Of a stretch of 64,000 bases of DNA, positions 1-64,000 are shown in pieces. The stretch is from Oceaniglobus trochenteri (GTDB lineage Bacteria; Pseudomonadota; Alphaproteobacteria; Rhodobacterales; Rhodobacteraceae): assembly GCF_020529025.1 (NCBI RefSeq), contig NZ_JACNMM010000005.1, positions 186,001 to 250,000 on the forward strand, in the 5' to 3' direction. Position numbers and translations under genes: made by a program. The notes below the pieces were generated by a model. It did no database searches, was not told the origin of the DNA, and saw only the letters and a program-made list of their open reading frames with translations. Positions within the stretch are counted from its first letter, which is position 1, and each line of letters begins with the position of its first letter.

Positions 1-76
1 CCGCCGCCAATGCCGCGTCGATCTGCTGAGCGGTGGGGGGTGGCGGTTTCTTCTTCGGCGTCAGTGTCTTGACCAT
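1..76 (-). CDS. Start of an unidentified gene, cut by the window edge
   Basis: Only the first 25 codons are visible. The ATG lies 4 bases beyond the preT stop codon, on the same strand, so the gene is probably co-transcribed with preT. The visible N-terminus is basic and proline-rich (MVKTLTPKKKPPPP, then TAQQIDAALAA). It does not look like the start of PreA, the usual partner of PreT. The family cannot be named from this fragment. That it is a real gene rests on the tight spacing and the uninterrupted frame to the edge. Confidence 0.45.
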   Translation of the reverse strand, partial: MVKTLTPKKKPPPPTAQQIDAALAA

Positions 77-80
77 GGGT

Positions 81-1412
81 TCAGCCTTTCGCCATCAGGG
101 TTTCGTGAATATCCATTGCCGCATCGCGCCCCTGGGCCACGGCGGTAACGGTCAGGTCTTCGCCGGTGCCGGTGCAATCGCCCCCGGCCCAGACGCCTTT
201 CATCCCGGTGCGCCCCGGCCCCGAGGTTGCGATGCGCTGCCCCTCAAGCGTAAGGCCCTCGGGCGATCTGTCGATCTGCTGGCCGATGGCCTTCAGCACC
301 TGATCGGCGGCCAGGCGGAAGGTTTCGCCGGTCGGCTCCAGCGTGTCCGAGACATAGGCGAATTCGATCTCCTGCGCGTAGCGTTTGCCGTGGACGGCGA
401 CGGGCACCGCGTGGGTGATGATGCGCACGCCCTTGGACGCCGCCAGGTCCTGTTCCCAGGCCGATGCATTCATCGCCTCGCGCCCGCGACGATAGACGAT
501 GGTGACATTCTCGGCCCCCAGAAGGCGCGCCTGGACCGCCGCATCCACGGCCGTCATGCCGCCGCCGATCACCACCACGTTGCGTCCCACGGGCAGGATG
601 GCGAAATCGGGCGATTGGCGCAGCTCGGAGATGAAGTTCACGGCATCCAGCACGCCGTGCTTTTCCGCCCCCGGCACCGTCAGGGCGCGCACGCCGCCAA
701 GGCCGATGGCCAGGAAGACGGCGTCGAAGTCATCGGTCAGGGCGCCCAGCGACAGGTCTTCGCCAAGCCGCTTTCCCAGCACCGTTTCAATGCCGCCGAT
801 CGAAAGCAGCCAGTCAACCTCGGCCTGGGCGAACCCATCGGGGGTCTTGTAACTGGCGATGCCGTATTCGTTCAGACCGCCCGGTTTGGGCCGCCCGTCG
901 TAAAGCGTGACGCCGTGTCCCAGCATGGCCAGCCGGTGTGCACAGGCCAGGCCCGCAGGCCCTGCCCCCACCACCGCCACCCGCCTGCCCGTCTCGGGCG
1001 CGCGGGTGAAGGGATGCACCCCGGCACCCATCAGCGTGTCGGTGGCGTGGCGTTGAAGGCGCCCGATCTCAACCGGCTTGCCCTCGGCCGCCTCGCGCAC
1101 GCAGGCCTCTTCGCAGAGCGTCTCGGTGGGGCAGACCCGGGCGCACATGCCGCCCAGGATGTTCTGGTCGAAAATGGTGCGCGCCGCCGCTTCGGGCGTG
1201 CCCGTGGCGATCTGGCGGATGAACAGCGGAATGTCGATGGCGGTGGGACAGGCCGTGATGCAGGGCGCGTCATGGCAGAAATAGCACCGGTCGGCGGCCA
1301 CGGCGGCCTCGTGGGCATCGAAGGGGGCGTGAAGATCGGTGAAATTGTCGCGATAGGCCTCGGCGGGCAAACGCCCTGCCGCGACCCCCGGTGTCATCTG
1401 ACTGTTGCTCAT
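81..1412 (-). CDS. preT: NAD(P)-dependent dihydropyrimidine dehydrogenase subunit PreT
   Basis: A 443-residue flavoprotein of the GltD/PreT family. The N-terminal region carries the cysteine pattern for [4Fe-4S] clusters (CYFCHDAPCITACP near residue 43, then CARVCPTETLCEEAC near 90). A FAD-binding motif VAVVGAGPAGLACAHRLA follows near residue 145, and a second dinucleotide fold VVVIGGGMTAVDAA near 275. In characterised systems PreT passes electrons from NAD(P)H to PreA, which reduces uracil and thymine in the first step of pyrimidine breakdown. The start is supported by a GGAGAGG ribosome-binding site. A palindrome resembling a RutR-type operator lies 46-71 bases upstream, which fits a pyrimidine-responsive gene. 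A glutamate-synthase small-subunit role is less likely, because the length and N-terminus fit PreT and no gltB is nearby. Confidence 0.85.
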   Translation of the reverse strand: MSNSQMTPGVAAGRLPAEAYRDNFTDLHAPFDAHEAAVAADRCYFCHDAPCITACPTAIDIPLFIRQIATGTPEAAARTIFDQNILGGMCARVCPTETLCEEACVREAAEGKPVEIGRLQRHATDTLMGAGVHPFTRAPETGRRVAVVGAGPAGLACAHRLAMLGHGVTLYDGRPKPGGLNEYGIASYKTPDGFAQAEVDWLLSIGGIETVLGKRLGEDLSLGALTDDFDAVFLAIGLGGVRALTVPGAEKHGVLDAVNFISELRQSPDFAILPVGRNVVVIGGGMTAVDAAVQARLLGAENVTIVYRRGREAMNASAWEQDLAASKGVRIITHAVPVAVHGKRYAQEIEFAYVSDTLEPTGETFRLAADQVLKAIGQQIDRSPEGLTLEGQRIATSGPGRTGMKGVWAGGDCTGTGEDLTVTAVAQGRDAAMDIHETLMAKG

Positions 1413-1457
1413 CGCTGCCTCTCCGGTTGCTGGAACACTTTCACAGTGCCACAGGTT

Positions 1458-1483
1458 GAAATTTTATCAACTGGTAAAATTTC
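1458..1483. promoter_or_regulatory. Palindromic operator upstream of preT
   Basis: Two perfect 9-base arms, GAAATTTTA and TAAAATTTC, are separated by 8 bases (TCAACTGG). With one mismatch the symmetry continues inwards to a 2-base centre (TTTATCA-AC-TGGTAAA). This resembles the TTGACCA-NN-TGGTCAA site known for the pyrimidine regulator RutR (TetR family). It is the most AT-rich stretch nearby and sits in the short gap before preT, so it is probably the operator of preT. Which protein binds it is inference. Confidence 0.6.
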
Positions 1484-1497
1484 GCGGATCGGCCCCC

Positions 1498-1842
1498 TTA
1501 CGGAATGAAATTACCCAGCCAGTTCCCATGCGCCCAGCCCAGGGTGTTGTTCGGGCCAAAGCTGATGGCGTGCCATTTGCCGCGCTTGGCATATGTGCCC
1601 ACGCGGTCGCCGTTGTGCACCTTGCCGATCATCGGATAGTTCGAGCCCGGCCCGGTGCGTACCGCCAGAAAACCATCGCCCTTGGGGTTCAGCCCCATGA
1701 CGGTGGCGACCCCGAAACAGGCCGCCTCCGAATTCGGCGGGCAGTAGGTATCGAATGGCACGTCGAGCAGCTGGGCCAGGGCGGGCGCCGAGGACAGCGA
1801 AACGAGAAGGCCGACAGCAACAGCGGCGATACGGGTGGGCAT
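1498..1842 (-). CDS. Small secreted protein with a bacterial SH3 domain
   Basis: The 114-residue product begins with a clear signal peptide (MPTRIAAVAVGLL to a cut after PALA, near residue 23). The rest matches a bacterial SH3 (SH3_3-type) fold: LAVRTGPGSNYPMIGKVHNGD, then GKWHAISF and GWAHGNWL. Such domains bind peptidoglycan or proteins in the periplasm. The frame stays open for 37 codons upstream, but the internal ATG at 1842 is preferred because an AAGGAG site lies 9 bases before it and the signal peptide starts there. Cys residues flank the domain start (YCPPNSEAACFG). The specific role is unknown. Confidence 0.75.
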   Translation of the reverse strand: MPTRIAAVAVGLLVSLSSAPALAQLLDVPFDTYCPPNSEAACFGVATVMGLNPKGDGFLAVRTGPGSNYPMIGKVHNGDRVGTYAKRGKWHAISFGPNNTLGWAHGNWLGNFIP

Positions 1843-1991
1843 CTTTACAACTCCTTGACGATTTCGGTGCTTGGCTGTCGCCATGGTACACGGCGCCCAA
1901 CACACCACCAAGCTGCATGTTGCCCGCTCATGCCGCTTTGGCCGGGCGTGCAACGGTGCTATGATCCCTTTTTCAGAAGGAGTTTCCGGCC

Positions 1992-2336
1992 ATGTTACGC
2001 ATTGTTCTTGCCACGCTTGTCGCGCTTTGGGCGACAGGCGCCGCCGCCCAGAGCTGTTCCGAGATCAAGTTTGCGCGCGGCGCCTCGTCCGGCGCGGTTT
2101 CTGGTGTCGTCGCGCCGGGAGAGTCGATTTGCTTTCTCTTCGGGTCGGGCGCGGGCCAGACGGCACGCATCCGCCTGTCGGGCAGCAACAACGTCTGTTT
2201 CGGCATCGACGGCATCGACGATTGCCAGGAGGATTTCAGCTTCCGCACCCAGGCGGCCACCTATGTGATCCGCGTTCACCAGTTGTTTCGCAGCGCCCGG
2301 ACCGAACCGTTCCGCCTTGACCTCAGTATTCGCTGA
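1992..2336 (+). CDS. Small secreted protein of unknown function
   Basis: A 114-residue product with a signal peptide (MLRIVLATLVALWATGAAA, cut before QSCSE). An AGAAGGAG ribosome-binding site sits 9 bases before the ATG. The mature part has four Cys residues (SCSEIK, SICFLF, NVCFGI, DDCQED) and looks like a compact beta-rich domain: GESICFLFGSGAGQTARIRL resembles pre-peptidase C-terminal or inhibitor-like folds, but I do not recognise a family. It is divergent from the SH3 gene and is followed by a GC-rich stem-loop. No function is proposed. Confidence 0.65.
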   Translation: MLRIVLATLVALWATGAAAQSCSEIKFARGASSGAVSGVVAPGESICFLFGSGAGQTARIRLSGSNNVCFGIDGIDDCQEDFSFRTQAATYVIRVHQLFRSARTEPFRLDLSIR

Positions 2337-2347
2337 CCGTGCCACGG

Positions 2348-2372
2348 CCCGCCCGCCAGATGGCCGGGCGGG
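2348..2372 (+). terminator. GC-rich stem-loop after the small secreted gene
   Basis: CCCGCCCG and CGGGCGGG form an 8-bp perfect stem around a 9-base loop, starting 11 bases after the stop codon at 2336. No T-tract follows directly, so it is an atypical intrinsic terminator, or an RNA-stabilising hairpin that separates the secreted gene from accB. Confidence 0.45.
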
Positions 2373-2467
2373 TGCCCGCGCGGTCCGGTTTTACGTCTTT
2401 CTTCCCCGGCAACGCTGACATATACCGAACGAAAGATGGCCAGAGGCCACACGGGAATGAGGATGGC

Positions 2468-2965
2468 ATGACAGAGAAAACGCATAAATCCGACGTCGCC
2501 TTTATCGAGGCATTGGCAAAGCTGCTGCGCGAGAACGATCTTACCGAACTCAGCGTCAAACGCGAGTATGGCGAGGACGACAGCCTGGACGTGCGCGTAT
2601 CGCGCAGCATTCCCGCCCCCGTCGCGGCCCCCGCCCCTGCCCCCTTTGCTGCGCCTGCCGCACCGGCAGCCCCCGCCGCGCCCGCGGCCCCGGCCGCTGG
2701 TGGTGAACGTGCGGAAGACCCCGCCGATCACCCCGGCGCGGTGACATCGCCCATGGTCGGCACCGTCTATCTTTCGCCCGAACCCGGCACCCCGCCCTTC
2801 GTGAAGATCGGCGACAGGGTAAGCGAGGGTCAGCCCCTGCTGATCGTCGAGGCGATGAAGACCATGAACCAGATTCCCGCCCTCAAGGCCGGCACGGTCA
2901 AGCGTATCCTGATCGAAGACGGCACGCCCGTCGAATTCGGTGCCCCCCTGATGATCATCGAATAA
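2468..2965 (+). CDS. accB: Biotin carboxyl carrier protein of acetyl-CoA carboxylase
   Basis: A 165-residue carrier. An N-terminal helical part (THKSDVAFIEALAKLL) is followed by an Ala/Pro-rich flexible linker (about residues 50-80) and a C-terminal biotinyl domain. The biotinylation motif VEAMKTMN places the modified lysine near residue 131. AccB carries carboxybiotin between AccC and the AccAD transferase in the first committed step of fatty-acid synthesis. The frame is open upstream, but the ATG at 2468 matches the usual AccB start. accC follows 12 bases downstream, the standard accBC operon. Confidence 0.95.
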   Translation: MTEKTHKSDVAFIEALAKLLRENDLTELSVKREYGEDDSLDVRVSRSIPAPVAAPAPAPFAAPAAPAAPAAPAAPAAGGERAEDPADHPGAVTSPMVGTVYLSPEPGTPPFVKIGDRVSEGQPLLIVEAMKTMNQIPALKAGTVKRILIEDGTPVEFGAPLMIIE

Positions 2966-2977
2966 GGACACCTGCCC

Positions 2978-4324
2978 ATGTTCGACAAGATCCTGATCGC
3001 CAACCGGGGCGAAATCGCCCTGCGTGTCATTCGTGCCTGCCGCGAGATGGGCATCGCCAGCGTCGCCGTGCATTCCACCGCCGATGCGGACGCGATGCAT
3101 GTGCGCATGGCCGACGAAAGCATCTGCATCGGCCCGCCCTCGGGGTCGCAAAGCTATCTCTCGGTGCCGGCCATCATTTCCGCCTGCGAGATCACGGGCG
3201 CCCAGGCCATCCACCCGGGATACGGGTTCCTGTCGGAAAACGCCGCCTTCGTGCAGATCGTCGAAGATCATCAGCTGACCTTCATCGGCCCCTCGGCCGA
3301 ACACATCCGCATCATGGGCGACAAGATCACCGCCAAGGAAACCATGAAGAAGCTGGGCGTGCCCTGCGTGCCGGGCAGCGACGGCGGGGTTCCCGACCTC
3401 GACACCGCAAGGACGGTGGCCGAACAGATCGGCTATCCGGTCATCATCAAGGCCACCGCCGGTGGTGGCGGGCGCGGCATGAAGCTGGCCAAGACCGCGG
3501 CCGAGCTTGAGAACGCCTTCCGCACCGCGCGCAGCGAATCCAAGGCCGCCTTCGGCAACGATGAGGTCTATATCGAGAAATACCTCACCACGCCGCGCCA
3601 TATCGAAATCCAGGTCTTTGGCGATGGCAAGGGCCGCGCCGTGCACCTGGGCGAAAGGGATTGTTCGCTGCAGCGCCGCCACCAGAAGGTGCTTGAGGAA
3701 GCGCCCGGCCCCTCGATCACGCCCGAACAGCGCGCCCGCATCGGCAAGGTCTGCGCCGATGCCGTGGCCAAGATCGGCTATTCCGGGGCCGGCACCATCG
3801 AATTCCTCTACGAGAACGACGAATTCTACTTCATCGAGATGAACACCCGCCTGCAGGTGGAACACCCGGTGACCGAGGCCGTGTTCGGTGTCGACCTGGT
3901 GCGCGAACAGATCCGCGTTGCCGCCGGCCTGCCGATGGAGTTCAACCAGAACACCCTGCGCCTGAACGGCCATGCCATCGAGGTGCGGATCAACGCCGAG
4001 AAACTGCCCAACTTCTCGCCCTCACCGGGGCGGATCACGCAGTACCATTCTCCCGGCGGCCTGGGCGTGCGCATGGATTCGGCCATCTATGACGGCTACC
4101 GCATCCCGCCCTACTACGATTCGCTGATCGGCAAGCTGATCGTCCACGGGCGCGACCGCCCCGAGGCACTGGCCCGTCTGTCGCGCGCCCTGGGCGAGCT
4201 GATCGTCGATGGCGTGGATACCACCGTTCCGCTGTTCAACGCCCTCCTGCGGGAAGAGGCGGTACAGACCGGCGGCTACAACATCCACTGGCTGGAACAC
4301 TGGCTGGAAACCAACCTGGGATAG
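2978..4324 (+). CDS. accC: Biotin carboxylase subunit of acetyl-CoA carboxylase
   Basis: A 448-residue ATP-grasp enzyme that carboxylates the biotin on AccB, using ATP and bicarbonate. It starts with the typical [19 protein letters not shown], has the glycine-rich ATP loop [10 protein letters not shown] near residue 165, and the catalytic region [15 protein letters not shown] near 285. The length equals that of the family. An AAGGA site precedes the ATG. accB lies just upstream, and aat begins 4 bases after its stop, so the three genes probably share a transcript. Confidence 0.97.
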
Positions 4325-4328
4325 GTCG

Positions 4329-4988
4329 TTGGCTCACGGATCGCTCCCGCTTGCACTGACGCCGCAGATGTTGCTGCGCGGCTATGCGAACGGGATCTTT
4401 CCCATGGCCGACAGCCGCGATTCCGACACCCTGCACTGGATCGACCCGCAGTTTCGCGGCATCTTTCCGCTGGATCGGTTCCACGTTTCGCGCAGCCTGC
4501 GCCGCCGGATTCGCGGCGGCGCCTTCGACATCCACTTCGACCGGGATTTTGCCGCGGTGGTTCAGGCCTGCGCCGACCGCGAGGAAACCTGGATCAATGC
4601 CACGATCTTCGATCTCTATTGCGCGCTGCACGCGGGCGGCGCGGCCCATTGCGTCGGGGTTTACGAGGGCGAAACGCTGGTGGGCGGCGTCTATGGCGTG
4701 GTCATCGGCGCGGCCTTCTTCGGCGAAAGCATGTTCTCGCGGCGGACCGATGCTTCGAAGGTGGCGCTGACCTACCTTGTCGACCGGTTGCGCATGGGGG
4801 AATTCGTGCTGTTCGACACCCAGTTCCTGACGCCTCACCTTGCCAGCCTGGGGGCGATCGAAATTCCCCGGGCGCGGTATCACCGCCTATTGGCCGATGC
4901 GATTGCCCGGAAGGCCGACTTTTCGCTGGCCGGGCCCGCTGCCCCGCCCGCCGATCAGGTCTTGCAGCGGATGACCCAGACATCGTAA
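4329..4988 (+). CDS. aat: Leucyl/phenylalanyl-tRNA--protein transferase
   Basis: Aat attaches Leu or Phe from tRNA to proteins with N-terminal Arg or Lys, marking them for ClpAP (N-degron pathway). Family motifs are present: LTPQMLLRGYANGIFPM, then LHWIDPQFRGIF, the core GGVYGVVIGAAFFGESMFSR, and FDTQFLTPHLASLGAIEIPR. No ATG precedes the conserved LTPQ segment in this frame after the accC stop, so a TTG start at 4329 is chosen (219 residues, normal length). The ATG at 4368 would cut into the domain. Its 3' end overlaps the convergent DUF2155 gene by 34 bases. Confidence 0.88.
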   Translation: MAHGSLPLALTPQMLLRGYANGIFPMADSRDSDTLHWIDPQFRGIFPLDRFHVSRSLRRRIRGGAFDIHFDRDFAAVVQACADREETWINATIFDLYCALHAGGAAHCVGVYEGETLVGGVYGVVIGAAFFGESMFSRRTDASKVALTYLVDRLRMGEFVLFDTQFLTPHLASLGAIEIPRARYHRLLADAIARKADFSLAGPAAPPADQVLQRMTQTS

Positions 4989-5341
4989 CGCGCATGTTCC
5001 AGCGCGTTCAGACCGGGGCTTGACGCGATCATCCAGCCCTGGAAATGCGGCTGATCCACTCCCGCATCGCGGATCACCAGCCAGGCATAGGCATCGCCCG
5101 CCGGGTTGTTCGCGGGATAGCGACAGTCGCCCAGCGTGATCTGCAACCGCCCCAGCGCCACCGTCTGCCCCACCGAAATGTCGATCTCGGAGACGATGCC
5201 CGACACCTTGTCGAGCCCGCGCAGGATCGCCCCCGGCGCGCTTTGCACGCGGGCCGAACTGCTTTCGACGTCGATGGCCTGGCCATGCAGGGGCGCGGCA
5301 GCCCCCAGAAGGGCCGCGCAAAGGGCAAGTGGTTTCAGCAT
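4955..5341 (-). CDS. DUF2155-family secreted protein
   Basis: A 128-residue protein with a signal peptide (MLKPLALCAALLGAAAPLHG). The body, with QITLGDCRYPANNPAGDAYAW, HFQGWMIASSPGLNAL and DVWVIRCKT, fits the DUF2155 family of alphaproteobacteria. Its role is unknown; it is predicted to be periplasmic. It lies 47 bases downstream of the NDUFA12 gene on the same strand, and this pairing beside aat-accCB is a familiar arrangement in Rhodobacterales. The ATG at 5341 starts the signal peptide, although the ribosome-binding site is weak. The 3' end overlaps aat on the opposite strand. Confidence 0.82.
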   Translation of the reverse strand: MLKPLALCAALLGAAAPLHGQAIDVESSSARVQSAPGAILRGLDKVSGIVSEIDISVGQTVALGRLQITLGDCRYPANNPAGDAYAWLVIRDAGVDQPHFQGWMIASSPGLNALEHARYDVWVIRCKT

Positions 5342-5388
5342 CAGGTGGATGGCTCGGACAGATTGGGCATCGGCGCGGACATGGCCGG

Positions 5389-5772
5389 TTATTCCGGCGT
5401 CCATGCCTCGTAATCCGAACGCGGCGCCGGATCGGTGCGCCGCAGCGACCCCGCCGGCGCATAGGCCATGGCGGTGCCCGTCATGTTGGGGATATGCGGC
5501 TTTTGCCAGGCGCGGTGCTGCAACGGGGCCTTTGTGGGCGGTTCGGCCCAGGTGTGGTGCAGCCAGCCGTGCCAATCGGGGTTGACGCGCGATGCCTCGA
5601 CATCACCGTTGAAGATCACCCAGCGGCGCGACTTGTCGGCGTTCTCGTAATAGATATTGCCGGCCTCGTCCTCGCCCACCTTGGTGCCCTTGCGCCAGGT
5701 CCACAGCTGGGTGTTCAGCGTCTGGCCGTTCCACCATGTCGCGGCGCGCAGAATCGATTTGAGAATGCCCAT
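5389..5772 (-). CDS. NADH:ubiquinone oxidoreductase accessory subunit, NDUFA12 family
   Basis: A 127-residue homologue of the mitochondrial complex I accessory subunit NDUFA12 (B17.2). Diagnostic segments are [34 protein letters not shown] and [11 protein letters not shown]. In alphaproteobacteria this small cytosolic-side subunit joins complex I, and the gene usually lies away from the nuo operon, as here. The start is fixed by a GGAGG site 6 bases before the ATG. Upstream lies a copy of the dispersed intergenic repeat, then the Rid-family gene. Confidence 0.9.
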
Positions 5773-5887
5773 CTTGGCCTCCGATTTCACTTGCGCCCAG
5801 ATATGGACCAAGCGCGCCGCAAGGTCCAGTGGGCGCGGCCCGCTGCGCGGAAATTGGCAGCGGCAGCGCGGGGGGATGGAACGGGAA

Positions 5888-5913
5888 GTGAGTATTTTTG
5901 GCAAGAAAGAGAG
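5888..5913 (+). repeat. Dispersed intergenic repeat, copy A
   Basis: The core GAGTATTTTTGGCAAGAAAG resembles copy D at 56397 (GAGTATTTGAAGCAAGAAAG). Copies B and C (42237, 48679) share the GGATATTTG...CCAAAGA layout. It is AT-rich within a GC-rich context and lies between two genes of the same strand. Confidence 0.5.
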
Positions 5914-5925
5914 GGCGCGTGGGGG

Positions 5926-6312
5926 TCAGCCGGTGGCGGCGCGCCATGCTGTAAGCTCGATCTCGATCCGGTATTCCGGCGCGATCAGCCCGCATTCGAT
6001 CATGGTGGCGGCGGGGGGATGGGCACCGAAGGCGGCGCGCAGAACCGGCCAGCAAGCCTCGAACTCACCCGCATCGGGCAGCATGTAGGTTACGCGGACG
6101 GTATCGGAGAAATCGGCGCCTGCCTCGGCCAGCGCCCGGCGGATCACCGCCAGCGCGCCTTCGCATTGCGCGGCAACCCCGGCGGGCGGCTTGCCCGTGG
6201 CCGGATCGGGCGGGCATACCGTGCCGGAAACGCTGATCCAGCCATCGGCCACCACCGCGCGGCAGTAGCCGATCCTGTCTTCATAGACACCGCCCGAAAA
6301 GATGCGGCGCAT
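5926..6312 (-). CDS. Rid-family (YjgF/YER057c/UK114) protein
   Basis: A 128-residue small trimer-forming protein of the Rid family. Landmarks are the N-terminal IGYCRAVVADGWISVSGTV, AVIRRALAEAGADFSDTVRVT in the middle, and a C-terminal IEIELTAW. True RidA hydrolyses reactive enamine/imine intermediates from PLP enzymes with an active-site Arg. That Arg, expected just before the conserved Leu-Pro, is not evident here: the segment reads CGLIAPEYRIEIEL. This may therefore be another Rid subfamily with a different or no deaminase activity. It begins 9 bases after the clpX stop and is likely co-transcribed with it. Confidence 0.82.
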   Translation of the reverse strand: MRRIFSGGVYEDRIGYCRAVVADGWISVSGTVCPPDPATGKPPAGVAAQCEGALAVIRRALAEAGADFSDTVRVTYMLPDAGEFEACWPVLRAAFGAHPPAATMIECGLIAPEYRIEIELTAWRAATG

Positions 6313-6321
6313 GGGCCCGCC

Positions 6322-7587
6322 CTAGCCTGCCGAGGCCGGTGCGGCCTTTTTCTTGGAATCCGAGTGGATCATCAGCGGCGCGGCGCCGGTGTTCACCGCC
6401 TCTTCATTCACCACCACCTCTTCGACGCTGTCCATGCCGGGCAGATCGAACATGGTATCCAGCAGGATATCCTCCATGATCGAGCGCAGGCCGCGCGCAC
6501 CCGTCTTGCGTTCGATCGCGCGCTTGGCGATGGATTGCAGGGCGTCGTCGGTGAAGGTCAGCTGGGCATCCTCAAGCTCGAACAGGCGCTGGTACTGTTT
6601 GACCAGGGCGTTCTTGGGCTGGGTCAGGATGGTGACTAGCGCTTCTTCGTCGAGGTCGGTCAGGGTGGCGATCACCGGCAGGCGGCCGACGAATTCGGGG
6701 ATCAGGCCGAACTTGAGCAGGTCTTCCGGCTCAAGCTCGTTGAACATCTCGCCCACGCCGCGGCTGTCGTTGTCCTTCACATCGGCGCCAAAGCCGATGC
6801 CCGAACCCTTGCCACGCTGGGCGATGATCTTTTCGAGGCCCGCGAAGGCACCGCCGCAGATGAACAGGATGTTCGTCGTATCCACCTGCAGGAATTCCTG
6901 CTGGGGATGCTTGCGCCCGCCCTGGGGCGGCACGCTGGCCACGGTGCCTTCCATGATCTTCAGAAGCGCCTGCTGCACCCCCTCGCCCGACACGTCGCGG
7001 GTTATGCTGGGGTTGTCGGACTTGCGCGTGATCTTGTCGACCTCGTCGATATAGACGATGCCGCGCTGCGCGCGTTCCACGTTGTATTCGGACGCCTGAA
7101 GCAGCTTGAGGATGATGTTCTCGACATCCTCGCCCACGTAACCAGCTTCGGTCAGCGTGGTGGCATCGGCCATGGTGAAGGGCACATCGAGGATGCGTGC
7201 CAGCGTCTGCGCCAGCAGCGTCTTGCCACAGCCGGTGGGGCCGATCAGCATGATGTTGGACTTCGCCAGTTCGATGTCGGATTTCCCGGCATGGTTCAGG
7301 CGCTTGTAATGGTTGTGAACCGCCACCGACAGAACCCGCTTGGCGTGGATCTGGCCGATCACGTAATCGTCCAGCACCTGGCAGATTTCCTTGGGGGTCG
7401 GCACGCCGTCGCTGGATTTCAGCGAGGCCGATTTCGTCTCCTCGCGGATGATGTCCATGCACAGTTCGACGCATTCATCGCAGATGAACACGGTCGGCCC
7501 CGCGATGAGTTTGCGCACCTCATGCTGGCTCTTTCCGCAGAAAGAGCAGTAAAGGGTGTTCTTGCTGTCGCCTGAATTGTTCGCCAT
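6322..7587 (-). CDS. clpX: ATP-dependent Clp protease ATP-binding subunit ClpX
   Basis: A 421-residue AAA+ unfoldase that feeds substrates to ClpP. The N-terminal zinc-binding domain has paired cysteines (CSFCGKS near residue 19, ICDECVELC near 44). The Walker A motif is [12 protein letters not shown] and the conserved [15 protein letters not shown] lies in the middle. The length and C-terminal domain are normal. The gene lies 132 bases downstream of clpP on the same strand, and a stem-loop in that gap could set the relative expression of the two subunits. ClpXP is essential for cell-cycle control in many alphaproteobacteria. Confidence 0.97.
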
Positions 7588-7641
7588 CGCTTACCTCTGG
7601 GCCTTTGTCCGCCGTGAATTTCGCCAGCCTGTGCCGGTCTG

Positions 7642-7670
7642 CCTGCCCTGTGCCGTCAGCCTAGGGCAGG
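7642..7670. repeat. Stem-loop between clpP and clpX
   Basis: CCTGCCCT at 7642-7649 and AGGGCAGG at 7663-7670 are perfect inverted arms with a 13-base loop. The T-run (TGTTTTT) follows on the + strand only, so it is not a standard terminator for the clpP transcript, which reads the - strand. It may attenuate or stabilise the clpP-clpX message. Confidence 0.45.
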
Positions 7671-7719
7671 TGTTTTTCGCCCGCAACGCCAAAATGGCAC
7701 GTTCCGGTCACAACCGGTT

Positions 7720-8349
7720 TCAGCTGGCCGGCGTGCCCTTGTCGCGGTTTTCGACGATCTCGTCGATGTGGCCCCATTCCTTGGCCTCTTGCGGAGACAT
7801 GAAATTGTCACGCTCCAGCGCCTTTTCAACCGCCTTCATGGTCTGACCGGTGTGTTTGACGTAAATCCGGTACAGTTGTTCTCGCACCTTCTGGGTTTCG
7901 GCGGCGTGGATCATGATGTCGGTGGCCTGGCCCTGGTACCCGCCCGAGGGCTGGTGCACCATGATGCGGGCATTGGGCAGGGCAAAGCGCATGCCCTTTT
8001 CCCCGGCGCAGGACAGGACCGAACCCATGCTGGCCGCCTGCCCCACCACAAGGGTCGAGACCTTGGGCTTGATGTACTGCATCGTGTCATAGATCGACAG
8101 GCCGGCGGTGACGACACCACCGGGGCTGTTGATGTACATGCTGATGTCCTTGGTGGGGTTCTCGGCCTCGAGGTGCAGAAGCTGCGCGACGATCAGCTGG
8201 CTCATCCCGTCGTGGACGGGGCCGTTGACGAAGATGATCCGTTCCTTCAGCAGGCGCGAGAAGATGTCATAGGCGCGCTCGCCGCGACTGGTCTGCTCGA
8301 CCACCATGGGAACCAGGTTGTTGGTGAAGTAATGTGCTGGGTCTTGCAT
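7720..8349 (-). CDS. clpP: ATP-dependent Clp protease proteolytic subunit ClpP
   Basis: A 209-residue serine peptidase that forms the tetradecameric chamber used with ClpX or ClpA. The catalytic triad is visible: Ser107 in [10 protein letters not shown], His132 in IMVHQPSGG, and Asp181 in LERDNFM. Other family hallmarks are [10 protein letters not shown] and [19 protein letters not shown]. The frame continues 30 codons upstream, but the ATG at 8349 gives the normal length. clpX follows on the same strand. Confidence 0.96.
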
Positions 8350-8406
8350 CTGGGCCTGCCTGTTGTTCGCGTTGGGGCGGAATACCGTGAAACTGCTTGC
8401 CAGAGT

Positions 8407-8436
8407 CTTAGTGGCGCGTCCGGGGGGCTGCAAGGG
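8407..8436 (-). promoter_or_regulatory. Possible heat-shock-type promoter of clpP
   Basis: On the - strand, CCCTTGCAG is followed 11 bases later by CGCCACTAAG, starting about 85 bases before the clpP ATG. The CTTG -35 core and the C-rich -10 with a terminal TAA resemble sigma-32-type promoters. The match is partial and has not been tested. Confidence 0.3.
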
Positions 8437-8487
8437 CATGCCGCCATTCCGCCCCGATTGCTGACGCTGGCGTGATCGCTGCCCCCC

Positions 8488-9972
8488 CTAGACCGAAAGC
8501 GTGGCCTGCACCGCCTTCTTCCAGGCGTCGTATTTCGCGGCGCGGTGGCTGTCGTCCATCGCGGGTTCGAACTGGCGTTCCAGGGCCCAGCTTTTGGCGA
8601 AACCGGCTTGGTCGGGATAGACGCCCGCGCGCATTCCGGCCAGCCAGGCAGCGCCCAGCGCGGTGGTTTCCAGAACCGCCGGGCGATCGACCGGGGCACC
8701 GATGATGTCGGAGAGGAACTGCATCGCCCAGTCCGACGCGCTCATCCCGCCGTCGACCCGCAGGGTTGCGCCGCCCGGGGCTTCCCAGTCGGCCTGCATC
8801 GCCTCCAGCAGATCGCGGGTCTGGTAGCCGACGGCTTCCAGCGCGGCGCGGGCAAACTCCGCCGGCCCCGAATTGCGGGTCAGGCCGAAGATCGCCCCCC
8901 GGCACTCGGCGTTCCAATAGGGCGCGCCCAGCCCCACGAAGGCGGGCACCAGGATCACCCCCTGCCCCGGATCGGCGCTTTCGGCCAGGGGCTGGGTCTC
9001 TTTCGCCTCGCGGATGATCTTCAGCCCGTCACGCAGCCATTGCACCACGGCGCCCGCCACGAAGATCGACCCCTCGAGGGCATAGGTCGGCTTGCCGTCG
9101 AACTGATAGGCGATGGTGGTCAGCAGGCGGTTCTTGCTGTCCACGGGGGTGTCGCCGGTATTCAGCAGAGCAAAACACCCCGTGCCGTAGGTAGATTTGA
9201 ACATGCCGGGTTCGAAACAGGCCTGCCCCACAGTCGCCGCCTGCTGATCGCCCGCAACGCCCAAAATCGGAATCTCGCGCCCGAAAAGATCGGGGCGCGT
9301 CATGCCGAAATCGGCGGCGCAATCCTTGACCTCGGGCAGCATCTCCATGGGGATGCCCAGCAGATCGCAGATGGTCGACGACCAGCGCCCCTTGCGGATG
9401 TCGTAAAGCAGGGTGCGCGCGGCATTGGTGGCGTCGGTCACATGGCTGGCCCCGCCGGTCAGCTTCCAGATCAGGAAGCAATCGACGGTGCCGAACAACA
9501 GCTTGCCCTCCTGCGCCTTCTGCCGTGCGCCATCGACATTTTCCAGCAGCCACTTCAGCTTGGTCCCCGAGAAATACGGGTCAAGCAGCAGCCCCGTGCG
9601 CGCCGTCACCATCTCCTCGTGGCCATCGGCCTTCAGCTTCTGGCAGATCTCCGAGGTGCGGCGGTCCTGCCAGACGATGGCCTTGTGAATCGGCTGACCT
9701 GTCTCCTTGTCCCAGACCACCACGGTTTCGCGCTGGTTGGTGATGCCGATGGCCGCGATGTCGCGCGCATCGACGCCGGTTTTCTCGATCACCGCGCGGC
9801 AGGTGGCCGCGACGCTTGACCACAGGTCCGATACGTCATGTTCGACCCAGCCCGAGGCGGGATAATGCTGCTCGAACTCTTCCTGCGCCACACCGGCGAT
9901 CTTCATGTCGCCGTCGAACAGGATCGCGCGGCTGGATGTGGTGCCCTGGTCGATGGCCAGAATATGGGTCAT
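8488..9972 (-). CDS. glpK: Glycerol kinase
   Basis: A 494-residue FGGY-family kinase that converts glycerol to glycerol-3-phosphate with ATP. The start [17 protein letters not shown] is diagnostic, as are [28 protein letters not shown], and the C-terminal [19 protein letters not shown]. The length is normal. The ATG overlaps the glpD stop by 4 bases (ATGA), with an AAGGGAGAG site inside the glpD end, so the genes are translationally coupled. GlpD then oxidises the product to dihydroxyacetone phosphate. No glpF transporter or glpR regulator is visible in the window. Confidence 0.97.
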
Positions 9973-11582
9973 TGCGTCTCTCCCTTCGTGGTGCGCCCCG
10001 TCATGTATTCGTCGAGGGCGGCGATTTCGTCTTCACTCATGCGCAGGCCCAGCTTGCTGCGCCGCCAGACCACGTCCTCGGCGGTGCGGGCATATTCGCG
10101 CGTCATCAGCCAATCGACCTCGCGCGCCGAAAGGGTGGCGCCAAAATTCTGCCCCAGGTCCGACGCCGCGGTGGCGCCGTTCAGCATCTGCGCCGCCTCG
10201 GTGCCATAGGCGCGGATCAGGCGACCGGCCCAATAGGCGTCAAGGAATGGGTGGTCCGCCTTTAGACGTTCGGTCAGCGCCTTGACCCCATCCACCGGAA
10301 AATCGCCCCCCGGCAGCGCCACCCCCGCCGTCCAGTCACCCCCGGCGGCGGGAAAGAAGGGGTGCAGGCGGGAAAAGGCCTGTTCGGCCAGCTTGCGATA
10401 GGTGGTGATCTTGCCGCCGAAAACGCTCAGCAGCGGCGGTTCGCTGCCCATGCCGCCATCGGTGGCGGGGCCGGCATCAAGGCTGAGGACATAGTCGCGC
10501 GTTGCCGCCGTGGCCGATTTCGCGCCGTCATCGTACAGCGGGCGCACCCCCGAATAGGTCCAGACCACGTCATCTCGCGTGACCGGCTTCCTGAAATAGC
10601 TCGACGCGAAGGCCAGAAGGTAATTTTCCTCTTCCTGGGTGCATTTCGCGGGCCTGGCGGGATCGCCGCCGTGGTCCTTGTCGGTGGTCCCGATCAGCGT
10701 GAAGTCGGTTTCATAGGGGATCGCGAAGATGATACGCCCGTCCTCGCCCTGGAAGAAATAGGCCTTGTCGTGGTCGAACAGGCGGCGCGTCACGATATGG
10801 CTGCCACGCACCAGGCGCACCCCTTCCGAGGTGTTCATGCCAACGGCGTGGCGGACGATATTCTCGACCCAGGGTCCCCCTGCATTCACCAGCGCCCGGG
10901 CACGGTGAACCGCCTGTGCCCCCTCGGGCGTTTCGACGGTGACGTGCCACAGGCCCTCCCCCCGCTCGGCCGAAACAACCCTGGTGCGGACCATGATCCG
11001 GGCGCCACGTTCTTCGGCATCGCGGGCGTTCAACGCGACAAGGCGCGCGTCCTCGACCCAGCAGTCCGAATATTCATAGGCCTTGGCAAACCGGTCATCC
11101 AGCGCGGCCCCCTCGGGCGCCGTTGTCAGGTCCAGTGTCCTGGTGCCGGGCAGGTATTTGCGCCCGCCCAGGTTGTCATAAAGGAACAACCCGAACCGGA
11201 TAAGCCAGGCTGGCCGCCGCCCCTTCATCCAGGGCATGAAGACATTCAGAAGTCGGCTTGTCGGCGTTTCGCCTTCAAACCGCATGTCCGGCGAATAGGG
11301 CAGGACAAAGCGCATGGGCCACGAGATATGGGGCATGGCGCTCAGCAGGGTCTCGCGTTCGATCAGGGCCTTGCGCACCAGGCCCACCTCGAAGAATTCA
11401 AGATACCGCAACCCGCCGTGAAACAGCTTGGTGCTGGCGCTTGACGTGGCGCTGGCCAGGTCGTGCATCTCGGCCAGCGCGACGCTCAGCCCCCGCCCCT
11501 GGGCATCGCGGGCGATTCCCGTTCCGTTGATGCCACCACCGATCACGAAAAGATCGAAGGGTGCCTCGCTTGCCTCGCTCAT
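9969..11582 (-). CDS. glpD: Aerobic glycerol-3-phosphate dehydrogenase
   Basis: A 537-residue FAD-dependent membrane-associated enzyme that passes electrons from glycerol-3-phosphate to quinone. The N-terminal FAD motif is [19 protein letters not shown], followed by the family segment [34 protein letters not shown] and [13 protein letters not shown] are typical of GlpD. The frame extends upstream, but the ATG at 11582 (MSEASEAP) gives the normal start and has an AAAGG site. It is the first gene of the glpD-glpK pair. About 220 bases separate it from the divergent glycosyltransferase gene, and both promoters must lie there. Confidence 0.95.
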
Positions 11583-11805
11583 CGCACTGCCTTTCCCGGG
11601 CTCTGCCCCCGGGGCAGGCCGCTTTGATATCTTGGCCCCGCCAGATGCGCGGGGCAGGTTGCAGGCGATGGTAAGGCGAAGGCCGGGATGTGCAACCCCC
11701 GCCCACGCGCGCCCTTTGCAACACCGGTTTCCCTCGGAAAGAAAGACGCCATAAGATTGCCACAGCCCCGGCATAGACCGGGCCTCGGCGACAGAAGGAG
11801 AAGGC

Positions 11806-12819
11806 ATGGCCGAAACGGCGCAACGGCGCGCGATCCGCGACAGGCTGCTTGCCAGGCTGACCCGCCTTGAGCGGCGTCTGCGCCTGTGGCGTGGAGTGCG
11901 CCATGTCCAGGGGCCGGCGCGGTTTGACCTGGGCCCTGACGATGTGGTGGTTGTTGCCCTCGTGCGCGACGGGATGTTCTATCTCGATGAATTCCTGCGC
12001 CACCACCGGGCCATCGGCGCGCGGCATTTCGTGTTTTTCGACAACGGATCGCAGGATGCCACCCTCGCCCGCCTGAAGGATGAACCCGGCTGCGCCGTCC
12101 TGCAATCGACCCTGCCCTGGGGGGATTACGAGAACGACTTTCGCGCCATCGCCGCCCGTCGCTATTCCATGGGCCACTGGTGCCTTTTCGTCGACATGGA
12201 CGAAATGTTCGACCCGCCCGGCAATCTGCCCCTGCCCGACCTGGCCCGCCGGTTGCGTCAGGGCGACCACAGCGCCCTTGTGGCGCAGATGCTTGAGATG
12301 TTCGCCGATGCCCCCCTGCGTGACATGGCCACACTGCCCTATGACCAGGTATTGCAGCGGTTCGATCATTGCGACCTGGGCCATGTCACCACCCGCGACT
12401 ACCACGACCCGGCCATCGGCTTTTCCTGGTGGCTGAACCATAACACCGCCCCGCCCGAGGTGAAGATCCTGTTTGGCGGGCTGCGCAACCGGGTGTTCGG
12501 GGAAGACTGCTGTCTTACCAAGCACCCCCTGGTGCACCTGTCGCCGGGGGTCATGCCCGCGGTGCATCCCCATTGTTCGGCCCATGTGCGGTGCAGTGAC
12601 GTTACCGGCGTGATCCGGCATTACAAGTTCGCCAATCATCCCGCCGCCCGTGACGCCCGCTCGGTGGAAAGCGGCGCGATCCCCCATGGCGAAGACCGGT
12701 TGCGCCTGTCGCGGATGCAAGGCGATCCGGCCCTGTCGCTGATGGGGCCCACGGCGCAACGCTATACCGGCGAAGGGATGCTGCGAGACGCGGGCTTTCT
12801 CGTGGGCCGGGCGCCATGA
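11806..12819 (+). CDS. Family 2-like glycosyltransferase (GT92/Glyco_tranf_2_4 type)
   Basis: A 337-residue predicted cytosolic glycosyltransferase. The start of the catalytic core, VVVVALVRDGMFYLDEFLRHH, and the phrase FVFFDNGSQDATL are typical of the Glyco_tranf_2_4 group. The acidic motif VDMDEMFD near residue 130 would bind the metal-sugar-nucleotide. HPLVHLSPG and a late HYKFANH are also family-like. AGAAGGAG precedes the ATG. This is the first gene of the glycan locus, and its stop overlaps the next glycosyltransferase by 4 bases. The donor and acceptor sugars are unknown. Confidence 0.8.
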   Translation: MAETAQRRAIRDRLLARLTRLERRLRLWRGVRHVQGPARFDLGPDDVVVVALVRDGMFYLDEFLRHHRAIGARHFVFFDNGSQDATLARLKDEPGCAVLQSTLPWGDYENDFRAIAARRYSMGHWCLFVDMDEMFDPPGNLPLPDLARRLRQGDHSALVAQMLEMFADAPLRDMATLPYDQVLQRFDHCDLGHVTTRDYHDPAIGFSWWLNHNTAPPEVKILFGGLRNRVFGEDCCLTKHPLVHLSPGVMPAVHPHCSAHVRCSDVTGVIRHYKFANHPAARDARSVESGAIPHGEDRLRLSRMQGDPALSLMGPTAQRYTGEGMLRDAGFLVGRAP

Positions 12820-13757
12820 TCGCCGCTGTCGTCATCGGGCGCAACGAAGGGGCGCGGCTGATCGCCTGCCTTGATGCCTTGCAGGGACAGGTCGCGCGCA
12901 TCGTCTATGTCGATTCCGGGTCAACCGACGGCAGCGTCCAAGCCGCCCGCGCCCGGGGGGCCGAGGTGCTGGCGTTGAACATGGACCGGCCCTTTACCGC
13001 CGCCCGCGCCCGCAACGCCGGGCTGGCGCGGCTTGACCCCGACCAGACGCCGTTGGTGCAGCTGCTGGACGGCGATTGTGTGCTGCGCGACGGCTGGCTT
13101 GCCACCGCCCGCGCCTATCTGGAAAAGCACCCCGATGTGGCCGTTGCCTGCGGGCGGCGGCGCGAACGCCACCCCGAAGCCTCGGTCTACAATGCGCTTT
13201 GCGATGCCGAATGGGACACCCCCGTCGGCCCGGCCCAGGCCTGCGGCGGCGATGCCATGATGCGGCTGTCGGCCCTGCGCGCGGTGGGCGGATACCGCGA
13301 TGGCCTGATCGCGGGGGAAGAACCGGAACTCTGCCTGCGGCTGCGGCGGGCGGGATGGGGCGTGCAGCGGCTGGATGCCGAGATGACATGGCACGACGCC
13401 GCCATCACCCGGTTTTCGCAATGGTGGCGGCGCAGCCGGCGCGCGGGCCACGCCTTTGCCGAGGGTGCGGCCCTGCATGGCGCCCCGCCCGACCGCCACT
13501 GGGTGCGCGAACACCGGCGCGCGCTGTTCTGGGGCGCCGGGCTGCCTGCGCTCGCGGTGATCGGGGCGCTGGTCTATCCCTGGATGCTGGGACTGCTGTT
13601 GTTCCTGCCGGTGCAGATGGTGCGCCTGATGCCGCGCATGGGCGTGGTTCCGGCCGTCTTCAACGTCCTGGGCAAACTGCCCGAGGCACAGGGCGCGCTG
13701 ACCTTCCATCTGAACCGGCTGCGCGGGCGGCGCGCCGGGATCGTGGAATACAAATGA
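12816..13757 (+). CDS. Family 2 glycosyltransferase
   Basis: A 313-residue GT-A enzyme. It opens with AVVIGRNEGARLIACLDAL and IVYVDSGSTDGSV. The metal-binding DxD equivalent is LLDGDCV near residue 88. FTAARARNAGLARL and YRDGLIAGEEPELCLRLR are typical of membrane-tethered GT2 enzymes that extend polysaccharides. Two hydrophobic segments near residues 240-270 (LFWGAGLPALAVIGALVY, LGLLLFLPVQM) suggest C-terminal membrane attachment. It overlaps the previous gene by 4 bases, so the two are translationally coupled. The substrate is unknown. Confidence 0.85.
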   Translation: MIAAVVIGRNEGARLIACLDALQGQVARIVYVDSGSTDGSVQAARARGAEVLALNMDRPFTAARARNAGLARLDPDQTPLVQLLDGDCVLRDGWLATARAYLEKHPDVAVACGRRRERHPEASVYNALCDAEWDTPVGPAQACGGDAMMRLSALRAVGGYRDGLIAGEEPELCLRLRRAGWGVQRLDAEMTWHDAAITRFSQWWRRSRRAGHAFAEGAALHGAPPDRHWVREHRRALFWGAGLPALAVIGALVYPWMLGLLLFLPVQMVRLMPRMGVVPAVFNVLGKLPEAQGALTFHLNRLRGRRAGIVEYK

Positions 13758-13762
13758 CCCGG

Positions 13763-14515
13763 CTAACCGACCCTCTTGCGCAAGGCGGCAAAGACCTGCC
13801 CGGGCAGCACCGCGAAACAGGCGGCATAGCGCGGCAGCATCCGCGCCGGGCTTTGCACTGTGCGCCACAGCCATTCCATGGCGATGGCCCGCACCCAGCG
13901 CGGCGCGCGCACCTGCCGGCCGGCCAGGAAATCCAGCCCCGCCCCGATCGAGGCAAACCCCACCGTCGGTGCATCGCGCCGGCCGCGAGCGGCAAAGGCC
14001 TCCTGCTTGGGGGCGCCCAGCGCCAGGAAACACAGGCCCGCGCCGCTGGCGTTCAGCTCGGCCAGGATGGCCCCCGCTTCCGAGCCGCCGGGATCGAACA
14101 CCCCCGAGGGCGCGTGGCGCAGCACAATATCGACGCCCGGCACCTGTTCCCCCAAGGCCCGCCCCGCCCTCTCAAGCGCATCCTGCGTGCTGCCCACAAG
14201 GGCCACGGACACGCCGCAATCGCGGGCCAGTTCGCACAGCGGCACCACAAGTTCGCTTCCCGGGATCAGGTCCACCGGATCGCCCGCCAGCCGCGACAGC
14301 CAGACGATGGGGTTGCCATCGGCGACCACCATGTCCTGGCGGCAATAGGCATCAAGGAAATCGCCCGAGCGGCGCATCTTCACGATATGGTCAAGGTTGA
14401 TGGTGGCCAGCGCAAACCCCTGCCCCCCGGCAAACCGGTCGCGGATGGCCGCGAAGAGATGATCGCGCGTGGGCATGTTGATCGTCACCCGTCGGCGACC
14501 GAACGTAAAATCCAC
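13763..14515 (-). CDS. WecG/TagA/CpsF-family glycosyltransferase
   Basis: A 250-residue GT26 enzyme. Such enzymes add the second sugar (often N-acetylmannosamine or its uronic acid) to a lipid-linked first sugar. Diagnostic segments are ATINLDHIVKMRRSGDFLD, the catalytic VADGNPIVWLSRL, LALGAPKQE, and the C-terminal GAGLDFLAGRQVRAPRW then MEWLWRT. A GTG start at 14515 is preferred over the later ATG (14476), because GGGGA precedes it by about 6 bases and the N-terminus VDFTFGRRRVTINM fits the family. It converges on the preceding GT2 gene with 5 bases between stops and is divergent from the ligase-like gene. Confidence 0.87.
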   Translation of the reverse strand: MDFTFGRRRVTINMPTRDHLFAAIRDRFAGGQGFALATINLDHIVKMRRSGDFLDAYCRQDMVVADGNPIVWLSRLAGDPVDLIPGSELVVPLCELARDCGVSVALVGSTQDALERAGRALGEQVPGVDIVLRHAPSGVFDPGGSEAGAILAELNASGAGLCFLALGAPKQEAFAARGRRDAPTVGFASIGAGLDFLAGRQVRAPRWVRAIAMEWLWRTVQSPARMLPRYAACFAVLPGQVFAALRKRVG

Positions 14516-14681
14516 AGAATGTCCCCAGTCGGTTCGTCGGCACCCGGCAGCGGTGCCACAGCAGCAGCCCCATCTTGCAACACCGCCCTGCCCGCGCAAA
14601 CAGATATGGCATCGACAATGCGCGACCGTCGGTTCAGTGTTGCCCGATCACAACCCAACCCGACGCGGGGCGGCTGAGACG

Positions 14682-16130
14682 ATGCCCAACGCCATCGCAT
14701 ATCTTGTCCTGGCCCTCTGGCCCTTTGCCTGCCTGGCGATGTTCCGGCGCATGTCGCTGGAACGTGCCCTGATCTGGAGCATCCTGGGTGGCTATCTTCT
14801 CTTGCCGCCCCTGACCGAGTTCAACCTGCCCCTCGTCCCCGCGATGGACAAGACCACCCTGCCCGCGCTTTCGGCGGCGCTGATCCTTGTGCTGTCGCTG
14901 AAGCAGCGCTTTGCCCTTCTGCCACGGTTCCTTCCGGCGCGCATACTGGTGCTGTTGTTTCTGCTGGGCACGATCCCCACGGTGCTGACCAACGGCGATC
15001 CCATCGCCTTTCAGGTGCTGCAGAACTCCGAACCGATCCAGTACCTCACCTGGGCGCTGCCCGGCCTGACGCTGCGCGATACCCTGTCGGTGCTGATCAC
15101 GCAGATGCTGACGCTGCTGCCCTTCCTCATGGCGCGCCAGTTCCTGGCCAGCGAAACCGGAATGCGCGAAATGCTGATCGCGCTGGTGGTGGGCGGGCTG
15201 ATCTATTCGCTGCCCTCGCTGTTCGAGATCCGGTTTTCCCCCCAGCTCAACATCTGGATCTACGGGTTCTTCCAGCACAGCTGGGAACAGATGGTGCGCA
15301 ACGGCGGCTTCCGGCCCATCGTCTTCCTGCCCCATGGGCTGTGGCTGGCCTTCTTCGTCGTCACCGCGCTTATCTCTGCGGCGGCGCTGTTCCGGCTGGC
15401 CCCGCCCGAGCAGCGGACGCGCAACATCGTCATCGTCGTCTGGCTGGCGGTCCTGCTGGTGCTGTGCAAAAGCCTCGGGTCGCTGGTTTATGGCATCGTG
15501 CTGACGCCGCTTGTCCTGTTCACCTCGGGCAAGACCCAGGTGCGCGTGGCGATCCTGTTTGCCGTCGTCGCGGTGACCTATCCGATGCTGCGCAACGGTC
15601 ATCTCGTGCCGCTGGATGCCATCCTCGCCCAGGCCGAGAACATCAGCGCCGAGCGTGCGCAATCCCTCGGCTATCGCTTCAGCAACGAGGAACTTCTGCT
15701 GGACCGCGCCGCCGAAAAGCCGCTGTTCGGCTGGGGCGGCTGGGGGCGCAGCCTGGTGCGCCACAGCGAATCCGGCGAAATCTTGTCGATTCCCGATGGC
15801 CGCTGGATCATCGTCTTCGGGGTCTATGGCTGGGCGGGCTATATCGCCGAATTCGGCCTGCTGGCCCTGCCCGTCTTCCTGACCGGTTGGCAGATGCGCG
15901 GCCGGCGCGGCGCGCAGGTGTCGCCCTATGTCGTGCCGCTGGTGCTGATGCTGGCCATCACGATGATCGACATGCTGCTGAACGCGACGCTGATCCCCTT
16001 CACCTGGATGATGGCCGGTGCCATTCTGGGCCACCTGGAAAAGGCCCGCGCCGCCGTGCCGCGACGGGTGCTGTTCCCCGATGGCACGGCGATGGAGCCT
16101 GCGCGCGACGAAAGGCGTACAGTCCTTTAG
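14682..16130 (+). CDS. O-antigen ligase/polymerase-like membrane protein
   Basis: A 482-residue protein with about ten hydrophobic segments, including FACLAMF, ALILVLSLKQRF, ILVLLFLLGTIP, LWLAFFVVTALISAAALF and NIVIVVWLAVLLVL. A large loop around residues 320-365 contains the hallmark of the O-antigen ligase/Wzy superfamily: RAAEKPLFGWGGWGRSLVRH, where Arg and Gly-Trp-Gly follow a Pro-Leu. It would polymerise lipid-linked repeat units (Wzy) or ligate glycans at the outer face of the inner membrane. In this locus, with flippase, Wzz and ExoY-like genes, a Wzy polymerase role is the best guess. The ATG at 14682 is chosen because hydrophobic sequence starts at once. Confidence 0.75.
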   Translation: MPNAIAYLVLALWPFACLAMFRRMSLERALIWSILGGYLLLPPLTEFNLPLVPAMDKTTLPALSAALILVLSLKQRFALLPRFLPARILVLLFLLGTIPTVLTNGDPIAFQVLQNSEPIQYLTWALPGLTLRDTLSVLITQMLTLLPFLMARQFLASETGMREMLIALVVGGLIYSLPSLFEIRFSPQLNIWIYGFFQHSWEQMVRNGGFRPIVFLPHGLWLAFFVVTALISAAALFRLAPPEQRTRNIVIVVWLAVLLVLCKSLGSLVYGIVLTPLVLFTSGKTQVRVAILFAVVAVTYPMLRNGHLVPLDAILAQAENISAERAQSLGYRFSNEELLLDRAAEKPLFGWGGWGRSLVRHSESGEILSIPDGRWIIVFGVYGWAGYIAEFGLLALPVFLTGWQMRGRRGAQVSPYVVPLVLMLAITMIDMLLNATLIPFTWMMAGAILGHLEKARAAVPRRVLFPDGTAMEPARDERRTVL

Positions 16131-16189
16131 GCGCCATCTTGCCCGCGCCCCCCCTCCGGCGTTATCCTTGCCCCGACAGATGGCCGAAA

Positions 16190-16254
16190 TTGCCGGGCAA
16201 CTCCTTAAAATTGCCCACTTCCGTTGCTAAATCCTGAACCTTGAGCGGTTCGGG
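16190..16254 (+). promoter_or_regulatory. Two inverted repeats in the region before the PKS gene
   Basis: Within the 227-base gap before the PKS there is an 11-base palindrome TTGCC-G-GGCAA (16190-16200). A stem-loop follows, CCTGAACC-TTGAGC-GGTTCGGG (16233-16254, one mismatch). The stretch is less GC-rich than its surroundings and is the natural place for the promoter or leader of the long PKS-NRPS operon. The first element could be an operator, the second an RNA hairpin. Neither matches a site I can name. Confidence 0.35.
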
Positions 16255-16357
16255 CAGGCGATATTTCCGCAATGCAACTGTTTCTGAACCATGCGCGCCA
16301 ATCATTTGCGACGCTGCACAAGATACAACAGGACGACCGGGCCGAAGGGGGCCAGAG

Positions 16358-19300
16358 ATGAGCAAGGCGAACACGAACAAGGGCGAAGACATCGCCATTG
16401 TCGGCATGGCGCTGACGGTTCCGGGGGCCGCATCGCCCGCCGCCTACTGGCAGAACCTGCGCAACGGCATCGAATCCATCCGCCACCTGTCGGAAGAGGA
16501 GTTGCTGGCCAACGGCGAATCCGCCGCCAACATCCAGCGCAAGAACTATGTGCTCGCCGCCGCCGTTCTGGAGGATTTCGACTGTTTCGATGCCGATTTC
16601 TTCGGCTTTTCCCCGAAAGAGGCGGCAATCCTAGACCCGCAGCACCGCAAGTTTCTGGAAACGGCCTGGGAAGCGATGGAAAGCGCCGGCCACACGCCCG
16701 AGTCGCTGAAGGGTCGGGTCGGGGTCTACGCCGGTTGCGGCATGGGCAGCTATTTCTATTTCAACATCTGCTCGAACCCCGATCTGGTGGACGACACCGG
16801 CATGTTCCTGCTGCGCCACACCGGCAACGACAAGGATTTCCTGTCGACCCGCGTGTCCCATATCTTTGACCTGAACGGGCCCAGCATCAACCTGCAGACC
16901 GCCTGCTCCACCTCGCTTGTCGCGGTGCATTATGCCTGCAAGGCGCTGAACGACGGCGAATGCGACATGGCGCTGGCCGGTGGCGTCACCATCGAGCTGC
17001 CCCACGCCCGGGGATACGAGTTCAAGGAAAACGAAATCCTGTCGCCCGACGGCCATTGCCATGCCTTCGACCACCGCGCCCAGGGCACCGTCTTTGGCAG
17101 CGGCGCTGGCACCGTGGCGCTGCGTCGCCTTTCGGACGCGCTGCGCGACGGCGATCATGTCTGGGCCGTCATCAAGGGCACCGCCGTGAACAACGACGGC
17201 GCCGCCAAGGCCGGATACCTTGCGCCCTCGGTCGATGGCCAGGCCGCCGCGATAGCCCAGGCCTTGCAGACCGCGCAGGTGAACCCCGAAACCATCGGCT
17301 ATGTCGAATGCCACGGCACCGGCACCTACCTGGGCGACCCGATCGAGGTAACGGCTCTGACCGAGGCCTGGCGCCAGCACACCGCCAAGACCGGCTTTGC
17401 CCGCATCGGCAGCGTGAAGACGAATATCGGCCACCTCGACACCGCCGCCGGGGTGGCCGGGCTGATCAAGGCCACCCTTGGCCTGCACCACGCCGAGATT
17501 CCGCCCTCGCTGGGCTATGAAAAACCCAACCCCGCCATCGATTTCGACGCCTCGCCCTTCCGCGTGGCCGATCGCCTTCTGCCTTGGGAAAACACCACCG
17601 GTCCGCGCCGCGCGGCGATCAATGCCCTGGGGGTCGGCGGCACCAATGCCCATGCGATCATCGAAGAGGCGCCCGCCCGTGCCCCCTCGCAGGAACCCGA
17701 TTTTCCCTTCCAGATCCTCACGCTCTCAGCCCGCTCCAGGGCCGCGCTTGACGAACAGTCGGCCAATCTTGCCGCCCACCTGCGCGCCAACCCCGATCAG
17801 GACCTGGCCGATATCGCCCATACCCTGAAAACCGGGCGCCGCGCCTTCGAAAAGCGCCGCACCCTGGTGGCCGAAACCCACGACGAGGCAATCGCACTGC
17901 TGGAATCGGGTGATCCGCGCCGGGTATTCACCCACGACAAGGTGGCCGATACCCCCGACATCGCCTTCATGTTTCCGGGCGGCGGCGCGCAATACCCAGA
18001 CATGGCGCGCGATCTCTACGAAACCGAACCGGTCTTCGCCGAATGGATGGACCGGGGGCTGGATCACCTCCAGCCCCAGCTTGACTACGACATTCGCGCG
18101 CTTTGGCTGCCCGAACCCGAAGACCGCGACGCCGCGGCGAAAACCCTGCAAAAGCCCTCGGTTCAACTGCCGCTGATCATGATCGTCGAATATGCGCTGG
18201 CGCAGCTCTGGCTGTCGTGGGGCGTGAAGCCCAGGGCGATGATCGGCCATTCCATGGGCGAAAACACAGCCGCCTGCCTGGCCGGGGTGATGCGTTTCGA
18301 GGATTGCATTGACTTGGTGCTGCTGCGTGGCCGGCTGTTCGATACCGTCGCGCCGGGCGGCATGCTGTCGATTGCCCTGCCCCTGTCCGAGGTTGAACCG
18401 CTTCTGGACGATGACCTGGACATTGCCAGCGTGAATGGCCCCGCGCTGACCGCCGTGTCGGGGCCGCAGGCGGCGCTTGACCGGCTGGAAGGCGCGTTGA
18501 AGGCGCGCGAGGTGGAATGCCAGCGGATCGCCATCGACATTGCCGCCCATTCGCGGATGCTCGACCCGATCCTGCCGCGCTATCGCGAATTCCTCGCCGG
18601 TCTCGAACTTGCGCCGCCCTCAATGCCGGTGATCTCGAACCGCACGGGCCTGCCCCTGACCGGCGAACAGGCCACCGATCCCGATTACTGGGTCGGGCAG
18701 TTGCGCAATACCGTGCTGTTTGCCGATGGCATCGCGCATCTGGGCGAAAACCCCCGCCGCGTCTACCTTGAGGTCGGGCCGGGCAAGGCGCTGTCGTCGC
18801 TGGCCCAGATGTGCGCCAGCGTGACGCCCAATCAGGTGCTGTCTTCGCTGCGCCACCCCGATCAGGAGATGGCCGACGATGCCTATTTCCTGCAGGTCAT
18901 CGGCCGCCTCTGGGCCACGGGGTACGAGGCCGACTGGCCCCAGATCTGGGGCGAGGCGCGGCGCAACCGCGTGGTTCTGCCCACCTATCCCTTCCAACGC
19001 GCGCGCTATTTCATCGAACCGGGAAAAACCATTGCCGCCGAACAGGTTGCACTGCCCAAACGGCATGACGACCTGTCGGAATGGGGGTGGAAACCGGTCT
19101 GGCGCCCGCGCCTGCCCGGACTTGACGAAGACGTTGAAGAGGCCATCGCAACCCCTTGCAACTGGATCGTTTTTCAGGATGCCATGGGCATTGCGGATGC
19201 ATTGATTGCGCGGCTGCGCGGCGCGGGCCACCGGGTGGTGGCCGTCCGGTCGGGCGATACCTTCGCACGGCTTGACGGCGACGATTACACCCTGGCGCCC

Positions 19301-22300
19301 GAGCGTGGGCGCGAAGGCTATGACAGCCTGCTGGCCGATCTGGCTGCGCGCGATGCCCTGCCGGACCGCATCGCCCATGCCTGGCTTCTGACCGGGAAGG
19401 AAAGCTTCCGCCCCGGCAGCAGTTTCTTTGACCGCAACCAGGAACACGGCTTCTATTCGCTGCTGTTTCTCGCCCAGGCCCTGGCCGATCACGATCTGCC
19501 GCAGGTGCACCTGACCTGTCTCACCAATGGCGCGGCGCAGGTCGAAGACGATACGCTGCCCTATCCCGAAAAGGCGATGGTGTCTGGCCCGCTTGGCGTG
19601 ATCCCCAAGGAACTGCCGGGCGTCACCTGCGCCTGGGTCGACATCGACACGCCCCGCCGCGCCGACCCCGCCGAACTGGCCGAACGCCTGTTGCAGGATC
19701 TGTTGTCGCCGCCCGAAAACACCACCGCCGCCTGGTGCGGCGACAGGCGTTTCGCCCTTGTCCCCCGGCCCGTGACGTTGCCCGCGCCCGAAACCGCGCC
19801 CTGGCGCGATGGGGCCACCTACCTGATCACCGGCGGCTTCGGCGGAATCGCCCTGACCCTGGCGCAGGATCTGATTGCGCGACACGGGGCCAATATCGTG
19901 CTGCTCAGCCGCAGCGCGATGCCCGAGCGCGACGATTGGGACAAGCACCTGCGCACCCACAGCCCCACCGACAAGACCGCCCGCGCCATCACCGCGCTGC
20001 GCCGCCTTGAAGAGGCGGGCGGGCAGGTCATGGTCTGCCAGGGCGATGTCTGCGACGTGGACCAGATGCGCCGCGCCATGGACGCGGCCACCGAACGTTT
20101 CGGCAGGATCGACGGTGTGATCCATGCCGCCGGCGCCATCGACGATGGCCCGCTTCTGTCGAAATCGCGTTTCGAGGTCGAATCCGTCTTTGCGCCCAAG
20201 ATCAACGGCTTGCGGGTGATTGACACGCTGTTTGCGGATGGCGCGCTTGATCTGCTGGTCTTGTTCTCGTCCTCCTCGACCGCGATCCGCGCGGCCGGTC
20301 AGGTCGATTACGTCGCGGCGAACGAATACCTCAACGCCTTCGCCAAGTCGCGTCGCGGTGGGAAAACCCGCGTCGTTTCCATCAACTGGGGCGTCTGGGC
20401 CGACGTGGGGATGGCGGCCGAGGCGACGGCGCAAGACACCACTCCCCCCGAATTCACCGACACCGATCAGCCGCTCTTGCGTCGGGCGGGGTTCGACAGT
20501 GCGGGCAACCGCGTGTTCCTGTCCGATCTTTCCACCAGCCGCGATTGGGTGCTGGATGAACACCGCACCAAGGCGGGCGATGCCCTTCTGCCCGGCACCG
20601 GCTATATCGAGATCGCGGCAGAGGCCCTTGCCGCGCAAGAGGAAAGCCCCGCCTTCGAACTGCACGACCTGACCTTCTTCAGCGCCCTCGACGTGGGCGA
20701 GAAGGGCCGCGAACTGCTGGTGCGCATGGCGCCGGGCGACGATGGCACGACGCTGGAAATCCGCGGCGGCGTGACGGTCGATGGCCGGTTCGGCCACCAG
20801 TTGAACGCGCAGGCCACGCTTCTGCCGCTTCCGGGCGATGCCGGGCGCCTTGACCTGTCCGAGATCGCCGCGCGCTGCCCCCGCCAGGACGACAGCCGCC
20901 ATTCCCCGCAAGAGGCGCAGCTTGCCTTTGGCCCCCGCTGGAACGTCATTGAAAAGATGGCTTTCGGCACGGACGAAGGGCTGGCGCACTTGGCGCTTCC
21001 CCAGGCCTTTTGCTCTGATCTGGCGGACGGGTGGAAGGTGCATCCCGGCCTGATGGATCTGGCCACGGGCTGGGCCATCGCGCTTGCGCCGGGCTATTCT
21101 TCGCAAAACCTCTGGGTGCCGCTGTCCTATGGCACGGTCCGGGTCTTTGCGCCGCTGCCCGCCGAGATTGTCAGCTGGATGCGCCTTGCCCCCGGCACAC
21201 CGCAGGACGGCTATGCCAGTTTCGATGTCACCATCACCGACCGCGACGGCAACATCCTGATCGAAGTCTTTGATTTCGCCATGAAAGAGGTGCAATCCGG
21301 CGCCTTTGCCAAGGGCGGGCCGGTTCCCGCCTCCGAGGTGGTCTTTGCCGATGGCGATACGCGCCCCCGCTCGCCCGAGGAAGAGCGGCTGGCGCAGCTT
21401 GTCGCCCTTGGCATCCGCCCTGACGAGGGGCCCGAGGCGCTGCGCCGGGCGCTGGCCACGGGCCTGCCGCAGATCACGCTGACGCCCCTAGACCTGCCCG
21501 CCCTGATCGCCCGCGCCGATGAACCCCGCCGCGATGCCGGCGCCGAGGGCCAGACCTTCGAGCGACCGCAGCTTGACGGTGATTTCGTCGCCCCCCGCAA
21601 CGCGATCGAGGAAACCCTGGCCGGATTCTGGCAGGGGCTTCTGGGCATCGCGCAGGTGGGGGTCGAGGACAGCTTCTTCGATCTTGGCGGGCACTCGCTG
21701 ATCGCGGTGCGCCTCTTTGCCCAGATCAACAAGGCCTATGGCGTGCAATTCCCCATCTCGACCCTGTTCGAGGCGCCGACAATCGCCGCCTGCGCCGACC
21801 TGATCGCGGCGCGCGTCGGCCATGTGACCGGATCGGCGGGCGATGCCGGCAGCAGCGCCCCGGGCGGCCCCACCTTCGACCACCTCGTCGCCCTCCACCA
21901 GGGCAGCGGCGGGCCGAAATCCCCGATGTTCATCGTCGCCGGCATGTTCGGCAACGTGATGAACCTGCGCCACCTGGGTCTGTCGCTGGGCCAGGACAGG
22001 CCGGTTTACGGGCTTCAGGCGCGCGGCCTTGTGGGCGACGCCGAACCCCACCGCACCATCCCCGAGGCGGCAGCGGCCTATATCGCAGAGATGCGCCAGG
22101 TTCAGCCGCAGGGCCCCTATCTTCTGGGCGGGTTTTCCGGTGGCGGCATCACCGCCTATGAAATGGCCCAGCAGTTGCGCAACATGGGCGAGGCGGTGTC
22201 GGTCCTGGCCCTTCTCGACACGCCGCTGCCGGTGCGCCCCGCGCTCAGCCGCAAGGACAAGGCAATCATCAAGAGCCACGAAATCCGGCGCAAGGGCGTG

Positions 22301-22747
22301 AAATACCTTGGGGAATGGGCCAGGAACCGCATCGCATGGGAACTGGAAAAACGCCGCGCGCCCGAAGCCGCCGCCAGCGACAACGCCTTCGACAACGCCA
22401 AGATCGAGGCGGCCTTCCGCGGCGCGGTCGGATCCTATGACCTGCGCCCCTGGGATGGCCCGCTGACCCTGTTCCGACCGCCGCTTGACCGCCACTGGAA
22501 GGTGTCGGAAGGCAACTGGGTCAGTGCCGCGCGCGAATATGTCTTTGCCGACAACGACTGGACGGCCACCGCCCCGCAGATCGAGGTGATCGAGGTGCCG
22601 GGCGATCACGATTCCATGGTCCTTGTCCCCAACGTCGGCGTTCTGGCGGCCCGCCTGAAACAGGTGATCCGAACCGCCGAACGTGCGCGGCGCCAGGGCG
22701 CGCGCGCCACGGGCGCCCAACGCCCCCGCGCCGAAGCGGCCGAGTGA
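16358..22747 (+). CDS. Type I polyketide synthase, KS-AT-KR-DH-ACP-TE
   Basis: A 2129-residue single-module PKS. KS occupies about residues 10-440, with active-site Cys183 (TACSTS), His319 (CHGTGT) and His359 (NIGHLD). AT spans about 540-860, with Ser632 in GHSMG. KR spans about 1150-1380, with TYLITGGFGGIA, an IDD variant of the B-type LDD motif, and a catalytic Tyr in VDYVAANEYL. DH spans about 1390-1640, with His1402 and Asp1567 in HPGLMDLA. ACP carries Ser1780 in GGHSLIA. A C-terminal thioesterase has Ser1927 in GFSGGG and a late His in PGDHDSM. All catalytic residues are present, so it should extend, reduce, dehydrate and release one chain. KR before DH is unusual for a modular PKS. AT specificity is unclear (IAAHS at the HAFH/YASH position). 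Start: ATG after AAGGGGG; the frame also stays open upstream to 16241. Confidence 0.93.
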   Translation: MSKANTNKGEDIAIVGMALTVPGAASPAAYWQNLRNGIESIRHLSEEELLANGESAANIQRKNYVLAAAVLEDFDCFDADFFGFSPKEAAILDPQHRKFLETAWEAMESAGHTPESLKGRVGVYAGCGMGSYFYFNICSNPDLVDDTGMFLLRHTGNDKDFLSTRVSHIFDLNGPSINLQTACSTSLVAVHYACKALNDGECDMALAGGVTIELPHARGYEFKENEILSPDGHCHAFDHRAQGTVFGSGAGTVALRRLSDALRDGDHVWAVIKGTAVNNDGAAKAGYLAPSVDGQAAAIAQALQTAQVNPETIGYVECHGTGTYLGDPIEVTALTEAWRQHTAKTGFARIGSVKTNIGHLDTAAGVAGLIKATLGLHHAEIPPSLGYEKPNPAIDFDASPFRVADRLLPWENTTGPRRAAINALGVGGTNAHAIIEEAPARAPSQEPDFPFQILTLSARSRAALDEQSANLAAHLRANPDQDLADIAHTLKTGRRAFEKRRTLVAETHDEAIALLESGDPRRVFTHDKVADTPDIAFMFPGGGAQYPDMARDLYETEPVFAEWMDRGLDHLQPQLDYDIRALWLPEPEDRDAAAKTLQKPSVQLPLIMIVEYALAQLWLSWGVKPRAMIGHSMGENTAACLAGVMRFEDCIDLVLLRGRLFDTVAPGGMLSIALPLSEVEPLLDDDLDIASVNGPALTAVSGPQAALDRLEGALKAREVECQRIAIDIAAHSRMLDPILPRYREFLAGLELAPPSMPVISNRTGLPLTGEQATDPDYWVGQLRNTVLFADGIAHLGENPRRVYLEVGPGKALSSLAQMCASVTPNQVLSSLRHPDQEMADDAYFLQVIGRLWATGYEADWPQIWGEARRNRVVLPTYPFQRARYFIEPGKTIAAEQVALPKRHDDLSEWGWKPVWRPRLPGLDEDVEEAIATPCNWIVFQDAMGIADALIARLRGAGHRVVAVRSGDTFARLDGDDYTLAPERGREGYDSLLADLAARDALPDRIAHAWLLTGKESFRPGSSFFDRNQEHGFYSLLFLAQALADHDLPQVHLTCLTNGAAQVEDDTLPYPEKAMVSGPLGVIPKELPGVTCAWVDIDTPRRADPAELAERLLQDLLSPPENTTAAWCGDRRFALVPRPVTLPAPETAPWRDGATYLITGGFGGIALTLAQDLIARHGANIVLLSRSAMPERDDWDKHLRTHSPTDKTARAITALRRLEEAGGQVMVCQGDVCDVDQMRRAMDAATERFGRIDGVIHAAGAIDDGPLLSKSRFEVESVFAPKINGLRVIDTLFADGALDLLVLFSSSSTAIRAAGQVDYVAANEYLNAFAKSRRGGKTRVVSINWGVWADVGMAAEATAQDTTPPEFTDTDQPLLRRAGFDSAGNRVFLSDLSTSRDWVLDEHRTKAGDALLPGTGYIEIAAEALAAQEESPAFELHDLTFFSALDVGEKGRELLVRMAPGDDGTTLEIRGGVTVDGRFGHQLNAQATLLPLPGDAGRLDLSEIAARCPRQDDSRHSPQEAQLAFGPRWNVIEKMAFGTDEGLAHLALPQAFCSDLADGWKVHPGLMDLATGWAIALAPGYSSQNLWVPLSYGTVRVFAPLPAEIVSWMRLAPGTPQDGYASFDVTITDRDGNILIEVFDFAMKEVQSGAFAKGGPVPASEVVFADGDTRPRSPEEERLAQLVALGIRPDEGPEALRRALATGLPQITLTPLDLPALIARADEPRRDAGAEGQTFERPQLDGDFVAPRNAIEETLAGFWQGLLGIAQVGVEDSFFDLGGHSLIAVRLFAQINKAYGVQFPISTLFEAPTIAACADLIAARVGHVTGSAGDAGSSAPGGPTFDHLVALHQGSGGPKSPMFIVAGMFGNVMNLRHLGLSLGQDRPVYGLQARGLVGDAEPHRTIPEAAAAYIAEMRQVQPQGPYLLGGFSGGGITAYEMAQQLRNMGEAVSVLALLDTPLPVRPALSRKDKAIIKSHEIRRKGVKYLGEWARNRIAWELEKRRAPEAAASDNAFDNAKIEAAFRGAVGSYDLRPWDGPLTLFRPPLDRHWKVSEGNWVSAAREYVFADNDWTATAPQIEVIEVPGDHDSMVLVPNVGVLAARLKQVIRTAERARRQGARATGAQRPRAEAAE

Positions 22748-23742
22748 CGATGCCCAGCCTGCTGACCGTCCTTCTGAACTTTCGCACCGCGCCGATGACC
22801 CTGCGCGCAGCCGAAGCCGCCCTTGCCGACATGAAGGCGACAGGGGGCGAATTGGTGATCGTCGACAACGATTCCGGCGATGGCAGCTTTGAAATGCTGC
22901 GGGATGCGGCCGATGCCCGGGGCTGGACGGACGGCGGGCGCGTGCGTGTCGTTCAGGCCGGGCGGAACGGCGGCTTTGGCGCGGGCAACAACCACGGCAT
23001 CCGCGCGGGCCTGTCCGACGGCACCGCCCCCGATTACGTCTATATCCTGAACTCCGACGCCTTTCCCGATCCGGGCTGCATCAACACGTTGATGGCCTTT
23101 CTCGAACAGACGCCCGGCGCCGGTTTTGCGGGCAGCCATGTGCGCGGCGAGGATGACGTGACCCATTGCACCGCCTTCCGCTTCCCCTCGATCGCCGGAG
23201 AGTTCGAGGGCGCCGTGCGCACCGGTATCGTTTCGCGCCTTCTGAAACATGCCATTGTCGCCCTGCCCGTTCCACAAAGCGCGCAGCGCGTCGATTGGGT
23301 GGCGGGGGCCAGCCTGATGGTGCGGTGCAGCGCGCTGCATGACATCGGGCTGTTCGACGAAACCTTCTTTCTTTATTTCGAGGAAACCGACCTGGCCCGC
23401 CGCGCCGCCAATGCCGGATGGGAGACGTGGTACATTCCCGAAAGCCGGGTGGTGCATATCGGCTCGGTCTCGACCGGCATGAAGACCTGGCGGCGGATGC
23501 CGCGCTACTGGTTCGATTCCCGGCGCCATTACTTCGTCAAGAACCACGGCAGGCTTCGCTACGGCCTGGCCACCGCCGCGCTGATCTCGGGCGCCGCGCT
23601 GTGGCGGTTGCGCTGCGCGGTGCAGCGCCGCCCCCTGCGCGACCCCGATCATTTCCTGCGCGACCTGATCGCCCATACCTTCGGGCTTTTGCCCGAACCC
23701 ATGCCCAAAACCGCCACCCCCCGCAGCGAGGACCGCACATGA
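22744..23742 (+). CDS. Family 2 glycosyltransferase (rhamnosyltransferase-like)
   Basis: A 332-residue GT2 enzyme resembling WbbL-type rhamnosyltransferases. It has VIVDNDSGDGSFEML, the nucleotide-sugar contact GGFGAGNNHGI, the metal motif ILNSDAFPDPG near residue 105, and the acceptor-side motif FFLYFEETDLARR near 215. The GTG at 22744 overlaps the PKS stop by 4 bases; an in-frame ATG lies two codons later (22750). Its own stop overlaps the NRPS start by 4 bases. This insertion between PKS and NRPS, fully coupled to both, suggests that the assembly-line product and a sugar meet in one pathway. Donor and acceptor are not known. Confidence 0.85.
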   Translation: MTMPSLLTVLLNFRTAPMTLRAAEAALADMKATGGELVIVDNDSGDGSFEMLRDAADARGWTDGGRVRVVQAGRNGGFGAGNNHGIRAGLSDGTAPDYVYILNSDAFPDPGCINTLMAFLEQTPGAGFAGSHVRGEDDVTHCTAFRFPSIAGEFEGAVRTGIVSRLLKHAIVALPVPQSAQRVDWVAGASLMVRCSALHDIGLFDETFFLYFEETDLARRAANAGWETWYIPESRVVHIGSVSTGMKTWRRMPRYWFDSRRHYFVKNHGRLRYGLATAALISGAALWRLRCAVQRRPLRDPDHFLRDLIAHTFGLLPEPMPKTATPRSEDRT

Positions 23743-26700
23743 CGCATTTCAGCACAGTTCTGATCGGTGATGAATCCCTGTTGATCGGGTGTGGCGACAT
23801 GCTTCTGGCGCGGGGTCATGCCATTGCCGCCGTCGTTTCGCGCGACCCCGCCATCACGTCCTGGGCCGAGGGCAAGGGCCTGCCCCTGCTGGCGCGGGCC
23901 GGTGACATCGACACCGCGTTCGACTGGCTGCTGTCCATCGCCAACCTGTCGGTGATCCCCGATGCGGTGCTGGCGAGGGCGGGCAAGGGCGCTGTCAACT
24001 TTCACGACGGCCCGCTGCCTCAGATGGCCGGGCTGAACACCCCCGCCTGGGCACGCATGCGCGGCCATTCAAGCCACGGCATCACCTGGCACGTCATCGA
24101 GGGCGGCATCGACGAAGGCGACATCCTGGAACAGCGCGCGTTTCCCATCGCGCCCGAGGATACGGCCTTTACCCTCAACTCCAAATGCTACGGCGCCGCG
24201 ATGGACAGTTTCCCGGCCCTGATCGACCAGTTGGAAAGCGGGTTGAAACGTCAGCCGCAAGACCTGTCGCAGCGGCACTATTTTGCCCGCGACGACAGGC
24301 CCGAAAACGGCGGCTTCCTCGATTTCAGCCAACCGCAAGAGGTGCTGATCGCGCTGGTGCGGGGGCTGGATTTCAACGGCTACAAGAACCCGCTGACCTG
24401 CGCCAAGATCGCGGGGCCCGATCTACCGCTGCTGGTGGACGCAATCGAACCCGCCGAGGGCACAGGCAGCCCCGGCACCGTCCTGGCCAGCGGCGGCGAC
24501 GGCGTGACCGTTGCCTGCGCCGATGGTGCCCTGCGCCTTTCGGGGCTGACCAACCCGCTGGGCCAGGCGGTTTCCGCGCGCTCCATGCCCGCTGTCGGGA
24601 CGGTCATCGCACCGGGCGCGGTTGGCGACACCGGCGCGCTGGTGGCGGGCGAAGGATACTGGCGCGCGCGGCTGAAGACGGCGCAGCCTTTCCCGCTGCC
24701 CCTTGCCGCGCCGCTGGGCGCCACGCAGGATTGGCAAAGCCGCCCGCTGAACCTGCCCGTGCAGGACCGCACCGCCCTGATCGCCCTTCTGGCGCAATGG
24801 GCGCGGCTCTCCTCGGGCGAAGTCGCCGGTGACATCGGGTTTACCAGCGCGGCGCTTGTCGGCCATGTGCAGGCCGCGCCCGGCCTTGTGGCCACCACCG
24901 CCTTCCTGCGCATCCCCGAGGGCGATACCGCCGGGATCGAGGCGGCCATCGCACCGCAGCTTGAGAAGATCGCCCGCCACCCCGGTTTCCTGCGTGAATT
25001 GTTCACCCGCGACCCCGACATTTCGCTGGCCCGCCCCGGAATCGCGCTGTCGGAACAGGGCACCGTCTATGGCACCGCCATCACGGTCACGCTGGACGAC
25101 ACCACCCTGCACTACGATGCCAACCGGCTAGGCGCTGCCGCCATAGATCTTCTGATCGCCCGTCTTCTGCACCTCGCAGAGGGCGGCAGCGGCTTGCCCG
25201 AAAGCGAGCGCGACGCGTTGATCGAAAGCCGCAACGCCACGGCCACCGACCATGACCGAAGCCTGACGATTCACGCCGCGTTCGAGGCCCAGGTGGCCCG
25301 CACCCCCGATGCGCCCGCCCTGGTGTTCGAGGGCGAAACGCTGTCCTATCGCGCCCTGAACGCCGCCGCCAACCGCATGGCCCATGCCCTGCGCGACATG
25401 GGGGTGGCGCCGGGGGCCAATGTCGGGCTTTGCGTCAACCGCTCGCCCGACCTTCTGATCGGGGCGCTTGGTATCCTGAAGGCCGGGGGCGCCTATGTGC
25501 CGCTTGATCCGGCCTATCCGGCCGACCGCATCGCCCATTACGTCACCGACAGCCGCGCGGCGGTGATCGTCGCGCAACCCGGGCTGGTGGCCAGCCTGCC
25601 CGAAAGCGACGCGCAGGTGCTGGTCACCGACGATGCCCGCATCGCCGCCGCCCCCGACACCAACCCCGAGGGCGGTGCCGCTCCGGGCGATCTGGCCTAT
25701 CTGATCTATACCTCCGGCTCGACCGGTCTGCCCAAGGGGGTGATGGTCGAACACCGCAATGTCGCCAACTTCTTCGTCGGGATGGATCAGCGGATCGACC
25801 ACGAGGCAGGCGCCGTCTGGCTTGCGGTCACATCTCTCTCGTTCGACATCTCGGTGCTGGAGCTGTTCTGGACCCTGGCGCGCGGTTTCAAGCTGGTGCT
25901 GTCCAGCGATGAGAACCGCACCCTGATCGCCGGCGACACACCGGCGCGCAGCGACCGGCACATGGATTTCAACCTGTTCTATTGGGGCAACGACGATGGC
26001 GCGGGGCCGAAGAAATACGAACTGTTGCTTGAGGGTGCGAAGTTCGCTGATGCCCACGGGTTCAACGCCATCTGGACGCCCGAACGGCACTTTCATGCTT
26101 TCGGCGGCCCCTATCCCAACCCCTCGGTCACCGGAGCGGCAGTTGCGGCAGTGACGCAGAACCTCAGCGTGCGGGCCGGCAGTTGCGTCGCCCCGCTGCA
26201 CCACCCCGCCCGCATTGCCGAGGAATGGGCGGTGATCGACAACCTGACCGCCGGGCGCGCGGGGCTGGCCATCGCCAGCGGCTGGCAGCCCGACGATTTC
26301 GTGCTGCGCCCCGAAAACACGCCCCCCGCCAACAAGCCCGCGATGTTCGAAGCCATCGACACCCTGCGCCGCCTGTGGCGCGGCGAAGCGGTTGAGTTTC
26401 CGACGAAGGACGGCACCCCCTTTGCGGTGGTCACACAGCCCCGGCCGGTATCGGCGGAACTGCCCGTCTGGGTGACGACCGCCGGCAACCCCGACACCTG
26501 GCGCGAGGCGGGCAGCATCGGCGCCAACGTGCTGACCCACCTTCTGGGCCAAAGCATCGAAGAGGTGGCGGGCAAGATCACGATCTATAACGACGCCCTG
26601 CGCGAAGCGGGCCACGATCCGGCGGATCACAAGGTCACGCTGATGCTGCACACCTATCTGGCGGACGACCGCGAAACGGCGCGCGAGGTGGCGCGCGAAC

Positions 26701-28235
26701 CGATGAAGGCCTATCTGCGCAGCGCGGCGGGCCTGATCAAGCAATATGCCTGGGCCTTCCCGGCCTTCAAGCGGCCTGCAGGCGTGACCAACCCCTTCGA
26801 GGTTGACCTGGGCGGCCTGGCCGAGGACGAGATGGAGGCGATCCTGGATTTCGCCTTCCAGCGCTATTTCGAGGATTCGGGCCTCTTTGGCACTGTCGAG
26901 GATGCCGTGGCACGGGCCGAGCAGCTGAAGCGCATCGGCGTCGATGAAATCGCCTGCCTGATCGATTACGGCATTGCGCCCGAAGTGGTGATGGAGGGGC
27001 TGAAACCCCTGGCCGAGGCCCTGCGCCTGACCAACACCGCCACCGCCCCGGCCGAGGATGATTTCTCGATCGCCGCGCAGATCCGCCGCCACGGGGTGAC
27101 GCATGTGCAATGCACCCCGTCGATGGCGCGGATGATCGCGCTGAACGACGACGCCCGCCAGTCTCTGGGCCGGATCAGGACACTGATGATCGGGGGCGAG
27201 GCTTTGCCGGGCGATCTTGTGAAATCCCTGCATGGCGCGACAAGGGCACGGATCCTGAACATGTACGGCCCGACAGAGACCACCATCTGGTCGACCGTGC
27301 AAAGCGTGGATGACGACCCCGACATTCAGCCCATCGGCACACCCATCGCCAATACCCAGGTCTATGTCCTTGATCCGCAAGGCAACCCGGCACCCACCGG
27401 AGTGGCAGGAGAACTGTTCATCGGCGGCGAGGGTGTGACGCGTGGCTATTGGCAGCGCGACGCCCTGACCGCCGAACGCTTCCCCGACAACCCGTTCCAC
27501 GGCGGGCGGATGTATCGCACCGGCGATCTTGTGCGCTGGCGCGCCGATGGCACGCTCGATTTCCTGGGGCGCAGCGATCACCAGGTGAAGATCCGCGGCC
27601 ACCGCATCGAACTGGGCGAGATCGAGGCGCGGCTGGCAGAACACCCCGCCGTGAAACAGGCGGTGGTGGTGGCCCGCGACATGGGCGGCGATACGCGGCT
27701 GGTGGCCTATGCCATCGCGCCGGGCTTCGATGAAGCCGCCATGCGCGCCCATCTGGCCGCCCTGCCCGACATCATGATCCCGGCGCATCTGGTCACGCTG
27801 GATCAATTCCCGCTGACGCCGAACAAGAAGGTCGACCGCAACGCCCTGCCCGACCCGAAACCGGCCCGCCCGCCCCGTGCCGCCAACCTGGGCGCGGCGC
27901 CCGACAACCCGGTGCAGGCCGCCATCGCCGCGGTCTGGTCGCGCATCCTGGGGGTGGGCGACATCCGCGCCGAGGACAACTTCTTCGCCCTCGGCGGGCA
28001 TTCGCTGCTGGCGGTGCAGGCACATCGCGAAATCCGCGCCGCGCTGGACGACGTGGCGCTGTCGATCACCGACATCTTCCGCTTTCCCACGCTGGGCGGG
28101 CTGGCGGCGCATCTGACCAAGGGGCAGCCGGGCGGCGACGCTGCGCCCGAAAGGGTTGACGACAGCCCCGCACGGGCAGAAACCATGTCGCGGCGGCGCG
28201 CCATGCGCGCCGGCCGCGGAGCCAAGACAGGATGA
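23739..28235 (+). CDS. NRPS module: formyltransferase, adenylation domain with inserted luciferase-like monooxygenase, PCP
   Basis: A 1498-residue protein. Residues 1-190 form a formyltransferase with the Asn87-His89-Asp125 triad (NFHDG, IDEGDIL). About 195-295 resemble its C-terminal subdomain. About 305-495 look like the second half of a condensation domain, with no HHxxxDG. Adenylation starts near 505 with A3 LIYTSGSTGLPKG (655) and A4 SFDISVLEL (702). About 735-1085 form a luciferase-like flavin monooxygenase (MDFNLFYWGND, WTPERHFHAFGGPYPNPS). Adenylation resumes near 1107, with A5 MYGPTETT and A10 NKKVDRNALP. PCP has Ser1422 (GGHSLLA). The ten-residue code reads DILQMGMIWK, close to the glycine code DILQLGLIWK. 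There is no complete condensation domain and no thioesterase, so it probably loads glycine and may formylate it, as in the LgrA initiation module. The flavin domain could hydroxylate the bound amino acid. It overlaps both neighbours by 4 bases. Confidence 0.9.
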   Translation: MTHFSTVLIGDESLLIGCGDMLLARGHAIAAVVSRDPAITSWAEGKGLPLLARAGDIDTAFDWLLSIANLSVIPDAVLARAGKGAVNFHDGPLPQMAGLNTPAWARMRGHSSHGITWHVIEGGIDEGDILEQRAFPIAPEDTAFTLNSKCYGAAMDSFPALIDQLESGLKRQPQDLSQRHYFARDDRPENGGFLDFSQPQEVLIALVRGLDFNGYKNPLTCAKIAGPDLPLLVDAIEPAEGTGSPGTVLASGGDGVTVACADGALRLSGLTNPLGQAVSARSMPAVGTVIAPGAVGDTGALVAGEGYWRARLKTAQPFPLPLAAPLGATQDWQSRPLNLPVQDRTALIALLAQWARLSSGEVAGDIGFTSAALVGHVQAAPGLVATTAFLRIPEGDTAGIEAAIAPQLEKIARHPGFLRELFTRDPDISLARPGIALSEQGTVYGTAITVTLDDTTLHYDANRLGAAAIDLLIARLLHLAEGGSGLPESERDALIESRNATATDHDRSLTIHAAFEAQVARTPDAPALVFEGETLSYRALNAAANRMAHALRDMGVAPGANVGLCVNRSPDLLIGALGILKAGGAYVPLDPAYPADRIAHYVTDSRAAVIVAQPGLVASLPESDAQVLVTDDARIAAAPDTNPEGGAAPGDLAYLIYTSGSTGLPKGVMVEHRNVANFFVGMDQRIDHEAGAVWLAVTSLSFDISVLELFWTLARGFKLVLSSDENRTLIAGDTPARSDRHMDFNLFYWGNDDGAGPKKYELLLEGAKFADAHGFNAIWTPERHFHAFGGPYPNPSVTGAAVAAVTQNLSVRAGSCVAPLHHPARIAEEWAVIDNLTAGRAGLAIASGWQPDDFVLRPENTPPANKPAMFEAIDTLRRLWRGEAVEFPTKDGTPFAVVTQPRPVSAELPVWVTTAGNPDTWREAGSIGANVLTHLLGQSIEEVAGKITIYNDALREAGHDPADHKVTLMLHTYLADDRETAREVAREPMKAYLRSAAGLIKQYAWAFPAFKRPAGVTNPFEVDLGGLAEDEMEAILDFAFQRYFEDSGLFGTVEDAVARAEQLKRIGVDEIACLIDYGIAPEVVMEGLKPLAEALRLTNTATAPAEDDFSIAAQIRRHGVTHVQCTPSMARMIALNDDARQSLGRIRTLMIGGEALPGDLVKSLHGATRARILNMYGPTETTIWSTVQSVDDDPDIQPIGTPIANTQVYVLDPQGNPAPTGVAGELFIGGEGVTRGYWQRDALTAERFPDNPFHGGRMYRTGDLVRWRADGTLDFLGRSDHQVKIRGHRIELGEIEARLAEHPAVKQAVVVARDMGGDTRLVAYAIAPGFDEAAMRAHLAALPDIMIPAHLVTLDQFPLTPNKKVDRNALPDPKPARPPRAANLGAAPDNPVQAAIAAVWSRILGVGDIRAEDNFFALGGHSLLAVQAHREIRAALDDVALSITDIFRFPTLGGLAAHLTKGQPGGDAAPERVDDSPARAETMSRRRAMRAGRGAKTG

Positions 28236-28954
28236 TTGCGATTTCCGACTTTTCCATCTCTGACGGCCCGATGTCGGGTGCCATGGTCGAACCCGCGGCG
28301 CGCGGCCTGTTTGCCGATGACATCGCCATTGCCCTGTGCGACCCGCGCGCGCCCATGGGCAACCTGCTGATGCCCGAACGCAGCGGGATGACCCGCATGG
28401 TGGCCAAGCGGCAGCTTGAATTCACCGCCGGGCGCATCGCGGCCCATCGTGCCATGGCCGCCCTTGGCCAACCCGCGCAGCCCGTGATGCCCGGCCCCGA
28501 CCGCGCGCCGATCTGGCCCGCCGGTCTTGTGGGCAGCCTTTCGCATTGCGACAGCCTGTGCCTCTGCGCCATGGCCCATGCGCGCGATGTCCGCACCCTT
28601 GGCGTGGATGTCGAAGAGGACGAACCGCTCGACCCCGAGATGATCGACCTGATCTGCACCAGCCCTGAACGCAACTGGCTGGGCGCGCAGCCGGGTGCCG
28701 AACAGGGCCGCCTGGCCAAACTGATCTTCTCGGCCAAGGAAACCGCCTACAAGGCGCAATACCCCCTGTCGCGCGAGGTTCTGGATTTCCAGGCCATCGC
28801 CATTCTGCCCGATCTTGCCGGCGGGATCTTCGCCACCACCTTTACCCGCGCGGTCGGCCCCTTCGCCTCGGGCAGCCGGATGCAGGGGCGGTTCGCGCGC
28901 AGCCACGGCCTGATCCTGACCGGCCTGACCCTGCGGCACCCCGGGGGCGGCTGA
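28232..28954 (+). CDS. 4'-phosphopantetheinyl transferase (EntD/Sfp type)
   Basis: A 240-residue PPTase of the EntD-like group. It moves phosphopantetheine from CoA onto the serine of carrier proteins. The motifs are GSLSHCDSLCLCAMA (near residue 105), the metal-binding GVDVEEDEPL (near 128), and FSAKETAYKAQYPL (near 170). The gene overlaps the NRPS by 4 bases, so its natural targets are surely the ACP (Ser1780) of the PKS and the PCP (Ser1422) of the NRPS. Its presence means the operon carries its own activation enzyme. The next gene starts inside its stop codon (TGATG). Confidence 0.92.
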   Translation: MIAISDFSISDGPMSGAMVEPAARGLFADDIAIALCDPRAPMGNLLMPERSGMTRMVAKRQLEFTAGRIAAHRAMAALGQPAQPVMPGPDRAPIWPAGLVGSLSHCDSLCLCAMAHARDVRTLGVDVEEDEPLDPEMIDLICTSPERNWLGAQPGAEQGRLAKLIFSAKETAYKAQYPLSREVLDFQAIAILPDLAGGIFATTFTRAVGPFASGSRMQGRFARSHGLILTGLTLRHPGGG

Positions 28955-29907
28955 TGGGCGGGCCGTCGCGCCGGGCCGCCCTTGCGCTGCTGGCGGCGGC
29001 GGGCGGTGGCTTTGCCCTTGGCAGCCTGCACCGCCCCGCCCGCCTTCCCGGCCCGGTCGCGGTGGCCGCCGCCTATCAGACCCCCCTGCCCACACCCCGG
29101 CGCGGGCTGAACGTCTTTCATCTGGGCCACAGCCTGGTGGGCCGCGACATGCCCGCCATGCTGGCGCAACTGGCCGGTGAGGGGCATCGGTATCACAGTC
29201 AGTTGGGCCAGGGCACCGCGCTGCGCCAGCATTGGTATCCGGGCCTGCCGGTTCAGGGCTTTGCCAGCGAAAACGCCCATGACAGGTTTCGCCCCGCCCA
29301 TGGCGCCATCGGTTCGGGCGATTACGACGCCGTGATCCTGACCGAGATGGTCGAGCTTCTGGATGCCCTGAAATACCACGAAAGCGGCCCCTACCTGACC
29401 CGCTGGGCCGATCTGGCGCGCGGCGCCAACCCCACCACCCGCGTCTATCTTTACGAAACCTGGCATGGGCTGGACGATTCGGGCGGGTTTCTGGCCCGGC
29501 TCGATGCCGATATCGAACGGCTGTGGGTGGGCGAGCTGCTGGCCCATGACCTGTCCACCGCGCCGCCCCGCCCGATCCATCTGATCCCGGCGGGGCAGGT
29601 TCTGGCCCGCGTGGTGCGCGCGATCGAATCCGACCCCCTTCCCGGCCTGGCCCGGCGCGAGGATCTCTTCGCCCTTGCCCCCGATGGCAGCCGCGATCCG
29701 ATTCACCTGAACGATATCGGCGCCTACCTCGTGGCTGTCACCCATTTCGCAACGCTCTATCACCGCCCGCCCCTTGGCCTGCCGCACCGCCTTCTGCGCG
29801 CCGATGGCACGCCCGCCGATGCGCCCGGCGCGGCCGCCGCCGCCCTGATCCAAAGGCTGGCCTGGGAGGTGGTGCGCGCCGATCCGCGCACGGGCGTCCC
29901 CGCATGA
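28954..29907 (+). CDS. Exported SGNH-hydrolase-like protein
   Basis: A 317-residue protein. The N-terminus has a hydrophobic leader with a possible twin-arginine motif (PSRRAALALLAAAGGGFALG). The core has a GDSL/SGNH-type nucleophile, FHLGHSLVGRDMPAM (Ser in GHSL near residue 57). A late DPIHLNDIGAYLVAV supplies the Asp and His of the triad. SGNH enzymes remove or transfer acetyl and other acyl groups on glycans or lipids. The same pattern, with the ending GLPHRLLRA, is found in the N-terminal half of the next gene, so the two are tandem paralogues. An acyl-esterase or acyltransferase acting on the exported glycan is plausible. The exact reaction cannot be read. Confidence 0.65.
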   Translation: MGGPSRRAALALLAAAGGGFALGSLHRPARLPGPVAVAAAYQTPLPTPRRGLNVFHLGHSLVGRDMPAMLAQLAGEGHRYHSQLGQGTALRQHWYPGLPVQGFASENAHDRFRPAHGAIGSGDYDAVILTEMVELLDALKYHESGPYLTRWADLARGANPTTRVYLYETWHGLDDSGGFLARLDADIERLWVGELLAHDLSTAPPRPIHLIPAGQVLARVVRAIESDPLPGLARREDLFALAPDGSRDPIHLNDIGAYLVAVTHFATLYHRPPLGLPHRLLRADGTPADAPGAAAAALIQRLAWEVVRADPRTGVPA

Positions 29908-32246
29908 GCCTGCTCTCGACCCTCTCGGCCGTCCTGATGGTGGGCCATTCGCTGATCGGCCCCGATCAACCCGGAATGCTGGAACAGCTGTTGCAGGCCG
30001 GTGGCGCCGACACCCGGGTCGAGGCGCAGATCATCAACGGCGCCCCCCTGAAATGGAACTGGGATCACTCGGCCGAGGCCGAAGGCGTGGATGCCCGCGC
30101 CGCCCTGCCCGGCGGCACCGACGCCCTGATCCTGACCGAGGCGATCCCGCTTGCCAACCATCTGCAGTGGAGCGACAGCACCGGTTACGCCGCGCGCTTT
30201 GCCGATCTTGCGCGCCAGGGAAACCCCGAAGTGCGGGTTTTCGTTCTGGAAACCTGGCATTCGCTGAACAGCGGCACCGGCGTGGATGTGCCCCACGACA
30301 CCGGCGCCGCCACCCCCTGGCGCGACCGGATCGCCGATGACCTGCCGCTGTGGCAAGACCTGGCCGAGGCGGCGGGCGCCACCCTTGTTCCCGCCGGTCA
30401 GGCCATGGGGCAACTTTCGGACGCCATCGCTGCGGGCGAGGCGCCGGGGCTGGGCGATATCGGCGATCTGTTCGACGACGACATTCACCCCAACGACCTG
30501 GGCCATTACTTCGTGGCGCTGGTCAGCTATGCCATGCTCAGCGGGCAGGACCCGACGGGCTTGCCCCACCGGCTGCGCGGGCGCCATGACCGGGCGCTGG
30601 TTTCGGCCGATCCGGCACTGATCGCCCGGATGCAGGGCATCGCCACCGAAGTCGCGCGCAACGTCACGCCCGCACAAGAGGCCCGCAGGACGCCGCAACC
30701 CACCGCCCCCCCGCAGCCCGCGCCCCCAGCGCGGCAGGGCGACATGGCGGTGAACCTAGCCGCCATCACCGATTGGAGCGTGCAGCTGCCGTTCCTCGAC
30801 CTGATGAAGACCGCCCGCCCCTGGATCGGTCACAGGCCGGGCCAATGGGGCGGGGTCGAAACCGCTGCCCTGCGCGACTCTGGTCTGCTGGACGAAAACG
30901 GCTGGCCCACCCGCCTGCCCCGCGATCTGGGCAGCATCGGCACCCTGATCCTGACCGACCTGCCCGAGGATGCGGCGGGGGCGGCCGGATCGTATCTTCT
31001 GCGTTTTCAGGGCAAGGGCATCGTCGAGGTGTCGGGCCGCGCCCGCAATCAGCGCTATGGCAAGAATGCCGTAACCTTCGATTTCACCCCCGGCCCCGGC
31101 CCGGTGGAAATTCGCATCCAGCGCACCGATCCTGCCGATCCGGTGCGCGCCATCACCGTTGTGCGGGCCGACCGGGTGGCCGATTTCGACGCCGGGGCGC
31201 TGTTCAACCCCGACTGGCTGGCGCTGCTGGATGGTTTCCGGGTGCTGCGGTTCATGGATTGGATGGCCACCAACAATTCCACCCAGGTGCACTGGCAGGA
31301 TCGCCCCCGCCCCGGTGATTACACCTACGCGGAAAAGGGCGTGCCGGTCGAAGTACTGATCGCGCTGGCCAACCGGCTGAAGGCCGATCCCTGGTTCACC
31401 CTGCCCCACATGGCCGACGATGCCTATGTCCGCGCCTTTGGCGAAGCGGTGCGCGCGGGTCTGGCCCCCGACCGGCAGGTCATCGCGGAATATTCCAACG
31501 AGGTCTGGAATTGGCAATTCGACCAGGCGAAATGGGCCCGCGAACAGGCCGCCGCCCGCTGGTCCGAGCCTGACGCGGGCCACCAGTTCTACGGCATGCG
31601 CGCGGCGGAGGTGGCGAATATATGGTCCTCGATCCTGCCCGAGGACCGGCTGATCAACGTGATCGCGACCCAGACCGGCTGGCTGGGCCTGGAAGAGGCG
31701 ATCCTGACTGCCCCGCTTTCGGTGGCCGAGGGGAACGCCCGGCCCGCCGACGCCTTCGATGCCTATGCCATCACCGGCTATTTCGGCGGCATCCTGGGCA
31801 CCGAGGCGCGCGCGCCCCTGCTGCGCGGCTGGCTGGCAGAGGGTGAGGCCACCGCGCTTGCCGCGAAAGAGCTGCGCGATGGCAGCGTCACCGGCGATGC
31901 CACCGACACGCTGTCCGACCTGCTGAACCGGGTTCTGCCCCATCACAAGGCAGTGGCCGACAGATACGGGTTGCGCCTTGTCATGTATGAAGGCGGCACG
32001 CATCTGACCGGCATCGGCCCCATGGCGGATGACGCGGCGCTGAGCGATTTCTTCATCCGCTTCAATTATTCGCCCGAGATGGGCGCGCTGTACCGTGATC
32101 TGATCGCGGGATGGTATGCGCTGGGGGGCGAGATGTTCAACGTCTTCAACGATGTCTATGCCCCCACCAAATGGGGAAGCTGGGGCGCACGCCGCCATCT
32201 GGGCGATGACAACCCCCGCTGGCAGGCCATCGAGGCGGCGAGATGA
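29904..32246 (+). CDS. SGNH-like domain fused to a clan-A-like glycosidase barrel
   Basis: A 780-residue two-part protein. Residues 1-250 repeat the SGNH-like pattern of the preceding gene: MVGHSLIGPDQPGML, VFVLETWHSL and DDIHPNDLGHYFVAL. An Ala/Pro/Gln-rich linker (about 255-280) follows. The C-terminal 500 residues resemble a glycoside hydrolase of the clan A barrel type. VIAEYSNEVWNW places a candidate acid/base Glu533 after Asn, and LVMYEGGTHL gives a candidate nucleophile Glu696. No signal peptide is seen, as the protein opens directly on the SGNH motif; this is odd next to an exported paralogue. It may process or remodel the polymer inside the cell, or its start may lie elsewhere. It overlaps both neighbours by 4 bases. 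Confidence 0.62.
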   Translation: MSLLSTLSAVLMVGHSLIGPDQPGMLEQLLQAGGADTRVEAQIINGAPLKWNWDHSAEAEGVDARAALPGGTDALILTEAIPLANHLQWSDSTGYAARFADLARQGNPEVRVFVLETWHSLNSGTGVDVPHDTGAATPWRDRIADDLPLWQDLAEAAGATLVPAGQAMGQLSDAIAAGEAPGLGDIGDLFDDDIHPNDLGHYFVALVSYAMLSGQDPTGLPHRLRGRHDRALVSADPALIARMQGIATEVARNVTPAQEARRTPQPTAPPQPAPPARQGDMAVNLAAITDWSVQLPFLDLMKTARPWIGHRPGQWGGVETAALRDSGLLDENGWPTRLPRDLGSIGTLILTDLPEDAAGAAGSYLLRFQGKGIVEVSGRARNQRYGKNAVTFDFTPGPGPVEIRIQRTDPADPVRAITVVRADRVADFDAGALFNPDWLALLDGFRVLRFMDWMATNNSTQVHWQDRPRPGDYTYAEKGVPVEVLIALANRLKADPWFTLPHMADDAYVRAFGEAVRAGLAPDRQVIAEYSNEVWNWQFDQAKWAREQAAARWSEPDAGHQFYGMRAAEVANIWSSILPEDRLINVIATQTGWLGLEEAILTAPLSVAEGNARPADAFDAYAITGYFGGILGTEARAPLLRGWLAEGEATALAAKELRDGSVTGDATDTLSDLLNRVLPHHKAVADRYGLRLVMYEGGTHLTGIGPMADDAALSDFFIRFNYSPEMGALYRDLIAGWYALGGEMFNVFNDVYAPTKWGSWGARRHLGDDNPRWQAIEAAR

Positions 32247-33070
32247 GCCTTTCGGTCATCCTGCCCGCCCATGACGAGGCCGGGTATCTGGCCGCCTGCC
32301 TTTCGGCGCTTCTGCGGTCCGACGGGGTGGCGGGGCAGATCGTCGTGGTGGCCAACGGATGCCGTGACGATACCGCCACCGTGGCGCGCCGTTTCGCGCA
32401 AGAGGCCGCGCGCCGGGGCTGGACGCTGAACGTGATCGAAACGCCCGAGGGTGGCAAGCTGAACGCGATGAACCTGGGCGATGGCGCCGCCACGTGGGAT
32501 CTGCGGCTTTATCTCGACGCCGATGTCATCGTTTCGCCCCCGCTGCTGGCACAGATCGTCGAAGCGCTGGGGCAGCCCGCGCCGCGCTATGCCACCGGAT
32601 CGCCCCGCGTCAGCCGGGCGCAAAGCCCCGTCACCCGCGCCTATGCCCGGTTCTGGTCCGGCCTGCCCTTCGTCACCCATGGCGCGCCGGGCTTCGGGCT
32701 TTATGCCGTCAACGCCGCCGGGCGGGCGCGCTGGGGGGCCTTTCCCGACATCATCTCGGACGATACCTTCGTGCGGTTGCAGTTTGCCCCCGAAGAACGG
32801 CTACGCCTGCCCGCCACCTATGATTGGCCCATGGTCGAGGGGTTTGCCAACCTCGTGCGCGTGCGCCGCCGCCAGAACATCGGCGTGGAGGAGATTGCCC
32901 GCCATCACCCCGACCTTCTGGCCAATGACGATGCGCGCCATCTGGGCGCGGGCGGGGTGTTGCGGCGGCTGTTTCGCGATCCGGTGGCCTTCGCGGTCTA
33001 TGCCGCGATCACGCTGGCGGTGAAATCACCGCTTTTTGCCAATGCCGGGCGCTGGGTGCGCGGGCGTTAG
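32243..33070 (+). CDS. Family 2 glycosyltransferase
   Basis: A 275-residue GT2 enzyme. It opens with SVILPAHDEAGYLAACLSAL and QIVVVANGCRDDT, and has GGKLNAMNLGD, the metal motif YLDADVIV near residue 92, and an ISDDTFVRLQF acceptor motif. A short hydrophobic segment (AVYAAITLAV) near the C-terminus suggests membrane contact. It is the last gene of the coupled PKS-NRPS chain, starting within the previous stop (4-base overlap). Its own stop overlaps that of the convergent GT4 gene by 4 bases. The substrate is unknown. Confidence 0.85.
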   Translation: MSLSVILPAHDEAGYLAACLSALLRSDGVAGQIVVVANGCRDDTATVARRFAQEAARRGWTLNVIETPEGGKLNAMNLGDGAATWDLRLYLDADVIVSPPLLAQIVEALGQPAPRYATGSPRVSRAQSPVTRAYARFWSGLPFVTHGAPGFGLYAVNAAGRARWGAFPDIISDDTFVRLQFAPEERLRLPATYDWPMVEGFANLVRVRRRQNIGVEEIARHHPDLLANDDARHLGAGGVLRRLFRDPVAFAVYAAITLAVKSPLFANAGRWVRGR

Positions 33071-34272
33071 CCCACGGCGGCGCGGATGTGGCCGGCCAGC
33101 TTTGACGCCTCGACATCCACGTCGTGGCGCGCCAGCACCCTTTCGCGCCCCGCCGCCCCCATTTCGGCCATCTGCGCGACCGGCGTTTCGGACAGCGCGA
33201 TCAGGGCATCGGCCAGCGCCTTCACATCGCCCGCCGGCACAAGCCAGCCGCAGTCGGGCGTGACCAGTTCGGGAATGCCCGCAACGAAGGTGGAAATCAC
33301 CGGGCGGCCCGTGGCCATGGCCTCCATCAGGACCATGGGCAGGCCTTCGGCAAAGCTGGGCATGATGATGGCATGGGCATTCTCAAGCTCGGCGTTCACC
33401 CGGTCTTCGCCGACCCAGCCGGTCAGGGTGATGCGATCCTCGATCCCGACGGCACGGATGGCCTTTTCGATGGCCGGACGCATCTGGCCGTCGCCCACCA
33501 GCGTCAGGTGAATCTCGGGATGGCTTTCCTTCAGCCGCGCCATGGCATGCACCAGCGTCAACTGGCCCTTCTGTTCCACGAACCGCCCGATGGTGACAAC
33601 GCGCAGGGGCGGCAGCGCCGGAAAGGGCGTGGCCTTGGGGAAGACATGGGGTTCGATTCCGCATTGCACCACCTTCACCCTGTCCCAGACATCGAACCCC
33701 GCCCAGCGGTAAAGCTGCGAGCGTCCGAATTCGCTGACTCCCACGGCAAAGGCCGAGCGACGGATCTTTTCGCCCAGCGACAGCGCCTCGGGGGTGTCGA
33801 ATTCCTCGGGGCCGTGAACGGTGAAACTGTACTGCACCCCGCCCATGATCTGCGCCAGCATGGCGATTGCCGGGGCGTTGGTGCCGAAATGGCAATGGAC
33901 ATGCTGCACCCCCTCGTCCCGGCAGCGCCGGGCGACATGGGCCGCTTCGACCACATAGGCCAGGTGGCGCAGGCGTTTGCCCTGCGCGTTGCGCGACAGC
34001 TGCCGCGCCACGCGCAGGGCGCGCAGGGTGGAGCCCGGATGGCGCAGGGCAAGGCGCAGAAACCCCGCCAGAAGCCGCCCCGCCCCCTGTTTCAGAACGT
34101 ATTCCGTGCGCTGGCGTTCGCCCTCGTTGGCGGGATCGACCAGTTCATCGTCAAACCGCCGCATGGCCAGACGCAGCACCTCGAACCCCGCCCGCTCAAG
34201 CGCATGAATCTCGCGCCGGATAAAGCTGTGCGAGGGTTGTGGATAGGTGTTCAGCACATATGCGATCTTCAC
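33067..34272 (-). CDS. Family 4 glycosyltransferase
   Basis: A 401-residue GT-B retaining glycosyltransferase. The N-terminal domain begins KIAYVLNTYPQPSHSFIRREI, typical of exopolysaccharide enzymes of this group, and contains HVHCHFG and YSFTVHGPEEF. The C-terminal domain binds the nucleotide-sugar: VVTIGRFVEQKG near residue 225, TLVGDGQMRP, and the EX7E-type motif SFAEGLPMVLMEAMATGRPVI near 305. It is convergent with the last gene of the PKS-NRPS chain and divergent from the flippase gene, with about 190 bases for two promoters. Donor and acceptor are not known. Confidence 0.88.
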   Translation of the reverse strand: MKIAYVLNTYPQPSHSFIRREIHALERAGFEVLRLAMRRFDDELVDPANEGERQRTEYVLKQGAGRLLAGFLRLALRHPGSTLRALRVARQLSRNAQGKRLRHLAYVVEAAHVARRCRDEGVQHVHCHFGTNAPAIAMLAQIMGGVQYSFTVHGPEEFDTPEALSLGEKIRRSAFAVGVSEFGRSQLYRWAGFDVWDRVKVVQCGIEPHVFPKATPFPALPPLRVVTIGRFVEQKGQLTLVHAMARLKESHPEIHLTLVGDGQMRPAIEKAIRAVGIEDRITLTGWVGEDRVNAELENAHAIIMPSFAEGLPMVLMEAMATGRPVISTFVAGIPELVTPDCGWLVPAGDVKALADALIALSETPVAQMAEMGAAGRERVLARHDVDVEASKLAGHIRAAVG

Positions 34273-34466
34273 GAGGGCAGTCCTTGCAGTGAAATTGGCG
34301 ATCCCGGTACAGGTATACAGGACAACCGAAGATTGTGGTCATTTCTTGCTATCACACAGTGGTCGCTTCGCGGCGCAACTGTGGCATTTAACGGGAAAAT
34401 CACGGGGAATAGTGCTGGCCACCGGCCCGGGTTGCCCCATAAACACAGGGGGCAAGGGGGACGGGC

Positions 34467-35828
34467 ATGAAGCGATTGATGGCAGCGATGCAGGGCAACC
34501 GGCTGATGGCGCGCGCGATGCGCAGTTCATCCTGGATCCTGATCGGATATTCCGGCAGCCAGGGCATGCGCCTTGCGGCCAACCTTGTCCTGACCCGGCT
34601 GCTGTTCCCCGAGGCCTTCGGGATGATGGCGCTGGTCAGCGTCGTGACCGTGGGTCTTGCGATGTTTTCGGACGTTGGCATCAGCCCCTCGATTTCGCAA
34701 TCGCGGCGGGGCGACGACCCCGATTTCCTGAACACCGCCTGGACGATCCAGGTGATCCGCGGTTTCGGCCTGTGGCTGGCGGCCTGTGTTCTGGCCTGGC
34801 CCGTCGCCATGTTCTATGGCGAACCCGACCTTGCGCTGTACCTGCCGCTGGCGGGGGTGTCCCTGGCCATTGCCGGGTTCAACCCCACCCGCATCGAAAC
34901 GGCGCACCGCCACCTTCTGGTGGGGCGGCTGACGGTTCTTGACCTGGCCAGCCAGGCCATCGGCGTGCTGGCGATGATCGCGCTGGCCGCGGCGCTGCAA
35001 TCGGTGATGGCGCTGGTGATCGGCGGCGTGGTGGGCGTTCTGGCGAAACTGGTGCTTACCCATTTCGGGCTGCCCGGCCTGCGCAACCGCTTCCGCTGGG
35101 AAAGGGCCGCGGCCAACGAGCTGATCAAGTTCGGCAAATGGATCTTCCTGTCCACCGCCTTCTGGTTTCTCAGCTCGCAGGGGGACAAGGCGATCCTGGG
35201 CAAGTTCCTGCCGCTGAACACCCTTGGCGTCTACAATATCGGCTATTTCCTGGCGGCCTTCCCCCTTGCCCTGGGCCAGGCGGTGACGGGAAAGGTGCTG
35301 ATCCCCATCTATCGTGACACGCCGCCCAACGCCTCGCCCGAGAACGCCCGCAAGCTGCGCAAGATGCGCTATACGCTGGGGGTGCCGATCATGGTGCTTC
35401 TCACGGTGATGGCCTTCCTCGGCCCCGAGATCGTCGATCTGCTTTACGATGCGCGCTATGTCCACGCGGGGGCCATCCTGGTGCTGCTGGCGGCGGCGCA
35501 GATTCCGCAGGTGATCGGGCTGTCCTATGATCAGGCGGCGCTGGCGGCCGGGGATTCGCGACGCTTTTTCGTCTTTTCCTGTTCGCGTGCCGTGCTTCAG
35601 GTGGGGTTCATCCTGATCGGCGTGGCGATGTTCGGGCTGATCGGTGCGCTGGTCGGGCTGGGGCTCTCGACGCTGCTGACACATCCGGTCGCGATCTGGC
35701 TGGCGCGCCATCACCGGGTCTGGGATCCGGTGCATGACCTTGTGTTCTTCGGCTATGGCGCGGTGGTGGCGGCACTGTCGCTGTGGCTGCACTGGGGGCA
35801 AATCCTGGCGATGATCGCCGCGACCTGA
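34467..35828 (+). CDS. Wzx-type polysaccharide flippase
   Basis: A 453-residue membrane protein of the MOP/polysaccharide-exporter superfamily, with about twelve hydrophobic segments. The opening SSWILIGYSGSQGMRLAANLVLTRLL is typical of the lipopolysaccharide-exporter branch (MviN/Wzx fold). FGMMALVSVVTVGLAMFSDVGI and DKAILGKFLPLNTLGVYNIGYF are further family segments. It would move undecaprenyl-linked repeat units across the inner membrane for polymerisation. A purine-rich site (GGGCAAGGGGGA) precedes the ATG. The gene is convergent with the Wzz-like gene, with only 10 bases between the stops. Confidence 0.88.
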   Translation: MKRLMAAMQGNRLMARAMRSSSWILIGYSGSQGMRLAANLVLTRLLFPEAFGMMALVSVVTVGLAMFSDVGISPSISQSRRGDDPDFLNTAWTIQVIRGFGLWLAACVLAWPVAMFYGEPDLALYLPLAGVSLAIAGFNPTRIETAHRHLLVGRLTVLDLASQAIGVLAMIALAAALQSVMALVIGGVVGVLAKLVLTHFGLPGLRNRFRWERAAANELIKFGKWIFLSTAFWFLSSQGDKAILGKFLPLNTLGVYNIGYFLAAFPLALGQAVTGKVLIPIYRDTPPNASPENARKLRKMRYTLGVPIMVLLTVMAFLGPEIVDLLYDARYVHAGAILVLLAAAQIPQVIGLSYDQAALAAGDSRRFFVFSCSRAVLQVGFILIGVAMFGLIGALVGLGLSTLLTHPVAIWLARHHRVWDPVHDLVFFGYGAVVAALSLWLHWGQILAMIAAT

Positions 35829-35838
35829 GCGGTTTTTC

Positions 35839-37143
35839 TCAGGCGTTGTCGCCGGGGTTCAGGGCGCGGGTGCGCCGCCCCTCCTGCCAGTCGTGAAAGC
35901 GGTGGCGCAGGCGCGTGAGGGGCGAAACCCGGATCGGCTTTGCCTCGAGAAACGGGATCGAAACGACCGGCGTCAGCCCGGTTTCCCGCTTCATCTGCGC
36001 GGCGGTGCGCAGAACCGGCTTGCGCAGGTCCAGAAGGAAGGCCACGCCAAGTGCCGCCATCACCGAAGCCACCCCGCCCATCAGCGCCAGACGCTTCTTC
36101 GAGGTGGTATAGGGGTATTCGGGCAAGGGGGCCGCTTCCAGCACGGTCAGCTTTTCGGAATTGTTGCGCGCCTCAAGCCGCGCGCCCACCTCGGCCTCGG
36201 CCCGGCGGGTGCTGATCACGTCAAGCTGCCCCTGTAGCTGGCTGAGCTGCCGGGTATAGGCCGAAAGCTGGCGTTCGATCTCGGGGCTGGTTTCGATGCT
36301 GGCCGAAAGGTCGGCGACGCGCTGGCGCAGAAGATCGCGCTGTTCGTCAAGGCCGGCAAGCTGGGCCTCAAGCTCGGCTGTCTGGCGTTCGACCGTGGCG
36401 CGGCGGCCGTTCCTGTCGACCTGGTCCAACTCGCGTTGAACCGAGATGCGGTTGCGTTCGATGTCCAGAATCGCCTGGTTGATCGTCGAAATCTCGCCCC
36501 GCCGGAATTCCAGCGAACCGGGGATTGCCAGGTCATTGGCGGCGCGGAATTCGGCCATCTCGTCCTGCAATTCCGCGATCTCGCGGGTCAGCTGCTCTTC
36601 CTGGCGGGTGAAGAACTCCAACGTTGCCTCGGTCTGTTCGGCGCGGGAACTGGCGCTGAGCGCGATGGTGCGCTGCGAAAGCTCTTGCGCGACGGCCTGC
36701 GCCGCCTCGGCCGAGGGCATGTTGGCGGTGATCGTCAGAACCGAGATGGTGCCGTCATCGGCAAAGCCCTCGCGCACGGCGGCCACGCCATTGATCGAGA
36801 CGGATTCGCGCAGGCGGTTCACCTTTTCGGTCAGGGTGATGCCGGGCAGGTCGCCGTAAAGATCGAACTTCTCGATCACGCCGATCAGGCTGCCGCGCGC
36901 CATGATCTGCTGTTCGATCAGTTGCAGGCGCCGCGCCGACGATCCGGCCACGGTCGAGGGCGCAAGATCGTTGGCGATCTTGGGGCGTTCGATCTGGATC
37001 ACCTCGGCGCTGCGGTACATGTGTTGCTGGTTCGAGGCGAACATCAGCGACGCGATACAGCCCAGCAGCACAAGCCCGATGATCAGGCGCAGGTGGCGGC
37101 GCACCATGTCCAGGGCATCGTCCAGTGAATAAATCGGACCCAT
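35839..37143 (-). CDS. Wzz/GumC-like chain-length determinant protein
   Basis: A 434-residue polysaccharide co-polymerase. Two membrane segments frame a large periplasmic part: LRLIIGLVLLGCIASLMFA near residue 20, and LALMGGVASVMAALGVAFLLDL near 380. The central region (about 165-335) is coiled-coil-rich, with long runs of Glu, Gln, Arg and Leu. The Pro-rich stretch before the second membrane segment (APLPEYPYTTSKK) is typical of the family. Such proteins set polymer length with the Wzy polymerase. The cytosolic kinase domain found in BY-kinase fusions is absent and is encoded separately by the upstream CpsD-like gene on the same strand. Confidence 0.87.
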   Translation of the reverse strand: MGPIYSLDDALDMVRRHLRLIIGLVLLGCIASLMFASNQQHMYRSAEVIQIERPKIANDLAPSTVAGSSARRLQLIEQQIMARGSLIGVIEKFDLYGDLPGITLTEKVNRLRESVSINGVAAVREGFADDGTISVLTITANMPSAEAAQAVAQELSQRTIALSASSRAEQTEATLEFFTRQEEQLTREIAELQDEMAEFRAANDLAIPGSLEFRRGEISTINQAILDIERNRISVQRELDQVDRNGRRATVERQTAELEAQLAGLDEQRDLLRQRVADLSASIETSPEIERQLSAYTRQLSQLQGQLDVISTRRAEAEVGARLEARNNSEKLTVLEAAPLPEYPYTTSKKRLALMGGVASVMAALGVAFLLDLRKPVLRTAAQMKRETGLTPVVSIPFLEAKPIRVSPLTRLRHRFHDWQEGRRTRALNPGDNA

Positions 37144-37255
37144 CGCAGTTCATCCCAAAGCATCAGCGGGCAGAAGATAACCCGCGCAAGGCGAGCAAAC
37201 CAGATCAACGGGGCGAAACTGTGGCCCGTCTGGGGACAAATGGCCGTTATCGGGG

Positions 37256-38209
37256 TTATTTTGTCCGGGACGAGGGGCGCGCGCGGTTCAGGATCACCCC
37301 CAGCAGCGGCGCCTGCCCCGCCAGGATGCGTTCGCATTCGGCGATCTGGCGCGCGGTGGTCCGGGTGGCATCAGACACCAGAAGAACCCCGTCGACCTGC
37401 GGCAGGAAGGCGCCCAGATCGTCGTGGGCCAGGATTGCCGGCATGTCGTAAAGCACAACGTCAGGCACCAGCGCGGTCTGCATCGCCTCAAGCACCCGGG
37501 CGGTGCGCCGGTCGTGCAGAATGTCGGCGCTGTCCTGGAACGGCAGGGTGTTCAGCCCCAGGGCAAGTGTATCGGAAAGGCGCACAAGGTGCTGCGACAT
37601 GGCCACCCGGCCCGACAGGAAATGGCGGATCTCGCCCACCCCGTGCACATCCAGCGCATCGGCCACGCCCGGGTTGTGCTGGTTCAGATCGACAAGGATG
37701 CTGCGGCTTCCCGGCACCCGCGACAGCGACATCGCCAGATTGACGGCGGTAAACGTCACCCCGCAGCCCGGAGTCGGCGCGGCGATGGCGATGCGCGACC
37801 AGCCGTTCTGGCGCAGGGTATGCATCAGCCGCGTGCGCAGCAGGTCGATGGCGCGCGACACCTCGCTTTCGCGGTAATGGTTCGCCAGGGGCGCGCCGCC
37901 CAGTTCATACTTGCGCGCGCGCGGCTGGATCACCCGCAGCCCGACCCAGGTTTCACTGGTGCGCGGATGATCGACGGCCGTGCCACCGGCGAACAGCCCC
38001 TCACCCTCGCGGTCGCGCGGCGGGGTGAAAACCGAGGTTTCGGCGCGCGCGACCACTTCGTTCAGGCGTTGCGCCCAACCGCTGTCACGTTTCAGCCGCG
38101 CCCTTGGTTTGCGCGATTGGTTCATATGGCGCCCACCTGCATGATCGTCCCAGTCTTCGGGGTCGAACAGGCCATCCAACGGATCGGGCGGGTTTGACAC
38201 TTTGTTCAT
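37256..38209 (-). CDS. CpsD/CapB-like protein with degenerate P-loop
   Basis: A 317-residue cytosolic protein with the MinD/BY-kinase fold in its C-terminal two thirds: RTRLMHTLRQNGWSRIAIA, SILVDLNQHNPG, VVLYDMPAIL and GVLLVSDATRTT. In working BY-kinases the P-loop has a Lys. Here the motif reads TPGCGVTFTA, with Val151 in its place. The usual C-terminal tyrosine cluster is also missing (the end is NRARPSSRTK). It may therefore regulate Wzz without kinase activity, or use another nucleotide-binding mode. The first 110 residues are polar and probably disordered. The ATG at 38209 has no strong ribosome-binding site; an ATG at 38125 is possible. It lies between the ExoY-like and Wzz-like genes. 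Confidence 0.75.
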   Translation of the reverse strand: MNKVSNPPDPLDGLFDPEDWDDHAGGRHMNQSRKPRARLKRDSGWAQRLNEVVARAETSVFTPPRDREGEGLFAGGTAVDHPRTSETWVGLRVIQPRARKYELGGAPLANHYRESEVSRAIDLLRTRLMHTLRQNGWSRIAIAAPTPGCGVTFTAVNLAMSLSRVPGSRSILVDLNQHNPGVADALDVHGVGEIRHFLSGRVAMSQHLVRLSDTLALGLNTLPFQDSADILHDRRTARVLEAMQTALVPDVVLYDMPAILAHDDLGAFLPQVDGVLLVSDATRTTARQIAECERILAGQAPLLGVILNRARPSSRTK

Positions 38210-38355
38210 CGCTTGACCATTCTGCGTCTGGGCCAATGCCCTGCCACGCCCCGAAAGACGCCAGAGCACCGGATCAGGGCCGACACTCGCGGATCAAAGC
38301 GGCAGCCGTAAGGCAGCCACACGGCGACTATCTGGCCAAGCCCGGCCCTGCCCCG

Positions 38356-39120
38356 TCAATAACCGGTTCGCCGCAGCATAACACCGACCGTGCGCATCAT
38401 CACGCCCAGATCGCAGGGCAGCGACATCTTGGCGTGATATTGCGCGTCGATCTCGGCCCGGAAGGAAAAGTGGTTCTCGTTGCGCGCCGACACCTGCCAA
38501 TATCCTGTGATGCCGGGGCGCATGGCGAAATAGGCATAGGGATCGCCGTAAAGCGGCAGCTGTTCGGGCATCATCGGGCGCGGGCCGACCAGGCTCATGT
38601 CGCCCACCAGCACGTTCCAGAACTGCGGCAGTTCATCCAGCGAGGTGGTGCGCAGGAAGGCCCCGACACGGGTGATGCGTGGATCGTGCTTCAGCTTCTG
38701 GGTTTCGGCCCATTCGCGGGCCATGGCCGGATCGGCATCCAGGTATCGCTGAAGGCAGGCATCGGCATCACGCACCATGGTGCGCAGCTTCAGGATCGAG
38801 AAACGCCGCCCGCCCACGCCCAGCCTGTCCTGCCGGTAGAAGGGCGATCCGCCCTCGATCGCCAGCGCCAGAGCACAGATCGCGACCACCACAAGGGTCA
38901 GCGGCGCCGACAGCAGCACCAGGATGATATCGAGAAGCCGCTTGCCCAAGGCGCGGTATTGCAACGATCCGGGAAGCTTGCCCCCCGGCGTGACCGGGTT
39001 GTGCCGTGCCGAAAAGGCCAGGCCGGGCGAGAAGACCGAAACGATGGTGCCGCTGTCGGTTTTCGGGCTGGTCGCCCCCGACAGGCCCATCGCGCGACCC
39101 TCATAAACCTCATTTCTCAC
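38356..39120 (-). CDS. ExoY-type initiating sugar-phosphate transferase
   Basis: A 254-residue polyprenyl-phosphate sugar-1-phosphate transferase (bacterial sugar transferase family). These enzymes start polysaccharide synthesis by placing the first sugar on undecaprenyl phosphate. One membrane anchor near residue 65 ([20 protein letters not shown]) is followed by [52 protein letters not shown] (read as consecutive parts) and [15 protein letters not shown]. An AGGAGGAG site 6-13 bases before the ATG fixes the start. It is the first gene of the -strand exoY-cpsD-wzz series and defines the locus as a Wzx/Wzy-type exopolysaccharide system. Confidence 0.92.
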
Positions 39121-39715
39121 CCCGGGCTCCTCCTGAAAGGATGCAGCACATCACGTTGGCAGCGCGGTGCAATCGTATTTTTCCAACCAGGGGCCCATGG
39201 CCCCGGAAGACTTGGCGAATGTGGTGCCGGCCACGGGAAAGACCCGGACCGGCACCCTGAAATGGCACCCCACGCACCGACTTCAATGGATAAAGCGCAT
39301 TTTGAGCCGAACTTTAGAAAATTCGTCCAAAACAGACCGTTTCCACCTCCGACGTCGCGTTTCGTTTAACAATCGAACTCGTGAACAACCATTTCATCCT
39401 TGCAAGCAACAAACATTCATGATTGCGCCTTCCGGATCTAGTAACGTCGAGCATCTGAAGAAGTTTCGTTCTTCCCATGCCTGACCTAACGTCAGCTATC
39501 ACCTTCGATTGACGTTTAGGTAAACCATTTTCACGGGCAAGTTCGAGTGGTTTGACGATTGTGACGCTACGGCATCGCATACGAATGCCATCATTTGGGC
39601 ATGACTCTGCGCATCCTCGCAGATCATATGTGCACAAACGATCAGAGAGGCCGGAATTTCAGGCGACAGGCCGAATTTTCCCCCGGCCCGGCGAATCGCC
39701 CGGGATGAAATCTGC
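39121..39715. other. AT-richer non-coding stretch upstream of the ExoY-like gene
   Basis: This is the only gap longer than 300 bases. By my count GC is about 37 percent in 39361-39420, far below the surrounding genes. A 107-codon open frame on the - strand (39314-39637) has no ribosome-binding site, an atypical amino-acid content and no recognisable motif, so I do not call it. An imperfect inverted repeat is listed separately. A GC-rich palindromic stretch (about 39688-39705) just after the aminotransferase stop may act as its terminator, without a T-tract. The promoter of the ExoY-like gene must lie here; a small RNA is possible but not shown. Confidence 0.6.
39485..39520. promoter_or_regulatory. 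Imperfect inverted repeat before the ExoY-like operon
   Basis: CCTAACGTCA (39485-39494) and TGACGTTTAGG (39510-39520) are inverted copies that differ by one extra base, separated by 15 bases in AT-richer DNA. The arms each contain a TGACGT-like half-site. The position, about 365-400 bases before the ExoY-like start, suits a binding site for a regulator of the exopolysaccharide genes. No known regulator can be assigned. Confidence 0.4.
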
Positions 39716-40855
39716 CTAGCGATTCGCCATGAAACGGGTCAGCCGCTCCAGCCCCTCGACGATATCCGCTGTCGCGCGGGCATAGGAAAACCGCAGCGTG
39801 CGTGCCCCCCGCCCCGGATCAAAATCAAGGCCCGGTGTCACGGCCACCCCGGCCTTGTCCAGGATCTCGGCGGCGAAGGCCAGGCTGTCATCGGTCAGGT
39901 CCGACACGTCCGCATAGACGTAAAAGGCGCCATCGGGCGGCGCGAAGGTGGTAAACCCGGCCGCGGGCAATCCGTCGATCAGCAACTGGCGGTTGGTGGC
40001 ATAGACGCCAAGGTTGGCCTGCAACTCGTCATCGCAATCCAGCGCCGCCAGGGCCGCGATCTGGCTGGCATGGGGCGGGCAGATGAACATGTTCTGGGCC
40101 AGCCGCTCGATCATGCGCACGTGATCGTCCGGAACCACCATCCAGCCGATCCGCCAGCCGGTCATCGAGAAATACTTCGAGAAGGAGTTGATCACATAGA
40201 CATCGTCGCTGATTTCCAGGGCCGACACCGGCCGCTTGTCGTAATTCACGCCATGATAGATCTCGTCCGAAACGAAGGCCGCACCACGCGCCCCGGTCGC
40301 GGCGATCAGCGCCGCGAGGTCGGGCTTGTCCAGCATGGTCCCCGAGGGGTTGGCGGGCGAGGCGACGATCAGGCCCGCGATGTCATCGGGCAGGTTATCG
40401 GGGGTGGGCTGGAACCGCGCTTCGGGGGTGGTGTCGATGCCCACCGGCTCAAGGCTCAGCGCGCGCAGGATCTGGCGGTAGGACGGATAGCCGGGGTTGC
40501 CCAGGGCCACCCGATCGCCGGCATCGAACAACCCGCTGAAGGCCAGCAGAAAGCCCGCCGACGACCCCGAGGTCACGATGACCCGCTCGGGGTTCAGCTC
40601 GACACCGTACCAATCGCGATAGAGCCGCGCGATCCGCGCCCGCAACTCGGGCAGACCCAGCGCCACGGTGTATCCCAGCGATCCGGTCTCCATCGCGGCG
40701 GCCAGCGCGGCCCTTGCGCCGGCGGGGGCCGGGGTGCCGGGCTGGCCCACCTCCATGTGGATGATGTGGCGGCCCGCCGCCTCGGCGGCGCGGGCGTGCT
40801 CCATAACGTCCATCACGATGAAGGGGGCCACCTGCCCCCGCTTGCTCTGTTTCAT
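39716..40855 (-). CDS. PLP-dependent class I/II aminotransferase
   Basis: A 379-residue fold-type I aminotransferase. The conserved features are IHMEVGQPGTPAP, VTSGSSAGFLLAFSGL, ASPANPSGTMLD, the region FVSDEIYHG, and the PLP-lysine segment SFSKYFSMTGWRIGW (Lys after Ser near residue 220). The Arg that binds the substrate carboxylate is in TLRFSYA. Its substrate cannot be read; many relatives act on aspartate or aromatic amino acids. The ATG at 40855 is preferred because GGGGGACGG lies just before it; the frame stays open upstream. The gene is divergent from the DsbA-like gene, with about 140 bases between. Confidence 0.88.
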   Translation of the reverse strand: MKQSKRGQVAPFIVMDVMEHARAAEAAGRHIIHMEVGQPGTPAPAGARAALAAAMETGSLGYTVALGLPELRARIARLYRDWYGVELNPERVIVTSGSSAGFLLAFSGLFDAGDRVALGNPGYPSYRQILRALSLEPVGIDTTPEARFQPTPDNLPDDIAGLIVASPANPSGTMLDKPDLAALIAATGARGAAFVSDEIYHGVNYDKRPVSALEISDDVYVINSFSKYFSMTGWRIGWMVVPDDHVRMIERLAQNMFICPPHASQIAALAALDCDDELQANLGVYATNRQLLIDGLPAAGFTTFAPPDGAFYVYADVSDLTDDSLAFAAEILDKAGVAVTPGLDFDPGRGARTLRFSYARATADIVEGLERLTRFMANR

Positions 40856-40997
40856 GTGCCGTCCCCCGGTTTTGGCCTTCGTCGCCCGGCAGGACACCGC
40901 CGTCAATGCCCGCCCGCGGACAAACCCGCGTGAGCCCCCTTGCCACCACGCCCCGCTGTGCGATGCTGACCGCGATTTGATTTACAGGAGAGCCCCG

Positions 40998-41735
40998 ATG
41001 CTGCGCACCCCCCTGACCGCCCTCGCCCTGTCGGCGGCCCTTGCCCTTCCCGCGGGGGCCGAGATGTCCGATGCCGAACGCACCGAGTTCCGGGCCGAGG
41101 TGCGCGCCTACCTGCTCGACAATCCCGAGGTCCTGATGGAGGCGATCGGCGTGCTGGAACAGCGCCAGGCCGAACAGCAGGCCATGGGCGATCAGCAGCT
41201 TCTGGCCGACAACGCCGACGCCCTCTTTAACGACGGCGCAAGCTGGGTGGGCGGCAACCCCGAGGGCGACGTGACCATCGTTGAATTCCTCGACTACCGC
41301 TGCGGCTATTGCAAACGCGCCCACCCCGAGGTGGCCGAGCTTCTGGCCCGCGACGGCAACATCCGCCTGATCGTCAAGGAATACCCGATCCTGGGCGAGG
41401 ATTCGGTGACCGGCGCGCGCTTTGCCATCGCCACCAAGAAGGTCGCCGGCGATGACGCCTACCGGACGATGAACGATGCCCTCATGGCCCTGCGCGGTGA
41501 CATGACGGCCGACACCCTGCGCGCCCTGGCCGATGAAAATGGCCTGGATGGCGATGCCATCATCGCCGCCATGTCCGACCCCGAGGTCAACCGCATCATC
41601 GCCGCCAACCGCGCCCTGGGTCAGCGGCTGAACATCAACGGCACGCCCAGCTTCGTCTTCGGCGATCAGATGGTGCGCGGCTATGTGCCGCTCGACACCA
41701 TGGAACAGATCGTGAAATCCCTGCGCGAGGGATGA
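40998..41735 (+). CDS. Periplasmic DsbA/DsbG-like thiol-disulfide oxidoreductase
   Basis: A 245-residue exported protein with signal peptide MLRTPLTALALSAALALPAGA. An N-terminal helical stretch with a Gln-rich part (about residues 30-70) comes before the thioredoxin fold. The active site is Cys102-Gly-Tyr-Cys105, with EFLDYRCGYCKRAHPEV around it, and the cis-Pro loop is NINGTPSFVFG. The layout resembles ScsC/Com1-type proteins that oxidise or isomerise periplasmic disulfides. AGGAG precedes the ATG. The stop overlaps the following GNAT gene by 4 bases, so the two are coupled. Confidence 0.9.
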   Translation: MLRTPLTALALSAALALPAGAEMSDAERTEFRAEVRAYLLDNPEVLMEAIGVLEQRQAEQQAMGDQQLLADNADALFNDGASWVGGNPEGDVTIVEFLDYRCGYCKRAHPEVAELLARDGNIRLIVKEYPILGEDSVTGARFAIATKKVAGDDAYRTMNDALMALRGDMTADTLRALADENGLDGDAIIAAMSDPEVNRIIAANRALGQRLNINGTPSFVFGDQMVRGYVPLDTMEQIVKSLREG

Positions 41736-42223
41736 TCGCCCTGCGCGCGCTCGGGGCGGAAGATGCCGCCCTGGTCGCCGAGCTCCAGTCCGATTGCGCC
41801 GACTACATCGCGCTTGAAACCGGCCAGGCGCCCGGCCCGGCCCATGTGGCCGGGTTTTTCGATGATGCCCCGCCGGGCCTTTCCGCCGACCAGATCTTCG
41901 CCATGGCGATCTGCGAAGGCGAAAGACCCATCGGCCTGCTGAACTGGTCGCAGGGCTATCCCGAAACCACCGACGCCTATATCGGCCTGCTCATGCTCGT
42001 GCCCACGGCAAGGGGGCGCGGCATCGGTGGCGAAGTGCTGTCACAGGTGATCCGGGCGGCCCGAAACCGTCACTGCACCCGCCTGCTGCTCTGCGTCTTT
42101 CGCGACAACCCCGCGGCCCTGCGATTCTGGCAGGCGCACGGGTTCCGCCACCGCCAGACGACCCCGCCCGCCACGTTCGGTGCAAGAACCCACATCCGCG
42201 ACGAACTCAGCCGCGCGATCTAG
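41732..42223 (+). CDS. GNAT-family N-acetyltransferase
   Basis: A 163-residue acetyltransferase with the acetyl-CoA-binding motif A, LMLVPTARGRGIGGEVLSQV (near residue 90), and the C-terminal DNPAALRFWQAHGFRHRQT. The fold and length are those of single-domain GNAT enzymes; the substrate (small molecule or protein) is unknown. It is translationally coupled to the upstream DsbA-like gene by a 4-base overlap. A dispersed repeat copy follows its stop. Confidence 0.82.
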   Translation: MIALRALGAEDAALVAELQSDCADYIALETGQAPGPAHVAGFFDDAPPGLSADQIFAMAICEGERPIGLLNWSQGYPETTDAYIGLLMLVPTARGRGIGGEVLSQVIRAARNRHCTRLLLCVFRDNPAALRFWQAHGFRHRQTTPPATFGARTHIRDELSRAI

Positions 42224-42236
42224 CCGCCCGGCCCCT

Positions 42237-42272
42237 CATCTTTGGTCCTTCAAATATCCCCGCCGGAGGCTC
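42237..42272 (-). repeat. Dispersed intergenic repeat, copy B
   Basis: Read on the - strand it contains CCTCCGGCGGGGATATTTG followed by AGGACCAAAGATG. It matches copy C at 48679 over nearly all of its length, in inverted orientation and with one small difference (AAG versus CG). It lies between convergent genes (GNAT and ispG). Confidence 0.7.
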
Positions 42273-42310
42273 CCGCACCTTCAACCCGCGCGAGCGGCGA
42301 AGGGGCGCGC

Positions 42311-43441
42311 CTACTCCGCCGCCTTGACCTCGGCCAGGCCCGCCTCGATCGCCTCGGCGCGCTTTTCCACCTGTTCGACGATGTGGTCTATCATCTGGTC
42401 GTTGTTCATCTTGTGGCTCTGCTTGCCCGCCAGATACACCATCCCCGACCCGGCGCCGCCGCCGGTGAAGCCGACGTCGGTCATCAGCGCCTCGCCGGGG
42501 CCGTTGACCACGCAGCCGATGATGCTCAGGCTCATGGGCGTCTTGATATGCTCCAGCCGCTTTTCCAGCGCCTCGACCGTCTTGATCACGTCGAACCCCT
42601 GTCGCGCGCAGGACGGGCAGGAAATGATGTTTACCCCCCGGTGGCGCAGGCCCAGCGATTTCAGGATCTCGAAGCCCACCTTCACCTCTTCCACCGGGTC
42701 GGCGGAAAGGGACACGCGGATCGTGTCGCCAATGCCCATCCACAAGAGGTTGCCAAGGCCGATGGCCGATTTGATCGTCCCGCTCATCAACCCGCCGGCC
42801 TCGGTGATGCCAAGGTGGATCGGCGCGTCGGTGGCTTCGGCCAGTTGTTGATAGGCGGCGGCCGCCATGAAGACATCCGAGGCCTTGCAACTGATCTTGA
42901 ACTCGTGAAAATCGTTGTCCTGCAAGATCTTGATGTGGTCCAGCCCGGATTCCACCATGGCATCGGGGCAAGGCTCGCCGTATTTCTCCAGCAGGTGCCG
43001 CTCCAGCGATCCGGCGTTCACGCCGATGCGGATCGAACAATTGTGATCGCGGGCGGCGCGGATCACTTCCTTCACCCGCTTTTCATCGCCGATGTTGCCG
43101 GGGTTGATCCGCAGGCAGGCGGCGCCCGCCTCGGCGGCCTCGATCCCGCGCTTGTAGTGGAAATGGATGTCGGCAACGATGGGCACCGGGCTTTCGCGCA
43201 CGATCTCCTTCAGGGCCTTGGCGCTGTCCTCATCGGGCACGGAAATCCGCACGATGTCGGCCCCCACCTCAGCCGCTGCCTGCACCTGCGCGATGGTGGC
43301 GCGCACGTCGGTTGTCAGGGTGTTGGTCATGGTCTGCACCGAAATCGGCGCATCGCCCCCCACCGGCACATTGCCCACCATGATCTGGCGGGATTTGCGG
43401 CGGTAGATGTTGCGCCACGGGCGAACGTGATTCAGCGACAT
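42311..43441 (-). CDS. ispG: 4-hydroxy-3-methylbut-2-enyl diphosphate synthase (flavodoxin type)
   Basis: A 376-residue [4Fe-4S] enzyme of the MEP isoprenoid pathway that converts MEcPP to HMBPP. The TIM-barrel part has [26 protein letters not shown] and LRINPGNIG. The cluster domain carries the three cysteines in ISCPSCARQ and [12 protein letters not shown]. The length matches the bacterial short form. It lies 89 bases downstream of the rodZ-like gene on the same strand, an order also known in Escherichia coli. Confidence 0.96.
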
Positions 43442-43530
43442 GGGGAGGCCCTTTTGTCTTACGGTTTCAGGCCCTCAGATAGGACAAGGCGGCGCGCAGG
43501 GCAACGCCGCGAGCGGGATCGTGATTGGGA

Positions 43531-44811
43531 CTAGTCTTCGACCGGCGCCAGAAGCGACGCGTCAGCCACCACGGTTGCCAGGTCGCTGTCCTTTTCCAGG
43601 TCGGCGACATCGTATTTGTCGCGCAGCGATTCTGCCGCAAGGCTGAGGTTCTTGGTCACCTGCCCCGACCGGCCCGCCGGGCCATAGGTCTCGCCGTTCA
43701 GGGCGAAATAGATCGCGCCGGATTCGCCGGTGAGAAGCGTAGCCGCCTCTTCCGTCTTGGGCAGGACGAAGCGGTCGCCCTTGTTCATGATGTTTTCATA
43801 GATCACGGTGCCGTCGGCGGCCCGCACGCGCACCCAGCTGTCGCGCACCGCGAACATCACCACTTCGGGCACGTTGTCGGCCACCACGCGCACGGTTTCC
43901 TGTTCGGCGGCCGGGGCTTCGCGCCCATCGGTGCCGATGACCGTTCCGGCCAGGGGCGCGGTGACGGCCGAAATCTCGACCTCGCGCCGGGTCAGCGCGG
44001 TGTCCGAGGCGATGGCCCCGCCTGCACGCGGATCAAGCGTTGCGATGGGGGCATCCCGCGCCACCATCACCGGCACATCCAGCGCCTGGGGGCGATAGAT
44101 CCGGTCAAAGCCATCGGCATCGCGCGGTTCGATTCCGGCAACGGCATCGGCGCCCACCGGCATATCGGCCCCGGCCCCCATGAGCGGATCAAGCTCTGAC
44201 ACGACTCCGGGCGCCTGGTCGACCGGCACGAATTCGACCTTCTGCATTTCGTTCAGGAAGGAATAGCCGCCATAGCCCAGCCCGCAGATCAGCGCGAGAA
44301 GCACCGCGCTTGACCCGATGGCGCCGGGCTCAAGTCGCGACAGAAGGCCCGGCGTGGGCGGCGTGAACAGCGCCGAGGATTCGGCGAAGGGATCGCGGCG
44401 CCCCCCACGGTCGGGAGTGCGGGGTTCGGCCCGCTTGGACGAGGCCGCCGACGACATGCCGTGCGCGGTTTCAAACCCGCCTTCGGCGCAGAAAGCCTTG
44501 TAGGCCCACTCGGGGTCAAGCCCCAGGTAACGGGCATAGGAACGAACGTAGCCGGCGATGAACCCGGGGGTTTCGAACGCCGAGGGATCGGCGTTCTCGA
44601 TGGCTGCGATGTAGGTGGCCTTGATCTTCAGTTCGCGCTGAACGTCCAGCAGGGACTTGCCCAAGGTGGCCCGTTCGCCGCGCATGACGTCCCCGAGCCG
44701 CAAGTCGAAATCGTCAAAGCTCCGCGGCTTTTCAACGTCTTCCACAACCTCGGGTGCCCGAAAACGTCGGATCATTCTGCCCACCAACCTGTCACTGCCC
44801 CATGTCCCCAA
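43531..44811 (-). CDS. rodZ: RodZ-like helix-turn-helix membrane protein
   Basis: A 426-residue bitopic protein. Residues 36-105 form a Cro/RodZ-type HTH (GDVMRGERATLGKSLLDVQ, YIAAIENADPSAFETPGF, GYVRSYARYLGLDP). One membrane segment lies near 165-185 (SSAVLLALICGLGYGGYSFL). The periplasmic part ends in a beta-rich DUF4115 domain (RDSWVRVRAADGTVIYENIM, then FVLPKTEE). RodZ links MreB to the wall-synthesis machinery and sets cell shape. GTGAGGAG before the ATG at 44811 supports that start over the ATG 12 codons later. The linker between HTH and membrane is Pro/Arg-rich. ispG follows. Confidence 0.88.
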   Translation of the reverse strand: MGTWGSDRLVGRMIRRFRAPEVVEDVEKPRSFDDFDLRLGDVMRGERATLGKSLLDVQRELKIKATYIAAIENADPSAFETPGFIAGYVRSYARYLGLDPEWAYKAFCAEGGFETAHGMSSAASSKRAEPRTPDRGGRRDPFAESSALFTPPTPGLLSRLEPGAIGSSAVLLALICGLGYGGYSFLNEMQKVEFVPVDQAPGVVSELDPLMGAGADMPVGADAVAGIEPRDADGFDRIYRPQALDVPVMVARDAPIATLDPRAGGAIASDTALTRREVEISAVTAPLAGTVIGTDGREAPAAEQETVRVVADNVPEVVMFAVRDSWVRVRAADGTVIYENIMNKGDRFVLPKTEEAATLLTGESGAIYFALNGETYGPAGRSGQVTKNLSLAAESLRDKYDVADLEKDSDLATVVADASLLAPVED

Positions 44812-44997
44812 CTCCTCACGATTCGTCTCGTGGGATGATTTGCAGGGAAGGTAACATAGGGTTGTTCACGTTGCACATGCAGAATGCGGTCAAAACCTTG
44901 AAATCGGCGTTTTCCAGCGCAAAACCGGGCGCTTGGCGCTGTTTCCGAAGGCAAAACGAACCGTCGCTGCCCACCTGCGCCGGCCCCCCGGACCATC

Positions 44998-45019
44998 GGC
45001 GCGCCTCCCGCGGCGCGCC
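44998..45019. terminator. GC-only stem-loop between the DUF4189-like gene and rodZ
   Basis: GGCGCGCC appears twice around TCCCGC, giving a perfect 8-bp stem. It lies about 75 bases downstream of the stop of the DUF4189-like gene. On the transcribed - strand no T-run follows, so its terminator activity is uncertain. The two 8-mers are self-palindromes, so a direct-repeat reading is equally possible. Confidence 0.4.
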
Positions 45020-45094
45020 GCCATTTTCGGCAAAACCTTTTCAAGCCGGATATTTACGAACCGTAATTCATCCGGAGAATCAAGGCGTGTCGCA

Positions 45095-45676
45095 TCATTC
45101 CGCGATGGCAATGGTGCAATCGCGCGCGCCCTTGGCCTTTTTGTTACACTCGCTGCGGGCCACTTCACCGGCGCCCTGGCCCCGGGCCAGCGCCCATTCG
45201 CCCGTCGCGGGCGAGATCGCCAGGGCCTTGGGCCCCGCGCCCTCCCACGATGTGCGGAAGCCCGCCGTCGCATCCACCGAAAGCTGGAGCGGCCTTGCCG
45301 CATGGCCCGCGGGGCGGATATGCGCCGCGATCACGCAGCGCGCGCTGCCGGGCTTGCGGGCCTTGTCGCAGGCCGCACGCGCCGCGGCCTCGGCCGGGGG
45401 AATGGCGTGATAGTTGGCGGCGGCCAGGGTTGGTTCGGCCATCAGGCCCTCGTCGGGGGAAATGGCCACGGCACCATAGTATTTCTGCTGCTTGGCGATC
45501 TCGCCCAGCACCAGCTTGTCCTGTTCGGACAGCATCGGCAGGTTGAAGACCGTGACCGAAACGCCGCTGGTGGAAAACAGCATGTCGTCGGCAATGGCGC
45601 CGTCCACGGTCTGGGCGGCGGCGGGGGATGCAAGGCCCGCGATCAGGGCGATCGGCAGAAGGCGGTTGAGGCGCAT
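45095..45676 (-). CDS. Secreted protein with a DUF4189-like C-terminus
   Basis: A 193-residue exported protein with signal peptide MRLNRLLPIALIAGLASPAAA. Two similar segments follow. One reads KYYGAVAISPDEGL with later AARAACDKAR and CVIAAHI; the other reads GPKALAISPATGEWALARG with ARSECNKKAKGARDC. Each resembles the DUF4189 pattern of aromatic/Ala-rich strand, helix and paired Cys, so the protein may be two tandem repeats of one domain. The ATG at 45676 has GGAG 8 bases upstream and starts the signal peptide. The open frame runs far upstream against the M20 gene but is not coding there. Function unknown. Confidence 0.7.
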   Translation of the reverse strand: MRLNRLLPIALIAGLASPAAAQTVDGAIADDMLFSTSGVSVTVFNLPMLSEQDKLVLGEIAKQQKYYGAVAISPDEGLMAEPTLAAANYHAIPPAEAAARAACDKARKPGSARCVIAAHIRPAGHAARPLQLSVDATAGFRTSWEGAGPKALAISPATGEWALARGQGAGEVARSECNKKAKGARDCTIAIAE

Positions 45677-45811
45677 GGGATAATCTCCGTCTCGTAAACT
45701 GTTGGCATGGATAGTAGTGCGCGCCCCCGCCCCTGACCACCCCGCGGCGCTGGACAGTGGCGGCCCGGCTGATACTGTCGCCCCGACATTCCTTTCGACC
45801 GGAGCCGCAAG

Positions 45812-47185
45812 ATGACCCTGGACGCCGTCCTTTCCCGCATCGACGAAGACCTGCCCCAGGCGACCGACCGCCTGATCCAACTGCTGAAGATTCAGTCGAT
45901 CTCGACCGATCCGGCCTACAAGGCCGAATGCGACCGCGCCGCCGACTGGCTGGTCGAGGATCTGCGCAGCCTCGGGGTGGACGCGGGCAAGCGGGCGACG
46001 CCGGGCCACCCGATGGTGGTGGGCCATCACGGCGGCGAGGGCCGGCACCTGATGTTCTATGGTCACTACGACGTGCAGCCGGTCGACCCCCTGAACCTGT
46101 GGGACCGCGACCCATTCGATCCGCAGATCGAGGACACCCCCAACGGCAAGGTGATCCGCGGGCGCGGCGCCAGTGACGACAAGGGCCAGCTGATGACCTT
46201 CGTCGAGGCCTGCCGCGCCTGGAAGGCGGTGCATGGCACCCTGCCCGGCCATCTGACCTTCTTCTTCGAGGGCGAAGAGGAATCGGGCTCGCCCTCGCTG
46301 GTGCCATTCCTGAAAGAGAACGCCGATGAATTGCGCGCCGACGTGGCGCTGATCTGCGACACGGGCCTCTTCGGCGACGACACGCCGGCCATCGTCACCA
46401 TGCTGCGCGGGTTGCTTGGCGAGGAGCTGACGATCACCGGGCCGTCGAAAGACCTGCACTCGGGGCTTTACGGCGGGCCGTCCATCAACCCGGTCCGGGT
46501 GCTGAGCCGCATCATCGCCGGGCTGCACGACGACACCGGGCGCATCACCGTGCCCGGCTTCTATGACGGGGTGCCCGAACTGCCCGGCCAGTTGCGCAGC
46601 CAGTGGGACAACCTGAACTTCGATCATTCCGCCTTCCTGGGCGGCGTCGGCCTGTCGACCCCGGCGGGCGAACAGGACCGCACGCCGCTGGAAATGCTCT
46701 GGTCGCGCCCGACCTGCGAGGTGAACGGCATCTGGGGCGGCTACCAGGGCGACGGATTCAAGACGGTGCTGCCCGCGCAGGCCCATGCGAAGATCAGCTT
46801 CCGCCTGGTGGGCACCCAGGACCCGCACGAGATTCGCAAGAACTTCCGCAAGATGGTCGAGGACCAGCTGCCGCCGGATTGCTCGGTGGAATGGAAGGCG
46901 CACGGGGCCTCGCCCGCCAGCCAGATGAGCATCGAGAACCCGGCCTTCGACCTGGCGCGCCACGCGCTGTCGCCCGAATGGCCCAAGCCCGCCGCCTATA
47001 TCGGCGGCGGCGGGTCGATCCCGATTGCCGGATATTTCAAGTCGATCCTCGACACGGATTCCATGCTCATCGGCTTTGCCAAGGCCGACGACCAGATCCA
47101 TTCGCCCAACGAGAAATACGACCTGAGCAGTTTTCACCGGGGCATCCGCAGCTGGGCGCGGGTGCTGGACGCCCTCACCCGCTGA
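45812..47185 (+). CDS. M20-family metallopeptidase (dipeptidase-like)
   Basis: A 457-residue zinc peptidase of the M20/CNDP2-like group. The metal ligands are in MFYGHYDVQPVDP, GRGASDDKGQL and EGEEESGSPSL, with a later Asp in ICDTG and a dimer-domain His in DLHSGLYGG. The C-terminal YDLSSFHRGIRSW supplies the last metal-side His region. It should hydrolyse dipeptides or related amides in the cytosol; the exact substrate is unknown. A GGAG site precedes the ATG. A strong hairpin follows its stop, before the nucleoside hydrolase gene. Confidence 0.9.
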   Translation: MTLDAVLSRIDEDLPQATDRLIQLLKIQSISTDPAYKAECDRAADWLVEDLRSLGVDAGKRATPGHPMVVGHHGGEGRHLMFYGHYDVQPVDPLNLWDRDPFDPQIEDTPNGKVIRGRGASDDKGQLMTFVEACRAWKAVHGTLPGHLTFFFEGEEESGSPSLVPFLKENADELRADVALICDTGLFGDDTPAIVTMLRGLLGEELTITGPSKDLHSGLYGGPSINPVRVLSRIIAGLHDDTGRITVPGFYDGVPELPGQLRSQWDNLNFDHSAFLGGVGLSTPAGEQDRTPLEMLWSRPTCEVNGIWGGYQGDGFKTVLPAQAHAKISFRLVGTQDPHEIRKNFRKMVEDQLPPDCSVEWKAHGASPASQMSIENPAFDLARHALSPEWPKPAAYIGGGGSIPIAGYFKSILDTDSMLIGFAKADDQIHSPNEKYDLSSFHRGIRSWARVLDALTR

Positions 47186-47199
47186 CCCCTGCGCTCATC

Positions 47200-47243
47200 G
47201 CTCCCTTCCGGTCGCTCTTCGCGAGAAGCGACCGGCAGGGAGC
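47200..47243. terminator. Long hairpin between the M20 and nucleoside hydrolase genes
   Basis: Two 17-base arms, GCTCCCTTCCGGTCGCT at 47200-47216 and AGCGACCGGCAGGGAGC at 47227-47243, pair with a single mismatch around a 10-base loop. There is no T-tract after the second arm, and the ribosome-binding site of the next gene (CAGGAG) comes about 15 bases later. It may terminate or pause transcription, or protect the upstream message. Confidence 0.6.
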
Positions 47244-47270
47244 ACCGAGCGCCCCCCCACAGGAGCTACC

Positions 47271-48212
47271 ATGGCCGCACAGAAGATCATCATCGACACC
47301 GACCCCGGCCAGGACGACGCCGTGGCCATCCTGCTGGCCCTGGCCAGCCCCGAAGACATCGAGGTTCTGGGCATCACCGCCGTGGCGGGCAACGTGCCCC
47401 TGGAGCTGACCCAGAAGAACGCGCGCATCGTCTGTGAACTGGCCGGGCGAACCGATATCCCGGTCTTTGCCGGCTGTGATCGCCCCATGAACCGCCCGCT
47501 TGTCACCGCCGAGCATGTCCACGGCAAGACCGGGCTGGACGGCCCCACCCTGCCCGACCCGCAGATGCCCCTCCAGGACAGGCACGCCGTCGATTTCATC
47601 ATCGACACCCTGCGCGCCGAACCGGAGGGCACGGTCACGCTCTGCCCCCTCGGCCCGCTTACCAACATCGCCACGGCGCTGCGCAAGGCCCCCGATATTG
47701 CCGCGCGCATCCGGCGGATCGTCCTGATGGGCGGCGCCTATTTCGAGGTGGGCAACATCACCCCGGCGGCCGAATTCAACATCTACGTCGATCCCGAGGC
47801 GGCCGATGTGGTGTTCCGCTCCGGGATCGAGCTGGTGGTGATGCCGCTGGACGTGACCCATCGAGCCCTTGTCACCGGGCCGCGCAATGCCGCGATCCGC
47901 GCCATCGGAACGCCGGTGGCCGAAGCGGTGGCCGACATGACCGACTTTTTCGAGCGGTTCGACAAGGCGAAATACGGTTCTGACGGCGCGCCCCTGCACG
48001 ACCCCTGCGTCACCGCCTGGCTGATCGCGCCCGACCTTTTCACCGGACGCCACATCAACGTCGAGATCGAGACGACCTCGCCCCTGACCCTGGGCATGAC
48101 GGTGGCCGACTGGTGGGGGGTCACCGACCGCCCGAAGAACGCCACCTTCATCGGCGACCTTGATTCCGACCGCTTCTTCGCCCTCCTGACCGAACGCCTG
48201 GCCCGTTTGTGA
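47271..48212 (+). CDS. Inosine/uridine-preferring nucleoside hydrolase
   Basis: A 313-residue enzyme that cleaves ribonucleosides to base and ribose. The calcium-binding signature DTDPGQDDAVAILLAL opens the protein near residue 9. Other family parts are GITAVAGNVPLELT, VTLCPLGPLTNIATAL and AEFNIYVDPEAA, with the active-site His in LHDPCVTAWLI. Base preference cannot be told from sequence alone. CAGGAG precedes the ATG. The following GNAT gene starts with a GTG inside its stop (4-base overlap). A salvage role fits with preT in the same window, but the two are 46 kb apart. Confidence 0.92.
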   Translation: MAAQKIIIDTDPGQDDAVAILLALASPEDIEVLGITAVAGNVPLELTQKNARIVCELAGRTDIPVFAGCDRPMNRPLVTAEHVHGKTGLDGPTLPDPQMPLQDRHAVDFIIDTLRAEPEGTVTLCPLGPLTNIATALRKAPDIAARIRRIVLMGGAYFEVGNITPAAEFNIYVDPEAADVVFRSGIELVVMPLDVTHRALVTGPRNAAIRAIGTPVAEAVADMTDFFERFDKAKYGSDGAPLHDPCVTAWLIAPDLFTGRHINVEIETTSPLTLGMTVADWWGVTDRPKNATFIGDLDSDRFFALLTERLARL

Positions 48213-48652
48213 GCGTCACCCTGCGCATCGCCACCCCCGAGGACCGCGACCGGGCGATGGCGCTTGCCAGCGCCTTTCACCTTGAGGAGGGCCGGTCGTC
48301 CGAAGGCCTGGAGGATGCGCTGGACGCCTTGCTGGCGGGGGTGCCCAACGCGGTCTTTTACCTGATCGGCCCGCCGAAATCGCCCGTGGGATATGCCCTT
48401 GTGTCCTTCGGCTATGCCCTGGACCTTGGCGGCCCCACCGCCACCATCGCCGAGCTGTTCATCCGCCCGCCGGTGCGCGGGCGCGGCATGGGCGGCGAGG
48501 CGGTGGCCGCCCTGGCCAAGGCCCTGTCGCGCCATGGCATCCGCGCGCTGCACATCGACGCCGCAGCCGCCAACCCCCGCGCCAGCGTCTTCTGCCGCCG
48601 CCTGGGGTTTGCGGTGCGCGACAGCCACACGGTGATGACCCGCGCCCTGTGA
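48209..48652 (+). CDS. GNAT-family N-acetyltransferase
   Basis: A 147-residue single-domain acetyltransferase. It has the acetyl-CoA loop IRPPVRGRGMGGEAVAALA (near residue 85) and the C-terminal NPRASVFCRRLGF. It begins with GTG at 48209 overlapping the nucleoside hydrolase stop by 4 bases, which makes co-translation likely. The substrate is unknown. A dispersed repeat copy lies 26 bases after its stop. Confidence 0.82.
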   Translation: MSVTLRIATPEDRDRAMALASAFHLEEGRSSEGLEDALDALLAGVPNAVFYLIGPPKSPVGYALVSFGYALDLGGPTATIAELFIRPPVRGRGMGGEAVAALAKALSRHGIRALHIDAAAANPRASVFCRRLGFAVRDSHTVMTRAL

Positions 48653-48678
48653 TCCGGCAGCGCGGGCCGAGGGGGCCA

Positions 48679-48713
48679 GAGCCTCCGGCGGGGATATTTG
48701 CGGACCAAAGATG
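48679..48713 (+). repeat. Dispersed intergenic repeat, copy C
   Basis: It contains CCTCCGGCGGGGATATTTG followed by GGACCAAAGATG. It is nearly identical to copy B at 42237 in inverted orientation. It lies between a GNAT gene and selO, about 45 bases before selO starts. Confidence 0.7.
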
Positions 48714-48758
48714 CAGGGGTCACTGGCAATCGCCGGCCCCTGTGCTTAGGTCTTGGCG

Positions 48759-50177
48759 ATGGAATGGAATTTCGACAACAGTTATGCGCGGCTGCCCGAC
48801 CGGTTCTTCACCCGGATGGCCCCCACCCCCGTTGCCCGGCCCGGCCTTGTGCGGCTGAACCGGAGCCTTGCGGGCGACCTTGGCCTTGATCCCGAAGCCC
48901 TGAGCACGCCCGCGGGCGTGGCGGTTCTGGCGGGGAACGCGGTGCCCGAGGGGGCGGCGCCCCTGGCGCAGGTCTATGCCGGGCACCAGTTCGGCGGTTG
49001 GTCGCCGCAGCTGGGGGACGGGCGCGCGCTTTTGCTGGGGGAATTGACCGGGCCCTTCGGGCGGGTCGACCTTCAGTTGAAGGGATCGGGGCCGACGCCC
49101 TATTCCCGGTCGGGCGACGGGCGCGCCTGGCTTGGGCCAGTGCTGCGCGAATATATCGTCAGCGAGGCGATGCATGCCCTTGGCCTGCCCACCACCCGCG
49201 CCCTGGCCGCCGTCACCACCGGCGAGGCGGTGATCCGCGAGCGACGCTATCCCGGCGCGGTTCTGACCCGTGTTGCGAAAAGCCATATCCGCGTCGGCAC
49301 CTTCCAGTATTTCGCCGCCCGCCAGGACACCGAGGCGCTGGCCGCGCTGACCGACCACGTGATCGCGCGGCACTATCCCGGGGCCGAGGGGCCGCTGGGC
49401 CTGTTGAATGCCGTTGTCGACGCCCAGGCGGCGCTGATCGCCGGGTGGATGTCTGTCGGCTTCGTGCACGGCGTGATGAACACCGACAACATGAGCGTGG
49501 CGGGCGAGACGATCGACTATGGGCCCTGTGCCTTTCTGGATGCCTATCACCCCGACACCGCCTTTTCCTCGATCGACCAGTTCGGGCGCTATGCCTACAG
49601 CCGCCAGCCCGACATCGCCGTCTGGAACCTGGCGCAACTGGCCACCTCGCTGTTGCCGCTGATGGGGGAACGCGAAGCCGCCATTGCCCGCGCGACCGAG
49701 GCGGTGCACCGCTTTCCCGAGGTGTTCGGGCGGCACTGGCTGGCGCTGTTTCGCGCCAAGCTGGGGCTGGCCACGCCGCAGGAGGATGACGGCGATCTGA
49801 TTCAGGCGCTGCTGGACCGCATGGCCCATGGGCAGGCGGATTTCACCAATACCTTTCGCCGGTTGGGCCGCCCCGAGGCGCGCGAACAGTTTACCGACCC
49901 CGCAGCCCATGACACCTGGGCCGAGGTCTGGCAGGCGCGCCTTGCGCAGGAGGGAACGAGCATCGCCGAGGCGCGCGCCCGTATCGAGCGGGCAAACCCC
50001 GCGATCATCCCGCGCAATCACCGGGTGGAACAGGCCATTGCCGCCGCGCTGGGGGACGATTTCGCGCCCTTCCATCGCCTGACCGAGGCCTTGCAGCAGC
50101 CCTTCACCGAGAACAAGGAACTTGACCGCCCCCCCGCACAGGGCGAGGCCGTCACGCAGACTTTCTGCGGAACCTGA
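48759..50177 (+). CDS. selO: Protein adenylyltransferase SelO (YdiU)
   Basis: A 472-residue pseudokinase-fold enzyme that moves AMP from ATP to Ser, Thr or Tyr of proteins and is linked to redox stress. It has [41 protein letters not shown], and the metal and catalytic region [11 protein letters not shown] then [11 protein letters not shown]. The C-terminus ends in Phe-Cys-Gly-Thr. That Cys stands where eukaryotic SelO has selenocysteine and may form the regulatory disulfide. The ATG at 48759 is preferred; a TTG two codons earlier is possible. Its last 26 bases overlap the convergent transporter gene. Confidence 0.93.
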
Positions 50178-51063
50178 AGCCCCCCGCCGGCCGGTTGATC
50201 AGGGCCAGACCGCAGACCACCAGGGCCAGCGCCGCGAAAAGTGGCAGGCCCAGCGGTTCGTCCAGAAGCGCCCAGCCCATGAAGGCCCCGAAGACCGGCG
50301 CAAGAAAGCCGAAGGCCGCCACCTGCCCCGCCCGATACTGGCCCAGCAGCCAGAGCCACATGAGGAACCCGGCGGTGGCCACCACGACGATCTGAAAGCC
50401 CATACCGATGACGTGGATCGGGGCCAATGCGCGCAGCAAGGGGCCGAAGGCGGGCGCCGCGACAAGCAGAACAACCGCGGAAATCACCGTCTGCCACAAA
50501 AGCTGCATCTCGGGGCGGACACCCTGCATGCCCCGGGCGCGCGCGGCCAACGCGATGCCCGCCCAGCACAGCGCGGCGGCCAGGGCGCAGAGATCGCCGA
50601 CAAGCGAGGATTCACCTCCCGGCGCCCGGCTGCTCAGTGCCAGGACGACGCCCGCGAAGGCCAGCGCCAGACCGGCAAGCTTGAGCCGCGACAACCTTTC
50701 GCCCGGCAAGAGGAAATGCGCCGCCAGCGTCAGCCAGACCGGCATCGTGTAGAAGATTACCGAGGTGCGGGTCACCGTCGTCAGGTCGAGGGCGGTGAAG
50801 AGGAAGACGAATTCAAGGCTGAAGAACATCCCCAGCGCCAGCCCCGCGCGAACCGAGCCGGGGGCGATTTGCACCGCGATTCCGCGCCAGCGCATCCAAG
50901 CCAGCAGGCAAAGCGTTGCCCCCAGCGAACGTATCCCGGCGGCGAAGACCGGTTGCAGGCCGTCGTTCGTCACCTTGATGACCACCTGGTTGAAGGCCAG
51001 CAGAAGCGAAAAGCCGATCAGCCAGGCCGCCCCGAAGGCATCCATGTTCCTGCGTTCATCCAT
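50152..51063 (-). CDS. DMT-superfamily (EamA-type) transporter
   Basis: A 303-residue inner-membrane protein with about ten membrane segments in two EamA repeats. The first covers about residues 10-145 ([57 protein letters not shown]). The second covers about 155-295 ([56 protein letters not shown]). The motif LxPxFxAxxGWxxLxEP is typical. Such proteins export amino acids or other metabolites; the substrate here is unknown. It is convergent with selO, overlapping it by 26 bases. Confidence 0.88.
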
Positions 51064-51116
51064 GGCGCCACAAGGGCGCGGTGGCGCGGGGGTGTCAAGG
51101 GCGCGGGGCGCAGACG

Positions 51117-51151
51117 AAAATGCCCGCCGCTCCGGTACGGAGGGCGGGCAT
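51117..51151 (-). terminator. Intrinsic terminator after the cyclophilin pair
   Basis: On the - strand ATGCCCGCC and GGCGGGCAT form the outer stem, with CTCCG-TAC-CGGAG as the inner stem, followed by TTTTC. It begins about 22 bases after the stop codon of the periplasmic cyclophilin (51174). The stem is long and GC-rich with a T-run, so this is the natural end of that transcript. Confidence 0.8.
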
Positions 51152-51173
51152 CTTCATGGTGTCGCCGGATACG

Positions 51174-51720
51174 TCAGTCGGTGACGGTGACCGATTTCAT
51201 CACGTCGGGCTTGCCGCTGACGGCGCCCGACTGGCCCGATCCGCGCTTGATCTGGTCAACCACGTCCATGCCGCCGGTGACCTGGCCTACCACGGTGTAC
51301 TGACCGTTCAGGTGGGTTGCCGGTGCGAACATGATGAAGAACTGAGAATTGGCGCTGTCGGGGTCGGCGGCGCGGGCCATGCCCACCACACCGCGTTCAA
51401 AGGCCTTGTCCGAGAATTCGGCCTTCAGGTCGGGCTTGTCGGCGCCGCCGGTGCCCGCGCGGCGCAGATCGCCCCCCACCTTGCCGAATTGCACATCGCC
51501 CGTCTGGGCCATGAAACCGTCGATCACGCGGTGGAACACCACGTTGTCATAGGCTCCGGCGCGGGCCAGTTCGGTGATCCGCGCAACGTGGCCCGGGGCC
51601 ACGTCTTCGAACAGGTCGATGGTGACGGTGCCGTTGGCCTGGCCCGCGACCTCGATCTTCAGGCCCGTGGCCGCGGCGGGGGCCGCCGCCAGGACGGCCA
51701 GTGCCAGGGAAAGTGCGAAT

Positions 51721-51728
<8 letters not shown>
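51174..51728 (-). CDS. Periplasmic cyclophilin-type peptidyl-prolyl isomerase
   Basis: A 184-residue exported cyclophilin (PpiA-like). The signal peptide MRKFALSLALAVLAAAPAAA is followed by the catalytic core VVFHRVIDGFMAQTGDV, SANSQFFIMFAP and LNGQYTVVGQVTGGMDVV. The Arg-Phe-Gln set expected of active cyclophilins is largely present (FHR, QFF). The ATG at 51728 is chosen because AAGG lies 9 bases before it; an ATG three codons earlier is possible. It overlaps the end of the cytosolic cyclophilin gene by 8 bases. An intrinsic terminator follows its stop. Confidence 0.9.
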
Positions 51729-52227
<499 letters not shown>

Positions 52228-52364
52228 GAGGGGCTCCTTCACTCTTGCTGACCGGTATCTAATGCACGCGGGGCCCCGGGAAAAGGTGAAACAGGCCCAT
52301 GGCAGTTGACGATCACGCGACAGGACGCAACAAGGGGGCAACATCCCGCAAAGGAGCCGCCACC

Positions 52365-53555
<1,191 letters not shown>

Positions 53556-53612
53556 CCGGCGAAAAAGGTCACGCAGCCCGGACTTGATTTTCGGGGCGGC
53601 AGGGCGTCTGAT

Positions 53613-53635
53613 CCTTTCAGTATTTTGACGAAAGG
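53613..53635 (+). promoter_or_regulatory. Hairpin covering the ribosome-binding site of the next gene
   Basis: CCTTTC (53613-53618) can pair with GAAAGG (53630-53635), and the second arm contains the AAAGGA ribosome-binding site of the gene starting at 53645. The loop AGTATTTTGAC is similar to part of the dispersed repeat. Translation could be limited when the stem forms. The stem is only 6 bp. Confidence 0.35.
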
Positions 53636-53644
53636 AATTGAACC

Positions 53645-55276
53645 ATGCTGCCCCGTCGCCCCCTTCCCCGCCTGCTTGGCGCCTCTGCCATTGCCCTTTT
53701 ACCATTTTCCGCCGCAGCCCAGGACGCGCCCAGCCTCTGGGATCTGCTCAAGCCCGAATACATCGTCCAGCGCATGGTGCAGAGCGGCATCATGGCCCTG
53801 CGCACCCAGGTCGATCTGAAGTACGGCGAGATGAGCGTCGATCTTGCCGCGGGCCATCTGAACCTGACCGACATTACCCTTTGGCCGGTGTTCCAGTGGG
53901 ACGCGGAGGGCGCCTGTTCGATCAGCTTCGACCGGCTGACCATCCGCGCGGCCCCCCTGAACCGGCCCGACCTGATCCGCCTGAAGGTGCAGGCCCAGGG
54001 CGCCAGCGCGCCCGAAGCCTGCTTTCCCGCCGAGGCGCGCCAGGCCTTTGCCATGGCCCAGATCGACTCGCTTCGCGTGCCGCGCCTGACGGTGGATCTG
54101 GAATATGACATCGCCCAGGCCGAGGCCGACATACACGCCTATACCCAGCTTGACGGCGTGGCGGCGCTGGATGTGACGGCCGATTTCTCGTACCTCTGGT
54201 TCGATGGCTCCAAGGACATGGAAAACCCCGAACCCGTCGCCTATCTGCGCCGCGCCGCTCTGACGGTTGAAAACCTTGGCGGATACGAGGCGGTCAAGGG
54301 CATGATCCCGCCCCCCTTCACCGATCCGGCCCAGGCGCCCGCGATCCTGGAAGGCATGATCGGCGGCGCCCTTGCCAGCATGAACCGCGATGCCGCCCCC
54401 GCCGATGCGACCGGCGATCCCAGCGCACTGAACGAGGCGCAGACCGCCTTTGTCGCCTCGGCCAAGGCCGTCTGGCCCGCCTTCCTGCAAAACCCCGGCA
54501 GGATCGTGCTGGAAACCGGCGCCGCGCCGGGCGACGACATCTACCTTGATATCCTGTCCTACGAGGACAACCCCGCCCAGGCCTTCAGCGACATGCGCCC
54601 CCGCCTGGCCCTGGCCCCGGCCACGGCACGCGCCACCCTGCCCGTCGCCCTTATCGAACAGGCGCTGGCCGAAACGCCGAACGACCTGTCGACCGACGAC
54701 CGGCGCCGGGTCGGCATCGCCCTGGCCACCGGTGTCGGGGCGCCGCGCAACGTGCCGCTGGGCACCCGCATCCTGACCGCCCTGGCCCAGGACGGTGACG
54801 CGGTGGCGGCACAGGAACTGTCGGCGGCGCTGGAGTTGCGCCAACCCTCCGAGGCCTATCGCTGGGCGCTGGTGGCCGGGGCCGCGGGGCGCAGCGGCGC
54901 GGCGGCGCGTCTTGACCGGCTGGAGCGTGTCCTGCCCTTCGCCGAAGTCCTGGCCCTTCAGGACGATGTCCTGGGCGATGTGCAGCACCCGCTGGAGGCA
55001 CTGCAACGGATCGCCAGCATGCGCAACGAGGCGATGTTCCGCCTTTCGGGCATCGGGCGGGTGCGATCCTACGGGGTGGCCGCCCTCTGGGCGACCATGG
55101 GGGCCGCCGCGGGGGATGGCGAAAGCCTGGATATCCTGAGACAGATCGACGAAAGGGTGCGCCGCGCCGACCCCGAGGGCCGCGCCGCCTGGGCCGAGGC
55201 CGAAGCCGCCGCGAGCGACCTGGCGATGCAGGCCTGGATGGGCCAGAACCTGCCTGCGCGCTTCTCGGGGCAATAG
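53645..55276 (+). CDS. Large secreted protein of unknown function
   Basis: A 543-residue exported protein with signal peptide MLPRRPLPRLLGASAIALLPFSAAA. I recognise no family. The first half (about 30-220) has repeated alternating strands (QVDLKYGEMSVDLAAGHLNL, RLTVDLEYDIAQAEADIHAY), suggesting a beta-rich, AsmA- or lipid-transfer-like body. The second half (about 350-540) is Ala-rich and helical, resembling helical solenoid repeats (GTRILTALAQDGDAVAAQEL, EAYRWALVAGAAGRSGAAAR). Two Cys (GACSIS, EACFPA) may form a disulfide. It lies between pgk and the aldolase gene on the same strand. No function is proposed. Confidence 0.7.
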   Translation: MLPRRPLPRLLGASAIALLPFSAAAQDAPSLWDLLKPEYIVQRMVQSGIMALRTQVDLKYGEMSVDLAAGHLNLTDITLWPVFQWDAEGACSISFDRLTIRAAPLNRPDLIRLKVQAQGASAPEACFPAEARQAFAMAQIDSLRVPRLTVDLEYDIAQAEADIHAYTQLDGVAALDVTADFSYLWFDGSKDMENPEPVAYLRRAALTVENLGGYEAVKGMIPPPFTDPAQAPAILEGMIGGALASMNRDAAPADATGDPSALNEAQTAFVASAKAVWPAFLQNPGRIVLETGAAPGDDIYLDILSYEDNPAQAFSDMRPRLALAPATARATLPVALIEQALAETPNDLSTDDRRRVGIALATGVGAPRNVPLGTRILTALAQDGDAVAAQELSAALELRQPSEAYRWALVAGAAGRSGAAARLDRLERVLPFAEVLALQDDVLGDVQHPLEALQRIASMRNEAMFRLSGIGRVRSYGVAALWATMGAAAGDGESLDILRQIDERVRRADPEGRAAWAEAEAAASDLAMQAWMGQNLPARFSGQ

Positions 55277-55436
55277 GAAAATCGCCCCCTTCGCACCGCC
55301 ACGGCGTTGCGGATGGGGCATCTTTTCGGGAAAAATCCGTGATGGGTCAGGCTGTTAGCGCCATCAAAGTTGCGCGAAGGCCCCGTGCCACCTATGGGAT
55401 GGCCTGACCTCACATCCCCCTTCCAAGGAGCCGTCC

Positions 55437-56366
55437 ATGAAAGCCTCGAACACCGTACGCAAAATCCTTGCCAATTACGAAGGCGAAACGCCGGGCGTGA
55501 AGGGCAAGCTGTGCCAGATGCTGATGCACGGCAAGCTGAAGGGCACGGGCAAGATGATCATCCTGCCGGTGGACCAGGGGTTCGAGCATGGCCCGGCGCG
55601 CAGCTTTGCGCCCAACGAACCGGCCTATGACCCGCACTACCACTATCAGCTGGCCATCGACGCCGGTCTGAACGCCTATGCAGCACCCCTTGGCCCGCTT
55701 GAAGCCGGCGCCGATACCTTTGCCGGGCAGATCCCGACGATCCTGAAGGTCAACAGCGCCAATTCGCTTATGTCCTCGACCGCGGGCAAGAACCAGGCGA
55801 TCACCGCCTCGGTGGACGACGCCCTGCGCCTGGGCTGTGCCGCCATCGGGTTCACCATCTATCCCGGTTCGGACAACGGGATCGACATGATGGAAGAGAT
55901 CGTCGAGATGCGCAAAGAAGCCGCATCCAAGGGCATCGCCACGGTCATCTGGTCCTATCCGCGCGGCGAGGGGATCACCAAGGAGGGCGAGACCGCCATC
56001 GACGTGGCCGCCTATGCCGCCCACATGGCCGCACTGCTGGGGGCCCATATCATCAAGATCAAGCTGGGCACCGACCACCTGATGCTGCCCGAGGCCAAGA
56101 AGGTGTACGAAGACCAGAAGATCGACGTGGCCACCCAAGCCGCCCGCGTAAAGCATTGCGTGCAATCCGCCTTCAACGGCCGGCGGCTGATCGTCTTTTC
56201 GGGCGGCGCGAAGAAGGGCGCGGATTCGGTCTATGACGATGCCCGCGCCATCCGCGACGGCGGCGGCAACGGTTCGATCATCGGGCGCAACAGCTTCCAG
56301 CGCGACCGCGACGAGGCGCTGGCCATGCTGGACAAGCTGATCTCGATCTACAAGGGCACCGAATAG
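55437..56366 (+). CDS. fbaB: Class I fructose-bisphosphate aldolase (DhnA/FbaB type)
   Basis: A 309-residue Schiff-base aldolase of the archaeal/DhnA type, which splits fructose-1,6-bisphosphate to triose phosphates without a metal. Its parts include GKMIILPVDQGFEHGPARSF, YAAPLGPLEAGAD, GFTIYPGSDNGIDMMEE, VIWSYPRGEG and IIKIKLGTDHL, and candidate catalytic Lys and Tyr lie in the last segments. The glycine-rich phosphate loop is GGAKKGAD and IRDGGGNGSIIGRN. AAGGAG lies 10 bases before the ATG. pgk is 1.9 kb upstream. An intrinsic terminator follows the gene. Confidence 0.93.
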   Translation: MKASNTVRKILANYEGETPGVKGKLCQMLMHGKLKGTGKMIILPVDQGFEHGPARSFAPNEPAYDPHYHYQLAIDAGLNAYAAPLGPLEAGADTFAGQIPTILKVNSANSLMSSTAGKNQAITASVDDALRLGCAAIGFTIYPGSDNGIDMMEEIVEMRKEAASKGIATVIWSYPRGEGITKEGETAIDVAAYAAHMAALLGAHIIKIKLGTDHLMLPEAKKVYEDQKIDVATQAARVKHCVQSAFNGRRLIVFSGGAKKGADSVYDDARAIRDGGGNGSIIGRNSFQRDRDEALAMLDKLISIYKGTE

Positions 56367-56396
56367 CGCGCCTTCGCTGCCGTCGCGCGGGGTGCA

Positions 56397-56431
56397 GCGG
56401 CGGGATTTGAGTATTTGAAGCAAGAAAGAGG
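56397..56431 (+). repeat. Dispersed intergenic repeat, copy D
   Basis: GCGGCGGGATTTGAGTATTT is followed by GAAGCAAGAAAGAGG. It is close to copy A at 5888 (GAGTATTT...GCAAGAAAGAG). It lies right after fbaB and directly before an intrinsic terminator. Confidence 0.6.
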
Positions 56432-56458
56432 GGGGCGGGTCGAAAGACCGCCCCTTTT
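56432..56458 (+). terminator. Intrinsic terminator after fbaB
   Basis: GGGGCGGGTC and GACCGCCCC pair (one bulged G) around a GAAA tetraloop, followed by TTTTC. It is 65 bases after the fbaB stop and downstream of repeat copy D. The stem-loop and T-run make it a clear rho-independent terminator. Confidence 0.85.
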
Positions 56459-56530
56459 CGATTCGTTTGGGGATTCACAAGCGATTCGCCCTGTGGCATA
56501 GTCACGGCCAGACGCCCGGCAGAGGCGGCG

Positions 56531-56845
56531 ATGAGGCAGCGCATGACACACAACAGCAACCGCCCCGCGATCGGGGTCGTGATCTATTTCACCCTCGCCT
56601 TCGTGCTGGGGATGTATTTCACCTTTGCCAGCGTGCAGGGCGATTACGGCCTGTTCCAGCGGGTGCAGATCGACGCCGAGGCGGTCGAGCTTTCAGAACA
56701 ACTCGCGCGGCTGGACCTTGAGCTTTCGGCGCTGGAGAACCGCACCCGCCGCATGTCGGATGCCTATCTCGATCTTGACCTGCTGGACGAACAGGCGCGC
56801 GACATCCTTGGCCTTGTACGCTCGGACGAAATAGTCCTGCGCTGA
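56531..56845 (+). CDS. FtsB/DivIC-like septum formation initiator protein
   Basis: A 104-residue bitopic protein. A short cytosolic N-terminus is followed by one membrane segment (GVVIYFTLAFVLGMYFTF, about residues 15-33) and a coiled coil (EAVELSEQLARLDLELSALENRTRRM, read in two parts). The end DEQARDILGLVRSDEIVL is the typical DivIC/FtsB tail. FtsB joins FtsL and FtsQ in the divisome. In alphaproteobacteria this gene commonly precedes pdhA, as here (73 bases). AGAGG precedes the ATG at 56531; an ATG four codons later is possible. Confidence 0.87.
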   Translation: MRQRMTHNSNRPAIGVVIYFTLAFVLGMYFTFASVQGDYGLFQRVQIDAEAVELSEQLARLDLELSALENRTRRMSDAYLDLDLLDEQARDILGLVRSDEIVLR

Positions 56846-56918
56846 GCCCTTCCGTTTTCCGCCCCGCCATGGGATGCTTGGGTGATGAATTGTCCCCAGC
56901 CCGGGAGGAATTGCGCCG

Positions 56919-57914
56919 ATGGCCCCCAGGAAATCTGCCGCAACACCGAATGTCAGCAAGGATGAGCTGCTGCATTTCTACCGCGAGATGCTGCTGATCC
57001 GCCGGTTCGAGGAAAAGGCCGGCCAGCTTTACGGCATGGGTCTGATCGGCGGGTTCTGCCATCTCTACATCGGACAGGAGGCGGTTGTCGTCGGGCTGGA
57101 GGCCGCCGCCGAAGAGGGCGACAAGCGCATCACCAGTTACCGCGATCACGGGCACATGCTGGCCTGCGGGATGGACCCGCGCGGCGTAATGGCCGAGCTG
57201 ACGGGCCGCGAAGGCGGCTATTCGCGCGGCAAGGGCGGCAGCATGCACATGTTCTCGAAGGAAAAGCACTTTTACGGCGGGCATGGCATCGTCGGTGCGC
57301 AGGTGCCCATCGGCGCCGGGCTTGCCTTTGCCGACAAGTATCTTGGCAACGACCGCGTGACCTTTACCTATTTCGGCGATGGCGCGGCGAACCAGGGTCA
57401 GGTCTATGAAACCTACAACATGGCCGAACTATGGGATCTGCCGGTGATCTTCGTGATCGAGAACAACCAGTATGCCATGGGCACCTCGACCCTGCGGTCG
57501 ACCAAATCGCCCAGCTACTGGGAACGCGGCGCCGCCTATGGCATCCCCGGCGAAGAGGTGGACGGGATGGACGTTCTGGCCGTGCGCGATGCGGGCCGCA
57601 AGGCCGTGGGCCACTGCCGCGCGGGCAACGGGCCCTACATCCTCGAGGTGAAGACCTATCGCTATCGCGGCCATTCCATGAGCGACCCGGCCAAGTACCG
57701 CAGCCGCGAGGAAGTGCAGAAGATGCGCGAGGAACGCGACGCCATCGAACACGTCCGCCAGATGCTGCTGACCGGCAATCACGCCAGCGAGGACGAGTTG
57801 AAAGCCATCGACAAGGACATCAAGGGCGTGGTCAACGACAGCGCCGAGTTCGCCAAGGCCAGCCCCGAACCCTCGGTGGACGAGCTTTACACCGATATCC
57901 TGGCGGAGGACTGA
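56919..57914 (+). CDS. pdhA: Pyruvate dehydrogenase E1 component, alpha subunit
   Basis: A 331-residue thiamine-diphosphate enzyme subunit that decarboxylates pyruvate. The TPP motif runs from YFGDGAANQGQ near residue 155 to FVIENNQYAMG near 185. Also present are GQEAVVVGLEAA, SYRDHGHMLACG, GKGGSMHMFSKEKHFYGGHG, and the phosphorylation-loop-like YRYRGHSMSDPAKYRS. The length fits the alpha subunit of the heterotetrameric E1. GGGAGG precedes the ATG. pdhB begins 3 bases after its stop and pdhC follows, giving the PDH operon. Confidence 0.97.
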   Translation: MAPRKSAATPNVSKDELLHFYREMLLIRRFEEKAGQLYGMGLIGGFCHLYIGQEAVVVGLEAAAEEGDKRITSYRDHGHMLACGMDPRGVMAELTGREGGYSRGKGGSMHMFSKEKHFYGGHGIVGAQVPIGAGLAFADKYLGNDRVTFTYFGDGAANQGQVYETYNMAELWDLPVIFVIENNQYAMGTSTLRSTKSPSYWERGAAYGIPGEEVDGMDVLAVRDAGRKAVGHCRAGNGPYILEVKTYRYRGHSMSDPAKYRSREEVQKMREERDAIEHVRQMLLTGNHASEDELKAIDKDIKGVVNDSAEFAKASPEPSVDELYTDILAED

Positions 57915-57917
57915 GCC

Positions 57918-59276
57918 ATGGTCGATATCCTGATGCCCGCCCTGTCGCCCACCATGGAGGAAGGCACCCTCGCCCGCTGGATGGTCAAGGAAGGCGACAG
58001 CGTCGCCGCCGGTGACATCCTGGCCGAGATCGAGACCGACAAGGCCACCATGGAGTTCGAGGCCGTGGACGAAGGCGTGATCGGCAAGATTCTGGTGCCT
58101 GAGGGCAGCGAAGGCGTGGCCGTCAACAGCCCCATCGCAACCCTGCTGGTCGAGGGCGAAGAGGCCCATTCCCAACAGCCCGCCCCGGCCAAAACGCCGC
58201 CGAGTTCCGAGGACATGCCCGCCGACACCCGCCAGCACCCGGCCCCAACCGTGGCCGCACCGGTGGAACCCGCCCTGCCCGAAGGCACCACGATGAAGAA
58301 GACCACAGTGCGCGAGGCCCTGCGCGACGCCATGGCCGAAGAGATGCGCCGCAGTGCCAAGGTGTTCCTCATGGGCGAGGAGGTGGCCGAATACCAGGGC
58401 GCCTACAAGATTTCGCAAGGCCTGCTTGAGGAGTTCGGCGCGCGGCGGGTGATAGACACGCCGATCACCGAACACGGTTTCGCGGGCATCGGCGTGGGCG
58501 CCGCCTTTGGCGGGTTGAATCCCATCGTCGAATTCATGACCTTCAACTTTGCCATGCAGGCCATCGACCAGATCATCAACTCGGCCGCCAAGACGCTGTA
58601 CATGTCCGGCGGGCAGATGGGCTGCCCCATCGTGTTTCGCGGCCCCAACGGCGCGGCGGCGCGGGTGGGTGCGCAGCATTCGCACGACTATGCGGCATGG
58701 TATTCGCAGATTCCGGGCCTTAAGGTGGCCATGCCCTACAGCGCGGACGACGCCAAGGGGCTGCTGAAATCCGCGATCCGCGATCCAAACCCGGTGATCT
58801 TCCTCGAGAACGAAATCCTCTATGGCCGCAGTTTCGACGTGCCGGACATCGAGGACCACACCGTGCCCTTCGGCAAGGCCCGCATCTGGCGGGAAGGGTC
58901 GGACGTGACCATTGTCAGCTTCGGCATCGGGATGACCTATGCCCTTGAGGCCGCCGAGATCCTTGCCGCCGACGGGATCGACGCCGAGGTGATCGACCTG
59001 CGCACCCTGCGGCCCATGGACACCGGCGCCATCATCGAAAGCGTGAAGAAGACCAACCGCTGCGTGACCGTCGAAGAGGGGTTCCCGCAAGGCTCGGTCG
59101 GCAACTACATCTCGTCGGTGCTGATGCAGCAGGCCTTCGATCACCTGGATGCGCCGGTCATCAACTGCACCGGCAAGGACGTGCCCATGCCCTATGCCGC
59201 CAACCTTGAAAAGCTGGCGCTGGTCACCACCAAAGAGGTGGTGCAGGCCGCGCGCGATGTGACCTACCGCACCTGA
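57918..59276 (+). CDS. pdhB: Pyruvate dehydrogenase E1 beta subunit with N-terminal lipoyl domain
   Basis: A 452-residue subunit. Residues 1-80 are a lipoyl domain with the modified lysine at 42 ([11 protein letters not shown]). An Ala/Pro linker (about 85-120) leads to the E1-beta transketolase-type domain ([71 protein letters not shown]). A lipoyl domain on E1-beta is a known trait of alphaproteobacterial PDH. Its DNA is highly similar to the lipoyl-coding part of pdhC 1.4 kb downstream. The gene starts 3 bases after pdhA. Confidence 0.97.
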
Positions 59277-59325
59277 CGCCGACGAACGACTGCGCGGGGC
59301 ACGCCCCCGCAAGAGGGAGACTGAA

Positions 59326-60594
59326 ATGCCGACCGAGATCCTGATGCCCGCCCTGTCGCCCACCATGGAGGAAGGCACCCTGGCCCGCTGGCTGGTCAAG
59401 GAAGGCGATGTGGTCTCGTCGGGCGATCTGCTGGCCGAAATCGAAACCGACAAGGCCACGATGGAGTTCGAGGCCGTCGACGAAGGCGTGATCGGCAAGA
59501 TCCTGGTGCCCGAGGGCAGCGAGGGCGTGAAGGTGAACAGCCCCATCGCCGTGCTGCTGGCCGAGGGGGAAAGTGCCGCAGACATCGCCACGACATCAGC
59601 GCCCCAAACACCCGAACCCGAGGTGGCTAAGCCCGCCCCCAAAGCGCCCGCTGCGGCGCAGAATCCTGTCGCCGCGCCCAAGGCCGACGAGGGCGGGCGG
59701 GTCTTTGCCTCGCCCCTTGCCCGCCGCCTGGCCGCCGACAAGGGTTTGGACCTGCGCAGCATGAAAGGGACCGGGCCCAAGGGGCGCATCGTGAAGGCCG
59801 ATGTGGAAGCCGCCACCGCCCCCAAGGCCAAGGCGACACAACCGCCGAAAGAAACGGCAAGCGCCAGTGGCGGCAACAAGGTCGCGGCGCAATATGCCGA
59901 CCGGCCGCACAAGGAAATCACGCTGGACGGCATGCGCAAGACGATCGCCTCGCGCCTGAGCGAGGCCAAGCAGACCATCCCGCATTTCTATTTGCGCCGC
60001 GACATCCGGCTTGACGCCCTTCAGGCCTTCCGCGCCCAACTGAACGGTCAGTTGGCCGGTCGCGGGGTCAAGCTTTCGGTCAATGACTTCATCATCAAGG
60101 CCTGTGCCCTTGCTTTGCAACAGGTGCCGGCGGCCAATGCCGTCTGGGCGGGCGATCGCATCCTGCAACTGGAACCCTCGGACGTGGCCGTGGCCGTCGC
60201 GATCGAGGGCGGATTGTTCACGCCGGTCCTGAAAGACGCCGAGAGCAAGACGCTCAGCACGCTTTCCGCCGAGATGAAGGATCTGGCCAGCCGTGCACGC
60301 GACCGCAAGCTGGCCCCGCAGGAATACCAGGGCGGCAGTTTCGCCATCTCGAACCTCGGGATGTTCGGTATCGACAACTTCGACGCGGTCATCAATCCGC
60401 CCCATGGCGCGATCCTGGCCGTGGGGGCCGGAACGCGCAAAGCCGTGGTGGATGATGACGGAAACCTTGCCGTTGCCACGGTGATGTCGGTCACGCTGTC
60501 GGTCGATCACCGGGTGATCGACGGCGCACTGGGGGCCGAATTGCTGAATGCGATCAAGGAGAACCTTGAGAACCCCCTGGCCATGCTAGCCTAG
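59326..60594 (+). CDS. pdhC: Dihydrolipoamide acetyltransferase (E2) of pyruvate dehydrogenase
   Basis: A 422-residue E2 core subunit. The lipoyl domain occupies about 1-80 (lipoylated Lys43 in [11 protein letters not shown]). The peripheral-subunit-binding domain lies near 125-160 ([30 protein letters not shown]). The acetyltransferase domain spans about 190-422, with the catalytic His-Asp motif [17 protein letters not shown]2 passes the acetyl group to CoA. A GGGAGA site precedes the ATG, 49 bases after pdhB. No lpd gene is seen in the window. It is convergent with cysE, with 10 bases between the stops. Confidence 0.97.
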
Positions 60595-60604
60595 GGGCGA
60601 ATGC

Positions 60605-61420
60605 TCAGCCGTCGGATGAGCGGCGCAAAAGGTGGTTCATGCTGACGGCGGGCTGATCGCATCCTGCCTCGCCCACGATCCGCGCAGGCACGCCCGCCAC
60701 GGTCTTCATCGGCGGCACATCCTCCAGAACCACAGAGCCGGCGGCAATACGGGTGCAATGACCGATGTGGATATTGCCCAGAACCTTGGCCCCTGCTCCG
60801 ATCAGCACACCATCCCCGATCTTGGGGTGGCGATCATCGTCTTCCTTGCCGGTTCCGCCCAGGGTGACGGAATGCAACATCGACACATTGTCGCCCACCA
60901 CGGCCGTTTCCCCGATGACGATGGAATGGGCATGGTCGATCATGATGCCACGACCAAGGCGCGCGCCCGGGTGGATGTCGATTCCGAAAACCTCGCTTAT
61001 GCGCATCTGCAGGAAATAGGCCAGATCGTGCCGGCCTTGCTGCCACAGCCAATGACCGAGGCGGAAGGCCTGAACCGCCTGGTATCCCTTGAAATACAGC
61101 AGCGGTTGCAGCAACCGGTGGCAGGCCGGATCACGGTCAAGCACGGCGACAAGATCGGCCCGCGCGGCATCGCCCAGCCAGGGATCGGTGGCATAGCCCC
61201 CATCCGCGATCTCGCGCAGGATCTGTTCGGACATCTCGCCTGACGCCAGCTTGAGGGAAACGCGATAGGCCAGCGCCTTTTCAAGGCTCTTGTGGTGCAG
61301 GATGCTGGAGTGGATCAGCCCGCCCAGCAAAGGCTCATCCGCGATCGCCTTTCGCGCTTCGCTGATGATCTGCGACCAGACCGGGTCGATCTGCGAGACG
61401 TGTTCCTTGGCGTCGGGCAT
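60605..61420 (-). CDS. cysE: Serine O-acetyltransferase
   Basis: A 271-residue hexapeptide-repeat enzyme that acetylates serine with acetyl-CoA, the first step of cysteine synthesis. The N-terminal helical domain (PVWSQIISEARKAI, ILHHKSLEKALAYRVSLKLA) is followed by the left-handed beta-helix with GIDIHPGARLGRGIMIDHAH, VSMLHSVTLGGTGK and IGAGAKVLGNI. The catalytic His-Asp region (DIHPGA, IDHAH) is intact. The ATG at 61420 has an AAAGGAT site; the frame continues 9 codons upstream. cysE next to the end of the GTA cluster is a familiar arrangement in Rhodobacterales. Confidence 0.96.
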   Translation of the reverse strand: MPDAKEHVSQIDPVWSQIISEARKAIADEPLLGGLIHSSILHHKSLEKALAYRVSLKLASGEMSEQILREIADGGYATDPWLGDAARADLVAVLDRDPACHRLLQPLLYFKGYQAVQAFRLGHWLWQQGRHDLAYFLQMRISEVFGIDIHPGARLGRGIMIDHAHSIVIGETAVVGDNVSMLHSVTLGGTGKEDDDRHPKIGDGVLIGAGAKVLGNIHIGHCTRIAAGSVVLEDVPPMKTVAGVPARIVGEAGCDQPAVSMNHLLRRSSDG

Positions 61421-61460
61421 GGCGTATCCTTTCGATCCGGGCCGCATACAACACTTGGGG

Positions 61461-61772
61461 TCAATGCGCCACCGTGCAACCCCGCATTTGCGCCAGACAC
61501 ATCAGAACATCCACCAGACATTCGCAGAACACCGCATCACTCAGCGGCGGTTCGCCGGCCGGTTTGCGCCGCAAGGCCACCGCGATCAGGCTGCCGTCAC
61601 CCCTGCGCGGAGGGGCCCGCCCGGTGCGTGCCACATGGGCACGGGCGCGCTCCATTTCGTGCAGCATCCTTTTGCGCAGCCATGCGCGGCGATGCGCTGG
61701 CCTGGCACGCAACACGCGGGCCGCCGCGCTTGCATCCCCCAGCCAGAGCCGCGCCGGCACATCATCCGCCAT
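61461..61772 (-). CDS. Small hypothetical protein at the end of the GTA cluster
   Basis: A 103-residue, Arg-rich protein (MADDVPARLWLGDASAAARVL at the start, AWLRKRMLHEMERARAHVA in the middle, Cys-containing end CECLVDVLMCLAQMRGC). I recognise no family. The ATG at 61772 is inside the end of the large GTA gene (11-base overlap), so it is translationally coupled to it. A small gene in this place is seen beside many Rhodobacterales GTA clusters. Its role in the particle, if any, is unknown. Confidence 0.6.
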   Translation of the reverse strand: MADDVPARLWLGDASAAARVLRARPAHRRAWLRKRMLHEMERARAHVARTGRAPPRRGDGSLIAVALRRKPAGEPPLSDAVFCECLVDVLMCLAQMRGCTVAH

Positions 61773-64000
61773 GAACGGCCCGCCGGAACAGCCCCGGACC
61801 GTACCGGTCAGACACCTGCGCAACCTCAATGGCAAAGGGCGCAACCGCCCCGTCCGCAGCCTGCTGCGCAGCGCCATAGGTCCACTGCGGTGAATCGACG
61901 GTAAGCGAGCGCAGGACAGCCCCGTTCTTCACCACCCGCACGGCGTATTGTTCAACCGACTCGCCAAGGGGAACGTCGCTTTCGCCCCAGGGGTCCCCAT
62001 CGATCCGCGTGCGCCTGATCCAGCTGGCGGACAGGTCTGCGCCCACAGCGCGCAACGTCAGATGCACAGGCGCATAGGGGCGCAGGCCAACACCATCGAA
62101 GGCCCGCTGGCGTTCGACAAAGGTCGGATCGTCCAGATGACGGGCCGCCGGACCAACACGATAGAACCGCGACAACCCCCGATTGGCGGACTCGAGGCTC
62201 AACTGACCGACCGCAGCATCCAGAAGCACGACACGGCTGCCTGCCGGCCACTCATGAGGCATCAAGGCGTCAGTTCCGGCCTGGCCACGCAATCGCTGCG
62301 TCAGGTCATAGGTACGCTCTCCCACAAGGTCGGCCTGTCCGAACTGGAAGACCTCCCAAGTGTCGTCATTCCCTGTCCCAATGGCCATTGCGTTGCTTCC
62401 GGCAAGCAGCCGCGCGATCGAGACCGACTCGAGCGCCCCGCTCAGCAATCGCACCCTCAGCGAAGGGCCGTTGTCGAACATTCCGGGATTGGCCGCGAAA
62501 AGCGTCGTCTCGGTGACACCGATGGTGGCCTGCCGACTGATCAGGCGATTCAGGACAAAACCATCCTCAAGCGCCGAGTCGTAAACCGCGACCGACCCGG
62601 GCCAGGGCCGGCCGGCAACCGCGATATGGGGCGCATGGGGCACCTCTGCGCCGGTCAGAAGCGGCAGATTCAGGAACACCGGCAGCACGGGCACCGGCGC
62701 CACGAAGGGGGCAAGCCGCACAGCAGTGTCCACGGCATCGCTCGGCTCGTAAAGCTCGGGTTCAATGCGGACCGCCTCGATCATCTGCTGTCCGGCCTGC
62801 TCCACATGGTCCACGCGATATAGCCCGCCATGAACGCCCAGAACATCGCCCGCCCCGTACCGCATCTGCGACAGTGGCAGCGAAAATTTCAACCGGTCGC
62901 GGGCAACGCGGGATTCCGCCAGCCAGCGCTCGACGATGCCGGTTGCCTCGGCCCGGGTCAGCACAAGAGGGAACTCGGATTGCGACACGCCGAAGCTCTG
63001 TTCGCTTGGGAATATCGCCTCGGCGGCCTGCACCTCGAAATCGCCATCGGCGGCGACGAAGTTCAGCCGCAAGCGACCGACCGTATCCGCCTCGGGCTGG
63101 CGCAGTGCGTCGATATCCCCGTCAAGGTCGTCAGTGACAGCCACGCGCGCCGGGTCGATCTCGCCCATCGGGCGCCCATCCCGCGTCTGGAAGATCAATT
63201 GGCCCTCGCGCTCGATCGCGTCGAACCCGTAAGCCATCATCAAGGGCTGCAACCGCGCTCTTGCGCCACTGACATCACCGACCACATAGCCCCGCACCAC
63301 ATCGTAGAGCCTGCGGACATCGACATCGCGTACCCCGGATTGCGCGTAGATCTCGCGCACCACCGATGAAAGGGCCCGCGCCGTCGCCCGCCCCGTGATC
63401 CAATGCCCCCGCGCATAGTTCGCGCCATCGCTCCACAACCCGGAATTGCCCGGAAAGAACGGATAGGGCCGCGCATCCCAGGCCCAGACATGGCCGCGCG
63501 ACATGTCCACCATTGGCCCGCCATAGATCTCGGAAACCGGGTTGTGCTCCGCGTCCGACCAATAGGATTGCATCGCCCGCAGATACTGCATCTGCATCAG
63601 ATCGTCGCGCCGCCCGCTTGAATGCCGGGGCAGATCGCTTTCGCTGGATTTGGGGTCAAGAAACTTGTTGGGCTGGTTCGCGCCCTTGTCGATTGCGGCA
63701 CAGCCGTATTCGGTGAACCAGATCGGCTTGCTTCCGGGCACCCATGCCGTCGCCATCGGATCGCGCACCCCACCCTTGCGGTCATGATGCGCGTTCGACC
63801 ACCACCCCTTCAGATCCTTGTAGCGAAACACCCAAGGCTCTCCATGGGCGCCATCCGTGATCGGTGTGCGCAGTTGGATCGCCTCGGCTTCGGGGGCGTG
63901 ATAATACCAATCGTACCCTTCGCCGCCCGCGATGTTGGCTTTCAGATACTCAAGGTCATGAATCGAACCCCAGGCACCATCGGCATGTTCGAAGCCATCG
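61762..64000 (-). CDS. GTA host-specificity (tail-fibre-type) protein, C-terminal part
   Basis: The frame is open from the stop at 61762 to the right edge: 746 codons, with the start outside the window. The visible N-terminal part belongs to a TIM-barrel-like GTA domain (WYYHAPEAEA, KPIWFTEYGCAAIDKGANQP). It is followed by a phage tail-type region (GGPMVDMSRGHVWAWDARPY, NSGLWSDGANYARGHWITGR) and long beta-rich repeats to the end. The family matches the large last gene (gp15) of Rhodobacter-type gene transfer agents, which carry random host DNA between cells. It is followed by a small gene and cysE. No capsid or head genes are visible, so cluster integrity cannot be judged. Confidence 0.85.
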   Translation of the reverse strand, partial: DGFEHADGAWGSIHDLEYLKANIAGGEGYDWYYHAPEAEAIQLRTPITDGAHGEPWVFRYKDLKGWWSNAHHDRKGGVRDPMATAWVPGSKPIWFTEYGCAAIDKGANQPNKFLDPKSSESDLPRHSSGRRDDLMQMQYLRAMQSYWSDAEHNPVSEIYGGPMVDMSRGHVWAWDARPYPFFPGNSGLWSDGANYARGHWITGRATARALSSVVREIYAQSGVRDVDVRRLYDVVRGYVVGDVSGARARLQPLMMAYGFDAIEREGQLIFQTRDGRPMGEIDPARVAVTDDLDGDIDALRQPEADTVGRLRLNFVAADGDFEVQAAEAIFPSEQSFGVSQSEFPLVLTRAEATGIVERWLAESRVARDRLKFSLPLSQMRYGAGDVLGVHGGLYRVDHVEQAGQQMIEAVRIEPELYEPSDAVDTAVRLAPFVAPVPVLPVFLNLPLLTGAEVPHAPHIAVAGRPWPGSVAVYDSALEDGFVLNRLISRQATIGVTETTLFAANPGMFDNGPSLRVRLLSGALESVSIARLLAGSNAMAIGTGNDDTWEVFQFGQADLVGERTYDLTQRLRGQAGTDALMPHEWPAGSRVVLLDAAVGQLSLESANRGLSRFYRVGPAARHLDDPTFVERQRAFDGVGLRPYAPVHLTLRAVGADLSASWIRRTRIDGDPWGESDVPLGESVEQYAVRVVKNGAVLRSLTVDSPQWTYGAAQQAADGAVAPFAIEVAQVSDRYGPGLFRRAVHGG

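Follow-up and report, generated by a model that had tools for sequence, protein, structure and literature searches.

An NRPS-PKS assembly line that co-occurs with exopolysaccharide genes and may supply an acyl group to a surface glycan

The stretch of DNA analysed here (64,000 nt, hereafter the window) contains a predicted hybrid NRPS-PKS assembly line whose genes are in strict co-occurrence with those of one flippase and one polymerase-like protein. We consider it probable that this locus makes a Wzx/Wzy-type exopolysaccharide and that the repeat unit of this polymer carries an acyl group derived from the locus's own NRPS-PKS line. Such an antibiotic-style line, usually classed among drug-like metabolite clusters, appears to serve many bacteria of marine and fresh waters in making a glycine-started acid that ends up in their surface sugar coat.

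Gene chain and surrounding glycan locus

Positions 16358-33070 of the window are occupied by a single overlapping chain of genes for a PKS, a glycosyltransferase, an NRPS, a PPTase, an SGNH protein, an SGNH-glycosidase and a second glycosyltransferase, in which assembly-line and glycan enzymes are mixed and consecutive genes overlap by 1-4 nt each, with start codons chosen by us. The initial annotation had named a PKS, a glycosyltransferase, an NRPS-like module, a PPTase, two SGNH-like proteins and another glycosyltransferase in this chain, all of which are present at the coordinates it gave. It had also placed the chain inside a glycan locus, in agreement with the WecG, Wzy-like, GT4, Wzx, Wzz-like, CpsD-like and ExoY-like genes that flank it. 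The features are as follows:

11806..12819, forward strand: GT2-type glycosyltransferase GT2a of the outer glycan locus (PF13704, E 1.7e-19)
12816..13757, forward strand: GT2 glycosyltransferase GT2b (PF00535, E 1.1e-13)
13763..14599, reverse strand: WecG/TagA/CpsF glycosyltransferase, start codon uncertain (PF03808, E 1.2e-44)
14682..16130, forward strand: Wzy-like polymerase candidate (weak PF04932 match; start read at 14682)
16358..22747, forward strand: type I PKS (Pfam domains)
22744..23742, forward strand: GT2 glycosyltransferase GT2c, between PKS and NRPS (PF00535)
23739..28235, forward strand: NRPS (PF00551, PF02911, PF00501, PF00296, PF00550 and TIGR04020; 13-protein alignment; formyltransferase fold)
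25959..27032, forward strand: LLM (MOX) domain within the A domain of the NRPS (TIGR04020; PDB 6ket)
28232..28954, forward strand: Sfp-type 4'-phosphopantetheinyl transferase (PF17837, PF01648)
28954..29907, forward strand: SGNH-type hydrolase or acyltransferase, orfA (likeness to the next gene; motifs)
29904..32246, forward strand: SGNH domain followed by a glycosidase-like barrel of clan GH-A type
32243..33070, forward strand: GT2 glycosyltransferase GT2d (PF00535, E 2.9e-16)
33067..34272, reverse strand: GT4-type glycosyltransferase (PF13692, PF00534)
34467..35828, forward strand: Wzx, MOP-family flippase (PF13440, E 4.9e-47)
35839..37143, reverse strand: putative Wzz-type chain-length regulator (TIGR03007, 92 bits, below the cut-off of 278.85)
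37256..38269, reverse strand: CpsD/CapB-like tyrosine kinase (weak CbiA match; named from an orthologue)
38356..39120, reverse strand: ExoY-like undecaprenyl-phosphate sugar transferase (PF02397, E 1.6e-56)

The WecG gene exceeded the cut-off of TIGR00696 (90.7 bits, cut-off 69). The Wzy-like protein has 8 hydrophobic stretches and matched PF04932 with 18.3 bits, below the cut-off of 31.7, and the name of the CpsD-like kinase stems from its orthologue in locus L139, which is annotated as CpsD/CapB. An open reading frame at 33124-34470 on the forward strand (orfB) was rejected, being antisense to the GT4 gene.

Predicted functions of the NRPS, PKS and SGNH proteins

The NRPS consists of a formyltransferase, a middle stretch, an A domain with an inserted luciferase-like monooxygenase (LLM) and a PCP, so that the NRPS-like module of the initial annotation is present and gains in detail by its N-terminal formyltransferase and the monooxygenase inside its A domain. 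The formyltransferase had LgrA as its best PDB match and showed a formyltransferase fold in structure comparison, and its N, H and D residues, which we take by their spacing relative to E. coli FMT to be the catalytic triad, were present in all 93 surveyed loci (91 distinct, since the survey contains two duplicate pairs). For the stretch that follows (model pLDDT 92), a remnant of a condensation domain had been expected, but its fold comparison was filled by formyltransferase. PF00668 was absent from the NRPS of the window in the Pfam scan; a condensation domain is not required by a starter module. The 107 residues upstream in the listed NRPS reading frame were not counted as protein; homologues begin near 23739.

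The LLM insert covers NRPS residues 741-1098, matches PDB 6ket, lies between motifs A4 and A5 (motifs placed by eye) and scored 479 bits with TIGR04020 (MupA/Atu3671; curated cut-off 244). The A-domain code, aligned by eye to the GrsA positions, reads DILQMGMIWK in the window and DILQ[M/L/F/Y]GMIWK across loci, and it looks like a glycine code. It agrees with the code for glycine domains with MOX in PMC12283262, where DILQLGMIWK is given for four such domains. The PCP serine was unchanged in all 13 aligned NRPS proteins.

The PKS has the Pfam domain order KS-AT-psiKR-KR-DH-ACP-TE. Wherever they were covered, in 87 to 93 of the 93 loci (91 distinct), its catalytic residues were unchanged, except that the first KR catalytic position varies between S, T and C; PCP and ACP sites in this survey were taken from the best-matching carrier of each locus. 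Judged by the catalytic residues present in its A, PCP, KS, AT, ACP and TE domains, the pair is predicted to form a hybrid NRPS-PKS line.

As for the two SGNH proteins, orfA matched no Pfam family and is called SGNH because of its likeness to the N-terminal domain of the next gene and its motifs GHSL and DPIHLN (Ser and Asp/His); its N-terminus is Tat-like by eye, and matches to it were found in 11 of 61 genomes, every one inside the 16-genome set described below. The SGNH-barrel protein (29904-32246) gave just a sub-cut-off GDSL match in Pfam, while its C-terminal part adopts a (beta/alpha)8 barrel fold of clan GH-A, with N532, E533 and E696, candidates for the Asn-Glu acid/base and the Glu nucleophile of the clan, present in all 14 proteins.

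Co-occurrence with glycan genes in relatives

Orthologues of NRPS, PKS, GT2c, the Wzy-like protein and Wzx occupy an identical set of 16 out of 61 genomes without discordance at the cut-offs used, this set being the high-scoring subset, for which the NRPS, PKS and GT2c cut-offs (at least 340 bits for GT2c) were set after the scores were known. The raw tallies were 24 for NRPS, 24 for PKS, 16 for Wzy-like, 17 for Wzx and 19 for GT2c. Within the set, the NRPS is cut or split in three genomes (G005, G014, G033) and the PKS in two (G014, G033); uncounted were a divergent NRPS/PKS on a 6.8-kb contig (G027), three GT2c rows of low score (no higher than 103 bits) and a match to Wzx of 24% identity (G043). 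In 159 genomes spanning 158 genera, a set that overlaps with the former, the Wzy-like gene was found in 55 and Wzx in 53 of the 57 genomes with the NRPS (Fisher p about 2e-31, shared descent not corrected for). Wzx matches were missing in G088, G152, G161 and G188 and Wzy-like matches in G152 and G161. The partner was more than 30 kb away or on another contig for 9 of 55 Wzy-like and 9 of 53 Wzx genes, and the pairs on different contigs may be near neighbours divided by draft assembly. Based on these co-occurrence tests, the chain and the glycan genes are found together beyond chance, and the expectation that PKS/NRPS and wzx genes travel together in other Rhodobacterales was confirmed by all three results (16 of 61, 53 of 57 and 55 of 57).

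Gene order was compared in 80 loci which, being the best 80 of at least 587 relatives, lean towards close relatives. The order PKS-GT2c-NRPS-PPT was found in 71 of these best 80 and PKS-GT2c-NRPS in 6 more, placing GT2c between PKS and NRPS in 77, and this unit is kept while its surroundings are rearranged. Among the same best 80 of at least 587, GT2c was present in 79, the PPTase gene in 73, Wzz-type matches in 51 (with identities as low as 23%), GT4 in 44, GT2d in 43, GT2b in 39, the ExoY-like gene in 14 and GT2a, near the NRPS, in 5. At least three of ten glycan families adjoin 64 of these 80 loci versus none of 12 other NRPS loci, a comparison made with HMMs built from the loci themselves and with control stretches (11.9-19.9 kb) shorter than most of the 80 loci; one or more core glycan families lay near 5 of the 12 controls. 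Orthologous PKS/NRPS genes standing apart from glycan genes, which according to the initial annotation would speak against the link, were not clearly encountered: 3 of the best 80 loci had none of the ten families within the fetched stretch, of which two (L061, L103) run into the end of a contig and one (L107) adjoins ManC and an acyltransferase. Exopolysaccharide genes also adjoin a similar PKS and NRPS pair in Shinella, Aminobacter, Rhizobium, Methylobacterium and Hydrogenophaga. G152 and Aliiroseovarius L144, both divergent at 45-49% identity, pair an FT-A-LLM protein with a different PKS/NRPS of 3,082-3,095 aa, and the glycan families were not found in the fetched stretch.

In a tree of the Wzy-like protein, for which 2 of 65 rows were left out as duplicates, 54 rows from PKS loci and genome G116 are separated from seven rows without PKS by a branch with support of 100/98. 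Locus L128, which has PKS and NRPS, nevertheless places its Wzy-like gene on the side without PKS, on a long branch. Eight genomes with a Wzy-like gene and no full-length NRPS match were considered as possible counter-examples and set aside, since seven of them group separately with L128 and the remaining one, G116, holds a stripped assembly line. Sulfotransferases were found in 4 of the 7 sister loci without PKS/NRPS versus 0 of 103 PKS loci (the latter including the two duplicate pairs as well as G000 and G116).

Genome G116 has kept most glycan genes. In its line, formyltransferase, KS, AT, KR and DH no longer have their active sites and the LLM domain is missing altogether, while catalytic residues are retained in the glycine A domain, the PKS-ACP and the thioesterase. 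This pattern hints at glycine loading followed by thioesterase transfer to the glycan, in a Dlt-like manner. G116 may represent a naturally shortened line that runs from A(Gly) over PKS-ACP to TE and amounts to glycylation; this genome leans towards decoration of the glycan over a glycosylated small molecule. The alternative is decay, which is possible given that this is one genome only and that its PKS frame contains a stop codon. When its neighbours were drawn from the Wzy tree, in place of an earlier six picked by A, ACP and TE similarity and thus biased to those domains, the distance ratio of the TE (2.27) was similar to those of KR (2.22), DH (2.02) and FT (1.85), and retention of the TE is therefore not shown by rates alone.

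Proposed pathway, alternatives and known systems

In the proposed pathway, the PPTase would prime PCP and ACP, the A domain would load glycine, the formyltransferase would cap its amine, and the inserted LLM monooxygenase would hydroxylate the glycyl or acyl carbon. KS and AT would then add at least one malonyl unit, to be reduced by KR and DH, and the C-terminal thioesterase would transfer the resulting acid either to the lipid-linked repeat unit, on a sugar for which GT2c or GT2d may be responsible, or to the corresponding nucleotide sugar. Wzx would flip and the Wzy-like protein polymerise the acylated unit, and the SGNH and SGNH-barrel proteins might trim or deacylate the polymer. It counts against the transfer step that type I thioesterases often simply hydrolyse. 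The earlier suggestion that a small acid decorates the glycan, or is itself glycosylated and exported, is supported in so far as the genes travel together; the product and its attachment are what we infer.

It is unlikely that the product is a siderophore, antibiotic or signal secreted as a free metabolite, and that the line lies close to exopolysaccharide genes only owing to a common surface or biofilm role. A free metabolite would fit the FT-A-LLM relatives that occur with the 3,082-3,095 aa PKS/NRPS, where the fetched stretch showed none of the glycan families, and the apparent Paracoccus and Roseibaca versions are presented as bioactive-metabolite clusters in the literature. Against it stand the identical genome sets of the line and the flippase and polymerase-like genes, the co-occurrence that persists where the genes are not close, the overlap of the chain with glycosyltransferases and the comparable pairs seen in Hydrogenophaga and in other orders. 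As the scanned window ORFs (part of all ORFs) included no gene for a siderophore receptor or for siderophore transport, the siderophore reading was demoted to a rival. A pathway that builds or modifies a sugar precursor, with the formyltransferase acting on an amino sugar and the remainder of PKS/NRPS supplying an unusual backbone, is very improbable: the formyltransferase is fused to A-PCP as in the linear gramicidin synthetase LgrA and the F-A(Gly) loader of conglobatin (PMC4504003), in which the formyl group goes to the amino acid on the carrier, as demonstrated for linear gramicidin and proposed for conglobatin. There is also a small chance that the acid, rather than being a repeated substituent, is the part that receives sugar and ends the chain as a cap or anchor, forming a glycolipid-like product that Wzx would flip. 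The placement of GT2c, as if acting on the product, in 77 of the best 80 of at least 587 loci is in line with this, as is a PKS that could work iteratively to give a longer chain. Against it, an ExoY-type initiator and a Wzy-like gene that tracks PKS and NRPS suggest that the whole repeat unit depends on the line, and G116, if functional, would yield a glycyl group alone, a poor anchor.

Acylation of the repeat unit remains our preferred reading, and it can be compared with several known systems. The locus resembles Wzx/Wzy-dependent exopolysaccharide or capsule pathways in uniting a flippase, a chain-length-type protein, WecG, an ExoY-type initiator and several glycosyltransferases. In those pathways the donors of decorations are usually acyl-CoA, pyruvate or sulfate, whereas here a complete NRPS-PKS line lies within the locus and co-occurs with it. 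The Dlt system (DltA, DltC, DltB and the SGNH-type DltD) carries out D-alanylation of teichoic acids and is similar in that a small amino acid destined for a surface polymer is loaded onto a carrier by an adenylation domain and an SGNH-type protein is involved. It differs in that here the amino acid is predicted to be glycine, formylated, oxidised, PKS-extended and delivered by a thioesterase; moreover, the Pfam scan, which covered part of the window ORFs, showed no MBOAT protein (DltB). G116 comes near to Dlt logic. Like the loading modules of CongA, OzmO and LgrA, the NRPS combines a formyltransferase, an A domain and a PCP feeding a KS; according to PMC4504003, conglobatin CongA and oxazolomycin OzmO have F-A(Gly)-PCP loading modules, with glycine being a prediction for CongA. 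Here, in contrast, an LLM lies in the A domain, there is one PKS protein with a TE, and the genes lie in a polysaccharide locus, not in an antibiotic cluster. The A-MOX glycine domains of PMC12283262 share the code and the embedded MOX, but there the MOX acts in cleaving the backbone to leave a terminal amide, whereas that of the present NRPS belongs to a formylating first module that precedes a PKS.

Related clusters seem to be already in print. PMC10584327 describes, in Roseibaca relatives, a hybrid NRPS-like/T1PKS with a 4,527-nt NRPS and a 6,333-nt PKS about 993 nt apart; this hybrid occurs in up to 18 of 37 species as the commonest novel hybrid of the survey and is interpreted there as antibiotic or antitumour potential. 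The Roseibaca hybrid and that of Paracoccus marcusii CP157 are probably the same gene unit as the one here. The words "polysaccharide" and "glycosyltransferase" do not occur in the text of PMC10584327, nor does "exopolysaccharide" in that of PMC8273931, and among the matches listed from the openly licensed PMC literature no paper ties an NRPS/PKS to a Wzx/Wzy repeat unit. A more far-reaching version of our reading, of which we are a little less than half convinced, is a heteropolysaccharide with an obligatory repeat-unit component from a dedicated NRPS-PKS line, namely an N-formylglycine-primed, oxidised polyketide acid, with flippase and polymerase having evolved around this product; G116 would then be a Dlt-like reduction of the line to glycine adenylation, carrier and thioesterase, and the unit that the survey's commonest novel hybrid appears to match would be a surface-polymer pathway and not one for an antibiotic.

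If true, the proposal would join two separate fields, assembly-line natural products and bacterial surface polysaccharides. An acylated polysaccharide would be cell-bound, so that searches in culture extracts would be misdirected. For a large group of mostly aquatic bacteria, the locus would further give a means of studying a surface glycan, with G116 as a possible natural reduced version, and the sulfotransferase-bearing sister loci predict alternative decorations.

Gene content of the locus

A 377-kb contig (G000:C28) of a Rhodobacteraceae-type genome contains the window, and clpX, clpP, glycerol kinase and ispG genes border the locus. The initial annotation had placed a PKS/glycosyltransferase/NRPS/PPTase/SGNH chain inside a glycan locus, and gene calls together with Pfam and NCBIfam domains confirmed and slightly extended this description. 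Seven genes, whose neighbours overlap by 1-4 nt, form the chain:

16358-33070, + strand: PKS, glycosyltransferase GT2c, NRPS, PPTase, SGNH protein (orfA), SGNH-barrel protein, glycosyltransferase GT2d

Around it are genes for WecG, a Wzy-like membrane protein, GT4, Wzx and Wzz-like, CpsD-like and ExoY-like proteins. By Pfam and NCBIfam, the PKS has the order KS-AT-KR-DH-ACP-TE, and the NRPS consists of a formyltransferase (FT), an A domain interrupted by a TIGR04020 luciferase-like monooxygenase (LLM) and a PCP. The product of 29904-32246 joins an SGNH domain to a glycosidase-like barrel without a Pfam or NCBIfam match, possibly a glycosidase family absent from these lists. The genome of the window also has a separate NRPS region (L175, G000:C30:164000-183900) near a sugar-transferase-like gene (238 bits), so the occurrence of assembly lines next to glycan genes may be wider.

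Association with the polysaccharide genes

Comparative genomics strongly supports the view that the assembly line is very probably tied to one particular polysaccharide system. High-scoring orthologues of the NRPS, PKS, Wzy-like protein, Wzx and GT2c occurred in the identical 16 of 61 genomes and in none of the 45 others, with cut-offs for NRPS, PKS and GT2c chosen after the scores had been seen; the raw tallies of this set also include further genes of the NRPS, PKS and glycosyltransferase kinds, as well as a divergent pair in G027. An even sample of the family, 159 genomes from 158 genera, contained 57 genomes with the NRPS, 63 with the Wzy-like gene and 58 with Wzx. NRPS and Wzy-like gene were both present in 55 and both absent in 94, with the NRPS only in two and the Wzy-like gene only in eight (Fisher p 2e-31, not adjusted for shared descent); NRPS and Wzx were both present in 53. 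The NRPS was within 30 kb of the Wzy-like gene in 46 of the 55 genomes, farther away on the same contig in three (52, 178 and 419 kb) and on another contig in six; for Wzx, the corresponding numbers were 44, two (1.5 and 1.9 Mb) and seven of 53. Pairs on different contigs may reflect draft breaks, but those far apart on one contig show that these genes are retained jointly even when they are not adjacent.

A genome contig scan provided the named loci, the best 80 of at least 587 relatives, 77 of them titled with genera which we take to belong to Rhodobacterales and three with Hydrogenophaga. Among these best 80, close matches to the window were present for PKS (78), GT2c (79) and PPTase (73), and the order PKS-GT2c-NRPS-PPTase was found in 71, PKS-GT2c-NRPS in six and an incomplete order in three, with many loci truncated at contig ends. 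Of ten glycan families, at least three were present in 64 of the best 80, two in seven and one in six, and none in the fetched stretches of three (L061, L103, L107). Control loci of other NRPS genes contained at least three families in 0 of 12 cases versus 64 of 80, and at least one core family in 5 of 12 versus 76 of 80, a contrast somewhat flattered by HMMs built from the named loci and by shorter control stretches.

The surroundings of the PKS-GT2c-NRPS unit are rearranged from genome to genome, so that shared gene order alone is insufficient to explain the link between PKS/NRPS and glycan genes. On Shinella and Aminobacter plasmids, PKS and NRPS genes are divergently placed, again amid flippase, glycosyltransferase and export genes. 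In Rhizobium and Methylobacterium, a PKS/NRPS pair adjoins Wzx- and WecG-like genes or a set of GT4, DegT aminotransferase, epimerase and a Wzz/kinase-like protein (Wzz score 25.0 bits, below the cut-off of 25.5). In the exopolysaccharide locus of Hydrogenophaga pseudoflava, the unit adjoins WecG, GT4 and a sugar transferase, and beside it is a second NRPS (L082:16607-22609) that reads AMP-binding, PCP, C, A, PCP, TE.

Sister loci and departures from the pattern

Seven genomes (G102, G103, G112, G122, G146, G174, G186) have Wzy-like and GT2c-like genes within one stretch, where neither a KS nor an A domain was found. In a tree of 63 Wzy-like proteins, one branch (support 100/98) splits 55 rows (54 from PKS loci, and G116) from the seven sister genomes and L128, a locus which has PKS/NRPS yet groups, on a long branch, with the seven rows lacking a PKS. 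The sister locus of G186 (L162-L163, G186:C13) encodes four sulfotransferases and one exosortase. Sulfotransferases of this type occurred in 4 of 7 sister loci versus 0 of 103 PKS loci, using a profile seeded from G186 and stretches of unequal length. This suggests that sulfate may serve as a decoration in place of the assembly-line product.

G152 and an Aliiroseovarius locus (L144) encode a related FT-A-LLM protein (45-49% identity) together with a PKS/NRPS of 3,082-3,095 aa, and none of the glycan families was found in the fetched stretches:

L144:13504-27243: FT-A-LLM protein and PKS/NRPS of about 3,090 aa, outside a glycan locus
G152:C1: the same pairing, outside a glycan locus

This arrangement is possibly an ancestral metabolite pathway.

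One further genome carries a reduced assembly line:

G116:C17:130000-166000 (L148-L149): locus with reduced assembly line

It retains the majority of the glycan genes, namely Wzy-like, WecG, GT4, GT2b, kinase, Wzz, GT2c, Wzx, GT2d and SGNH-barrel genes; ExoY-like and orfA genes were not found in this 36-kb stretch. The assembly line persists as long open frames, with one stop codon in the PKS frame, between KR and DH. Lost are N, H and D of the FT, the KS Cys and both His, the AT Ser and His, the KR Tyr, the DH His, the LLM domain between A4 and A5, and the serine of the NRPS PCP. Still intact are the A domain, including its glycine code, the serine of the PKS ACP and the TE triad.

Table. Domains of G116: identity to the window (mean of other loci); distance ratio, with neighbours picked from the Wzy tree. 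psiKR is the PKS domain before KR.
A: 0.62, 0.62 (0.65, 0.65); 1.69, 1.42
ACP: 0.61 (0.64); 1.84
TE: 0.56 (0.64); 2.27
KR: 0.40 (0.56); 2.22
DH: 0.32 (0.48); 2.02
FT: 0.31 (0.54); 1.85
AT: 0.30 (0.67); 2.64
KS: 0.21 (0.74); 5.75
psiKR: ratio 1.37

Judged by sequence divergence, KS and AT are clearly freed from constraint and the A domain is conserved. The TE is accelerated as much as KR and DH, and it is marked out by its intact triad. We read this one genome as having kept glycine loading and thioesterase delivery and lost the extension chemistry, although plain decay of the line is possible.

Predicted product and published readings

The 93 loci compared (91 distinct) have invariant catalytic residues in FT, A, PCP, KS, AT, DH, ACP and TE, and an invariant tyrosine in KR, wherever these sites are covered; the first KR position varies between S, T and C. 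The A-domain code, its positions placed by eye against GrsA, is D-I-L-Q-[M/L/F/Y]-G-M-[I/V]-W-K. According to PMC12283262, its four glycine domains with such a monooxygenase (MOX) all have DILQLGMIWK. Conglobatin is a proposed precedent for N-formylglycine starting a PKS (PMC4504003), and the PuwE monooxygenase domain, with an aminotransferase, is assigned to the 3-amino-2-hydroxy acyl group of puwainaphycin (PMC4219810). The single PDB match of the LLM region among the best 60 of 183 was 6ket, whose chain is named PuwE. Intact catalytic sites, the code shared with MOX-bearing glycine domains and these precedents together make a small N-formylglycyl-derived hydroxy acid, containing one or more malonyl units, the likely product. 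It would probably be bound covalently within the repeat unit, and the full mechanism, an assembly-line acyl group built into that unit, seems reasonably probable. In its workings, the locus would resemble a Dlt system extended by a PKS, although we do not class it as a member of the Dlt family. The parts of this system are known; their combination is new.

Similar clusters have been read otherwise. PMC10584327 describes an NRPS-like/T1PKS hybrid from 18 of 37 species and suggests antibiotic or antitumour peptides for it; in Roseibaca domitiana, the two genes measure 4,527 and 6,333 nt, with about 993 nt between them. From size and order, we infer that this hybrid is the PKS-GT2c-NRPS unit of the window, perhaps not in all 18 species. 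A Paracoccus marcusii CP157 plasmid cluster is described similarly (PMC8273931). No polysaccharide role is given for the cluster in the available parts of either source, and none of the papers listed in our literature searches joins this kind of assembly line to a polysaccharide. One of our plasmid matches (H12) has the same host source as the plasmid of PMC8273931 and is about equal in size. In a P. marcusii plasmid locus (L140:1-2552), a further adenylation-domain protein is encoded next to WecG.
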